Below, piece by piece: positions 1 to 45,669 of a stretch of 45,669 nucleotides of DNA; within the stretch, counting starts at the first letter, position 1; every line of letters starts with the position of its first letter. This DNA comes from Candidatus Rokuibacteriota bacterium (GTDB taxonomy: Bacteria; Methylomirabilota; Methylomirabilia; Rokubacteriales; CSP1-6). The stretch lies in NCBI GenBank assembly GCA_016209635.1, contig JACQWC010000057.1:1-45669 (forward strand), in the 5' to 3' direction. Below the pieces are notes generated by a model that saw only the letters and a program-made list of their open reading frames with translations, did no database searches and had not been told where the DNA came from. The position numbers and the translations under genes were made by a program.

Positions 1-241
1 GGCTTCGACGACGCGTCAGGCTGATATGCGCGGGTTGCTCCGAAGAGCAGAGCCGCATGACACTGCTTCGTCGGGAGCTGCCTCCGTCTAGGGGCGCGAG
101 TCGTCCCGATCCGGAAACCGGGCGTCGCATAGCTAGCGCGAGGACTCTCCAGTCGTGCCCGCATCGCGCCGTGGCCGACGCCGCTCGGGAATCTCGGAGT
201 CATCACTACCCGCGACCTGCTTCTCGCCGCGGCCCCGATGG

Positions 242-1351
242 TCACGCAGCGTGGCGCCGGCTCTCGTGTCGGGTCATGGCGGCCCAGATGAATCCCACCA
301 GTTCGCGCGCGATCGTCGCCACAGCCACCGGTGTTCGCTTGCCGTGGCCGACGCGATGACGATAGCGGCGGTGCAAGCGCTGTTGTGCTCGCCACGCGTG
401 ACTGACGATCTCGTCGGGTTGCCCGTGGCTGCGGCTCGCCAGCGCGCGGCCGATGGTGGGCCGGTGCCGATCGTGCCAGGCGGCCTCGACCAGGACCCGC
501 CGCGCGTGACTGTTGCCGGCTTTGGTCAGCGCGCCGCGGCGCTGGGTCTCGCCCGAGGAATACTCGCTGGGCACGAGGCCGAGATACGCCATGAGTTCGC
601 GCGGCCGGCGGACGCGCTGGAAGTCGATGACCTCGGCCACGAGGATCATCGCCGACAGCGTGTCGATCCCGCGGAAGCAGCGGAGCCAGCCCACGGGCTT
701 GCGATAGGGCACGGTGGCGGCCAGGGCCTCGAGCTCCTTGTCGAGCTCCGCCTGCCGCGCCAGGGCTTTCTCCAGGGCGAACACGGTGGCCTCGAACGCG
801 CGCTGCAGCGGCGGCAGGTCGAACCGCTGCTCGCGGACCCACCGTCAGTGAGCGTGGCTCCAGTGCTTGCCCGCGAGATAGGCGCGCCCGTGGCGGGCCA
901 GGAGCTTGAGCACGCGATGCCGCCAGCGCAGGACGCCGCGGCGAATGTCGTCGCGGCAGCGGACGAGATCCCGCGTGGCCTCTTCGGCCTCGTCGGGCAT
1001 ATGGATAGCGGTGAGTTCCCCCGCGCGGAACAACCGCACGAGCTTGGCGGCGTCGCGCCGGTCGGTCTTGATCCGCTGCCCCGGGCGGCGCGGGGTCAGC
1101 GCCGGCGCAATGACGTCGCAGGTCACACCGAGCCCGATGATCTGGTGATAGAGATCGTAGCCCGACACCCCGGCTTCGTGGCACGCGGCCACCGGCCCCT
1201 CACGCTTGAGCCACTCGAACAGGCGGCGGATCTGTCGCGGGTCATTCGCGATCTCGCGAAGCTCGGGTTGCGCGTCGCCGGGATGCAGGATCCCCGCGAC
1301 GATCTTCCGCTTGCTGTCATCGAGCGCCACGCAGGCAGTATCCTTCTCCAT
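242..1351 (-). pseudogene. IS110-family transposase interrupted by an in-frame TGA
   Basis: The gene starts at ATG 1351 behind a strong AAAGGAGG site. Its N-terminal half is a DEDD RuvC-like domain (acidic pair D11-D12, then a CHEAG motif and KTDRRDA). Its C-terminal half is a transposase_20 domain (CFRGIDTLSA, then LGLVPSEYSSG and GALTKAGNSHARR, which carries the family's catalytic Ser region). The halves share one frame and are separated only by TGA at 845-847 (residue 169), which sits inside the usual H-R-R-W-V stretch between the domains. A single C to T change in a CGA Arg codon explains it. Read through, the protein is 369 aa, normal for the family. The position is an Arg, not a Cys, so I call a nonsense mutation rather than selenocysteine. 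The element is probably dead unless the stop is suppressed or supplied in trans. Confidence 0.85.
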
Positions 1352-1405
1352 GATCGGCCTCCTTTTGCCTGTGGCTCTGTTCCCACCCGGAACAACCCAC
1401 TATCG

Positions 1406-1438
1406 GACAATAGGTCAGGCCGGTCCTTCCATATTGTC
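1406..1438. repeat. Short inverted repeat between IS and hydrolase gene
   Basis: GACAATA at 1406-1412 is repeated in inverted orientation as TATTGTC at 1432-1438, separated by 19 bases. It lies 22 bases upstream of the ATG at 1460 and 55 bases upstream of the transposase start. It could be an operator, a subterminal repeat of the IS, or chance. No function is shown. Confidence 0.35.
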
Positions 1439-1459
1439 TAGGGAGCCGGCGGGCGCGGA

Positions 1460-2284
1460 ATGGAGGAGGCTCTTTTCTTCAATCACGCGGGGGTGCAGCT
1501 CTTCGGAATGCTGCACCTGCCTTCCGGGGGAGGGCAGGGCGACCATCGGAGGCTCGGTGCGGGCTTCGTCTTCTGCGATGCGTACGCCGACGAGGCATTC
1601 CGCGCCCACCGCGAGATGGTCGTGTACGCGCGCCGGCTCGCGCGGGAGGGGTTCGCGGTGCTGCGGTTCGACTACCGCGGCTGCGGCGACAGCGCGGGGG
1701 ACTTCGAGGACTTTGCCCTCCCGCACTGGCTGGCCGACATCCGGCGGGCCCTAGACCTCCTGGAGGCACGCGGGGTGACGACGCTCGGCCTGCTTGGGTT
1801 GCGGTTTGGCGCCACGCTCGCCGCGACGGTCGCCGCGGAGGACCAGCGGGTGAACCGCCTGATCATGTGGGCGCCGGTCGTCTCCGCGCCGAAGTACATC
1901 CAGGTGCTGCTGATGTCGCAGATCACCCACGAGCTGGCTAAGTACGGTCGGGTGACGTCGAGCACCCGAGCCCTCGCAGAGAGGCTGGAGAAGGGCGGGA
2001 ATCTGGACCTCGCGGGAAACGTCCTCTCCCAGGAAGTCTACCGCGGGCTCAAGACCTTCGACCCGTGGAAGGCGCCGAAGCGTAGCCCAGAGCACGTACT
2101 GGTCGTCGGGATCCGGGGAGACACGACCCGGCCGGTCGAGCTCGAGGCGCTCCGGGCGAAGTACCCGAAAGTCGAACTCGTCGTCGTCCAGGACAAGCTG
2201 TTCTGGTTCGACAAGATCTACCGGAACCCCTCGGCTCTCTACGACGCGACGTCCACCTGGCTCCGGTCGACGTTCGAGGCGTGA
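1460..2284 (+). CDS. Alpha/beta hydrolase-fold protein resembling exosortase A-associated hydrolase 2
   Basis: A 274-aa protein with the serine-hydrolase fold pattern: an N-terminal strand pair, the RFDYRGCGDS segment (residues 69-78) and a nucleophile-elbow position at 113-117. The elbow reads GLRFG, so Arg115 replaces the expected Ser. Near the C-terminus a KLFWF stretch stands where the catalytic His is usually found. Exosortase A-associated hydrolase ortholog 2 proteins have a similar R-containing elbow as far as I recall, so this is probably a specialised non-classical member rather than a decayed gene. It faces the phosphatase at 2301 and lies just after the IS110 element, which may have cut it off from its original partners. 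The role is probably in exopolysaccharide or PEP-CTERM envelope biology; the substrate is unknown. Confidence 0.7.
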   Translation: MEEALFFNHAGVQLFGMLHLPSGGGQGDHRRLGAGFVFCDAYADEAFRAHREMVVYARRLAREGFAVLRFDYRGCGDSAGDFEDFALPHWLADIRRALDLLEARGVTTLGLLGLRFGATLAATVAAEDQRVNRLIMWAPVVSAPKYIQVLLMSQITHELAKYGRVTSSTRALAERLEKGGNLDLAGNVLSQEVYRGLKTFDPWKAPKRSPEHVLVVGIRGDTTRPVELEALRAKYPKVELVVVQDKLFWFDKIYRNPSALYDATSTWLRSTFEA

Positions 2285-2294
2285 GCCCGGCCGC

Positions 2295-2313
2295 CCCGCT
2301 TCAAGGAAGCGGG
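2295..2313. terminator. Hairpin between convergent genes
   Basis: A perfect 8-bp stem CCCGCTTC / GAAGCGGG with a 3-base loop spans the ends of the convergent genes at 1460-2284 and 2301-3686. No T-tract follows on either strand, so it may only stabilise 3' ends or help Rho-dependent termination. Confidence 0.35.
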
Positions 2314-3686
2314 ATCGATCGCCCGACGATGTCGGCTGGCGCTCGCAGTCCAAAGAGCGTCAGGATCGTCGGCCCGACGTCGTAGAGTCGAAGCCCAGTC
2401 CGGGGACCGGCGCCGGGCCCGCGGGCGCCTGCCGGTCTATAGATGAAGATTCCCTGCCAGTCGTGGTTGGCCCCGTCGGGTCCCGTGTCGTTCTCGAACG
2501 TGTATATGGAGCCGATCCCGACGGCGCCCACCGAGCGCCAGTCAAGGTCGCCGAAGTAGACGAGGAGATCAGGCGGCACGCCGCGGACCTCGCGATAGAC
2601 CTCCTCCGGACGGAAAGCCTTCGAGTTTAGGGGCCGCCCGTTGGGGTCCCTGATCGCCGCGATCTTCGTGACTAGCTCGGAACGCACGGCCTCGTACTGC
2701 GCGGGTGGGATGACGCCCTGCGGCTCCCGGCCCTGGACGTTCATGAACAGCCTGCCGTAGTAGCCGCCCTCGCCCCACGCCGTCGTTCGCGCCCAGTCGA
2801 TAGTGACGTTAGCGATCGGCGTCTGCTTGCTCGGGTACTCCTTCAGGACGAGGTAGCCCTCGCGGATCAGCCACTCGTTGAAGCAGATCGCCCCGTCTAG
2901 CTTCTTGCCGCCATGGTCCGAAACCACAAAGACCGCGGTGTCCTCGGGCAAGAGCGCGAGGAGCTCGCCGACCTCCCCGTCCACGTACCGGTAGTAGTCG
3001 CGGATCACGTGCTCGAACGGGCTCTCGGGTTGGTACTTGATGTGGGCCTTATCCATGTAGTTCCAGAAGCCGTGATGGATGCGGTCCACACCCATCTCGA
3101 CCATCATGAAGAAGTCCCACGGCTTGGTGCTCAGGAGATGCCTGGCCACTGCGAAATGTTTCCGGGTCTTGTCGTAGACGCGGCGGACCAGGGCGGCTTT
3201 GTCGTCGGTGCGGAAATTCTCGACGTCGAAGACGTAGCCGCCTGAGACCCGCTCGACCTCGGGCTTGAGCTGCGACGGCTGGGTGTATTGGCTCTGGGTC
3301 GAGGGCGTGAGGAAATCCGTCACGACGTAACCGTTGACGGGCTTGATCGGATAGGTCTGGGGCACACCGAGGAGGATGACCTGCTTCCCGGCCTGCGACA
3401 GCATATCCCACACGCGGGGCCGACTGATCGCGGCCGCGGTGGCGATTGTGTACTCGTCGTAGGAGTAGTTCTTTCGGTTGCGGAAGCCGTAGATCCCAAG
3501 TTGGCCGGGATCGCAGCCCGACATCATGCACGCCCACGCGGGAACCGTGATCGGCGGATTCGCGCTCTCGAGCGGCCCCCAGACGCCGTGGGCCATCAGG
3601 CGGGAGAGGTTGGGTAGGTGGTGTCGGAAGTCGTCAAAGACGAGTCGGGGGGCTGCGCAGTCCAGCCCGATCACCGCGACCTTCAT
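2301..3686 (-). CDS. Alkaline-phosphatase-superfamily (type I phosphodiesterase) protein
   Basis: A 461-aa enzyme of the type I phosphodiesterase/nucleotide pyrophosphatase clan. Visible metal-site elements are IGLDC (D9), the nucleophile position in PPITVPAW (T47), the MGVDRIHHGFW block (D201, H204 or H205), VVSDHGG (D257, H258) and a late NHDW (H408). No signal peptide is seen. It is the last gene of a three-gene minus-strand set: its ATG overlaps the stop of the GT4 gene by 4 bases, so translation is probably coupled. Unlike the two homologues at 15820 and 18903 it lacks the LGY tail. Substrate unknown; a phospho- or sulfo-group transfer or removal on an envelope glycan is plausible from context. 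Confidence 0.8.
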   Translation of the reverse strand: MKVAVIGLDCAAPRLVFDDFRHHLPNLSRLMAHGVWGPLESANPPITVPAWACMMSGCDPGQLGIYGFRNRKNYSYDEYTIATAAAISRPRVWDMLSQAGKQVILLGVPQTYPIKPVNGYVVTDFLTPSTQSQYTQPSQLKPEVERVSGGYVFDVENFRTDDKAALVRRVYDKTRKHFAVARHLLSTKPWDFFMMVEMGVDRIHHGFWNYMDKAHIKYQPESPFEHVIRDYYRYVDGEVGELLALLPEDTAVFVVSDHGGKKLDGAICFNEWLIREGYLVLKEYPSKQTPIANVTIDWARTTAWGEGGYYGRLFMNVQGREPQGVIPPAQYEAVRSELVTKIAAIRDPNGRPLNSKAFRPEEVYREVRGVPPDLLVYFGDLDWRSVGAVGIGSIYTFENDTGPDGANHDWQGIFIYRPAGARGPGAGPRTGLRLYDVGPTILTLFGLRAPADIVGRSIPLP

Positions 3687-4924
3687 AGGGCTCGTTCCTC
3701 CGTTTGTCGTCTGCCGCGCTCGTTGGAGATCAGCAACTTCGCATAGACGCTCTCGGTCTTCGCCGCGAGGCTCGGCCAGTCGAAGGTACCGATGATGGCG
3801 GCGTGGGCCTGGGCGCCCAGACGCGCCGCGAGTGAGCGGTCCTTGAGCAGGGTCGTGATTCCCGCGGCGAGTCCCTCCCAGTCATGGTCCTCGGCCAGGA
3901 ACGCCTGCTCAAGATGGCCGAGGCCCTTGGCCGAGCCGCGGAACGCCACGATCGGCTTGCGCGCGGCCATGTAGTTGAGGAGCTTGACCGGGAAGCCCGG
4001 GCACGAGGGCCGCGGAACGACGGTCACGTCGGCCGCCGCGATCAGCGTCGGCAGCTCCTCCAGAGTCATCGCTTGCTCGATCACCAGTCGGTCTTCGACG
4101 CCGGCCTGGCGCGTGAGGTCGCGGACGTGCGCGAGCTCGTCCTCTGTGGCGACGTTGACGCCGAGCACGAGGCGAGCCGCGGGGATCTCTGCTGTGACCC
4201 TGGCCATCGCGCGGACAAGGTAGTCGACGCGCTGGAAAGGGGCGAGCGAGCCCGTATACATCACGAGCGGAGCGTCACCGAGCCCGAGCCTCCTGCGGAG
4301 CTCGGTCGGGTCGGCAGCGGCGAACATCTCTGGGTAGACGCCCGCAGGAACGTGGGTGATCCGGTCTGCGCGGACGCCGCGCGCGGTCAGGAAGGCACGG
4401 AGCTCCTCGGAGAGGACGATGACCTCGTCTGCGCCCCGCGGGACCCAAGCGTCCAGCAGTCTCGCCAGTCCGGCGGCCACGGATCGCGGGCGGAGGTAGC
4501 CGGGGAGCTCGTCCTGCATCGTGGTCACTGCGTTATAAACCAGCGGGCGACCCGTGAGCAGCTTCGCCGCGTACCCCACCACAGCGGCCTCGTAGTTGTG
4601 GGCGTGGATCACCTCCAGGCGTTCGCGATGGATGACCCCGATCAGCGGAGCCAGCATTAGGGCGTCGAGGAGCGGCTTGTAGAGGGTGAGCCCGATGGTC
4701 ACCGGCCTAGAGCGGAGGAAGTTGCCCACTCGGTGAATGGTCACGCCGGGGACCGGGATGGGGTGGTGCATGGGATAGGTGACTACGTGGATGCGATGGC
4801 CGCGCCGGGCGAGTTCCACGCACAGTTCGCGGATCGCCGCGGGGGTCCCGCGGTTGGCCGGAAAGGGGCAGGAAGCCACCATGGCGACGCGAAACCGTCG
4901 CGCCGGAACGCTCGTACCACTCAT
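3683..4924 (-). CDS. GT4-type glycosyltransferase (GT-B fold)
   Basis: A 413-aa protein with two Rossmann-like halves. The N-terminal half opens with RFRVAMVASCPFPANRG (acceptor-side loop) and carries EVIHAHN near residue 100. The C-terminal half has VMYTGSLAPFQRVDYLVRA, the usual start of the nucleotide-sugar domain, then VVPRPSCPGFPVKLLNYMAA, which stands for the E-x7-E type donor-binding region. Such enzymes transfer sugars from nucleotide donors at the cytoplasmic face of the membrane. It overlaps TolC upstream and the phosphatase downstream by 4 bases each (ATGA arrangement), so the three genes look translationally coupled. Sugar specificity cannot be read from the sequence. Confidence 0.88.
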   Translation of the reverse strand: MSGTSVPARRFRVAMVASCPFPANRGTPAAIRELCVELARRGHRIHVVTYPMHHPIPVPGVTIHRVGNFLRSRPVTIGLTLYKPLLDALMLAPLIGVIHRERLEVIHAHNYEAAVVGYAAKLLTGRPLVYNAVTTMQDELPGYLRPRSVAAGLARLLDAWVPRGADEVIVLSEELRAFLTARGVRADRITHVPAGVYPEMFAAADPTELRRRLGLGDAPLVMYTGSLAPFQRVDYLVRAMARVTAEIPAARLVLGVNVATEDELAHVRDLTRQAGVEDRLVIEQAMTLEELPTLIAAADVTVVPRPSCPGFPVKLLNYMAARKPIVAFRGSAKGLGHLEQAFLAEDHDWEGLAAGITTLLKDRSLAARLGAQAHAAIIGTFDWPSLAAKTESVYAKLLISNERGRRQTEERAL

Positions 4925-6291
4925 TCAGTTCCCAGCGCGGCCTGGAGTTGCGCGTACTGGATTCGCAGCGTGTAGGATGTCTGGGTTAGCGTATTCCGCG
5001 CGACGGCTAGGTCGACTTCCGATTGGAGGAGCGCGGACAGCGGGATGAGGTCCTGCTCGAACCGTTCCTTGGCCGCGCGGGCAAGCTCCTCCTTCGACGC
5101 GACCGCCTTCTGGGCTGCCTGAAGCCCCGACTGGGTAGCGACGAAGTTGCGGTAGGCGGAGATGACCTCCTTGGAGACTAGGGTCTTTACCTGGTCGGCG
5201 GTCCGCTTCTCCGCCCGGAGCGTCTCCGTCTGCTGCTTGATCCGGAGGTCGAGGTTGCCGAAATCCCAGATCTTCCAGTTGAGGCGGAACAGGGCACGCA
5301 GGGAGTAGAGGTCGACGGGCGGCGAGAAGTCGTCGACGCTGCCGACGGTGAGGTCGAAGTCGAGCGTCGGGTAGCGCTCGCGGGTCAACTGCTCGAGCGT
5401 CGCCTGCGCCTGCCTGACGATGGCCTCCTGGGTGAGCGCCGATGGGTGGCGGCTCATCACCTGCCGGAGCAGGGCCTCCAAGGGCGGCACGGGCGGCGGG
5501 GGGTCGCCCGTATCCACGAGTTCGAGGGACCGGCGCTCGGACGGATCGAGGCCGAGGGCGTTGACGAAGTCGGTCTGGCTCCTCGCGAGGTCGATGCGCG
5601 CCGTCGCAAGGGCGGCGTCCGCAGCGGCCAGCGCCGACTCGGCAGCGAGCACATCCGACTGGGGGATGAGCTGCTGCTCGAACTTTACCCGTGTGTCGCT
5701 CACGAGCCGCCGGTTGAGCTCGACGGTCTGCTCGTTGACCCGCACGGCCTCCCGCGCCGCCAACGCGGTCACGAAGGCCACTGTGACGTCGCGCCGGATC
5801 TCGGCGCGGGCCAGCTGCTCGCCGTATTTCACAGATTCGTATCCCGCCTTCGCGACTTCCTCCGAGGGAAGCGAAGTGAAGGTGAGGCGACCCTCCCTGA
5901 TGATCGGCACGACCAGGGTAACAGACGCGGTGTAGAACGGGTCGACGGGAAGGGCCTGGGTGACGATCTCGTTCTGGATGACGACGCTCTCGTTCCCGGC
6001 CAGCGTCTTGTTCACGGCGACGCTCGTGACGATCGAGGGCCGGTATTTCGTCGCGGCGACGGCGATTCCCGTCTTCGATGCCTCGCTCCTCGCCAGGGCG
6101 GTGCCGAGCGCCGGGTGGTTACGGATGGCTGTCTCGACGGCCAAGCTGAGGTCGTAGGAGCGCACCGGGTCGTCCGCGGCCCTTTGGACAGCCCTGCCCG
6201 CGTTTCCCTGCTGGGCCGAGGTCTCCGCCTGGGCTCCCGAGGCGAGTCCGCCGAGCAGGGCAGCGATCAGTAGACAGAGACTACGCGTCAT
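4921..6291 (-). CDS. TolC-family outer-membrane efflux protein
   Basis: A 456-aa protein with a Sec signal peptide (about residues 1-22, cleavage after GAQA) followed by the internally repeated, Ala/Gln/Glu/Arg-rich coiled-coil pattern of TolC/OprM channels. Examples are EAVRVNEQTVELNRRLV and, in the second repeat, AAQKAVASKEELARAAKER. Length fits the family. It would form the outer-membrane duct of a tripartite exporter. The most likely partner is the HlyD-type adaptor at 9992-11371; no ABC or RND pump is visible in the window. First gene of a coupled set with GT4 and a phosphatase. Confidence 0.88.
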   Translation of the reverse strand: MTRSLCLLIAALLGGLASGAQAETSAQQGNAGRAVQRAADDPVRSYDLSLAVETAIRNHPALGTALARSEASKTGIAVAATKYRPSIVTSVAVNKTLAGNESVVIQNEIVTQALPVDPFYTASVTLVVPIIREGRLTFTSLPSEEVAKAGYESVKYGEQLARAEIRRDVTVAFVTALAAREAVRVNEQTVELNRRLVSDTRVKFEQQLIPQSDVLAAESALAAADAALATARIDLARSQTDFVNALGLDPSERRSLELVDTGDPPPPVPPLEALLRQVMSRHPSALTQEAIVRQAQATLEQLTRERYPTLDFDLTVGSVDDFSPPVDLYSLRALFRLNWKIWDFGNLDLRIKQQTETLRAEKRTADQVKTLVSKEVISAYRNFVATQSGLQAAQKAVASKEELARAAKERFEQDLIPLSALLQSEVDLAVARNTLTQTSYTLRIQYAQLQAALGTE

Positions 6292-6646
6292 CGGTCATCA
6301 GTGTCACTTCGTCCTCGAGCGTCGGCGACGGGTCTTCCGGTCCGAGTCGATAGCTTACTACGTCGTTCGCGGACAAGGCAATGGTGCGTGACCAAACGCC
6401 ACGCGCTCGCCCGCTTGCCCGTGAACCTTTTCCAGCCCGGGCAGAAGCTCGTGACGAAGACCCGGCGCGGCGGTCGGGTTCACCGCGCACGACCGCGCCC
6501 CAACGCCCTATCAGCGCCTCTGCGCGACCGGCCTCCTCCCCTCGGCGAGGGGTAACCCTCGCTTAATGAGTTCCTAAGGTGCCCGTCTCTGTGGTCCGTT
6601 TCCTCCCAGGCTGGAACGTCTGTGGCCATTCGTTCCCAGTCACCCG

Positions 6647-6675
6647 TTGACAACCTGGCGGCTTCCCGTGACTAT
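6647..6675 (+). promoter_or_regulatory. Sigma70-like promoter candidate for the GT2 gene
   Basis: A perfect TTGACA (6647-6652) is followed after 17 bases by GACTAT (6670-6675). The -35 box is exact and the -10 box is weak (3 of 6). It would give a leader of roughly 160 bases before the GTG at 6840. Confidence 0.4.
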
Positions 6676-6780
6676 GTGGCATCCGAGTTCGGTGAAAGGG
6701 GCCGGCGCGTCGCGCCGCGGGGGCACTCAACCTCGCGCAATCTCGCGTCAGGCGGGGCCGACGGGTTTGGAACGGGCATT

Positions 6781-6809
6781 GCAGCTCCTCGAACGTGTCG
6801 AGGTGCTGC
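6781..6809 (+). repeat. 12-bp inverted repeat in the GT2 leader
   Basis: GCAGCTCCTCGA and TCGAGGTGCTGC flank a 5-base loop and pair with one mismatch. The hairpin lies about 30 bases before the GTG start and its loop and 3' arm cover an in-frame upstream start candidate at 6795. It could be an operator or an mRNA structure affecting translation. Confidence 0.45.
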
Positions 6810-6839
6810 ATGCTTGTCTGGGACGAAGAGGAGGAGGAA

Positions 6840-7850
6840 GTGAGCATCGAATACAACCTGAGGCTCTGGCCAGGCGGTGACCGCAAGGCCCCGGAGGCGC
6901 AGGGGGTCTCGGTCGTGATGCCGGTCTACAACGAGCACGACAACCTCGAACCCCTCCACGCCCGTGTGACGGCCGTCCTCAAGCGGATGGAATGCGAGTA
7001 CGAGGTGATCTACGTCGACGACGGCAGCACCGACGGCTCGTGGGAGGTGCTGAGGCTCCTGGCGGTGGCGGATCCACGAGTCCGGCTGGTTCGACTGCGG
7101 AAGAACTTCGGGCAGACGCCCGCGACCGCGGCCGGGATCGCGCACTCCCGCCATCCCGTCCTCATCACCCTCGACGCCGACGGTCAGAACGATCCGGAGG
7201 ACATCCCGCGGCTCGTCAGCGTCCTCGGCAGCGACTACGACGTCGTTTCGGGATGGCGTCGGGATCGAAAGGACAGCTGGCTCACCCGAAGGCTCCCCTC
7301 GATGATCGCGAACGCGATGATCCGATGGATCACCGGGGTCAAGCTCCACGACTTTGGTTGCACCCTCAAAGCCTATCGGCGCGAGATCGTCGACGACGTG
7401 CGGCTCTACGGCGAGAAGCATCGCTTCCTGCCGGTGCTAGCGGCGTGGGTTGGAGGAAGGATCACCGAGCTCGAAGTGATGCATCACTCGCGGATGCGGG
7501 GCGTGTCCAAGTACAGCATCCTCAGGGCATACAAGGTTCTGATCGAGCTCTTCACCCTCAAGTTCATGGGCGACTTTGCGACGCGCCCGAACTACGTGTT
7601 CGGCGGCTTCGGCCTCGTGAGCTTCCTCCTCGGTCTGGCGGCGCTCGGGCGGGTCGCCTATCGCTACGTGTTCCACGGACAGAGGGAAGTCACGTCCATG
7701 ACGGTTCTCATGGCCGTGCTCTTCCTGAGTGGCATCCTGTCAATCCTCATGGGCTTCCTGGCCGAATTGATCATTCGGGCCTCGCACGATTCCCAGCGCA
7801 AGCGCAGCTACTACGTGCGCGAGACGGTGAACGTCGACAAGAACCGGTAG
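6840..7850 (+). CDS. GT2 glycosyltransferase, DPM1/ArnC-like, with C-terminal membrane anchor
   Basis: A 336-aa protein with a GT-A catalytic domain: VSVVMPVYNEHDNL at the start, YVDDGSTDGS, then LDADGQNDPED with the DxD metal and nucleotide-sugar motif. Two C-terminal membrane helices follow (FGGFGLVSFLLGLAALG and TVLMAVLFLSGILSILMG). This is the layout of polyprenyl-phosphate sugar synthases such as dolichyl-phosphate mannose synthase, ArnC and GtrB. I chose GTG 6840 because a GAGGAGGAGGAA ribosome site ends just before it; upstream in-frame starts lie inside a hairpin. The polyprenyl sugar it makes could feed the PMT-like protein at 11368-14451. Confidence 0.85.
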   Translation: MSIEYNLRLWPGGDRKAPEAQGVSVVMPVYNEHDNLEPLHARVTAVLKRMECEYEVIYVDDGSTDGSWEVLRLLAVADPRVRLVRLRKNFGQTPATAAGIAHSRHPVLITLDADGQNDPEDIPRLVSVLGSDYDVVSGWRRDRKDSWLTRRLPSMIANAMIRWITGVKLHDFGCTLKAYRREIVDDVRLYGEKHRFLPVLAAWVGGRITELEVMHHSRMRGVSKYSILRAYKVLIELFTLKFMGDFATRPNYVFGGFGLVSFLLGLAALGRVAYRYVFHGQREVTSMTVLMAVLFLSGILSILMGFLAELIIRASHDSQRKRSYYVRETVNVDKNR

Positions 7851-7872
7851 CGCCGCTCGGTCGCTGCGGGAC

Positions 7873-8463
7873 TCACCGACCGTCTCGCTCCTCGCGCGCC
7901 GTCTCCGCCCCGCGGCCCCATCGCGCGCGCACCGCGTCCAGCAGGACAAGCAGCGGGAGCAAGCACGCGAGCTCGAAACCGACGGCTAGGACGTTGTGCC
8001 AGCTCATGAGTTGCTCCCACGTCTTGTGGCGGACTCCGAGGAAGACGCTCACGGGTGCGGCGTACCGTTGGTCGGTCAGGGGCGCGAGCAGGGCGACGCC
8101 GGAGCCTTCGGAGAGCCCAAGCCCGCGGGAGGACTGTAGGAAGTCCATGAGCGAATGGGAAAGAAGTAGGGCGAGTGCCAGGCGGAAGCGCCGCGCGGTG
8201 GTGGGGCCGAATCGCGGCACTTGCGCCAGAAGGCCTGCCACTAGCACGGCGAAGAGTACGCCATGGGTGAGCTTGCCGTGGAGCCACTGGGGGTCACCGA
8301 AGGCGAAGAAACCGATGACAAAATCCACGTCGGGAAGGTTCGCGAGAAGTACGATGTAGAGGAGCCGCTCGCGATCCCGGAGGAGGTCGCTGAGCCGCCG
8401 GTGCGGCGAGAGCCAGAGGGCGACGACGAGCCCGCCGAGCGAGTGACCGACCGGCGTTGGCAC
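7873..8463 (-). CDS. Membrane-bound metal-dependent hydrolase-like protein (YdjM/DUF457 type)
   Basis: A 196-aa protein with an N-terminal MPTPVGHSLGG, the NLPDVDF acidic motif and HGKLTHG, then LLSHSLMDFLQS. These His/Asp motifs between hydrophobic segments are typical of the YdjM/LexA-regulated membrane hydrolase family (DUF457). GTG start at 8463, 6 bases after the flippase stop, so it is the last gene of the long minus-strand operon. Biochemical role is not established for most members. Convergent with the GT2 gene. Confidence 0.75.
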   Translation of the reverse strand: MPTPVGHSLGGLVVALWLSPHRRLSDLLRDRERLLYIVLLANLPDVDFVIGFFAFGDPQWLHGKLTHGVLFAVLVAGLLAQVPRFGPTTARRFRLALALLLSHSLMDFLQSSRGLGLSEGSGVALLAPLTDQRYAAPVSVFLGVRHKTWEQLMSWHNVLAVGFELACLLPLLVLLDAVRARWGRGAETAREERDGR

Positions 8464-8469
8464 CGTGGG

Positions 8470-9966
8470 CTACTCGGTCTGGGACGAGACAGAACGCAGG
8501 TGCGGCCGGATCGTCGACCTGATGACAGCGATCTCGCCCGGGGAAATCGCCCGCAGAAGCAGGAGAATGCTCGCGTAAAGCGCGCCGCCCAGGAGCACGC
8601 CAGCGACGAACAGGACTAGGCCGGTGCCGCGCACAGCCCAGAGCACCGTTCCCATCGCTAGCGCGGCCAGACCTGGGCGCCAGGCGAGCCGGACCCAGGG
8701 TACGCGCAGGGTCCGGCTCGCGAGCACCGCTGAGGCTGTCACGCACAGCACAGCCTCCCCCGCGAGCATCCCGAGGCTCGCGCCGATGTGGCCCAGGAAT
8801 GGGATGAGAGCGACGTCCACGGCAACTTTAACCGCGAGGCTCGCGAGCGCGGCGAGTGTGAAGATACGCTGGATGCCCATCGCCGTGAAGATGAACATGA
8901 AGAGCGAGGAAGGGAACAGGAAGAGCAGCGACACGCCCATCACCGCCAGCGGAATCGCGGCGGGGGCGAAAGCCGAGCCGTAGAGGACGTCGACGACGCG
9001 ATCGGCGGCAGCGGCAAGGGTGACGGCGCTCGCGAAGGACAGGAGGAGGATCAGCTTGACGGCCCGCTCCAGGGCCGTCCGGAGGTCCTCCGGTGTGCCT
9101 CGGGCAAGCCGGGAGAAAGCCGGGAACGTGACCTGGGCCACGGTGAGCGGCACGAGGTTCAGGGACTGGATGAGACGGTGTCCTGCGCTGAAGTAACCGA
9201 CGGCGGCGGTCATCCCGAACGTGGCAAGGATCAGGATGTCGGCCTGCCACGAGATCCGCCTCACGATCGCCGAGACCCCGAGCGGGAGGGACTCGGCGAG
9301 GAGTACCCACCATTGGCGGAAATCGACGTAGACGCGAGGCCGGAAGTGCCGCCGCCAGAGGACCACGAAGTAGTAAGCGCAGAGCAGCACCTCGGCGAAG
9401 AACATTGCGCCGCACATCGCCAGCAGCCCTCCGTCGAGGCGGATGCCGGCCGCGACTAGGACAAGGAAGGCTACCTTCTCCACGACGAATGCCGCAGCGT
9501 TCACTTCCATCTCTTCGAAGGCTCGAAAGACGGCGCTGTAGGCCGCCGCGTGGATGACGGCTATGACGCCACCCGCCGCGAGATACATCGCGAGCCGGAT
9601 CTCGGGCGTCGCCCCAATGAGGTGGACCGCGACAACGATCGCCGCAAACGTGAGGAGCGAGAGGGCCCACATGAGCGATTTCGTCACGCCAACAACCCGT
9701 CGTACGCCCTCGGCACGGACGGCGATCTCGCGCACCAGGATCTGGCCAAGGCCGGCGTTGGCGACGAACTCGAACACCCCGACGAACGCGAGCACGTAGG
9801 AGAGCTGGCCGTACCGCTCCACGCCAAGATAGCGGGCAATAAGGACGAGGATGACGAAGTGCAGGCAAGCGGCGGCCACCAGACCGGCGGTGGTGACAGC
9901 CAAATTCTTTGTGATTCTTTTGCCCTGTTCCGAGGGCTCGATCACCGACTGCGGGTCTCGTGCCAT
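8470..9966 (-). CDS. Wzx-like flippase (MOP superfamily polysaccharide transporter)
   Basis: A 498-aa protein of about 14 membrane helices. The opening KRITKNLAVTTAGLVAAACL followed by ARYLGVERYGQLSYVLAF is the characteristic start of O-antigen/exopolysaccharide flippases, and GLGQILVREIA is a common second motif. It would move lipid-linked oligosaccharide to the periplasmic face. It sits 25 bases downstream of the HlyD gene and 6 before the DUF457-type gene. Together with GT2, GT4 and TolC/HlyD homologues it points to a surface-glycan locus. Confidence 0.87.
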   Translation of the reverse strand: MARDPQSVIEPSEQGKRITKNLAVTTAGLVAAACLHFVILVLIARYLGVERYGQLSYVLAFVGVFEFVANAGLGQILVREIAVRAEGVRRVVGVTKSLMWALSLLTFAAIVVAVHLIGATPEIRLAMYLAAGGVIAVIHAAAYSAVFRAFEEMEVNAAAFVVEKVAFLVLVAAGIRLDGGLLAMCGAMFFAEVLLCAYYFVVLWRRHFRPRVYVDFRQWWVLLAESLPLGVSAIVRRISWQADILILATFGMTAAVGYFSAGHRLIQSLNLVPLTVAQVTFPAFSRLARGTPEDLRTALERAVKLILLLSFASAVTLAAAADRVVDVLYGSAFAPAAIPLAVMGVSLLFLFPSSLFMFIFTAMGIQRIFTLAALASLAVKVAVDVALIPFLGHIGASLGMLAGEAVLCVTASAVLASRTLRVPWVRLAWRPGLAALAMGTVLWAVRGTGLVLFVAGVLLGGALYASILLLLRAISPGEIAVIRSTIRPHLRSVSSQTE

Positions 9967-9991
9967 CTCTCGGCTGCGCCGGCGCGATGGC

Positions 9992-11371
9992 TCACTTGGT
10001 CTTCCGCGTCTGCGAAGCGTCGTGGCGTTCGACGAGGACCCGATCGCCAGGGTTAATCTCGAGCTGGCCGTGGATCACGACCCACTCGCCGGGTTTGAGG
10101 CCATCGAGGACCTCCATCTTGCCGGGTCCCTCCGCTTTCCCGAGCTTGACCTTCCGCAGCGTGGCGGCCGAGTTCTCCACGACGAACACGGTGGCGTCGA
10201 TTGCTGGCGAGCCGGTTGCGTTGATCACCGCGAGCCGAGGGACGAGGGTGACCCGCCGGGTGCGGTTGATCCTGGTGAAGGCCGCCATGCCTGTCCGGAG
10301 CTCGAGGGATGGGTTCTGCAGCAGCACGTAGGTCTTGAAGGTTCGCTTGGTAGGGTCGATGTTGGCGTCGATCTTGGCGATCTTCCCACGGAAGGTACGC
10401 GTCGGATAGGAGTCGAAGACCACCTCCGCGTCCTGGTCGAGCGACACGTAGGGACGCTTCTCCTGCTCGATGTCCGCGGCGGCATAGATGGTATCGATAA
10501 GGTCGAGCACAAAGAGCGGGTTGCCGCTCTTGAGAGCCTCGCCGGGGTCGGCGGTTCGCGAGGCGATGATCCCGGTTCGCGGAGCGCGCACTACGGTGTT
10601 CTCTAGGTCCTTGGCCGCTTGGGCATAGGTCTGCGTGGCTAGGGCCAGCGTATATTGGGCTGCCTCCAGCTCCGCCTTGGCGACCGCCGGGTCGTTCGCC
10701 AGCGCGTTCTCGGCCTTCAGGAGGTCGGAGATCGCGGTCGCAAGGGCCGACCTCGCGTCCTCCCACTTGACCCGAGTCGCCTCGAGCTCGGCGAGGGCGA
10801 CGACCTTCCTCTCGTAGAGGATCGTCGTGCGTTGGTAGGTGTTCGCGTTGGTCTCTTCCGACGTCCGCGCGGAGGATAGTTTCTCCCTCGCTGCGACGAC
10901 GCCTTCCTTGAGCTCAAGCGCGCGGGTCTTCTGTACCGCCAGAAGCTTCTCAAGCTCGACCTTAGCCGACTCGACCTGCAGCCGGCTCTTCTCAAGGGTT
11001 TCGCGGAAGACGGCGGTGTCGAACTCCAGGAGCGCCTGTCCTGCGCGGACGAGGTCGCCGACATCCACCTTGACTACCAGCACGCGGCCCTCACCGATCG
11101 CGGTGTTGATGGCGATGCTGATCAGCGACTGACCGACGCTGGTTCCTCCGATGACCTCTCCAATCTCCTCCTCGGTGACCTGGGCGGCGGTCACGCGGAG
11201 CGATTTGCCGATGGCGCGCGAGAGGGTCGGCCTCTCCTGGAGAAGAGCTCCGAAGAGCTGGATCCCAAGGGCCGCCATGGCGAGGAGCAGGCCAAGGATG
11301 CCACCGCCGACGGCGATGCGCCGCCAGCGGCGCCGGCGGGGGGCAGGGAGCGGCGTCGTCGCGTCACTCAT
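9992..11371 (-). CDS. HlyD-family periplasmic adaptor subunit
   Basis: A 459-aa membrane-fusion protein. It has an Arg-rich cytoplasmic start, one membrane helix (about residues 19-45, GGGILGLLLAMAALGIQL), a lipoyl/barrel-sandwich half ending at LVRAGQALLEFD, a long alpha-hairpin with coiled-coil character (about 120-250), the second lipoyl half starting at TVVRAPRTGIIASR, then beta-barrel segments. It would bridge an inner-membrane pump and a TolC channel. Its ATG overlaps the stop of the PMT-like gene by 4 bases. A pump is not encoded next to it, so the partner is unknown. Confidence 0.87.
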   Translation of the reverse strand: MSDATTPLPAPRRRRWRRIAVGGGILGLLLAMAALGIQLFGALLQERPTLSRAIGKSLRVTAAQVTEEEIGEVIGGTSVGQSLISIAINTAIGEGRVLVVKVDVGDLVRAGQALLEFDTAVFRETLEKSRLQVESAKVELEKLLAVQKTRALELKEGVVAAREKLSSARTSEETNANTYQRTTILYERKVVALAELEATRVKWEDARSALATAISDLLKAENALANDPAVAKAELEAAQYTLALATQTYAQAAKDLENTVVRAPRTGIIASRTADPGEALKSGNPLFVLDLIDTIYAAADIEQEKRPYVSLDQDAEVVFDSYPTRTFRGKIAKIDANIDPTKRTFKTYVLLQNPSLELRTGMAAFTRINRTRRVTLVPRLAVINATGSPAIDATVFVVENSAATLRKVKLGKAEGPGKMEVLDGLKPGEWVVIHGQLEINPGDRVLVERHDASQTRKTK

Positions 11372-14300
11372 CGTGGGACTCCGAAGAGGTAAACGACGGC
11401 GTGGATGTCCTCGTAGAGGACGGGCATGTTGTCGGTGATGATCGTTGAGACGGCTGCGTCGATGCCTTGGTCGGCTCCGCCAAGGTCGTACAGGGTCAAC
11501 CAGATCCTGCGCGACTGTCCCATGAGCTCCTTCAGCTCGTCCGGCGAGACGATCGCTGGATCACCGGTGATGCGGTGAAGCGGCGACGCCGATTCTGTGC
11601 CGAGCACGAGCGAGAGCCGCAGGATCGTCTGGAGGAAGTAGTAGTCGACGTTCTTTAGGTTGAAGCCGTAGACGTGTGGGATCACCGTGAGCATGATGTC
11701 GCCCGGCTGGAAGTGCTCGCGGATGAACTCGGCGGCACCGGCCGTGTCCGGTGAGTTCCAGAGCCCGAGGCGCGTGTACTGCGAGGGGTAGGCCCAGGGA
11801 TTCGTATAGAGCTTTGCAACAGCGTCGGTCGAGAAGAAGAGGATCCCGAGCACGATCGCCGTCGCCGTCGACAGGCGGAGAGCGGCGACGAGGCGTCGCG
11901 CCACGCGGACGGGACGGCAGACAGCCCTCAGGTAGTCGAAGAAGATCACAAGGGTCATGCTGGCAGACAGGATGAGGAGCGGGAAGGAGGAGTAGACGTA
12001 CCGCCAGGCCTGGAGCTCGAGGAAGTTTGTCATCAGGACGAGGTCGACGATTAAGGTGGTGGCCATGTACCCCAGGACTCGCCCCTCGCGGGACCGGCGG
12101 AACCAGAGCGGCGCGCCGAGCAGGAACACGAGCGTGATCAGGAAGTGGTTTTCCAGGAGGAAGAAGTAGTTGATGTAGTACTTCGGGAGATAGAAGGGGT
12201 AAAGGAACACGAGCGCCGGCTGCACGTCGCCAGCCCCCACCCCGTAGATCTGCGATTCCATCTTCACCAGCGTTCGATGGCCGAGGTGGAAGTAGAGAGC
12301 AACAAGGATGATCGCGACTCCGAACCACACGTGGCGGTTCTTGACCCAGCCGAAGCGTGGTCGCGTGAGGACGAGGACGCCGGCGGCGAGACTTGGCCCG
12401 TAGAAGGCCGAGCCCTCCCAGGAGAGGTACGTCATGATGAAGGCAAGGACGCCGAGGTACCACGGGCGCGCCTGGAACTCGGAGCCGCCGAATGCCCGGA
12501 GGAAGAAGACGAGGTTCAGCAGCGCAAAGAAGAGCAGAATTGAGGGGTACCGCGAATAGTGCGTCATACCAATCGCTGACGGGATGATGGCGAACGCCGC
12601 GGCGGCGATGAGTCCTGTACGCTTGCCGTGCGCGATCCTCCCGGCCCAGTAGATGAGCGGGATCGTCGCGAGGCCGAAGATCACGTCTGTCAAACGCAGA
12701 CTGAAGGCGCTGAAGCCGAAGAGCGCGATGAGTGGGGCCTTGAGGTACGCGACGAGCTCGCTGGTGAGGGCCTGCCGCGGCTGGCCGTCGACAAGCGCCG
12801 AGGGGTAGCCCCGTTCGAGCACGCCAAGCGTGGCGAGGGCGTACGTGGCCTCGTCGCCCCGGAGCGACTCGTAGCCGGCGTCCTTCAGCCGCCAGAGGAA
12901 GCCGACGATGGTGAGCACGGCGACCGCGAGGCGTTCGGGGGTGACCGGGCGGAGGCGGCCGGGCCACACCCACCCTTCTGACCTCCTGCCGGGGACCGGC
13001 GCATTCCCGCGCTCGGCACGCGCGAGTGCCACGGCGCCGATCAGGATGAGGTGAAGGAGGAAGAGGAACGCGACGCTCGACCAGATGAAGATCGGCTCGA
13101 AGGGGAACGCGGCCGAGAATCTCGGATCGTACCCGAGAACGTACACGATGCCCATGAACAGCAACGGCGGCAGCGAGGTAAGCGGCAGCCATCGGGACAC
13201 GACCTCGGGCGGATCGCCCGTGAGCCCGGCGAGCGTGCGCGCCGAGAGCACCCAGAGCGCGACGATCCCGCTCAGAGTCACGACGAAGATCAGCCCCAGG
13301 ATCCCGAAGATCCGGAGCTGGAAAAAGAAGGGCCGCTGGACGATGCCGGGCTCCTTCGGAAGGCTCGCCATGTCATCCGGCGTTAGCGTCTTCGCGACGA
13401 CGGGACGCGTCCAGTGCGAGTCGTCGAAGGCGGAGGCTTCCCAGCGAGGAGCCGGCTGCGCTGAGGCCTTGATGTCCGTCGACGAGAACCACGTTACCTT
13501 GCCAGCCCGGTGCTCGACGTAGCCGTCGATGATTAATCCTCGATCGCTTCGATCGCTCGACGCCTGCACGCCGACCACGTTTCTGCCGCCGTGAAGGAAG
13601 GGCGTGATGTTGTAGACGTTGAATGCTGTCGGCGACGGTGCAGCCGTGCCGATCGTCTGCTCGCTCGTCGCCACCGCGTAGCCGTTGACCAGGACGCGGG
13701 AATACCTTCGGGCCGCTAGTCGGACCCAGGCATCCTTAGGACGGTGTGGCAGGTCGAGCGTGAGGCGGAAGTACGCCTCGGGCGCGTTCGGGTCCGCCAC
13801 CCAGATCCACTGGGCCGGTATGGGTTGGGTGATCACGCTGGCGGAGAAGTTCTGAACGGTCCTCAGCGTCTCGGTGGGCACGGGGCCCTCGACGACGTAG
13901 GGCCACCGCCCGTCGTCGAACTTGAGACTCGACCACGGCGTGGGCGGTAGGCCGGGGGGCGGGATAATGGTTTCGGAGCGAGCGGTGGTTCGCCACGTCC
14001 CGTCGGTCTTGATCTCAAACGTCCGTCCGTTCCAGTCAGCGTACTGGCCCTGCACGGCGATCCGAGGCTGCCGGCGGTATGTCGTGACGTTGTTGACGAT
14101 CGCGATCACGTTCGTACCCGCCACCAGGTTCGGCGTGATGTCGAAGAGTCCCTGCGCGTAGGCGGAGTCGAACCGGGGACTCGAGATGCGCTTGCCGTTC
14201 ACGAACAGCGTGAAGCTGTCGGGCGCCATCACGAGGAGCCAGGCGTTGGCGGGCTTGGTCACGATGTGAATCTGCTTCCGGAAGTAAGCCTGCTTGAGGT

Positions 14301-14451
14301 CGGCGCTGGGGTGGCCGACCCACCGAGCCTCCCACGGAGGCAGATCATACTTCGGCTGGACGTACTGGAAGTAGCCGTACCACACGAAGTAGCTGAACAG
14401 GGCTGCGTGAGCGACCAGGATCAGGACCGCGGGGGACCACCACCGCCTCAT
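11368..14451 (-). CDS. Large GT39/PMT-like membrane glycosyltransferase with N-terminal beta-sandwich domains
   Basis: A 1027-aa protein. ATG 14451 overlaps the stop of the TPR gene in an ATGA; a longer frame extending to 15543 is only the shadow of that gene. After one membrane helix the first 390 or so residues form a periplasmic region with two galactose-binding/lectin-like beta-sandwich segments (for example FTLFVNGKRISSP and SRVLVNGYAVATS). These resemble the sugar-binding N-terminal parts of some glycosidases. The rest is a multi-helix PMT_2/ArnT-type core with the conserved acidic RGDEATYAL loop, SAFSLRLTDVIFGL and HYSRYPSILLFF. Such enzymes move a sugar from a polyprenyl-phosphate carrier to a lipid, protein or glycan. 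The lectin-like head is unusual and may hold the acceptor. Confidence 0.8.
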   Translation of the reverse strand: MRRWWSPAVLILVAHAALFSYFVWYGYFQYVQPKYDLPPWEARWVGHPSADLKQAYFRKQIHIVTKPANAWLLVMAPDSFTLFVNGKRISSPRFDSAYAQGLFDITPNLVAGTNVIAIVNNVTTYRRQPRIAVQGQYADWNGRTFEIKTDGTWRTTARSETIIPPPGLPPTPWSSLKFDDGRWPYVVEGPVPTETLRTVQNFSASVITQPIPAQWIWVADPNAPEAYFRLTLDLPHRPKDAWVRLAARRYSRVLVNGYAVATSEQTIGTAAPSPTAFNVYNITPFLHGGRNVVGVQASSDRSDRGLIIDGYVEHRAGKVTWFSSTDIKASAQPAPRWEASAFDDSHWTRPVVAKTLTPDDMASLPKEPGIVQRPFFFQLRIFGILGLIFVVTLSGIVALWVLSARTLAGLTGDPPEVVSRWLPLTSLPPLLFMGIVYVLGYDPRFSAAFPFEPIFIWSSVAFLFLLHLILIGAVALARAERGNAPVPGRRSEGWVWPGRLRPVTPERLAVAVLTIVGFLWRLKDAGYESLRGDEATYALATLGVLERGYPSALVDGQPRQALTSELVAYLKAPLIALFGFSAFSLRLTDVIFGLATIPLIYWAGRIAHGKRTGLIAAAAFAIIPSAIGMTHYSRYPSILLFFALLNLVFFLRAFGGSEFQARPWYLGVLAFIMTYLSWEGSAFYGPSLAAGVLVLTRPRFGWVKNRHVWFGVAIILVALYFHLGHRTLVKMESQIYGVGAGDVQPALVFLYPFYLPKYYINYFFLLENHFLITLVFLLGAPLWFRRSREGRVLGYMATTLIVDLVLMTNFLELQAWRYVYSSFPLLILSASMTLVIFFDYLRAVCRPVRVARRLVAALRLSTATAIVLGILFFSTDAVAKLYTNPWAYPSQYTRLGLWNSPDTAGAAEFIREHFQPGDIMLTVIPHVYGFNLKNVDYYFLQTILRLSLVLGTESASPLHRITGDPAIVSPDELKELMGQSRRIWLTLYDLGGADQGIDAAVSTIITDNMPVLYEDIHAVVYLFGVPR

Positions 14452-15836
14452 AGGCCGATGAGCCCTTTCTGCGCCTGGAGGTTGAGCTGCTTGACGAGAG
14501 GGATCTCGGCCATCGACGCGCGATAGGCCTCCCTCGCCTCCGCGTCGCGGTGGGCCTTGAAGTACGCATTGCCCAACAGGCCGTGCACGTCCGCGCGGAC
14601 GCCGCGTTCCCCGATGCGCGCGAGCAGGCGGCCGTACTCGGCAATCGTCCGGGACTGGTCTCGGTCGTCGAGCAGAAAGTAGGCGGCCCCGAAGAAGTAA
14701 GGGAGCCGGAGAAGGTTCGGGTCGAGGTCGCGGGCGCCTTCCCAGCGGGGGAGCGCACCGACGTGCTCCTTCTTGAAGTTGCTGACACCCCAGTCCGCGT
14801 AGAGGGACGCGAGCTTCGTGCGGGTGAATTTCGACTCGGGCTCGGCGGCGAGCGCGAGCTTGAGCTGCAGCTCGGCCTTGTCGTACTCCTTCTGCTTTGA
14901 CAGGTTGTCGGCGAGAAACATTCTGGCGGCAGGGGAGGTGTTGTCGCCGAGCCAGTAGAGCGTGGCGCCCACGCGGTACTGGAAGAACACGTTGTCGCGG
15001 AGCGCCGGGAGCCAGTCGAGCGCCGCGCGGAAACTGGCGAGCGCCTCGCCGTACTGTCCCTTGGCGTAGGCCCCTTCCCCTCGAAGCCGGTAGTACTCGG
15101 CGAGGGTCGCCCGCCCCGTGACCCCGCTGAGGACGGCGAGCGCGATGCCGAGCCAGCTCGCGACGAACAAGTTCCCCCGGCGCGTGCCCATTCCGGCCAC
15201 GCCGCCAAGCAGCATAAGAGCGGCGCCCCAGCACGTGAACCACCAACCGTACCCGATCACTTGAAACACGGTCGCCCCGGTCTCGAGAGGCGAGGAAGTC
15301 CCCTGAAGGGAGAGCTCGGGGATGGTGGCGCTGTAGCCGCCGACGAGGAGGGCGAAGGTGCGGATCGCCTCGCGCTCCGCGCCTTGGTCGACGAGGAGCT
15401 GGACGAAGGCATGCGCGTTCGCGATGAGATGCATCGGAAGCGCGAGCACGACGATCAACAGCGTGCCGCCCGCGTAGCGTGGCAACCATTCGGCTCGGGT
15501 CCAGACGCGGCCCACGGCCGCGAGCGCGACGGCGAGCACGCATAGCAGCGCGAACGAAAGGGGCCGTACCGGGTTCGTGAGGCCGTCGCTCAGGGCAGGG
15601 GTGCTCCCGATGGGGTAGGCATAGCCGCGGATCACGCCCTGGAGAGGCGTCTGCAGCCAGCTGAACGCTGCGCCCGCGAGGACGAGGAGGCCGCCGGTCC
15701 AGACGAGTCCCGGCGGCGAGAGGAGCAAGCCCAGAATCGCGATCGTGTGATCCAGCGCCGAGAGCGTCAGGTGGGTCGTCCAGCTGGCGAGTCGACTGGG
15801 CCGGGAGGGGTGGTCGGGGCTAGTCGATGTAGCCAA
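14448..15836 (-). CDS. Membrane protein with C-terminal TPR repeats
   Basis: A 462-aa protein. The N-terminal half has about five hydrophobic helices (TIAILGLLLSPPGLVWTGG, LSFALLCVLAVALAAV and others). The C-terminal half has TPR-like repeats (GEGAYAKGQYGEALASFRAA, KQKEYDKAELQLKLALA, LGNAYFKAHRDAEAREAY). The start appears to be TTG 15836 behind AAGG, overlapping the phosphatase stop by 17 bases; a later start cannot be excluded. The 3' end overlaps the PMT-like gene by 4 bases. It is probably a scaffold for assembly or chain-length control of the glycan machinery; this is inferred only from architecture and position. Confidence 0.75.
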   Translation of the reverse strand: MATSTSPDHPSRPSRLASWTTHLTLSALDHTIAILGLLLSPPGLVWTGGLLVLAGAAFSWLQTPLQGVIRGYAYPIGSTPALSDGLTNPVRPLSFALLCVLAVALAAVGRVWTRAEWLPRYAGGTLLIVVLALPMHLIANAHAFVQLLVDQGAEREAIRTFALLVGGYSATIPELSLQGTSSPLETGATVFQVIGYGWWFTCWGAALMLLGGVAGMGTRRGNLFVASWLGIALAVLSGVTGRATLAEYYRLRGEGAYAKGQYGEALASFRAALDWLPALRDNVFFQYRVGATLYWLGDNTSPAARMFLADNLSKQKEYDKAELQLKLALAAEPESKFTRTKLASLYADWGVSNFKKEHVGALPRWEGARDLDPNLLRLPYFFGAAYFLLDDRDQSRTIAEYGRLLARIGERGVRADVHGLLGNAYFKAHRDAEAREAYRASMAEIPLVKQLNLQAQKGLIGL

Positions 15837-17574
15837 GGTCCTTCAGGCGCGTCTCGATCTGCCTGGCCTCTTCCTCCGAGTACCGAACTCCGTGCCCGTG
15901 ACCCGCGCCCTCGACCTCAGTCGCGTAGTCGGCCGCCTCGCCGCCTCCCCCCGGCACCCCGGCCATCAGCTCTGGAACTCTCTCCAGGGCCTCCGTGAGC
16001 GTCCGGCCGTCCATGCCGGCGGGCGCGGCGACGCCGAGGAGCGCCAGGATCGTAGGTGCAAGGTCGGCGATCTGCGGGTCACGGAGCTGGGCTCGGGGGA
16101 CGATGGCTTTGCCGGCCATGATCAGGATCCCGTAGTCGCGGTGGCTTCCCGATTTGGCCATCATGAACCGAGAATGCGTCGCTGCGTCCTTCGGCATGCC
16201 CTCGATGAACTGCTCGCTCCGAGCCTGATAGCTCGGGCGACTCAGGTACGAGTAGCCGCGGTCCAGGTGCCAAGCGACGAGTAGGTCGGGGACCTTCTCG
16301 AGGTATGGGCCCTGGTAGACCTCCTCCCGGCCGAACACCGCCCTGACAAGCGGATGCCCGCTCTCGGGGTCCGTCCAGGCCAGCAGGCGATCCTTGACCT
16401 CCTGCCGGACGGCCTCGTACATCGCCCCGGCCTCGACGATCCCCTCCGGCTCCCGGCCCCGTACGTTGATCCAGATCATCGGGTAGTACGGGGTCTCCTC
16501 CGAAAAGGCCTTGGTCCGGCTCCAGTCGATCGAGCCGAAGCGCAGCCAGGACTCCACGCGGTTCGCGACGCCCGCGCGGCGCTCGTACATCAGAAGTTTG
16601 CGAGCCTTGTAGGGAATGACGCGAATCGCGAGGTTCTTGGCCCGGCCACCTAGCCGCGCGAGCCGGACGCGGGCGCCCGCGAGCCCCCGTGCGTGGTTGG
16701 AGCTTCGGAAAGTGAAGAGGCCATGGCTCGCGAGCCATCGGTTGACGTAGATCACCTTGTCGCCGGTCCCGCCGTGGCCATGATCGGACATCACGATGGT
16801 CGTGGTGCCAGGGGGAACCGCGCCGAGGAGATCCCCGATCGCCTTGTCGAGCCTCCGATATACCGTCAGCAACGGGTCGCCCCCACCTGGAAAGTCCTCG
16901 TAGTGCGGCGAGTGCGGGTCGTGGTACTTCCAGAAGTGGTGGGCGGAGAGGTCGGACTCGCCGAACATCGCCATGAAGCAGTGCCAGGGTTCGCGCTCGA
17001 GCAGGTACAGGGCCGTCGCCGCCTTACGGTCGATCGTCTGCAGAATCGACTGGAGCGCGAGGTCCGGCCGGTCGCGGTCGATGTCCTTCGCGATCTGCGC
17101 CGCAACCATGTACTCCCCAACGTGCGTCCGTATCTCCTCGTAGAGGCCGGGCGGGTACATGGAACCTGGTCCAGCGCTCGGCGCGTCGAACCCGCTGATC
17201 ATCACGCCGTTCAGTGGCTCAGGCGGATACGTGCACGGCACCGCCATGACGCAGATCCGCTTCTGCGCGCGGCTCAGGATCGACCAGATTGTCTGGGTCT
17301 GGCGACTGCTGCCGTTCGTGAACTGGACACCGTAGCTGTTGGGCTTCCGCTCGGTGAAGTCGAAGACCCCATGTTTGGCGACGTTCTTTCCGGTCATGAA
17401 CGTGTTCCACGCCGGGAAGCTCATGGGAGGCAGCGTGGACCGGAGGGGCTGGTAGGTGCCAGCGTCCATCAGGCGCGCGAGGTTCGGCAGCTCGCGCTGA
17501 CGGGCCCACGGAGCCATGAGGTCGAACGTCGCGCCATCGAGCCCGATGATCAGGAGGCGATCGGTCAGTGGCAC
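15820..17574 (-). CDS. Alkaline-phosphatase-superfamily phosphodiesterase with LGY tail
   Basis: A 584-aa protein starting at GTG 17574. The metal-site blocks are IIGLDGATFD (D13), PPMSFPAWNTFMTGKN (nucleophile position S52), ESDLSAHHFWKYHD, VMSDHGHGG and a C-terminal HRDYGIL. Insertions between them distinguish it from the shorter homologue at 2301. It ends in an acidic/basic helix YSEEEARQIETRLKDLGYID, seen again at the ends of the genes at 18903 and 23981. Located 52 bases after the TIM-barrel-like gene and overlapping the TPR gene. Phospho- or sulfo-group chemistry on an envelope glycan is plausible; substrate unknown. Confidence 0.82.
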   Translation of the reverse strand: MPLTDRLLIIGLDGATFDLMAPWARQRELPNLARLMDAGTYQPLRSTLPPMSFPAWNTFMTGKNVAKHGVFDFTERKPNSYGVQFTNGSSRQTQTIWSILSRAQKRICVMAVPCTYPPEPLNGVMISGFDAPSAGPGSMYPPGLYEEIRTHVGEYMVAAQIAKDIDRDRPDLALQSILQTIDRKAATALYLLEREPWHCFMAMFGESDLSAHHFWKYHDPHSPHYEDFPGGGDPLLTVYRRLDKAIGDLLGAVPPGTTTIVMSDHGHGGTGDKVIYVNRWLASHGLFTFRSSNHARGLAGARVRLARLGGRAKNLAIRVIPYKARKLLMYERRAGVANRVESWLRFGSIDWSRTKAFSEETPYYPMIWINVRGREPEGIVEAGAMYEAVRQEVKDRLLAWTDPESGHPLVRAVFGREEVYQGPYLEKVPDLLVAWHLDRGYSYLSRPSYQARSEQFIEGMPKDAATHSRFMMAKSGSHRDYGILIMAGKAIVPRAQLRDPQIADLAPTILALLGVAAPAGMDGRTLTEALERVPELMAGVPGGGGEAADYATEVEGAGHGHGVRYSEEEARQIETRLKDLGYID

Positions 17575-17625
17575 CGTCGGTGGCCTCAGCTCGTCACACG
17601 CTGGTCGGTGGACGGTCCAGTGCGG

Positions 17626-18906
17626 TCACTGAGACGGGGCGCGCCGCTTCTTCCGGGGGCGCTCGGGTGCGGGCTGGGATTGTTGCTCGGACGTTGATGA
17701 CGGTGCGGGCTCGAGCCGCCCGGTCAGCGCCGCGACAGCGACGTCGTACACCGCCCGGTTGAAGTTTCTCGAGTCGTTCTTGTTGGTTGCCGACGCTTCC
17801 TGCTCGTTGAAGACCAGAAACATCGGGATCTTCTGGTTGATGCTGGACCAGACGTCGAGAGCGAGACTGAGCTCTCGATGGAAGCCGTTGACGTCACGGC
17901 CACACGTTGGTCCCGGACACTGCTTGCTTCGGACTTCCGGGACCCAGAGCGGCCAGTCGTCGGCGAGGCCGATCATGAAGCCGGGCGCGGGGTTCAGCGT
18001 GCTCAGGTAGCCGACGAGCTCGCGGATGCCGGTCCGATTGAACTTGTGGACGTCGGGGTCGAGCTCGCGAAACAGGATCGAGACCTTGTTCTCTGCCGCG
18101 TGCTTGAGGATCCGCTTCGTCGGCTCGAGATGCTGGGGCACCATGACGTTGCGGATGTAAATGCTGGTGACCTGAATGAACAGCTTCTTCTGGGAGAAGT
18201 GCTTGGCGAAGATGTCGATGAGGCGCTTGGCGTGCTGCTCCCAGACGTCGAGAGTCCAGCCGGCCGACTGGAACGCCGGCCCTCCGTTGGGCGAGGGCTG
18301 GGCCGTGAGGTTTCCGTTATGACCGATGCCGATCGCAATGCCGGCGACCCGCGAGTCGCCGCCCACCTTCGCCGCCAAGCCCCGGACGTACTCCTCGTAG
18401 TCCGTGTAGAACGCCGTGTCCCACACCTTGGGGACGGACACCTTGCGCCCGCGCCCGGCTCCGCCGCTCGTGAAGGTGATGCGGGGAACGCCCGTCTCAT
18501 ACACCCACTGCGGCGTCACGGCGTTGTCGCCGTTCGGATCGCCGGCGATGGGGATCTGCGTGTAGGGAACGAGCTGGAGGATGAGGGGCTTGCCGCCGAC
18601 CGTCCAGTCGGCCAGGTACTGATCGACGACCGACCAGTCAAACTGGCCTCGCTTCGGGTGCGTCTGGGGCCAGCTCACGCCGATGATGGCGCCGTCGAGG
18701 AGCGGGTGGTTGTTGTTCGAGGTGAACGGGCCGAGGGACTTGCCGCCCCCCTTCGCGGCGCTCGTCCGGAGGTAGTAGTACAGAGTGACCTTCTTCTCCT
18801 CGAGCTTGGCCTCGTCCGCACTCGCCGGGCCTCCGACGAGCAGCAGGAGGCCGGCGATCACGACCGTGATGCAGCGCTGGAGGCTCGTGAAAGGACCCGG
18901 GCTCAC
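17626..18906 (-). CDS. Exported TIM-barrel glycoside-hydrolase-like protein, paralogue 1
   Basis: A 426-aa protein with a signal peptide (CITVVIAGLLLLVGGPASA). The mature part begins with VTLYYYLRTS, then LDGAIIGVSWPQ, GQFDWSVVDQYLADW, AGIAIGIGHNGNL and LADDWPLWVPE. This order of strand-end motifs resembles beta-galactosidase/GH42- or GH5-like barrels, but I cannot assign a family or the catalytic acids. The C-terminus is low-complexity and basic (PERPRKKRRAPSQ). GTG start overlaps the phosphatase stop by 4 bases. A close paralogue is at 21822-22985. Likely a periplasmic or secreted glycan-processing or glycan-binding protein. Confidence 0.65.
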   Translation of the reverse strand: MSPGPFTSLQRCITVVIAGLLLLVGGPASADEAKLEEKKVTLYYYLRTSAAKGGGKSLGPFTSNNNHPLLDGAIIGVSWPQTHPKRGQFDWSVVDQYLADWTVGGKPLILQLVPYTQIPIAGDPNGDNAVTPQWVYETGVPRITFTSGGAGRGRKVSVPKVWDTAFYTDYEEYVRGLAAKVGGDSRVAGIAIGIGHNGNLTAQPSPNGGPAFQSAGWTLDVWEQHAKRLIDIFAKHFSQKKLFIQVTSIYIRNVMVPQHLEPTKRILKHAAENKVSILFRELDPDVHKFNRTGIRELVGYLSTLNPAPGFMIGLADDWPLWVPEVRSKQCPGPTCGRDVNGFHRELSLALDVWSSINQKIPMFLVFNEQEASATNKNDSRNFNRAVYDVAVAALTGRLEPAPSSTSEQQSQPAPERPRKKRRAPSQ

Positions 18907-20627
18907 TCGAGGTACCCTAGATCCTGAAGCCGCCGTTTGATCTTCTCGCTCTCTTCCTCGGAGTAGGTCGCAGCGTCCTCAGGCGCTTTCAGGTCCGCGA
19001 CGCTCCGGGAGGTCACCGGGCGGCGGCGGAGGTACTCCGCGTCGAAAATCTCGGTGAGCACGCGGCCGTCCATGTCGTCGGGGATCGGCTGATCGAGGAG
19101 GTGCAGGAGCGTCGGCGCCAGGTCAACGATGCGGGCGCCGCTCACGCGGGTCCCTGGCTTGATGCCAGCGCCGTGGACCGCCAGGATACCCTCGAGCCGG
19201 TGATTGCCGCTCCACTCGGCCGGGCCTGTCCCGGCGGCCGAGGCCTCTGCGACGACCGGCATGCCGAGGTCTTCGGGCCGGCTCGGCTTGACAGCGAAGC
19301 CGTCCCCTTCCCACCAGGCAAGCATGAGGTCCGGAGCCGGGCCGAGATAGGGTCCCGCATAGACCTGCTCTTTGCGGATCACCCGGCGGATTAGCGGGTG
19401 GCCGGACACGGGGTCCTTGAGCGTGCAGAGACGGTCGCTCAGGAAGTCGACCAGCTCCCGATACTCGGCGCCCGGCGCCACCGTGCCTTCCGGCTGGCGT
19501 CCCTTCATGTTGATCCAGATCTGGGCGGACGATGACACGCTCTCGTTGCAGTAGGCCTTCGTTGCCCCCCAGTCGATCGCGTTGAAGGCGCTGACCGAGG
19601 CCTCCCAGCGGGCCCGGAGCCCTGGGAGCAGGGCGTTCAGGCGCATCTTCCGCTCGGGCGAGAGGAGGCCGCGCAGCGTGCGATCCAGGCGGCGCAGCGT
19701 CGGCGCGAGGAGGCGGCTGGCGCTCGCCCGGCCGTTTTGTCGGTACGCCAGCAGGCCGAGCTCCGCAAGGTAGCGGTTGAGGTAGATGATCTTCGACGAC
19801 GTTGGTCCGAAGCCGTGATCGGACACCACCATGACCACCCCGTCACTGGCCAGCCGGTTCATGAGCGTGCCGAGGTGGCGGTCGAGCCGGCGATGCACGT
19901 CGGCGATCGCGGTGCCGAACCGGGTGGCCCCGCCCGCATCGTACCGGTGGTGCGCCGGGTCGGCGTAGTGCCAGAAATGGTGTTGGCTCGTGTCAGGTGA
20001 GCCCCAGACGACCATCAACACCTCGACCGGGGCGCGCTCGAGCAGATAGAGCAACAACCGCAGACGTTGCTCGTCGATCTCGGCGAGCTCTCGCAGGACC
20101 TGGGCGCGACGCGCGTCGTTGTGCATGAATCCGAGGTAGTGCAAATCGAGCTTAAGGGCGCCCACGGCTGTCCGGATATCTGGGACCAGGCTTCGCGGAT
20201 GGACGAAGTCACTGTTGGCGTCGGGCGTATCCATGCCCGAGACCATGAAGCCATCGACAGGCTCCGGCGGGAACGTCATCGGAACGTTGACGACGGCGAC
20301 GCGGCGTCCCGCCTCGCTGAGGATTGACCAGATCGTGCGGGCCTTCCGTGACCGCGCGTTAGTGTACCGGAGGCGGTACGTGCCTGGTTCCAGTTCGACG
20401 AAGTGGTACACTCCGTGCTTGCCGGGATTCTTCCCCGTCATGAATGAAGTCCAGGCAGGCGGCGTCACCGGCGGGATCGTCGACTCGAGGGGGCCCCAAG
20501 CACCGCCCATCACACGGGCGAGGTTCGGCAAGCTGCCGGCGCGCGTTAGCGGCTCGAGCACGTTCCAACTGCCACCGTCGAGCCCCATGACAAGGACCTT
20601 CAACGGCGTCGCGGCAGATGAAGACAT
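18903..20627 (-). CDS. Alkaline-phosphatase-superfamily phosphodiesterase with LGY tail
   Basis: A 574-aa protein, first gene of the long minus-strand operon. Motifs: VMGLDGGSWN (D17), PPVTPPAWTSFMTGKN (T55 at the nucleophile position), SPDTSQHHFWHYAD, VVSDHGFGP and a late GNHRLEGIL (His). It is clearly paralogous to the gene at 15820, sharing the block order and insertions, and ends in YSEEESEKIKRRLQDLGYLE. No signal peptide is seen. Its 3' end overlaps the exported TIM-barrel-like gene, suggesting a functional pair. Confidence 0.82.
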   Translation of the reverse strand: MSSSAATPLKVLVMGLDGGSWNVLEPLTRAGSLPNLARVMGGAWGPLESTIPPVTPPAWTSFMTGKNPGKHGVYHFVELEPGTYRLRYTNARSRKARTIWSILSEAGRRVAVVNVPMTFPPEPVDGFMVSGMDTPDANSDFVHPRSLVPDIRTAVGALKLDLHYLGFMHNDARRAQVLRELAEIDEQRLRLLLYLLERAPVEVLMVVWGSPDTSQHHFWHYADPAHHRYDAGGATRFGTAIADVHRRLDRHLGTLMNRLASDGVVMVVSDHGFGPTSSKIIYLNRYLAELGLLAYRQNGRASASRLLAPTLRRLDRTLRGLLSPERKMRLNALLPGLRARWEASVSAFNAIDWGATKAYCNESVSSSAQIWINMKGRQPEGTVAPGAEYRELVDFLSDRLCTLKDPVSGHPLIRRVIRKEQVYAGPYLGPAPDLMLAWWEGDGFAVKPSRPEDLGMPVVAEASAAGTGPAEWSGNHRLEGILAVHGAGIKPGTRVSGARIVDLAPTLLHLLDQPIPDDMDGRVLTEIFDAEYLRRRPVTSRSVADLKAPEDAATYSEEESEKIKRRLQDLGYLE

Positions 20628-20756
20628 GGCGCTCAGTTACGGGGCCTCTCGATCAGTCGTGATACTACCCGAATCGGTCCTCGGCGCGAGAAGGAACAAA
20701 TAACGTCCTATCTTGTCCAGAAGCATGGGTGCATGTCAAGTGCAACGCGGTGGAAG

Positions 20757-20786
20757 TTGACCGCGCGGGAGTTCTGCCTCTAATAT
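20757..20786 (+). promoter_or_regulatory. Sigma70-like promoter candidate
   Basis: TTGACC (20757-20762) and TAATAT (20781-20786) are 18 bases apart, the best match of this kind I noticed in an intergenic gap of the window. It points at the ATP-sulfurylase remnant and, about 300 bases further, the AhpD-like selenoprotein gene, which it may now drive. Confidence 0.5.
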
Positions 20787-20835
20787 CAGGCGGCGGGCGC
20801 GCGGCAGCGCGGCTCCGCGCCCTCGGGTACTTGGA

Positions 20836-21033
20836 ATGAGTCCGCCCCTATCGCACGGCGGCGGGCTCGTCGATCGCCTGGCGCGCGTCGAGCGTGCCCG
20901 GGGCCTGGCGGCAAGACTCACGGATCTTCCGCAGAGTGACATCGAGCGCGCAGAGGCCACCGACGTCATGAACACCGCGACGGGCGCCTTCAGCCCGCTT
21001 GAGGATTACCTCGGGCGCGCGGCGCGCGGGTGA
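20836..21033 (+). pseudogene. sat: ATP sulfurylase (sulfate adenylyltransferase) N-terminal remnant
   Basis: A 65-codon frame with the N-terminal signature of bacterial sulfate adenylyltransferase: LSHGGGLVDRL, a middle LPQSDIERAEATDV and TATGAFSPLEDYLGRA (the family usually reads iatGaFSPLeGFmg). Full-length enzymes are near 400 aa; here the frame ends 6 codons after this motif and nothing homologous follows. The catalytic QTRNPLH and later blocks are absent, so it cannot make APS. A good promoter candidate remains upstream. A cysC-like kinase lies 3 kb away, which suggests a former sulfate-activation cluster broken by rearrangement. Confidence 0.7.
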
Positions 21034-21092
21034 CAGGGTCATCGCCGGGGAGCTGGGGTTCGCAGGGACCACTGTTCAGGAGGAGGGCTGAG

Positions 21093-21656
21093 ATGGCGTG
21101 GGTTCGTACAGTGTCGCGGCGCGAGGCCGAGGGGGACCTGAAGGCCTTCTATCAGGAAGTCCGCAAGCAGCTCGGCCTGGTCCCGAACGTCATTGAATCC
21201 ACTTCGATCCGCCCGGAGTTCACTCTGGCGTGGATGCGGCTCTACTCGACGCTGATGTTCGGTCCGTCGGAGCTTACACGTATACAGCGGGAGATGATCG
21301 CGACCGTGGTCTCTGTCGCCAATTGCTGCCACTACTGAATCGAATCGCACGCGGCGCGGCTACGCGCCGAGGCGCGGGATCCGGCGCTCGCCGAGGCGAT
21401 CAAGCGAGACTATCGCCAGGCCCCGATCGACGCCAGGACCCGTGCCCTCCTCGACTTCGCCTGGAAGCTAACCCGCGAGCAGTGGGAGTGCCTTGAAGCG
21501 GACATCAAGGCGCTCAGGCGCGCGGACTGGAGCGACGAGGCGATCGTCGACCTGGTAGGAATCATTGGGTTCTTCAACTTCGTCTCGCGGGTTGCTGACG
21601 GCCTCGGCGTCGAGCCCGAGCGGTCGATGGTGCTGCGCCCCGCCGACGGCGCCTGA
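21093..21656 (+). CDS. AhpD-like (carboxymuconolactone decarboxylase family) selenoprotein, Sec82
   Basis: Read through TGA 21336-21338 this is a 187-aa AhpD/CMD-like protein of the peroxidase-related type. The first part (KAFYQEVRKQLGLVPNVIE, then LTRIQREMIATVVSVAN) leads straight into the active-site motif, here C79-H80-Y81-U82-x3-H86. This equals the family's CxxCxxxH with the TGA at the second Cys. The part after the TGA continues the family without a frame change (IDARTRALLDFAWKLTRE, VDLVGIIGFFNFVSRVADG) and ends at TGA 21654. Without recoding the protein would stop before its fold is complete. A hairpin begins 14 bases after the TGA. ATG 21093 has AGGAGG 7 bases upstream. Likely a thiol/selenol peroxidase or oxidoreductase; physiological reductant unknown. 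Confidence 0.85.
21352..21369 (+). promoter_or_regulatory. Bacterial SECIS-like hairpin for Sec82
   Basis: CGGCGCG pairs perfectly with CGCGCCG around a GCTA loop. The stem starts at base 14 and the loop at base 21 after the TGA, with G as first loop base. This fits the general bacterial SECIS pattern that recruits SelB. Confidence 0.75.
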
Positions 21657-21677
21657 GCTTCCCTGGGCAGGCGCTCT

Positions 21678-21825
21678 CTAGGAGTGTGTCCGAGTAATGG
21701 TGAGCCGCAAGTTTTCGGGGGACCGGAACACCTTGGCTCGGTCGAGATTGTCGATCCTGAGCCAAATGCGCGATCGCGATTTCGGTCGCCGAGCCATCGA
21801 ACTCATTACAGGGACAGACTCCTAG
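21678..21825. mobile_element. MITE-like element with 22-bp terminal inverted repeats
   Basis: CTAGGAGTGTGTCC and a following GTAATG (21678-21699) recur inverted at 21804-21825, matching at 19 of 22 positions. The 148-bp interior shows no gene. The outermost CTAG on each side is palindromic and may be part of the repeat or a duplicated target. The right end supplies the stop codon of the gene at 21822. No matching transposase is in the window. Confidence 0.65.
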
Positions 21826-22985
21826 GGGACGGGAAAGAGGTACTGAACGGCGATGTCGTACACGTCCTGCTGGAAGTTCCCGTTGTCGACGTTCGTCGCC
21901 GACGTCTCAGACTCATTGAAGACGTAGAACATTGGAAATTCGCCGCCGACGCTCGCCCAGACATCCACGGCTTCCTGAAGCGCGGTCGCGAATCCAATCA
22001 CGTCGCGTCCGCAAGTCGGACTCGGGCAGTCCGTGCTGCGTTCTTCGGGAACCCAGAGAGGCCAGTCGTCGGTAAAGCCGATGGTGAACCCAGCGCCCGT
22101 GTTCACCGTGGCCAGGTATGCGACGATCTGAGGGTATCCGGTTTCGTTAAAGGTGGTGACGTCCTCGTCCAGTCCCGAGAAGATTATCGAGACGCTTCGC
22201 ACGGCCGCGAACGCAGCAATGTTTTGCGCTGTCGTGAGGTTGTCGGACACGGCGTAGTCGCGCAGGAGGACTGGCGTGAATTGGAGGTAGATCGGTTTCG
22301 TCTTGAAGAACTTTACCGCCATCTTGAGTATGCGCTTGACGTGTGCCTCCCAGGCCTCGGGCGTCCATCCCGCGTCAAGAAACGCGACAGCCCCGCTCTC
22401 GGAGGGCTGCGCGACGAGATTGCCGTTGTGCCCGACTCCGATAACCCAGCCCGCCACGCGCGGATCCTTGCCGAACTGCTTGGACAGCGCGCGGAGGTAC
22501 CCCTCGTAGAGGTCGTAGAACGCGGGGTCCCAGACCTTGGGCACCGACACCGTGTCCCCCGCCGCGACGCCGCCGCCTGCAAAGCTGAGGCGGGGGACAC
22601 CCGCGTCGTACACCCACTTGGGAGTCTCGTCGTTGTCGCCGTTCGGATCCCCCTCGAGCGGCGTCTGGCTGTACGGCCCCGGCTTAAGCAGGACCGTCTT
22701 GCCGCCGGCGGTCCAGTCCGCCAGCTGCTGCTCGATGACCGACCAGTCGAACTGTCGATTGGTCGGCTCCAGCTGCGACCACTTGGGTCGGATGATCGCT
22801 CCGTCCAGAAGGGGATGGGTGTTGTTCGAGGTGTAGGGCGGGCTCGCTCCACCTACTTTGTAGTAGTAGTAGAGAGGGATCTTCTCCTGGCTCGTGCCCG
22901 GCGACGACCAGCCGAGCAAGATGAGCAGGAGGATGCTCGTCAGGAGGGCGATTTTCGTCGGCGCCGGACGGGGCGCGACTCTCAC
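21822..22985 (-). CDS. Exported TIM-barrel glycoside-hydrolase-like protein, paralogue 2
   Basis: A 387-aa protein, paralogue of the gene at 17626. Shared blocks in the same order: IPLYYYYK, HPLLDGAIIRPKWSQ, FDWSVIEQQLADW, GDPNGDNDETPKWVYD, VIGVGHNGNL, FTDDWPLWVPEE, CPSPTCGRDVIGF. I start at GTG 22985, which gives a normal signal peptide (IALLTSILLLILLGWSSPG); the open frame runs further upstream to 23210 but has no exported-protein start there. The C-terminus is shorter than in the paralogue and its TAG stop lies inside the right end of the MITE-like element, so the original tail may have been lost. Function as for the paralogue: probably an exported glycan-acting protein. Confidence 0.65.
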   Translation of the reverse strand: MRVAPRPAPTKIALLTSILLLILLGWSSPGTSQEKIPLYYYYKVGGASPPYTSNNTHPLLDGAIIRPKWSQLEPTNRQFDWSVIEQQLADWTAGGKTVLLKPGPYSQTPLEGDPNGDNDETPKWVYDAGVPRLSFAGGGVAAGDTVSVPKVWDPAFYDLYEGYLRALSKQFGKDPRVAGWVIGVGHNGNLVAQPSESGAVAFLDAGWTPEAWEAHVKRILKMAVKFFKTKPIYLQFTPVLLRDYAVSDNLTTAQNIAAFAAVRSVSIIFSGLDEDVTTFNETGYPQIVAYLATVNTGAGFTIGFTDDWPLWVPEERSTDCPSPTCGRDVIGFATALQEAVDVWASVGGEFPMFYVFNESETSATNVDNGNFQQDVYDIAVQYLFPVP

Positions 22986-23034
22986 GTCTGCAGTGTACCA
23001 TCCGTGGTCAGGTCCTACAAGTGCCGGAGGCGTG

Positions 23035-23412
23035 ATGCGAAGACCGATCGCTGCAAGCGTGCTGATCACTCTCGTGCTGGTGACCACCGGATGCTTGACC
23101 GTTGGTCGCGGCGCCGTCGCGGTGAAGCGAGAGGTGTTTCTCGTCCGATACGAGACGATCAGGAGCCTCGTGATCGAAGCGGCGGCGCTGCACGGCTTCC
23201 CGAACTTCACCTCCGAGTCGCGACCGTCGGATCTGAACGGATGGAAGGGCGATCTTTATTTCAGCCGCGAGACGCGCGCGGGCGTCGAGCAGCTGTTCGT
23301 GGAATTCGCCCCGTCGGGCGACGTGGTCGCGGTCGGCCTATTCGCGGTCGCGTCCGGCAGCACCTCCGATCAGGTCATCCGCGCGATCACCGACCGACTC
23401 GGCGGCCTATGA
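23035..23412 (+). CDS. Small lipoprotein, unknown function
   Basis: A 125-aa protein with a lipoprotein signal peptide: basic start MRRP, hydrophobic stretch and lipobox VTTGC with Cys20 as predicted lipidation site. ATG 23035 follows GGAGG. The mature part is a mixed alpha/beta domain (YETIRSLVIEAAALHGFP, LYFSRETRAGVEQLFVEF, TSDQVIRAITDRLGGL) that I do not recognise. It is divergent from the TIM-barrel-like gene with only 49 bases between starts, so the two may share a control region. Confidence 0.65.
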   Translation: MRRPIAASVLITLVLVTTGCLTVGRGAVAVKREVFLVRYETIRSLVIEAAALHGFPNFTSESRPSDLNGWKGDLYFSRETRAGVEQLFVEFAPSGDVVAVGLFAVASGSTSDQVIRAITDRLGGL

Positions 23413-23612
23413 GTCGAGGCGGAACGGCCGCGCGCGGGGCGTGGTTCCTATCGTGCCCAGATCGTTCGGCGTGGCAACGATGTTGCGGGGCGGCCGGCGT
23501 GGGAGGCCGAGAAGCGGTCCGGGCAAACCACTTGCCTTCTCACGTCGCTCGGGTATCCTCGAACGAGGAGCCGATCGATCCGTCCAGGGATTGTCGCCCC
23601 AAGATCCGTCGG

Positions 23613-23978
23613 ATGGAGAACGTCACAAGGAGGATGGCAATACAGCGAATGGTCGCGGCGTTGGTGGGAGTGTCCATCAGCGGGACGGTCGCCGGGAAGC
23701 GGGAGATCGGGCAGGCGAAGGTCGTCATGGTGAACCTCAAGACCGACTCGGGGCAGATCGCCGTCATGCTCGCGCCGAAGAACCTGCTCGATCCCGGGCT
23801 GACCGAGATGAAGGGGTCGGACTCGGTCGAGGTGACGGGCTCGAAGGTGAAGCACAACGAGCGCGACGTCATCCTGGCCAAGACCGTGAAGGTCGGTGAC
23901 AAGGAGTACACGCTGCGCAAGGACGAGGGCCAGGTGCTGGGCAAGGACGGCAACCCGATCGGCGCCAAGAAGAAGTAG
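23613..23978 (+). CDS. Small exported protein with Tat-like start, unknown function
   Basis: A 121-aa protein. The start carries a twin-Arg (NVTRRMAIQ) before a hydrophobic stretch (MVAALVGVSISGTVAG), so export by Tat or Sec is likely. The mature part is beta-rich (KVVMVNLKTDSGQIAVMLAP, SDSVEVTGSKVK, DVILAKTVKVGDKEYTLR), reminiscent of small OB-like folds, with a Lys-rich end. ATG 23613 has a weak ribosome site; ATG 23634 follows directly on AAGGAGG, too close for an ideal site. It ends 2 bases before the cysC-like GTG, so the two are probably cotranscribed. Confidence 0.6.
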   Translation: MENVTRRMAIQRMVAALVGVSISGTVAGKREIGQAKVVMVNLKTDSGQIAVMLAPKNLLDPGLTEMKGSDSVEVTGSKVKHNERDVILAKTVKVGDKEYTLRKDEGQVLGKDGNPIGAKKK

Positions 23979-23980
23979 CG

Positions 23981-24694
23981 GTGCGACCGGCCTTCACGAT
24001 CTGGTTCACCGGGCTGCCCTCGGCGGGCAAGAGCACGCTCGCGCGCCTGGTGGAGGCGGAGATCCTCCAGCGTGGCTTCCCGATCGTCGTCCTGGACGGC
24101 GACGAGGTCCGGACGTGGCTCACGGCCGGGCTCGGGTTCTCGCGCGAGGACCGGGACGAGAACATCAGGCGCATCTCCACGCTCGCGGCGTTCCTCAACC
24201 GCACGGGCGTGGCCGCCATCACCGCGGCCATCTCGCCGTACCGCCAGGCGCGCGAGCGGGCCCGGGGCCTGATCGGGAGGTTCGTCGAGGTCTACACCGA
24301 GTGCCCGCTCGAGATCTGCGAGGAGCGGGACGTCAAGGGCCTCTACGGGAAGGCGCGTCGCGGCGAGGTCCAGCGGTTTACCGGCGTGTCGGACCCGTAC
24401 GAGCCGCCCGCGACGCCCGAGGTGATCGTGCGGACGCACGAGGAGTCGAAGGAGGCGTGCGTCGCCCGGATCCTCGAGCGTGTCGAGGAACTGGGCTACC
24501 TCCCGCGCGGCCAGGTGCGCTACGAGGTTCTCCTCCCCGCCTACCTGTCGGGTGGCCTGGGCGACGACCCCGCGGCGTTCCTCTCCGAGCTGGCGAGCCG
24601 CGAGGCCACGCTGCGCGGCGCCGGGGTTGCGGTGACGGACGAGGAACGACAGGTCATCCAGCAACGGCTCCGCGCGCTGGGGTATCTGGAGTGA
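23981..24694 (+). CDS. cysC: Adenylylsulfate (APS) kinase with LGY-tail extension
   Basis: A 237-aa protein that would phosphorylate APS to PAPS. Motifs: Walker A FTGLPSAGKST (9-19), LDGDEVRTWL (38-47), FSREDRDENIRR (53-64), AAISPYRQARERAR and VYTECPLEICEERDVKGLY. Classical CysC is roughly 175-200 aa; the extra C-terminus holds a linker and ends in TDEERQVIQQRLRALGYLE, the same tail type as the phosphatases at 15820 and 18903. The GTG start follows the preceding stop by 2 bases. The only ATP sulfurylase trace here is a remnant at 20836, so APS must come from elsewhere. PAPS could serve sulfotransferases or sulfate reduction; a sulfated surface glycan fits the neighbourhood. Confidence 0.85.
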   Translation: MRPAFTIWFTGLPSAGKSTLARLVEAEILQRGFPIVVLDGDEVRTWLTAGLGFSREDRDENIRRISTLAAFLNRTGVAAITAAISPYRQARERARGLIGRFVEVYTECPLEICEERDVKGLYGKARRGEVQRFTGVSDPYEPPATPEVIVRTHEESKEACVARILERVEELGYLPRGQVRYEVLLPAYLSGGLGDDPAAFLSELASREATLRGAGVAVTDEERQVIQQRLRALGYLE

Positions 24695-24767
24695 GCGCCC
24701 CGGCGCGCTGCGACGCGGTCGAGTTCGAAACCCCGTTCGTCCCCTGACGCGCGTCCGGCGCGTCGCT

Positions 24768-27796
<3,029 letters not shown>

Positions 27797-27915
27797 GGCC
27801 GGCCACCGGAGGTCGGGCGACCGGCGGGAGGATCCTCTCGCAGAGGGCGGCGGGGGAGTCGGTGAGGTCGAGGACCCGGTAGCGGGGGAGGGACCGGGCT
27901 TCACCGGGAAGGGCG

Positions 27916-29298
27916 CTACGCCGGCCGGGCGAACCTGGGCTGCTCGATGTACGCGATCGCGCAGTCCCGGCCGTGGATCGCCTCGGCTCGCCGGAGCGCC
28001 TCCTCCACGCTCGCCGCGACCTCGAAGCCGAGATGGCGCGGGACCGCCGGGTCCTCCGGCGCCGCGACGATCACGGCGCCGACGTGGCGCAGCCGTTTCA
28101 GGGGATAGACGGCCATGATCGCGTGGACCGGGTGGAACCCGAAGCCGAACCGGTACGCATCGACGAGATCGGGCCGCCGCGCGTAATCGTCGGCGAAGCG
28201 CGTCATGATCTCCCAGGGGTCGCGCGTGAGCGGCAGCACGCGCTCCCAGATCTCCGGGTACGAGGGGTGCGTCACGCGGTCCCACCGGTCACGGACGGGC
28301 GTCGCCATGATGACCGTGCAGCCGGGCTTCCCCACGGCCTCGATGAGCCCCCCGAGATAGCCGAGGCCGGACGAGATCAGCGTGAGGATCGGGTTCACGT
28401 GGGAGAAGACGGCGTAGGGGCTCCAGTCCTGGACGCCGTAGACGAGCACGTCGACCCGCTCGCGCGCCAGCTCGCGCCGCGGCGGGAACATCCGGGCGAG
28501 CGTGTCGAGGACCTGCGCGCGCGTCTCGTCGACGCCGCCCGCCACGACCCGCGCGACGCGGAAGGCGTCGGCGAGCACCGTGTCGAGCTTGAAGATGCGC
28601 TTGCCGAGCCGCGCCTCGAGGTGCCGCCCCATCTCGTTCAGCACCACGTGCATGCGGTTACTGTGGACGGCCATCGACATGCCGTCGGGGGTGTGGGTGA
28701 GCCGGATGGACCGGTAGGTCGAGAGGCCGACGCACACGGACTTCCACCCGCCCGAGAAGCCGCGGTTGTAGCGCGCGTTGACGTAGACGGTGAGGTCCGA
28801 GTCGGCGACGAGGCGGTGCACCTCGACCTCCCAGCCGTGCTCGGGGCTGCGCCCGAGGTCCACCAGGTTCGCGCGGTCCTCGGCGTCGTGACAGATGAGC
28901 CGCGGGCCGAACTCCGCCACGAGATCCGGGCCGATCAGCCGCTCGAGCTCCGCCGGCCGGAGCATACGGTGAAGCGCGTTCGCACAGATCAGCGTGACGT
29001 GCGTCCGCGGGACACCCGCGGATTCCAGCTCCTCGAGCACCGCCCTGATCGCGACCCCGCGGATCGGGCCGTAGGAGGCGACCGTCGCGTCGTCGAAGGC
29101 GATCGTCACGTGCCCGCCCGGCCTGACCAGCTCGGCGATCCGGGGGAGGCCGAGCGGTCGCCCGAGCGCCCGGCGGACCGTCGACTCGAGATCGTCGACC
29201 GGCGGGAGCGCGGACAGCTCAGTGTTCGGGATGCGCACCGCGCGGTCCGGCAACTCGGCGGTGAGGGTGGTCTCGCCGTAGGGCAGGTCGACGTTCAT
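27916..29298 (-). CDS. LarA-family (DUF2088) nickel-dependent racemase-like protein
   Basis: A 460-aa protein. The N-terminal half shows VDLPYGETTLTAELPD, TIAFDDATV, then HVTLICANALHRML, corresponding to the lactate racemase N-domain with its substrate-binding GxG(x)H-like region. The C-terminal half has SVCVGLSTYRSIRLTHTPDG, VFSHVNPILTLISSGLGYLGG and the KPGCTVIMATP strand. LarA uses a nickel-pincer cofactor made by LarB, LarC and LarE, none of which is in the window. I chose ATG 29298 over longer frames because it starts the conserved domain. Divergent from the SIS gene (98 bases apart). 2-Hydroxyacid racemisation or epimerisation is likely; substrate unknown. Confidence 0.78.
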   Translation of the reverse strand: MNVDLPYGETTLTAELPDRAVRIPNTELSALPPVDDLESTVRRALGRPLGLPRIAELVRPGGHVTIAFDDATVASYGPIRGVAIRAVLEELESAGVPRTHVTLICANALHRMLRPAELERLIGPDLVAEFGPRLICHDAEDRANLVDLGRSPEHGWEVEVHRLVADSDLTVYVNARYNRGFSGGWKSVCVGLSTYRSIRLTHTPDGMSMAVHSNRMHVVLNEMGRHLEARLGKRIFKLDTVLADAFRVARVVAGGVDETRAQVLDTLARMFPPRRELARERVDVLVYGVQDWSPYAVFSHVNPILTLISSGLGYLGGLIEAVGKPGCTVIMATPVRDRWDRVTHPSYPEIWERVLPLTRDPWEIMTRFADDYARRPDLVDAYRFGFGFHPVHAIMAVYPLKRLRHVGAVIVAAPEDPAVPRHLGFEVAASVEEALRRAEAIHGRDCAIAYIEQPRFARPA

Positions 29299-29396
29299 TC
29301 CCGCTCCGTTGCCCGGGAGCCTAGTGGAGAGCGCCGTGGAGGTCAAGCGCGGGCGTGGCAGAATGGGAGCACTCGTTCGCCGGAGGAGACCCCCGC

Positions 29397-30479
29397 ATGG
29401 TCTGGACACCGCCGCCGGCCCGCGCCGGCCACCCGTACTACATGCACGACGCGATTTACGCGCAGCCGGGCGCGCTGCGGCTGGTGCTGCGCGGGAACGG
29501 CGAGGCGCTCGCCCGGGCGAGCGCGCAGCTCAGGGAGGCAGAGCGCGTGCTCCTCTCCGGCATCGGGACCTCGTGGCACGCCGCCCTCGTCGGCGAGCTG
29601 CTCCTGGCCCGCGCCGGCCGCCTCGGCCACCGCGCGCGCGCCTTCCACTCCTTCGAGTTCCAGAGCTACTGGCCCGGTCCCGACCCGAGGACCGGCGTCA
29701 TCGTGGTGAGCCATCGCGGGACCAAGCGCTTCTCCCGCGAGGCGCTCGCCAAGGCGAAGGCCGGCGGGGGCGTCGGCGTGGCGATCACGGGCAAGGGGAG
29801 CGATCTCCCGCCTATCGCCGACGTGACGCTCGTCACCGTGGAGCAGGAACGCTCGGCCGCCCACACCGTGAGCTACACGTGTGCGATGGCGCTCCTCGCG
29901 GCTCTGGCCGCCGGGGTCGGGGGTAACGACGACCTCCTCCACCAAGTCGAGGGGATCCCCGATCTCATGGCGCGACTCCTCGGACAGGAGTCGTGGGACG
30001 AGCTGGCGGCGCGCTTCCGCGACCGCCACCGCTACTACTTCGTGGGGGGCGGGCCGAACACGGCCACCGCGTACGAGGCGGCCCTGAAGATGAACGAGGC
30101 CAACCACACGACCGCCATCGGGCTCCACTGCGAGCAGTTTCTCCACGGGCCGTGGGCGGCGATCGACGAGGAGGACATCATGTTCGTGATCGCGCCACCG
30201 GGCCCCGCCTACGAGCGGTGCCTGGCGGTCGCGCGCGTGGCGAGGGATGTCGGCGCGCCGGTCGTCGCCATCGTCGAGGAGGGCGACCGTGAGATCGCCG
30301 GGCTCGCCGCCGAAACGATCACGATCCCTCCCGTCGACGAGCTGCTCTCGCCGATCCTCGCCGTCGTCCCGCTCCAGCTCTTCACCTATCACACGGCGCT
30401 CGAGCGGCGCGTGAACCCCGACACGATGCGCGCCGATCAGCCCGCGCACGGGCGCGCGCGGGCGGCGCTCCAGCTCTGA
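29397..30479 (+). CDS. SIS-domain protein (GlmS isomerase-domain/AgaS-like)
   Basis: A 360-aa protein with two SIS folds. The first shows RVLLSGIGTSWHAALVGELL and VIVVSHRGTKRFSREAL, the second YYFVGGGPNTATAYEAALKM, then CEQFLHGPWAAI, the pattern of the GlmS isomerase module and phosphosugar aldolase/isomerases. The glutaminase half of GlmS is missing. ATG 29397 follows GGAGGAG; an earlier start at 29355 lacks a good site. It probably isomerises or deaminates an aminosugar phosphate. The start of the LarA-like gene lies on the other strand just upstream, so both may share a control region. Confidence 0.8.
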   Translation: MVWTPPPARAGHPYYMHDAIYAQPGALRLVLRGNGEALARASAQLREAERVLLSGIGTSWHAALVGELLLARAGRLGHRARAFHSFEFQSYWPGPDPRTGVIVVSHRGTKRFSREALAKAKAGGGVGVAITGKGSDLPPIADVTLVTVEQERSAAHTVSYTCAMALLAALAAGVGGNDDLLHQVEGIPDLMARLLGQESWDELAARFRDRHRYYFVGGGPNTATAYEAALKMNEANHTTAIGLHCEQFLHGPWAAIDEEDIMFVIAPPGPAYERCLAVARVARDVGAPVVAIVEEGDREIAGLAAETITIPPVDELLSPILAVVPLQLFTYHTALERRVNPDTMRADQPAHGRARAALQL

Positions 30480-30495
30480 CCGCGCGGCGGTCCCG

Positions 30496-30918
30496 TCAGG
30501 CGGGCTTGCCCGGTCGCGTCGTCCCGCTCTCGCCGGGGCGGAGGAGGAGCGACGCGACCATGTGCTCGAGGTACTGGAAGTTGAAGGGCTTGGGGACGTA
30601 AGAGGTCGCTCCCGCCTCGATCACCTGCCCGGCGATCCTGACGCTCGCGTTTCCGGTGATCATCATCACGGGGATGCTGCGGTCGAGGGCGTGGATCTTC
30701 ATGAGAACCTCCACGCCCGTCATGCCCGGCATGTCGATGTCGAGGAGGACGAGGTCGGGACGGTTGCGCATGACCGCCGCCAGCCCGTCGGGCCCGTTCA
30801 TGGCGGCCTCGACCACCCAGCCGCGCTTTCCGTACTGGTGCGTGAAGTAATCGGTCAGGACGTCGACGACGCCCGGCTCGTCGTCGACGATCAGGATGCG
30901 CTTCGGCGACTCGGTCAT
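30496..30918 (-). CDS. Single-domain response regulator (CheY-like)
   Basis: A 140-aa receiver domain with no output domain. Phosphorylation-site residues are visible: IVDDEPG acidic pair, the phospho-acceptor Asp in LLDIDMPG, the switch Thr in MITGN and the Lys in VPKPF. I prefer ATG 30918 over a GTG three codons earlier. No histidine kinase is adjacent. It converges with the SIS gene and is divergent from a second stand-alone receiver gene at 31082, so the two may form a small phosphorelay pair fed from a distant kinase. Confidence 0.85.
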   Translation of the reverse strand: MTESPKRILIVDDEPGVVDVLTDYFTHQYGKRGWVVEAAMNGPDGLAAVMRNRPDLVLLDIDMPGMTGVEVLMKIHALDRSIPVMMITGNASVRIAGQVIEAGATSYVPKPFNFQYLEHMVASLLLRPGESGTTRPGKPA

Positions 30919-31081
30919 GGGACACACAGTACTACGGAAGCTTGCTGCTCAGCTCCTGGCCATCCGTCGTGGCCGGGAATCATCCATCGCGTCGATGGGG
31001 GCGCGCGAGGGCCGGCGCCGAAAAACGCGTGGGCCCGCTGTCAGTTGCGCTGGGTCACAGACGTCTGGTGCCGGCCTTGCA

Positions 31082-31507
31082 ATGGACATCTCCAGCATGG
31101 TTGTTGGAACGGACGGGTCTCCACCGCACCGCGTCCTCGTCATCGACGACGATCCCAGGATCCGCTCGCTGCTCGAGGACGTGCTCGGCGTTCTCGGATA
31201 CGACGTGACCGTCGCGGCGAGCGGCACCGAGGGGCTGGCCCTCGTCGAGGGCGGCGGGTTCGACCTCGTGCTCACCGATCTCAGGATGCCGGGCATCAGC
31301 GGCTGGGAGGTCGTCGAGCGCGTGCGGCGCACAGATCCGCGCGCCCGGCTCCTCGTGGTCAGCGGGACCGTGGCGGACAGTGATGTCGAGCGGGCCTGCC
31401 GCGAGCGAATCGAGATTCTCCCCAAGCCGGTGACGGTCGAGGCGCTGCGCCAGGCGGTCAGCCGGATGCTCTCGGGCGAGCACGCGAGCGACGGGCCGCA
31501 GGCCTGA
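31082..31507 (+). CDS. Single-domain response regulator (CheY-like)
   Basis: A 141-aa receiver domain. Key residues: VIDDDPR acidic cluster, acceptor Asp in LTDLRMPG, VVSGT switch Ser and ILPKPV Lys. No output domain. It starts at ATG 31082, with a second ATG five codons later. The 163-base gap to the divergent receiver gene at 30918 probably holds both promoters. The two receivers are clearly different in sequence, so this is not a recent duplication. Confidence 0.83.
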   Translation: MDISSMVVGTDGSPPHRVLVIDDDPRIRSLLEDVLGVLGYDVTVAASGTEGLALVEGGGFDLVLTDLRMPGISGWEVVERVRRTDPRARLLVVSGTVADSDVERACRERIEILPKPVTVEALRQAVSRMLSGEHASDGPQA

Positions 31508-31767
31508 GCACCGTCGTGTCAGGCAGGCATGCGGGGCGGCCAATTTTCAGGCAAACGGCCTTTCGGGCCGAGGCCCTCCCGCTGGCGACCCCGCTCCCTA
31601 AGTAGCCGACTCTCCAGCTTCTTTTCCGATCTCTCCGGCTCTGGTATCGTCGTTGCACCTTCATACGAGGCGAGGGAAGGCCGAGGAAGGGAGGCCAGCA
31701 ATGGGCACGATCTGGCGCTGGGTGATGGAGCTGCTGCTGCCGAGGGTTCCCGTACCCGTCCGGGTCC

Positions 31768-32211
31768 GTGCTCGCTGATCCGGTGATCGCGGTCGGCGTC
31801 GACCTCGTGTACTCGGCGGTCACGAAGCTCGTCGGCGGGATGGTCTGCTGGCGGCGGGGGAACGTCGATCTCGGGATCGCCGGGATCCTGCTCGCGGGAA
31901 GCTTCCCCGGCGCGATGATCGGGATCGGCCTCCTGGCCCTGCTCCGCGCGTGGGGAAGCGACCCGAACGTGCTGGTCATGAAGGCGCTGGGCGTGGCGCT
32001 CGTGCTCGCGTCGCTCGCGATCCTGCTGCGGGCGTTCCTCGCGAACCGGGCGCCGCGCCCGGCGCCGACGTTCGACCGGCTGACGATCCCCGCCGGCTCG
32101 ATTCCCGGGGTCCTCCTGGGGACCCGCCTCTCCGCCTCGAGCCCCGAGCGGCTCCTCCGTCCCGCGCTCGCCGTCGTCCTGCTGGCGGTCGGCCTGCGCC
32201 TGATCGCCTGA
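31768..32211 (+). pseudogene. Degenerate TSUP (TauE/SafE) permease with missing N-terminus and internal deletion
   Basis: A 147-codon frame from a sulfite-exporter-type permease. It begins in the middle of the first half (AVGVDLVYSAVTKLVGGMV, WRRGNVDLGIAGILLAGSFP), with the family's N-terminal glycine-rich segment missing. After RAFLANRAPRPAPTF it jumps to the very end of the second half (SIPGVLLGTRLSASSPERLL). Normal members are near 250 aa. The two halves are internally homologous, so a recombination between them could have removed the middle. The GTG at 31768 has no good ribosome site. The 260 bases upstream hold no recognisable gene, only a 26-codon frame at 31701. Probably not functional. 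Confidence 0.65.
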
Positions 32212-32227
32212 CCCGCGGGCTCGGTCC

Positions 32228-32252
32228 GGCGCGCCGTTGTCGAGGGCGCGCC
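32228..32252. terminator. GC-rich hairpin between TSUP remnant and YfhO-like gene
   Basis: GGCGCGCC occurs at 32228-32235 and 32245-32252 and, being self-complementary, forms an 8-bp stem with a 9-base loop. No T-tract follows. It may end transcription weakly or be incidental in GC-rich DNA. Confidence 0.25.
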
Positions 32253-32289
32253 CGCGTCGGTGGAGGGCCCCGCAGTGTAGAGTGGGGCC

Positions 32290-34641
32290 ATGGATTTCGC
32301 TCGACGGCACGCCGATGGCGTCGCCGCGCTGGCCCTCCTCCTCCTGCCGCTCGCGATCTTCGGTCCCGCGCTCGTCTCGGGCAGGGTCGCGTCGCCGGCG
32401 AATCTCCTGTTCGAGACCTATCCGTGGAACGCGATCGCTCCCGGGCCGCCGAACGGAAACCCCGCACTGACCGACATCGTCCAGGTCTTCCACCCCTGGG
32501 TCGTCCACGCCGCGCACGAGATCCGGCAGGGCCGGTTCCCGCTGTGGAACCCGTACGAGTACGCGGGCGTCCCGTTCTTCGCGAACCCGCAGACCGCGCT
32601 CCTCTTTCCGCTGACGGCGCTGGCGTACGTCCTGCCGGTCACCACGGCGCTCACGCTGATCGCCTGGCTCAAGCACTCCGCCGCTGGCCTCGCCATGTAC
32701 TGGTTCCTCCGCGTCCTGGCCCTCGGGCCGATCCCCGCCGTCGCCGGCGCCGTGGCGTTCATGCTCAGCGCGCCGCTCGTCGGCTGGCTCCACTGGACGT
32801 TCGCGAGCACGATCATCTTCCTCCCGCTCCTCCTCGGCGTGACGGAGCGCCTGAGGGAGCGGGGCGGGTGGCGGCTCGCCGGAGCCCTCGCGGTGGTCGT
32901 GGCGCTGGATCTCCTCGCCGGGTATCCGCAGTCGGCGCTCCATGCGCTCGTGACGGCGAGCGCGTGGGCCCTCGCGCGCGCGATCGCCACCCGCGCGGGG
33001 ATCGGGTTCCTCGCCCGCTACGCCACGGGCGTCGCCCTGGGGGCCGCGCTCGCCGCCGTCCAGCTCGTCCCGTTTGTCGAGTACACGCTCGAGAGCGCCG
33101 TCTGGGCCTATCGCTCCGAGTGGACGCCCGCGCTCTGGGTCCCGGTCCGGTCGGCGATCACGTACCTCATGCCCCACTTCTACGGGTCTGGCAGGGAGTA
33201 CTGGGGAGACTGGCAGTTCGCCATCGTGGTGGGGTCGGTGGGCCTCGTCCCCTGGGCGGTCCTGCCCGTGGCCCTCTGGGCCGGCTGGCGGCGGGTGGGG
33301 ACCGCGTTCTTCGCGGCGCTCGCCCTGGTCGCGGCCGGCGTGTACCACGGGTTCCCCGTGCTCGGCGCGCTCGCCACCCTTCCTGGGATGGCGCTCGGGA
33401 CGAACCTGAGGCTCATGCCGCTCGTGGCCCTGGCACTCTCGGTGCTCGGCGCCATCGGCCTCGACACGCTCTCTCGCGGTGAGGGCGCGTGGCGTCGCTC
33501 AGCCGGGTATCTGGTGCAGGCGTGGTTCGTGGCGCTGGTCGTCCTGGCGCTCTGGTGGATCGCGGAGGGCCAGGCGAACCCGCGGGCGGCGGCGATGCAG
33601 GCCCCGCTCTCGCTCCAGTACCTCGGGTTCCTGGTGCTCCTCACGCTCACGGTCCTGGTCGTCCTGCGCTGGCTCTCCGAGCCCGGACGCGCCCACCACT
33701 GGGGGCTGGCGCTCGTCGGCCTCGAGCTCGCGAGCCTCCTGCCGCTCGCCGCGACCTACAACGCGGCCGTCGACGCGCGCTGGTTCTATCCTGCGCCGCC
33801 GGCGATCCGCCACCTCCAGCGCGAGACGCACGATCGGAGCCGGGTCCTCATGCCCGGGACCGTGGGGATCGTGTACGGCCTCTTCGAGGCGCAGGGCTAC
33901 GACGGGATGACGCCGCGGAGGATCGAGCAGATCGTCGGATACGTCGGGACCGGCAAGGCGATCGTCGACGGCTTTCTCGAGAACACGGTCGGGCTCCACG
34001 GGTCTGAGCCGCTCAGCCCCGTCAAGGTTCTCCTCTCGCCGGCCTTCGATCTCCTCGGCATCCGGTACGTGGTCGTCCCGCCCGGCGCGTCGAGCCCCCG
34101 CCCGGACTTGACCCTCGACTACGACGGGCCCGACGCGCGCATCTACCGGAGCGATCGGGCGCTCCCGCGCGCGTTCCTCGTGGCGAGGGGCCGGTGCGTG
34201 GGCGACGCGGTGGCGCTCGGCCTCATGTGGGAGAAGGCGGTCGACTACCGCGAGGAAGTGCTGCTGGCGGACTGCGAGCGCGCCGAGCCGGCCGGCCCTC
34301 GGGGAAACGGCTGGCGCGCCGAGATCCGCGAGTACGGTCCCGACCGTGTCCTCGTCCTGACGACCGCCGAGGCGCCGGCCTATCTGGTCCTGACCGACAC
34401 GTGGTTCCCAGGCTGGCGCGCGTGGGTCGACGGGCGCGAGACCAGCGTCCGCCGAGCCGACCACGCGCTCCGAGCAGTGTGGCTCGCCACAGGCCGCCAC
34501 GAGGTCGAATTCCGCTACCGTCCGGCGTCGGTCCAGCTCGGCCTCGCGGTGAGCGGGCTGGCGGCGTGCCTCACCGCCGTGCTCTGTGTCGTCGGGCGAG
34601 GCGGCTCGCGTCCGGGCCAACCGGAGACGGCGGCCGCGTGA
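32290..34641 (+). CDS. YfhO-family large membrane protein (GT-C fold candidate)
   Basis: A 783-aa protein with about 12 membrane helices followed by a soluble C-terminal domain. The start (LALLLLPLAIFGPALVSG), the loop SPANLLFETYPWN, then FHPWVVHAAHEIRQGRFPLW and PYEYAGVPFFANPQTALLFP are hallmark YfhO-like sequences, where the acidic loop corresponds to the GT-C catalytic loop. The C-terminal part (YLVLTDTWFPGWRAWVDGRE, HEVEFRYRPASV) is the usual beta domain. YfhO of Firmicutes takes part in lipoteichoic-acid glycosylation; here the target is unknown. It overlaps the next gene by 4 bases (GTGA). Confidence 0.8.
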   Translation: MDFARRHADGVAALALLLLPLAIFGPALVSGRVASPANLLFETYPWNAIAPGPPNGNPALTDIVQVFHPWVVHAAHEIRQGRFPLWNPYEYAGVPFFANPQTALLFPLTALAYVLPVTTALTLIAWLKHSAAGLAMYWFLRVLALGPIPAVAGAVAFMLSAPLVGWLHWTFASTIIFLPLLLGVTERLRERGGWRLAGALAVVVALDLLAGYPQSALHALVTASAWALARAIATRAGIGFLARYATGVALGAALAAVQLVPFVEYTLESAVWAYRSEWTPALWVPVRSAITYLMPHFYGSGREYWGDWQFAIVVGSVGLVPWAVLPVALWAGWRRVGTAFFAALALVAAGVYHGFPVLGALATLPGMALGTNLRLMPLVALALSVLGAIGLDTLSRGEGAWRRSAGYLVQAWFVALVVLALWWIAEGQANPRAAAMQAPLSLQYLGFLVLLTLTVLVVLRWLSEPGRAHHWGLALVGLELASLLPLAATYNAAVDARWFYPAPPAIRHLQRETHDRSRVLMPGTVGIVYGLFEAQGYDGMTPRRIEQIVGYVGTGKAIVDGFLENTVGLHGSEPLSPVKVLLSPAFDLLGIRYVVVPPGASSPRPDLTLDYDGPDARIYRSDRALPRAFLVARGRCVGDAVALGLMWEKAVDYREEVLLADCERAEPAGPRGNGWRAEIREYGPDRVLVLTTAEAPAYLVLTDTWFPGWRAWVDGRETSVRRADHALRAVWLATGRHEVEFRYRPASVQLGLAVSGLAACLTAVLCVVGRGGSRPGQPETAAA

Positions 34642-35204
34642 GCCCTCAGCGCCGCTCGTGGCTGGCCGGCCTCCTCGTCGTGCTCGCGCCGGGGACGGCG
34701 GTGACGGCGGCCGCGCTCGAGCGGCCGCCCTTCGACTTCTCGGTCTGGCCCTCGCGCGTGCGGGAGGGCGAGCCCGTGACGATCCACCTGAGCGCCCGGG
34801 GAAGAACGGGCGCGGCCGCGGCGCAGTACGACGTCTATCTCGTCTGGGCGACCTCCGAGAGAGCCGCCTTCCTCAGCCCCCAAGGGGCCTGGTCGCCGGA
34901 GCCCGTTCCGTATCGCTCGCGCGTGTCGCCCGGGCGGACGGCGCCCGTCACGTCCCCGTGGCGGGCCGGGCCGCCGGGCGAGATCTCTCTCACAATGGTC
35001 GTCGTTCCGGCGTCGGCGCATCCCCTGATCCGGTCGAACTGGGCGTTCCAGCCCGTCCTCCAGTGGATCACGGTGAGGCCCGCAACGCCGGCCGGCGATC
35101 TCATGAAGACCGTGCTGGGCCCGCTCGGCCTCGGCGCCGCGGCGGCGTGCCTCCTGGTGCTCCTCTACGGGAGACGGCGACGCGTGGACGGTCCCGAGGG
35201 CTGA
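34638..35204 (+). CDS. Small exported/membrane-anchored protein, unknown function
   Basis: A 188-aa protein starting at GTG 34638, which overlaps the YfhO-like stop. It has an N-terminal signal (WLAGLLVVLAPGTAVTAAAL), a beta-sandwich-like mature domain (FDFSVWPSRVREGEPVTIHL, QYDVYLVWATSERAAFLSP, EISLTMVVVPA) and a C-terminal membrane helix (GPLGLGAAAACLLVLLYG) followed by a basic tail. Topology is therefore probably periplasmic with a C-terminal anchor. Coupled to the YfhO-like gene and 3 bases before the Cys-cluster gene. Not recognised. Confidence 0.65.
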   Translation: MSPQRRSWLAGLLVVLAPGTAVTAAALERPPFDFSVWPSRVREGEPVTIHLSARGRTGAAAAQYDVYLVWATSERAAFLSPQGAWSPEPVPYRSRVSPGRTAPVTSPWRAGPPGEISLTMVVVPASAHPLIRSNWAFQPVLQWITVRPATPAGDLMKTVLGPLGLGAAAACLLVLLYGRRRRVDGPEG

Positions 35205-35207
35205 GCC

Positions 35208-36512
35208 ATGCGCGAGCACGTCGCCAAGAACCTCCTCCTGCCCGACGACGTCGTCTTCACCTGCCAGAGCTGCGGCGCGTGCTGCCGGAGTGACTGGCTG
35301 ATCGGCGTCGACCCGGCCTCGCACGATCGGTTGAAGACTATCGACTGGGCCCGGCGCGACCCCGAGCTTCCGCCCGGCGAGAAATTCCGGAAGCTCCCGC
35401 TCCCCCTCCTCACCGGCGAGGCCCTCACGTTCGCCCGGAAACCCTCGGGCGAGTGCGTGTTCCTGACGGCCGACACGAGGTGCTCGATCCATCGCCACCT
35501 GGGCTACGGCGAGAAGCCACAGGTCTGCCGGGAGTTTCCCTACCACTTCGTGGAGACCCCGGACGGCATCGCCGTCGGCCTCTCCTTCGCGTGCACCGCG
35601 GTCCGCGCGCATCACGGGAAATCGCTCCCCGAGCAGAGATCGGAGATCCTCGACGTCCTCGCGGGGAGCTACCGCGTCCAGCGGGTCCCCGACCCCATCG
35701 TCCTCTTCTCCGGCACCGACATCCGCTGGGAGGAGTACCGGTCGATCGAGACGGCGTTGCTCGATCTCTTCCACGAGCACGACGTCGCCTTCCCGACCGC
35801 GCTCATCGGCGGCAGCGCGCTCATCAGCATCTGCGTCGGCCTGAAGCGCCTCGAGGCGCGTGCCTGGCGAGAGGGCCGCGCGCCCGAGGAAACGCTCACG
35901 GGCGGGCTCGAGAAGCTGGCAGACGAGGGGTACCGGCGCCTCCTCGCCATCGCGGCGAACGTCCGGTACCCCCGGCGCGGATCGCTGACCTACCTGGCCC
36001 CCTTCTACACGTGGCTCCAGTTCTCGACCCGGAGGATGTCGCGGCTGGCGCTCGTCGCGAGCCTCTACCGGAACTATCTCGCGTTCTGGCGCGGGCGCGG
36101 GCGCCTGCCGGGCGTGCTCGCCGCCGGCGATCGGTTCGAGATCGACGCGGTCCACCGAGTCCGCTTCGTGCTCGACGGCGGAGAGGTCGACGGCTTTCTG
36201 AGAGAGTACTGGGCGCACGTGATTCGGCGAAAGACGCTGACGCCGATGCACGGCGTCTTCCGCGGGTACCAGACGCTCCTGGTCCTCTACGGGTTCATGA
36301 AGTGGGTGGCGAAGCTCCGGGCCCACCGGGAGGGCCGCGCGGAGACGAGCCTCGAGGACGTCAAGGAGGCGGTGCGGCTGGTCGAGCAGCGCTTCATCCT
36401 GCACGCGCGCTTCGCGGAGATCTTCTCGCTGAGTCCCGTCCTCACCGTGATGGCCGATCGGAGCTTCGTCCAGCCGGCCTTCGTGCGCGGCGTGGTCCTC
36501 GAGCCCCGCTGA
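35208..36512 (+). CDS. YkgJ-type cysteine-cluster protein
   Basis: A 434-aa protein with an N-terminal Zn/Fe-chelate-like cysteine cluster: FTCQSCGACCRSDW (residues about 19-32), GECVFLTADTRCSIH, KPQVCREFPYHF and the later FACTAV. This CxxCxxCC...C...C...C arrangement is the YkgJ/Flagellin-methylase family pattern (metal binding, possibly an Fe-S cluster). The remaining 300 residues are helical and not recognised. It follows the small membrane protein by 3 bases and converges with the rhodanese gene 13 bases away. Reaction unknown. Confidence 0.75.
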   Translation: MREHVAKNLLLPDDVVFTCQSCGACCRSDWLIGVDPASHDRLKTIDWARRDPELPPGEKFRKLPLPLLTGEALTFARKPSGECVFLTADTRCSIHRHLGYGEKPQVCREFPYHFVETPDGIAVGLSFACTAVRAHHGKSLPEQRSEILDVLAGSYRVQRVPDPIVLFSGTDIRWEEYRSIETALLDLFHEHDVAFPTALIGGSALISICVGLKRLEARAWREGRAPEETLTGGLEKLADEGYRRLLAIAANVRYPRRGSLTYLAPFYTWLQFSTRRMSRLALVASLYRNYLAFWRGRGRLPGVLAAGDRFEIDAVHRVRFVLDGGEVDGFLREYWAHVIRRKTLTPMHGVFRGYQTLLVLYGFMKWVAKLRAHREGRAETSLEDVKEAVRLVEQRFILHARFAEIFSLSPVLTVMADRSFVQPAFVRGVVLEPR

Positions 36513-36525
36513 GGCAAGCCGTGAG

Positions 36526-36999
36526 CTACCGGGGAGGCGCCTCGAAGGGATAGCCTGCCGCGAACCACTCCTTGTCCCCGCCGTGCATCACCATGATCCG
36601 GTGGAAGCCCAGGTGATACGCCGCGACCGCGGCGTCGGGACTCTGGGCTCAGGTCGGCCCGCCGCAGTAGAAGACCAGGTGGGTGTCGCGCTCGGCGGGC
36701 AGCCGCTCGGGGTAGAGGAGACGCTTCGGCCGGCGAATGTCGACGAACCTCAGCGGGAAGTCCTCCGCGGGGATCGAGATCGCGCCGGGGAGGTGTCCCC
36801 GCTGGTAGTGGACCTCGTCGCGGGCGTCGACGAGGACGAAGGGCTCGCCGCCGAGCATCATTGCGCGGAGCTCCCTCGCGGAGATGAAGCGGATGCCCGC
36901 CGCCTCGAGCGGGCCGCGCCAGTCGGGCCGGTGGGCGCAGCCGCCGGGAGCGAGGGCAAGGACCGCCAGCAGCACGAACGCGAGTCGGCGCGTCCCCAT
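36526..36999 (-). CDS. Rhodanese-like lipoprotein selenoprotein, Sec117
   Basis: Read through TGA 36649-36651 this is a 157-aa single rhodanese domain with a lipoprotein signal (LAPGGC, Cys21). Domain motifs: FVLVDARDEVHYQRGHLPGA, HLVFY, then the active-site loop C112-G-G-P-T-U117. After the TGA the frame continues with SPDAAVAAYHLGFHRIMVMH and GGDKEWFAAGYP, the normal rhodanese C-terminus, to TAG 36526. Family members of this kind usually read YCGGPTC, so the TGA replaces the second Cys. The SECIS-like hairpin has a GGTC loop. Last gene of a minus-strand operon after an MBL-fold selenoprotein and an MFS transporter. It probably handles persulfide sulfur, perhaps selenium, at the outer face of the cell envelope. 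Confidence 0.87.
36618..36635 (-). promoter_or_regulatory. Bacterial SECIS-like hairpin for Sec117
   Basis: ACGCCGC pairs perfectly with GCGGCGT around a GGTC loop. Stem start at base 14 and loop at base 21 after the TGA, the same spacing as in both AhpD-like genes. The GGUC loop resembles that of the classical fdhF SECIS. Confidence 0.8.
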
Positions 37000-37081
37000 C
37001 GCGCTCCTACCTTAGCGGCCGTCGCGGGCGGGCGCCAGCCCGCCGTCTCGCCTGATCGGCGGGCCGCGCCGCAGGGGAGAG

Positions 37082-38329
37082 TTACACCCGCGCCGCGATC
37101 GCTCGCGCGGGTCCCGGGCCCATCGCGCCGGCGACGACCAGGCCGGAGAGGAGCGTGAGGGCAGCGACGAGGTGGATCGCGGCGCCGAGCCCGACGAGGT
37201 CGGCGACGATCCCGGCGAGGAGCGCGCCGACTGCGTAGCCGAGGTCGCGCCAGAAGCGGTAGACGCCGAGGCTCGTCGCGCGCCACGTCGGGTGCGTGTG
37301 GTCGGCGATCGCCGCGAGGAGGGTCGGGTACACCATGGCCGTGCCGAGGCCCTGGAGGACCGCGCCCAGGAGCCACGCCGGGTAGGACGGGACGAGCACC
37401 GTGAGCCAGATGCCTGCCGCCTGGACGACCATGCCCTCGGCGATCAGGCCCTTCCGCCCCCAACGGTCCGAGAGCGGTCCCGTCGCGACCTGGAGGAGGC
37501 CCCAGACGCTCGGATAGACCGCCTTGATCACGCCGATCGACTCGACGCCGAGGCCGTAGGCGGCGAAGAAGAGCGGGTAGATCCCCCAGGACATCCCGTC
37601 GTTCAGGTTGTTGACGAGCCCGGCCTGGCAGGCGGCGAAGAGGCTCACGTTCCCCACGCTCGTCACGAAGAAGACGTGGCCGAGCGACGGCCGGGGCCCC
37701 GCGCCCCCCGGCTGCGCGCTCGCCGCTTCCAGATGCGCGTGCGCGCGGGTCTCCCTCACGAAGAGGAGCGAGAGGAGGAGGCCGACCACGGCGATCCCGA
37801 TGCCGAGGTAGAAGGGCTGGGGACGGAGCGCCGAGTGCGCGGCGATATACCCGGTCGCCCAGGACGTCACGCCGACGGCGAAGTAGCCGGCGAACTCGTT
37901 GAGCCCCAGCGCGAGGCCGCGCCGCCGGGGCCCCACGAGATCGATCTTCATGATGACCGTCATCGACCACGCCATCGCCTGGTTCACCCCGAGCAGCACG
38001 TTCGCGAGGTCGATCCACCACCACGCCGGGGCGTAGATCAGGAGGAACGGCACGGGCAGGGCGAAGAGCCACCCGGTGACGAGGACGGGCTTTCGCCCGA
38101 TGCGGTCGGAGACTCGCGCGGCGACGAGGTTCAGCACCGCCTTGGTCACCCCGAAGCTCACGATGAAGGAGGTGATGGCGGTCTTCGAGGCGAGCCCGAA
38201 CTCCTGCTCGCCGAGAAGCGGGAGCACCGTGCGCTCGAGCCCCACCATCGCTCCCACGAACGCGTTGAGCACGACGAGGAGCGCGAACTGCCCGAGGTTC
38301 TCGCGGAGACCGAGCCGGAGCTCCCTCAT
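37082..38329 (-). CDS. MFS transporter
   Basis: A 415-aa major facilitator protein with 12 predicted helices. The loop between helices 2 and 3 reads VSDRIGRKPV (the family's GxxxDRxGRR-like motif) and its repeat in the second half is LSDRWGRKGL. Start ATG 38329 overlaps the MBL gene stop by 4 bases, and 82 bases separate it from the rhodanese gene. Lying between two sulfur-related selenoprotein genes it may move a sulfur or selenium compound, but substrate cannot be read from sequence; drug-efflux-type members look similar. Confidence 0.82.
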   Translation of the reverse strand: MRELRLGLRENLGQFALLVVLNAFVGAMVGLERTVLPLLGEQEFGLASKTAITSFIVSFGVTKAVLNLVAARVSDRIGRKPVLVTGWLFALPVPFLLIYAPAWWWIDLANVLLGVNQAMAWSMTVIMKIDLVGPRRRGLALGLNEFAGYFAVGVTSWATGYIAAHSALRPQPFYLGIGIAVVGLLLSLLFVRETRAHAHLEAASAQPGGAGPRPSLGHVFFVTSVGNVSLFAACQAGLVNNLNDGMSWGIYPLFFAAYGLGVESIGVIKAVYPSVWGLLQVATGPLSDRWGRKGLIAEGMVVQAAGIWLTVLVPSYPAWLLGAVLQGLGTAMVYPTLLAAIADHTHPTWRATSLGVYRFWRDLGYAVGALLAGIVADLVGLGAAIHLVAALTLLSGLVVAGAMGPGPARAIAARV

Positions 38330-39063
38330 TCCCCGGCGAGGTTCCGCAGGCGGTTCTCCGCGAACGCCGCGGGCTGCGGCGGGAGATCCGCGAGGACCCA
38401 GCTGACGAATTCGGATCTCGACGCACGCTGGAGCGCCGGATTGAACCGGCGCTCGAAGCCGATCGTCGAGCCCGCCTTGCCGGAGAGCCCCTTGCCACAG
38501 GCCGCGCCGCCGAAGTGCGCCGGGTAAACCTCGATGTGGTCCGGCAGCGTCATGAGCCGGCCGTGGAGGCTCTCGTAGAGCTGCTCGGCGAGCGGGCCCT
38601 CGGCCGCGTCACCGAGGAGGTCGGGGCGGCCCACCCCTCCGGAGAAGAGCGTGTCGCCCGTCAGGACGAACCAGGGCTCGCGCGTCCGCGAGCGGTCGGT
38701 CACGAGGATCGAGATCCCGTCGCGCGTGTGGCCCGGCGTGTGAAGGATCTCGAGCCAGACGTTCCCCATGCTGTGCTCGTCGCCGTCCGCGAGGTCGCAG
38801 TGGGGGAACCGGGCCTCGGCCGACTCGTGCAGGAAGACAGGCGCCCCCGTCGCCCGGGCGAGGCGGTGCGCGCCCGAGACGTGGTCCGCCTGGACGTGGG
38901 TCTCGAAGATGTGCGTGATGCGCATGGACTTCTCGGCCGCCGCCTCGAGGTACGGCTCGATGTCGAGCTGTGGATCCACCACAGCGCAGGCTGCTGCGCC
39001 CGCTCAGCCGAGGAGGTAGCTGGCGCAGCCGGTCTTCGGCCGGAGGAACTGCCGGAAGATCAT
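38326..39063 (-). CDS. MBL-fold (persulfide dioxygenase/CstB-like) selenoprotein, Sec20
   Basis: Read through TGA 39004-39006 this is a 245-aa metallo-beta-lactamase-fold protein. It starts at ATG 39063 behind a strong AAAGGAGGG site and runs MIFRQFLRPKTGCASYLLGU20, then VVDP, FETHVQADHVSGAHRL (metal ligands H56, D60, H61) and HTPGHTRDGIS, FVLTGDTLFSGGVGRPDL. These are hallmarks of ETHE1/CstB-like persulfide dioxygenases. CstB-type proteins as I recall read SYLIGC at the U position. Without recoding, callers would start at an internal GTG (38982), losing the first strand. Its stop overlaps the MFS gene by 4 bases. It would oxidise glutathione- or CoA-persulfide to sulfite; the rhodanese two genes later fits. 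Confidence 0.83.
38967..38985 (-). promoter_or_regulatory. Bacterial SECIS-like hairpin for Sec20
   Basis: GCTGTGG pairs perfectly with CCACAGC around a TGGAT loop that starts 26 bases after the TGA and has G in second position. A competing hairpin GGCGCAG/CTGCGCT lies closer (loop at base 11), so the assignment is a little less certain than for the other genes. Confidence 0.65.
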
Positions 39064-39147
39064 GGCCACCCTCCTTTCGTCGTGACTGTCGTCTCCCCCT
39101 CCCCCCTGGATACCCGGCCTGGAGGTATAAGCGCCAATACTGTTTTC

Positions 39148-39162
39148 TTATCGCTCCGATAA
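39148..39162. promoter_or_regulatory. Likely LysR-type operator (T-N11-A palindrome)
   Basis: TTATCG-CTC-CGATAA is a perfect 6-bp inverted repeat whose inner part is T-N11-A (39149-39161), the usual LysR-type recognition motif. It lies 15 bases before the LysR start and 85 before the divergent MBL start, as expected for an autoregulated divergent promoter. Confidence 0.65.
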
Positions 39163-39177
39163 GGTTAGGCTTACGGC

Positions 39178-40098
39178 ATGACGCTGCGGCAGTTCGAGGT
39201 CTTCCTGGCGGTCGCCCGCGCGCGGAGCTTCCGTCGCGCCGCCGAGGCTCTGCACCTGAGCCAGCCCGCCCTCTCGCAGCATGTCGCCGAGCTGGAGACG
39301 GAGCTGAGCGCCCGGCTCCTCGACCGCCTGGGCCGGAGCGTGACGCTGACCGAGGCCGGCCAGCTCCTCGAGGAGCACGCGCAGCGGCTCTTCGCGACGC
39401 TGACGAGCGCTCGCGAGGCGATCGGCGAGCTCCAGGGGCTCCGCCGCGGGTCGCTCCTGATCGGGGCCAGCACCACGCCCGGCATCTACGTCCTGCCCGG
39501 GGTGATCGGCGCGTTCCGGCAGCGCTATCCGGGCGTCGACCTCAGGCTCCGGATCGCCAACTCGCGCGTGATCGAGGAGCGGCTCCGCGCGAACGAGCTG
39601 GATCTCGGCGTCGTCGGCGGTCACCACCTGGGCCCGGGCGAGGAGTGTCTGGCGGCGGGGCTCCTCGACGAGCTGATGCTGCTCGTCCCGCCCTCCCATC
39701 CATGGGCCCGCCGCCGGGAGATCCCGCCCGAGCGGCTCGCGGAGCAGCCGCTCCTGGTCCGTGAGGAGGGGTCGGCGACGCGCCGGGTCACCGAGCGCGC
39801 GCTGGAGCGGGCGGGCATCACCTTCCGGATCGCGATGGAGCTGGACCACATCGAGGCGATCAAGCAGGCGGTGATGGCCGGTCTGGGCGTGGCGTTCCTC
39901 TCGATCCACGCGGTACGCGGGGAGGTGGCCACGGGCCGGCTCCAACCACTCCGGCTCCGCGGGATCCGGATCCAGCGCCACTTCCACGTGATCCATAGCG
40001 AAGCCCGGACGCTCAGCCCGAGCGCGCGGGCGTTCACCGCGCTCCTCGAGGAGACGCGGGGGAGGCGGCGGGGGGCTCCGCGGGCGCCCTCAGGGTGA
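39178..40098 (+). CDS. LysR-type transcriptional regulator (CysL/CbbR-like)
   Basis: A 306-aa protein. The N-terminal winged helix-turn-helix shows MTLRQFEVFLAVARARSF, AAEALHLSQPALSQHVAELE and LLDRLGRSVTLTEAG. The effector domain starts near GSLLIGASTTPGIYVLP and contains RLRANELDLGVVGG. The family usually controls a divergent operon in response to a small ligand; here that operon is MBL-MFS-rhodanese. In CysL or CbbR relatives ligands are sulfur or carbon metabolites, so a sulfur signal is possible. The 3' end overlaps the convergent UspA gene by 9 bases. Confidence 0.88.
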   Translation: MTLRQFEVFLAVARARSFRRAAEALHLSQPALSQHVAELETELSARLLDRLGRSVTLTEAGQLLEEHAQRLFATLTSAREAIGELQGLRRGSLLIGASTTPGIYVLPGVIGAFRQRYPGVDLRLRIANSRVIEERLRANELDLGVVGGHHLGPGEECLAAGLLDELMLLVPPSHPWARRREIPPERLAEQPLLVREEGSATRRVTERALERAGITFRIAMELDHIEAIKQAVMAGLGVAFLSIHAVRGEVATGRLQPLRLRGIRIQRHFHVIHSEARTLSPSARAFTALLEETRGRRRGAPRAPSG

Positions 40099-40533
40099 CC
40101 CGGCGGTCTCCTTCACGATGAGGACGGAGCAGGGAGCCGAGCGGACGAGGTTCTGGGCCGTCCCTCCCATGATTCGACCCAGGACGTTCGAGTGGCCCGT
40201 GGAGCCGGCGACCAGGAGGTCGAACGCCCCCTCCCGCGCGAACTTCACGATCGTCTCGACCTCGTGGCCTGGCCTGACGATGGCCTCGAGCGGGACGCCG
40301 TGAACGCCGGCCGTCGTCTTCGCCTCGAGCGTGATCCGCTCGAAGAAGCCCTCGATCTGCTCGCGCGCCTCGTCCACCTCGTCGATGGAGGAGGCGAAGT
40401 ACGGGAGGTGCTCCCGGACGGACAACGAGAAGAGCCGAGCGCCGGTGATCTTGGCGAGCTCGATCGCGGCGTGGAGGGCGTGCTTGGCGCCCTCCGAGCC
40501 GTCGTAGGCGACGAGGATCTTCCTATACATCAT
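40090..40533 (-). CDS. Universal stress protein (UspA family)
   Basis: A 147-aa single Usp domain. It shows KILVAYDGSEGAKHALHAA at the start, a VRPGHEVETIV strand-helix, DLLVAGSTGHSNVLGRIM and GGTAQNLVRSAPCSVLIVK, including the G-x2-G-x9-G-(S/T) ATP-binding pattern. It overlaps the antiporter gene by 11 bases, so it should be co-expressed with it under the fluoride riboswitch. UspA genes are among those reported near fluoride riboswitches. Role: probably stress sensing, possibly ATP-dependent regulation of the antiporter; this is inference. Confidence 0.87.
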   Translation of the reverse strand: MMYRKILVAYDGSEGAKHALHAAIELAKITGARLFSLSVREHLPYFASSIDEVDEAREQIEGFFERITLEAKTTAGVHGVPLEAIVRPGHEVETIVKFAREGAFDLLVAGSTGHSNVLGRIMGGTAQNLVRSAPCSVLIVKETAGSP

Positions 40534-41683
40534 CGGCCTCCGCTGCGCCCGGGAGCCCGGGGCGCGCCGCTCGGGAGATCTCGGGCCCGAGCTTCGGGGA
40601 GAACCAGCGCTGCGCGATGACCGTCGGGATCACGGCGCTCGCCACGACGGCCGTGACGAGCACGGAGAACTGCGCGCGATCGAGGATCCCCGCGTTCAAC
40701 CCGTAGAGCGAGGAGATCGTGCCGAAGGTCAGCCCGGTGGACATGAGCAGGGTCGTGAACATCGCGTCGCCGGGCAAGTATCGCTTCGCCAGCGGGAACA
40801 CGCCGGAGAATTTCGTCACCTGCTTGACGGCGAAGAGGAGGAGCAGGAGGCGGACGTTCGCCCAGACGAGCGCCAGCGACACGTTCATGCCGCCCTTGAG
40901 GAAGAAGAACGGCGTCAGCAAGGCGAACGCCACGACGCGGAAGCGTCGCTGGAGCTCGCGCTGCGCGTGGAAGGTCGGCGCCAGCGCGAGCCCGAGGACG
41001 AAGGCAGGCAGCACGGCGTGGCTCTGCGCCCGATCGGCGAAGAACATGAGGACGAGGAGGGCGGCGAAGGCGCCCTTGATCTCGGGCTCGATGACCCGCT
41101 CGCCGTAGCGCGAGAAGAACCACGGCTGGAGCCCGACCATCAGCCAGATGACGAGGAGCGACGCGGCCAGGAACGGGACCAGCCACCAGGTCGGGTGGAT
41201 GAAAAGCGCCGCGAGCGCCAGCGCGGTGCCGAAGTCCGTCACGAACGTGGACGCCATGATGAGCTTGCCGAGCGGCGTGTGGGTCAATCCGGTCTCGACC
41301 AGCACGGCGTAGACCACGGCCAGCGAGGTCGTGGAGAGGGCGACGCCGGCGATCTGGGCCGCGGGAGTCGTCCACCCGAGCGCCCAGGCGCAGAAGAGCC
41401 ACGCGCCGAGGAACGGCGCCGCGAAGGAGACGCCCCCGATCAGCAGGCTCGCCTTGAGCTTCTCCCGCATCACCTGCGGGTCCACCTCGGCGCCGGCCAG
41501 GAAGGTCAGAAGGATGCTGCCGAACGACGCGAGGAAGTCCATCCACGGAGGACTCTGGAGCCCGAGGAAGTTCCCCGCGACGACGCCGAGGCTGATCTCG
41601 ATGAGCGCGACGGAGACGCCCAGCTCGACCGAGGCCATGCTCGCGACCAGGATCAGGAGGCCGGCGATCCCGAGCTGCTCCAT
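40523..41683 (-). CDS. CPA2-type cation/proton antiporter under fluoride riboswitch control
   Basis: A 386-aa membrane protein of about 12 helices. I start at ATG 41683 (MEQLGIAGLLILVASMASVE); the longer frame to 41782 runs into the riboswitch terminator. Conserved parts include SFGSILLTFLAGAEVDP, IAGVALSTTSLAVVYAVLVE, FVTDFGTALALAALF with the central Asp, and FFFLKGGMNVSLALV. This is the Na+/H+ exchanger domain (KefB/NapA type). Antiporters of this kind are known riboswitch-controlled fluoride-response genes, so fluoride tolerance or the associated proton load is the probable role. UspA is cotranscribed. Confidence 0.85.
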   Translation of the reverse strand: MEQLGIAGLLILVASMASVELGVSVALIEISLGVVAGNFLGLQSPPWMDFLASFGSILLTFLAGAEVDPQVMREKLKASLLIGGVSFAAPFLGAWLFCAWALGWTTPAAQIAGVALSTTSLAVVYAVLVETGLTHTPLGKLIMASTFVTDFGTALALAALFIHPTWWLVPFLAASLLVIWLMVGLQPWFFSRYGERVIEPEIKGAFAALLVLMFFADRAQSHAVLPAFVLGLALAPTFHAQRELQRRFRVVAFALLTPFFFLKGGMNVSLALVWANVRLLLLLFAVKQVTKFSGVFPLAKRYLPGDAMFTTLLMSTGLTFGTISSLYGLNAGILDRAQFSVLVTAVVASAVIPTVIAQRWFSPKLGPEISRAARPGLPGAAEADDV

Positions 41684-41741
41684 CCGACCGTCCCTTCCCC
41701 GCGCGTCCCCGGGGCCGCGCGGTGCTCGAGGCGCCCCGTAC

Positions 41742-41779
41742 AAAAAAGAACCCCCACCGGTGTCGTGACCGGCAGGGGT
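41742..41779 (-). terminator. Intrinsic terminator, expression platform of the fluoride riboswitch
   Basis: ACCCCTGCCGGT pairs with ACCGGTGGGGGT (12 bp, two wobbles) around CACGAC, followed by TTCTTTTTT. The 5' arm begins with the ACCCC that the aptamer needs for its pseudoknot, so folding of the two is mutually exclusive: fluoride binding should prevent termination and turn the antiporter on. Confidence 0.88.
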
Positions 41780-41829
41780 CATCAGCCCCGCGATGCGCGA
41801 GGCGGTTTCAGGCGAACCCCATCGCCCCG
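41772..41829 (-). promoter_or_regulatory. Fluoride riboswitch (crcB motif)
   Basis: The RNA read on the minus strand opens with GGCGATGGGGTTCGCC (GGCGA/TCGCC stem), continues with TGAAA, an 8-bp stem GCCTCGCG/CGCGGGGC with a CAT loop, and ends in CTGATGACCCCTGCC. These are the conserved segments of the fluoride aptamer, including the GGGGT loop that can pair with the later ACCCC as the pseudoknot. It lies between the stop of the MFS gene (41868) and the antiporter start (41683). Confidence 0.92.
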
Positions 41830-41867
41830 TGTTGGCGACTCCGATTATCGCGCGCGCGGCCCACCGG

Positions 41868-43106
41868 TCAAGCTCTTCGCGGAGCGAGCGAGCCCGGTCG
41901 GAACGTGGCCAGGCCGAGGAACGCGAGGGCGGAGAAGGCGGCGCCGGCCAGGAAGGTCGCCGCGGGCCCGGACTGGTCCCAGAGCCAGCCGGCGAGGAGG
42001 CTCGCGACGAGCATGGCGGCCCCGGTCGTCAGGTTGAAGAGCCCGAAGGCCGTTCCCCGCAGCCGCGACGGCGCGCTGTCCGCCACGAGCGTGGCGAGAA
42101 GCCCCTGCGTCAGCCCCATGTGGAGTCCCCAGAGCGCGACGCCCGCCAGGACCGCGGAGACCCCCGCGGCCAGGGCGAGCACGAGGTCGCTCGCGATCAG
42201 GACGGCGAGGCCGAGCGCCAGCACGGCCCGGCGGTCGATCCGGTCCGAGAGCCGGCCCGCCGGGTAGGCGGAGGCGGCGTACACCGCGTTCATCGTCACC
42301 ATCACGAGGGGCACGAGGGCGGGAGAGAGCCCGACGCTCTGAGCGCGGAGCACGAGGAACGCCTCGCTGAAGCGGGCGAGCGTGAGCACGGCGGCGATCA
42401 GCACGAGCCACCAGTAGGCTCGGCCGAGCCCGCGGGCCTCGGCGGCATGGATCGGCGATCGCGCCTCGCCCACCGCGCGCGGTGCCCCGAGCTCCTCGAC
42501 ACCGAAGATCAGGAGCGCGAGCGCCAGGAAGGCGGGGAGCACGGCGATCCAGAACACGAGGCGGAAGTCGCTCAGCGTCAGCGTCATGAGCAGCGTGGCG
42601 AGGAGCGGCCCCGCGAACGCGCCGACCGTGTCGAGCGACTGACGCAGGCCGTAGGCGGCGCCCCGCAGGTGCGGCGGCGCCAGGTCCGCCACCAGCGCGT
42701 CGCGCGGCGCGCCCCGGATGCCCTTGCCGATCCGGTCGACGAACCGCGCCGCGAGCACCCAGCCGACCGACGGGGCGAGCGGGAACACCGGCTTCGTGAA
42801 CGCGGCGAGCCCGTATCCGGCCGTCACGAGGAGCTTCCGCCGGCCGAGATAGTCGCTCAGCGTGCCGGAGAAGACCTTGGACATCGAGGCCGTGGCCTCG
42901 GCGATCCCCTCGATCAGCCCGACGAACGTGGCGGTCGCCCCGAGGACCGAGACGAGGAAGACCGGCAGGAGGCTATGGATGATCTCGGAGGAGACGTCCA
43001 TGAACATGCTGACGAAGCCGAGCGCCCAGATGCCGCGCGGGATCGCTCCGAGCCCGTCCCTCCGGGGCTTCGCGCGCTCGGCCGCCGTGTCGCCGCCGTC
43101 AGGCAC
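41868..43106 (-). CDS. MFS transporter (second type)
   Basis: A 412-aa major facilitator protein. The start ALGFVSMFMDVSSEIIHSLL, LSDYLGRRKLLVTAGYGL and RFVDRIGKGIRGAPRDALVA are typical of a widespread MFS subgroup; the second-half loop is LSDRIDRRAVLALG. About 12 helices. It is the only gene upstream of the riboswitch on this strand, so its transcript may run into it, but the aptamer lies after its stop. The C-terminus ends in basic residues. Substrate unknown. Confidence 0.83.
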   Translation of the reverse strand: MPDGGDTAAERAKPRRDGLGAIPRGIWALGFVSMFMDVSSEIIHSLLPVFLVSVLGATATFVGLIEGIAEATASMSKVFSGTLSDYLGRRKLLVTAGYGLAAFTKPVFPLAPSVGWVLAARFVDRIGKGIRGAPRDALVADLAPPHLRGAAYGLRQSLDTVGAFAGPLLATLLMTLTLSDFRLVFWIAVLPAFLALALLIFGVEELGAPRAVGEARSPIHAAEARGLGRAYWWLVLIAAVLTLARFSEAFLVLRAQSVGLSPALVPLVMVTMNAVYAASAYPAGRLSDRIDRRAVLALGLAVLIASDLVLALAAGVSAVLAGVALWGLHMGLTQGLLATLVADSAPSRLRGTAFGLFNLTTGAAMLVASLLAGWLWDQSGPAATFLAGAAFSALAFLGLATFRPGSLAPRRA

Positions 43107-43171
43107 GCGCGTATCTTAGCCGGGCGGCGTTGTCCGCGTCGATCCGGTGTGGTACCTCTCGGAGGCAGGCG

Positions 43172-43291
43172 ATGATTTCACGGCGAGATTTTCTTTCAGC
43201 GACCACGCGGGCCGGCGTCGCGGCGGTTGGCGCTGGGGGGCGGCATGATGGGCAGGCGGGGGATGGGCGACGCACATGGAGGGCGACATGA
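43172..43291 (+). pseudogene. Tat signal-peptide stub (39 codons)
   Basis: ATG 43172 follows GGAGG at good spacing and encodes MISRRDFLSATTRAGVAAVG, a textbook twin-arginine signal (SRRDFL), but after the hydrophobic part the frame turns into GC-biased residues and stops. No exported domain follows. It is either the relic of a truncated Tat substrate or a very short leader peptide for the lipoprotein gene at 43311. Confidence 0.5.
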
Positions 43292-43310
43292 TCAGCCTGG
43301 TGCGGATCGG

Positions 43311-44171
43311 ATGACGGGGGCGCTCGTCGCCGGACTCACCGCCGTCGCCGTGCTGCTCGGCGGCTGCGCGCGGGGGCCGGCTCCCGCGGAGGTGGCCCTC
43401 GAGTACGGCCGGGCCGTCTATGCCAACGACCCCGCGCGGATCTATCGCCTCGTCTCGGCCGAGGACCGGCGGGCGAGGGACGAGGAGACGTTCCGCCGCC
43501 AGCAACGGCCGCTGAGCGCCCCGGTCCTCGAGATCGTCGGCCAGCTCGCGTCGTTCATCACCGCGACGCCGGTCGAGACGAAGATCGACGGCGCGCGGGC
43601 CATCGTGCGGCTCAGCTTCAAGCTCCCGAATGCGAACGCGCCCGAGGTCAAGACGATCCTCCTCGACTGGGACGTGGCGCGCCTGGACAAGCTCGCCGAG
43701 CCCGAGCGCCGCCGGATCCGTGAGCGCCTGGACGAGCTGCACCGGGCGGGACGGCTGCCGATGCTCGAGGGCGAGGAGACGCTCGAGCTGGTCAGAGACG
43801 ACTCCGGCTGGCACGTCTTCCTCAACTGGGCGGGCGGCGTCCGCCTGCGCTTCGCCGCCACGGTGCCCGACGCCACGCGGCTTCGCGTGAGCGTCGACCC
43901 GACACAGATCATGGTGGCGCCCGGCGAGCGCGTGCGCGTCACCGTCCGCGCGACGAACCTCGCCCAGCGCGACCTGACGACGAAGGTCGCCCACCGGATC
44001 GAGCCCGGGCCCGACTCCCGCTTTCTGGCGCTCCTCCAGTGCCCGCTCTTCGTTCCGGCGACCCTGGCGCCCGGGGAGACGAAGGAGTTCGTGTCCGAGT
44101 ATCTCCTCCTGCGCGACGTGCCCGGCCGAGTGAAGCAGATCGAGGTGACCTACGAGTTCCCGCTCGGGTAG
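43311..44171 (+). CDS. Lipoprotein with Cox11/CtaG-like C-terminal domain
   Basis: A 286-aa protein. I chose ATG 43311 because it gives a proper lipoprotein signal (VAGLTAVAVLLGGC, Cys18); the longer frame adds only low-complexity residues. The first domain (VALEYGRAVYANDPARIYRL, EIVGQLASFITATPVETKID) resembles small secreted NTF2-like folds. The C-terminal part (VDPTQIMVAPGERVRVTVRA, LLQCPLFVPATLAPGETKEF, KQIEVTYEFPLG) follows the Cox11 pattern. Cox11 delivers copper with a CFCF pair; here the site reads CPLF, so one of the two Cys is missing. Copper delivery is therefore doubtful. Confidence 0.6.
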   Translation: MTGALVAGLTAVAVLLGGCARGPAPAEVALEYGRAVYANDPARIYRLVSAEDRRARDEETFRRQQRPLSAPVLEIVGQLASFITATPVETKIDGARAIVRLSFKLPNANAPEVKTILLDWDVARLDKLAEPERRRIRERLDELHRAGRLPMLEGEETLELVRDDSGWHVFLNWAGGVRLRFAATVPDATRLRVSVDPTQIMVAPGERVRVTVRATNLAQRDLTTKVAHRIEPGPDSRFLALLQCPLFVPATLAPGETKEFVSEYLLLRDVPGRVKQIEVTYEFPLG

Positions 44172-44227
44172 GGGAGACCGGGCTCTCCCTCACGCAAAGC
44201 CGGGCCGGGGTTGACCAGAGTCGTCGT

Positions 44228-44977
44228 CTACAGGCGCTTGCGGAGCGCGAGCACGGCGATGTAGGTGCCGGGAGTCTTCGTGCGCTCGTTGCGAGCGCGC
44301 GCGAGGACGGTCGGCTCGGCGAAGCCCGCGTCGCGGAAGAGCGCCAGAAGCCCCGCTTCTGGCAGCGCCCCGGCAATTCAGCGGAACCAGTCGTCGATCG
44401 TCTGCACCTCGGCGGGCGGCAAGGGATCGGTGAAGGTGATCTCGGCCACGGCCGCGCGGCCGGCGGGTCTCAGCACCCGATGAAGCTCGCGGGCGACCGT
44501 CGCCTTGTCCGGGCAGAGGTTGAAGAACCCGTTCACCAGCGCCGCGTCGAACGTCCCCGCGTCGAAGGGCATGGCTTCGGCATCGGCGTTCACGAACTCG
44601 ACACTCTTGATGCCGAGGATCGCGGCGAGCGTCTGCGCTCGGGCGATCATCGCCTCGGCCGAGTCGAGCCCCGTCACCGAGCCGCCCGGGGACACCGCGC
44701 GCGCGGCAAGGACCGCATCGAGACCGGCGCCCGAGCCGAGGTCGAGCACCCGCTCGCCCGGTCGGAGATCCAGGTGCGGGTGGAGGTACGCGAGCCCCGT
44801 GAAGGCCTCCGAGGCGAGCGGCGGGAGCGAGGCGAGGACGTCCTCCGGGTAGCCGACCTGTCGCGCCAGCGCTGGGCCGACGGGGAACCGGAAGGCCTGC
44901 GTCGGTGTCTCGGCCACCCGGGTGAACGTCGCCCTCACCCCCTCGCGGATCTCGCTAGCCGTGACCTTCCCCGCCAT
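44228..44977 (-). CDS. ArsM-like SAM-dependent methyltransferase selenoprotein, Sec200
   Basis: Read through TGA 44378-44380 this is a 249-aa class I methyltransferase. Motif I is VLDLGSGAGLDAVLAARAV, with GLDSAEAMIARA, VEFVNADAEAMPFD, NGFFNLCPDK and RELHRVLRPAGRAAVAEI. After DDWFR the TGA is residue 200, followed in frame by IAGALPEAGLLALFRDAGFA and ending at TAG 44228. ArsM-type arsenite methyltransferases have a conserved Cys at this position before a G/A-G-A-L motif, so Sec replaces it. The other As-binding Cys that ArsM has near its N-terminus are not seen, so arsenite itself may not be the substrate. A selenol could instead act in methylating a soft metal or metalloid. Expected ribosome site GAGAGG is 11 bases upstream. 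Confidence 0.82.
44343..44363 (-). promoter_or_regulatory. Bacterial SECIS-like hairpin for Sec200
   Basis: GCCAGAAGC pairs perfectly with GCTTCTGGC (9 bp) around a GGG loop. The loop starts 24 bases after the TGA with G first. This is the longest and cleanest of the five elements. Confidence 0.82.
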
Positions 44978-45012
44978 CAGCGTTTTACCTCTCAGCGGGC
45001 ATCACCGCGCGG

Positions 45013-45249
45013 TCAGCGCGTCGCCTTGAGCTGCTTGATCTCCTCGCGCAGCTCGCGGATCTCCCGACGGAGCTCCGCCTGCTCGTCGCTCGCGTGCTGC
45101 CCGTGCCCGCCCATGCACATGAAGCCCCGCCCTCCGCTCATGGAGCGGACTATCGCGACGACGAAGACGAGGCAGATCAGCAGCCCGAGCAGAGGGAAGA
45201 TCCACCAGAACCCCCACATCGGCCCACCCCACGGTCCCGGTCCCCACAT
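45013..45249 (-). CDS. Small membrane protein with C-terminal coiled coil
   Basis: A 78-aa protein starting at ATG 45249, which follows AGGAGG; an upstream TTG (45255) is less likely. It has a Trp/Gly/Pro-rich start (WGPGPWGGPMWGFWWIF), one membrane helix (PLLGLLICLVFVVAIV) and a charged helix at the end (LRREIRELREEIKQLKATR) that could form a coiled coil. A Met/Cys/His-rich segment between them (GFMCMGGHGQH) might bind copper or another soft metal. Similar short proteins are common and uncharacterised. It follows the rnpB gene on the same strand. Confidence 0.6.
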   Translation of the reverse strand: MWGPGPWGGPMWGFWWIFPLLGLLICLVFVVAIVRSMSGGRGFMCMGGHGQHASDEQAELRREIRELREEIKQLKATR

Positions 45250-45367
45250 GGCCAAGTTCCTCCTGTCATCTTCTCAACATGCCGCATGCCAGGAGTGATG
45301 TCACGGCAACGCCGCGATATTCTTCGGACCGCGCCCAGCCCGCCTCGGGAGCGAAAGAAGCGCGCCA

Positions 45368-45669
45368 GAGAAGGCCTGTAAGCCGGGTCCTGTGCCCCGA
45401 GCGGTGTCCTGGCCCGGGGCGACGGTCATTTCTCTAGGGCGCCGGTTGCCCGGCGTCTCCAGCGGCCTAACCCGAGCGCGCGGGCGGGCCACCCGATTGC
45501 GCTCCTATTTGGCCTTGCTCCGGGTGGGGTTTGCCGAGCCGGCGCGGTCACCCGCGCCGCTGGTGAGCTCTTACCTCTCCGTTTCACCCTTGCCGTCCCG
45601 CCGACTCTTGCGAGTCCAGCTAGGCGGCGGTCTGCTTTCTGTGGCACTGGTCCGTGGGGTTCCCCCCCC
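45368..45669 (-). ncRNA. rnpB: RNase P RNA (type A), 5' end outside the window
   Basis: The minus strand carries the conserved blocks of bacterial RNase P RNA in order: GACCAGTGCCACAGAAAGCA then GACCGCC, GGGTGAAACGGAGAGGTAAG then AGCTCACC, AAATAGGAGCGCAATCGGGT then GGCCCGCC, and near the end CGGCTTACAGGCCTTC. The 3' end is put at about 45368 from the last block. The first stems and the first part of the helix P4 region (GAGGAAAGTCCGGGC) must lie beyond 45669. It processes pre-tRNA 5' ends. Only the last 300 or so bases are seen. Confidence 0.95.

Follow-up and report, generated by a model that had tools for sequence, protein, structure and literature searches.

Five genes on a contig of an uncultured Candidatus Rokuibacteriota bacterium, a Rokubacteria-related organism, contain a TGA codon within an otherwise open frame, which raises the question of whether these codons are read as selenocysteine (Sec) and what the resulting proteins might do. 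The whole stretch that was analyzed, 45,669 nt of contig JACQWC010000057.1 (assembly GCA_016209635.1), is referred to as the window. The reading favored here, with a probability of roughly 0.88 and based on sequence comparison, is that the UGA of all five genes likely specifies Sec and that one of them, encoding an MBL-fold protein, is a relative of type III persulfide dioxygenases with no counterpart in the selenoprotein catalogue.

Five in-frame TGA codons and their hairpins

The in-frame TGA codons are located at 21336 on the forward strand and at 25055, 36651, 39006, and 44380 on the reverse strand, each within one open frame. A Pfam match crosses the TGA in four of the genes, and an NCBIfam match does so in the fifth, which is arsenite-methyltransferase-like (ArsM-like). 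The predicted selenoprotein genes and SECIS hairpins are as follows.

21093..21656 (+), AhpD-like gene 1 (CMD family, NCCHYU), 187 aa; Sec codon 21336-21338
21352..21369 (+), hairpin of AhpD-like gene 1, 7 bp, CGGCGCG-GCTA-CGCGCCG
24768..25295 (-), AhpD/CMD-like gene 2 (NDCHYU), 175 aa; Sec codon 25055-25053
25023..25039 (-), hairpin of AhpD-like gene 2, 7 bp, ATGCCTT-GGG-AAGGCAT; the weakest of the five
36526..36999 (-), rhodanese-domain gene (FYCGGPTUAQS), 157 aa; Sec codon 36651-36649
36618..36635 (-), hairpin of the rhodanese gene, 7 bp, ACGCCGC-GGTC-GCGGCGT
38326..39063 (-), MBL-fold, persulfide-dioxygenase-like gene (SYLLGU), 245 aa; Sec codon 39006-39004, residue 20
38967..38985 (-), hairpin of the MBL-fold gene, GCTGTGG-TGGAT-CCACAGC
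44228..44977 (-), ArsM-like gene (DDWFRUIAG), 249 aa, PF13847; Sec codon 44380-44378
44343..44363 (-), hairpin of the ArsM-like gene, 9 bp, loop GGG

A first-pass annotation of this DNA had assigned hairpins of defined geometry to these five genes, and both the positions and the geometries were reproduced. In the genes at 21093, 24768, and 36526 the stem starts at base 14 after the TGA and has 7 bp, with the loop at base 21 and G as its first base. The remaining two, also as described earlier, have a 7-bp stem with the loop at base 26 (MBL-fold; TGGAT, G second) and a 9-bp stem with the loop at base 24 (ArsM-like; a tenth pair, U-G, is possible). The five stems have no sequence in common, and their geometries differ too. 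All five hairpins fall within a published bacterial SECIS model (loop of 3 to 9 nt with G in the first two positions, 16 to 37 nt after the UGA, ≤-7.5 kcal/mol; PMC13188914), with AhpD-like gene 2 reaching the energy only when its lower stem is included (-13.8 kcal/mol); its upper stem alone, at -6.5 kcal/mol, falls short and ranks 45 of 200 shuffles.

In a chance control, 142 of the 1,021 other TGAs on both strands of the window had a rule-fitting hairpin of ≤-7.5 kcal/mol. Thus, a hairpin alone is weak evidence, and the pairing of TGA with Cys and conservation have to decide. The exact 14/21/7 geometry was found at only 2 of these 1,021 TGAs, and its recurrence by chance is unlikely. An IS110 transposase frame with a TGA at 847 was considered as a sixth selenoprotein gene and rejected as a broken copy, because its best fitting hairpin reached only -3.7 kcal/mol.

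Conservation of the TGA codons and hairpins

Coding sequence is conserved on both sides of the UGA in all five genes. In related loci the column holds TGA or Cys, with a single TAA exception, and for the rhodanese gene this applies only among close copies and to a single distant homologue with Cys. The UGA aligns with Cys in homologues of the MBL-fold, ArsM-like, and AhpD-like 1 proteins and, through one convincing distant locus, of the rhodanese. The counts, each including the window's own gene, were 21 TGA and 6 Cys in the 27 covered loci of 30 sampled for AhpD-like gene 1 and 18 TGA, 11 Cys, and 1 TAA in 30 loci for the ArsM-like gene. AhpD-like gene 2 had TGA in 30 of 30 loci, with no Cys form among them, and there is overlap between its distant loci and those of AhpD-like gene 1 (e.g., L208/L244). 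All 6 rhodanese copies at ≥69% identity, own copy included, have the TGA, and one of the close copies, L130, additionally contains a TAG; the other 24 of 30 loci are distant, most align differently, and the only convincing Cys form is L132 (FYCNGHPECKKS, 34% identity).

In order to evaluate the hairpins, each distinct sequence was compared with 200 synonymous shuffles. This approach, together with codon freezing and Cys controls, was chosen because the MBL-fold stem is too invariant and the ArsM-like and AhpD-like 2 sets are of mixed geometry; covariation was dropped as the main proof on the same grounds. Hairpins of TGA copies were far better than their synonymous shuffles, whereas Cys copies had no such excess. 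Mean energies, observed/shuffled in kcal/mol, and the numbers of sequences ranking in the best 10 were -11.1/-2.4 and 30/31 for MBL-fold TGA copies versus -3.8/-4.1 and 0/61 for Cys copies; -9.9/-4.5 and 14/21 versus -4.8/-3.5 and 0/6 for AhpD-like gene 1; -11.4/-5.3 and 4/6 versus -1.1/-2.7 and 0/2 for the rhodanese gene; and -11.5/-4.9 and 13/18 versus -2.3/-2.2 and 0/11 for the ArsM-like gene. The values for AhpD-like gene 2 were -9.0/-4.3, with only 6/29 in the best 10. Pair counts in the alignments of AhpD-like gene 2 (12 of 29 distinct TGA sequences) and the ArsM-like gene (12 of 18) gave, by themselves, no support for one shared structure, and a slid register equaled or exceeded the true register on several measures. 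The first-pass annotation had named loss of the hairpin in relatives that keep the TGA as evidence against its proposal; the opposite was seen, with TGA and hairpin retained together.

The MBL-fold hairpin varies least. All 217 of 217 cells in the stem are paired across 31 sequences with protein identities as low as 57%, with one compensatory change; the covariation evidence is therefore thin, and its score was reached by 35 of 500 shuffles. Codons 27 to 32, which lie beneath the hairpin, have a mean codon entropy of 0.09 bit, compared with 1.03 bit for the 46 other conserved columns within residues 1 to 110 (permutation p ~1e-5). The frozen codons include GCT (30/31) and CCA (31/31), despite the 69% G+C content of the window. 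These comparisons suggest that the UGA of the five genes is likely decoded as selenocysteine.

Selenium machinery and the genetic code

The same assembly contains the genes that the first-pass annotation had proposed to look for, selA, selB, selD, and a tRNA-Sec with the anticodon TCA, on contigs other than the window's in an assembly with 7.9% estimated contamination. The selD gene itself has one in-frame TGA. SelB with its Sec-tRNA would bind the hairpin, the loop of which has G as its first or second base, and would thereby suppress the UGA. SelB scored over the cut-off in 28 of the 29 genomes with the TGA form of the MBL-fold gene, and the 29th (G015) has a SelB fragment at a contig edge. 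Co-occurrence with SelB was set aside as uninformative evidence, because SelB scores over the cut-off in 84 of 95 Methylomirabilota genomes and so discriminates little.

It is very hard to credit that TGA encodes another residue throughout, or that the codons are point mutations or sequencing errors. Broken genes do occur in the window, as the IS110 copy with its TGA and without a fitting hairpin illustrates. However, dozens of genomes carry the same TGA in a column that elsewhere holds Cys, accompanied by a hairpin not seen in the Cys copies, and TGAs scattered over non-Cys columns were not seen in these families. Window genes, that for the MBL-fold protein included, end in TGA and the code is otherwise standard, in agreement with the earlier view that a reassigned code is unlikely; the tRNA-Sec argues in the same direction.

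Two broader proposals of the first-pass annotation held in part. A tight spacing preference of SelB is supported insofar as the loop starts span a narrower range than the published 16 to 37, but there is no one value: relatives have 18, 19, 20, 21, 22, 24, or 26, and homologues of one of the three genes with loops at 21 start theirs at 18. A selenoprotein-rich organism fits the further candidates in the assembly (three AhpD-like matches and one DsrE-like match, each with one in-frame TGA, plus SelD). A 191-kb sample scan yielded seven candidates, one of which was judged clear; of the 5 genes in the window it recovered only 2, with three false-looking window matches, and therefore provides no density. 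Under other settings, with one training gene in the wrong frame, 4 of 5 were recovered.

A predicted MBL-fold selenoprotein family truncated in databases

Residue 20 is covered in 79 of the 80 GTDB loci sampled for the MBL-fold family; it is Cys in 62 and TGA in 17, with no other state. The TGA form was found as 31 near-full-length rows, each with exactly one TGA, in 29 of 95 Methylomirabilota genomes, and three more of these genomes have partial rows with one TGA. The predicted family is thus present in at least 29 of the 95. Sec forms fall into two clades that have nearly the same 19-nt hairpin; a single origin of Sec was not retained, as it appeared in just 6% of bootstrap trees.

It might be argued that the gene begins downstream of the TGA, encoding a protein of about 218 aa that resembles hydroxyacylglutathione hydrolase, and that the upstream frame is a chance one. 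Indeed, the best 120 public matches all start at V28 or V29, the sites of GTG codons, after the UGA and inside the hairpin, and thus lack the UGA-bearing part. Yet residues 1 to 19 are conserved from an invariant Met while their codons vary, they form strands 1 and 2 of the modelled fold, and Cys homologues have the same N terminus with Cys at the TGA position. A downstream start is accordingly most improbable. The gene starts recorded for the MBL-fold protein instead point to a systematic database error at UGA, which has cut the best 120 MBL-fold copies N-terminally and the best 120 rhodanese copies C-terminally, all of the latter stopping at the residue that precedes the Sec codon.

Predicted function of the MBL-fold protein

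The predicted model (pLDDT 94.8) best matches PDB entries 3tp9 (TM 0.95) and 3r2u (0.92 to 0.94), followed by named persulfide dioxygenases/ETHE1 (0.84 to 0.86). Sec20 is at the end of strand 2 in this model. In the MBL topology that end of the strand lies away from the iron, so that Sec20 is unlikely, judging from the model, to be a direct iron ligand.

H56, H112, and D137 align with the iron ligands H57, H113, and D130 of AcPDO (PMC6060420), with some Cys forms having His at 137, and the GRxD motif is retained. Two features expected of a persulfide dioxygenase are therefore present, the MBL fold by the model and the 2-His-1-Asp ligands by the alignment. The third is not: the motif T-H-x-H-A-D-H, in which type III enzymes have F or Y instead of the last His (PMC6060420), is THVQADH, with Gln in place of AcPDO H59. 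This Gln is found in all of the best 120 public matches, and His is kept in 3 of 19 Sec rows of the alignment. The stretch after YPAH is also unlike that of 4ysb. Because of THVQADH, the protein is not classed as a persulfide dioxygenase but only as a relative that may act alike.

The Sec proteins could be real and the MBL-fold one still be glyoxalase II or another hydrolase. Its best NCBIfam match is GSH_gloB (93.1 bits, under the cut-off of 200.8), many copies are named hydroxyacylglutathione hydrolase by JGI, and the His replaced by Gln is considered important in AcPDO (PMC6060420). On the other hand, 3tp9 and 3r2u and then named persulfide dioxygenases rank before glyoxalase II entries in both sequence and fold searches, and the 2-His-1-Asp positions and GRxD are in place. 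In glyoxalase II the second His serves a second metal, which also counts against a hydrolase. Such an assignment thus seems unlikely, if a more serious contender than the alternatives above. As a relative of persulfide dioxygenases, the protein would keep a mononuclear iron site (H56, H112, D137) and would oxidize or transfer sulfane sulfur, and Sec20 would act through a reactive selenol, either taking up sulfur or protecting against over-oxidation. If selenium is confirmed, a natural Cys-to-Sec exchange kept across dozens of genomes would single out residue 20 as important for the chemistry and open its role to experiment.

Genes adjacent to the MBL-fold gene

Two neighbors flank the MBL-fold gene, in the order LysR, MBL-fold, MFS.

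37082..38329 (-), MFS transporter (PF07690); start overlaps the MBL-fold stop (ATGA)
39178..40098 (+), divergent LysR regulator; best NCBIfam model is the selenium metabolism-associated LysR (NF040786)

Among 48 loci, in which some genomes are represented twice, an MFS gene adjoins the MBL-fold gene in 45 and a LysR gene was found in 37. The window LysR scores 243.3 bits against NF040786 (cut-off 250). This model was the top one for all 8 relatives' LysRs examined (8 of the 37 LysR loci; L118, with an unclear start, was omitted), 2 of which were over the cut-off (254.9 and 255.1). The MFS protein would export the product of the MBL-fold enzyme, and the LysR would tune the operon to the selenium or sulfane-sulfur state. 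A tentative proposal, possible rather than probable, is that these genes form an uncatalogued selenium-dependent sulfur module of Methylomirabilota, in which a free-standing Sec persulfide-dioxygenase-like enzyme with a changed iron-site motif (THxQADH), together with a dedicated exporter and a LysR that senses selenium, would handle sulfane sulfur or selane as selenium supply switches, the enzyme being invisible because gene finders start inside its SECIS.

The five genes do not form a single system; in this genome, a common operon is conceivable only for the MBL-fold and rhodanese genes. A conserved operon of these two was rejected, since they are adjacent only in their own genome; a search extending 1.5 kb around each of the five close relatives of the rhodanese gene did not find the adjacency.

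Comparison with known systems

Four of the families are already catalogued kinds. AhpD-like (TIGR01926) and CMD-like selenoproteins with CxxU are both in a catalogue table (PMC13188914); the window genes share the family model and CxxU, and nothing essential differs. AhpD-like gene 1 scores 157.5 bits against TIGR01926 (cut-off 81.8). AhpD-like gene 2 scores 37.1 against PF02627 (cut-off 23) and falls under the cut-offs of TIGR01926 (51.7 versus 81.8) and NF053654, YciW-related (seleno)protein (92.1 versus 310). Catalogued rhodanese selenoproteins have UxxS, CxU, or UxxxxU (PMC13188914). The window gene shares the rhodanese domain (PF00581, 59.9 bits, cut-off 22.2) and UxxS at Sec117, and its C112-x4-U117 has the same spacing as UxxxxU in TsoB, the top NCBIfam match, but it is single-domain with Cys first and is under the cut-offs of NF045694 (59.0 versus 805) and NF041203 (39.5 versus 115). 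The ArsM-like gene shares with arsenite methyltransferase selenoproteins (NF008823, UxxG) the methyltransferase domain and U-I-A-G at Sec200; at 150.3 bits versus a cut-off of 263, it is a distant relative at best. A Methylomirabilota MAG has been predicted to encode 63 selenoproteins (Deng et al. 2026, as cited in PMC13188914); the present genome belongs to the same phylum and is probably also selenoprotein-rich.

The MBL-fold selenoprotein is without a counterpart in the catalogue compared: neither NCBIfam (June 2026) nor the table of 119 entries in a 2026 review (PMC13188914) nor literature searches yielded such a family, the unvalidated candidates of Deng et al. 2026 being outside the comparison. 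If selenium is confirmed, the fold would be new to the 119 prokaryotic selenoprotein families of that table.

The closest known systems are the MBL-rhodanese fusions 3tp9 and 3r2u (Staphylococcus aureus), the latter of which we take to be CstB-like, a type III persulfide dioxygenase. They resemble the MBL-fold protein in fold (TM 0.92 to 0.95), in the iron-ligand positions, and in the CGK motif around C189. They differ in having Cys at residue 20, where the window gene has TGA, and THIHADF, with the F of type III, rather than THVQADH. They are fused to a rhodanese domain, which the window protein lacks, its gene being followed by that of the MFS transporter. The MBL-fold protein is thus predicted to be a free-standing relative of the type III (CstB-type) persulfide dioxygenases.

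Predicted selenoprotein genes and selenocysteine machinery

Five genes of the window each contain one in-frame TGA with coding sequence of the same family on both sides, as the first-pass annotation had proposed. The frames, Sec and Cys columns, hairpins, machinery genes, gene order and shortened records described here are established by sequence; selenocysteine (Sec) insertion at the five UGAs is predicted.

Features of the window (selenoprotein candidates assigned to families with Pfam and NCBIfam; U, in-frame TGA)
21093..21656 (+) and 24768..25295 (-): two AhpD/CMD-like proteins (AhpD-like 1 and 2), TGA motifs NCCHYU and NDCHYU
36526..36999 (-): rhodanese, FYCGGPTUAQS
38326..39063 (-): MBL-fold protein, SYLLGU
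44228..44977 (-): arsenite-methyltransferase-like (ArsM-like) protein, DDWFRUIAG
41766-41835 (-): fluoride riboswitch; the gene whose 5' end it occupies belongs to the Na+/H+ exchanger family (40523-41782, -)
45363-45669 (-): class A RNase P RNA, truncated at the edge of the window

An IS110-family transposase frame (242-1351, -) also has an in-frame TGA, at 847, without a good SECIS-type hairpin, and is most likely a broken copy.

The assembly (4.16 Mb, 270 contigs, 92.6% complete, 7.9% contamination) proved to contain selA, selB, selC and selD, for which the first-pass annotation had suggested a search. The genes for tRNA-Sec (69.7 bits versus a gathering threshold of 47; anticodon TCA), selB (379.5 bits; cut-off, 242) and selA (593.9 bits; cut-off, 267.9) share one contig, and selD (351.7 bits; cut-off, 125), which has one in-frame TGA, is on another. 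The best matches of the MBL-fold protein that bear names are from Candidatus Rokubacteria or Rokuibacteriota. Elsewhere in this genome, a small protein judged DsrE-like by eye (contig C255, locus L264, around 11241, -; VPIWVUGRC; hairpin, -17.1 kcal/mol) is a candidate further selenoprotein, and three more AhpD-like matches (C208:22857, C98:31855 and C162:23260) have one in-frame TGA each.

The Sec column in relatives

Relatives were collected from 95 Methylomirabilota genomes, this one included, and from GTDB contigs; because the best 30 loci per family were fetched, the counts are not samples of all matches. At the Sec column of the MBL-fold family, 17 TGA and 62 Cys were found among 79 covered GTDB loci (80 fetched). 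Both sources together gave 48 Sec-type loci, several being the same genome twice (31 distinct hairpin stretches), and TGA was present in all 46 that were covered. The ArsM-like loci had 18 TGA, 11 Cys and 1 TAA, AhpD-like 1 had 21 TGA and 6 Cys among 27 covered loci (30 fetched), and AhpD-like 2 had TGA in 30/30. Six rhodanese copies with at least 69% identity had TGA; the 24 distant loci mostly had another aligned residue or a different motif, with Cys in two, of which L132 is convincing. Since TGA occupies a column that is otherwise Cys, neither sequencing error nor a reassigned code, already considered unlikely in the first-pass annotation, accounts for the TGAs.

The ArsM-like gene with TAA (L169) is in G004, a 76% complete genome in which a SelB search at E 1e-40 found no match; loss of the Sec trait would fit. 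In place of the YCTUP of other relatives, five rhodanese-domain frames (L133, L134, L135, L138 and L139, from G013, G012, G011, G014 and G010) read FYUTUPEEKSAAR, with a second in-frame TGA two codons after the first. They resemble a version of the catalogued CxU rhodanese with two Sec residues, UxU.

Hairpins downstream of the UGA

Hairpins were sought with a simple implementation of the bacterial SECIS rules in section 5 of PMC13188914. Recomputation for all five genes reproduced the reported geometry, including the 14/21/7 form (stem from base 14 and loop from base 21 after the TGA, 7 bp) shared by three. The chance level among the 1021 other TGAs of the window was 142 for a rule-fitting hairpin at -7.5 kcal/mol or better and 2 for the 14/21/7 geometry.

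When distinct sequences were ranked against 200 synonymous shuffles per peptide, hairpins of TGA copies were far better than the shuffles, whereas Cys copies had no such excess. Ranks in the best 10 were reached by 30/31 TGA versus 0/61 Cys copies for the MBL-fold family, 13/18 versus 0/11 for ArsM-like, 14/21 versus 0/6 for AhpD-like 1 and 4/6 versus 0/2 for rhodanese; the AhpD-like 2 figure was 6/29. The MBL-fold hairpin, GCTGTGG-TGGAT-CCACAGC, is conserved from 100 to 57% protein identity. All 217 of its 217 stem cells are paired, with one U-G and one U-A to C-G exchange, which accompanies a Gln-to-Arg replacement. Codons 27-32 are frozen (0.09 bit versus 1.03 bit at equally conserved residues, whose codons drift). 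Pair counting in the AhpD-like 2 and ArsM-like alignments gave no decisive support.

Among hairpins of -6 kcal/mol or better, the loop started at base 18 or 21 (AhpD-like 1), 20-22 (AhpD-like 2), 21 (rhodanese), 26 (MBL-fold) and 18, 19, 22 or 24 (ArsM-like). The proposed tight SelB spacing is thus partly supported, as a preferred range of 18-26 that lies within the published 16-37 (PMC13188914), and not as a single SelB setting.

Shortened records and gene neighborhood

The best 120 of 6871 MBL-fold database matches are 217-219 amino acids long and start at V28 or V29, past the UGA and within the hairpin; the family was overlooked because public records begin there. Likewise, the best 120 of 246 rhodanese matches all terminate at YCxxxx, the last residue before the UGA.

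An MFS transporter gene lies 3' of the MBL-fold gene in 45/48 loci; in the window the two overlap as ATGA. Upstream, 37/48 loci have a LysR gene in divergent orientation, several contigs ending first. NF040786, a selenium metabolism-associated LysR model, scored best for 9/9 LysRs tested and its cut-off was exceeded by two. The MFS protein may act in export, and the LysR may place the locus under selenium control. In L023 and L107 the MBL-fold TGA frame runs to 322 amino acids, into the MFS gene start (usual stop, ~245). L120 (genome G090) retains the TGA and hairpin, with the CGK motif around residue 189 gone and neither MFS nor LysR found adjoining.

Comparison with known selenoproteins and persulfide dioxygenases

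According to PMC13188914, a selenoprotein-rich Methylomirabilota genome, with 63 predicted, has already been published (Deng et al. 2026). The 119 families and subfamilies tabulated in that 2026 review include AhpD-like CxxU, CMD-like CxxU, rhodanese UxxS and arsenite methyltransferase UxxG, and the table has no metallo-beta-lactamase entry. Four of the five genes are therefore members or relatives of known selenoprotein kinds, and the MBL-fold gene is predicted to represent a new family, on a fold absent from that table. Among the NCBIfam models (June 2026) matching the MBL-fold protein, none is a selenoprotein model.

A PDB sequence search with the MBL-fold protein placed the MBL-rhodanese entries 3tp9 and 3r2u first and ETHE1-type enzymes after them, and its predicted fold (pLDDT, 94.8) resembles both (TM, 0.95 to 3tp9 and 0.92-0.94 to 3r2u). 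Both have Cys at residue 20, where the MBL-fold protein has TGA, and carry THIHADF, a type III motif form according to PMC6060420. The same genome also encodes a relative that has no TGA and lies within a longer frame of 465 amino acids (C72:25207-25902). By alignment, H56, H112 and D137 correspond to iron ligands H57, H113 and D130 of the persulfide dioxygenase AcPDO, and R146 and D148 appear to keep the spacing of its R139 and D141. The second His of the persulfide dioxygenase motif THxHADH is replaced by Gln in the MBL-fold protein and in 120/120 of its best public matches; among 19 Sec rows of the family alignment the motif is intact in two and reads THAHGDH in one. We infer an iron site, persulfide chemistry and a role for Sec20 in the MBL-fold protein.
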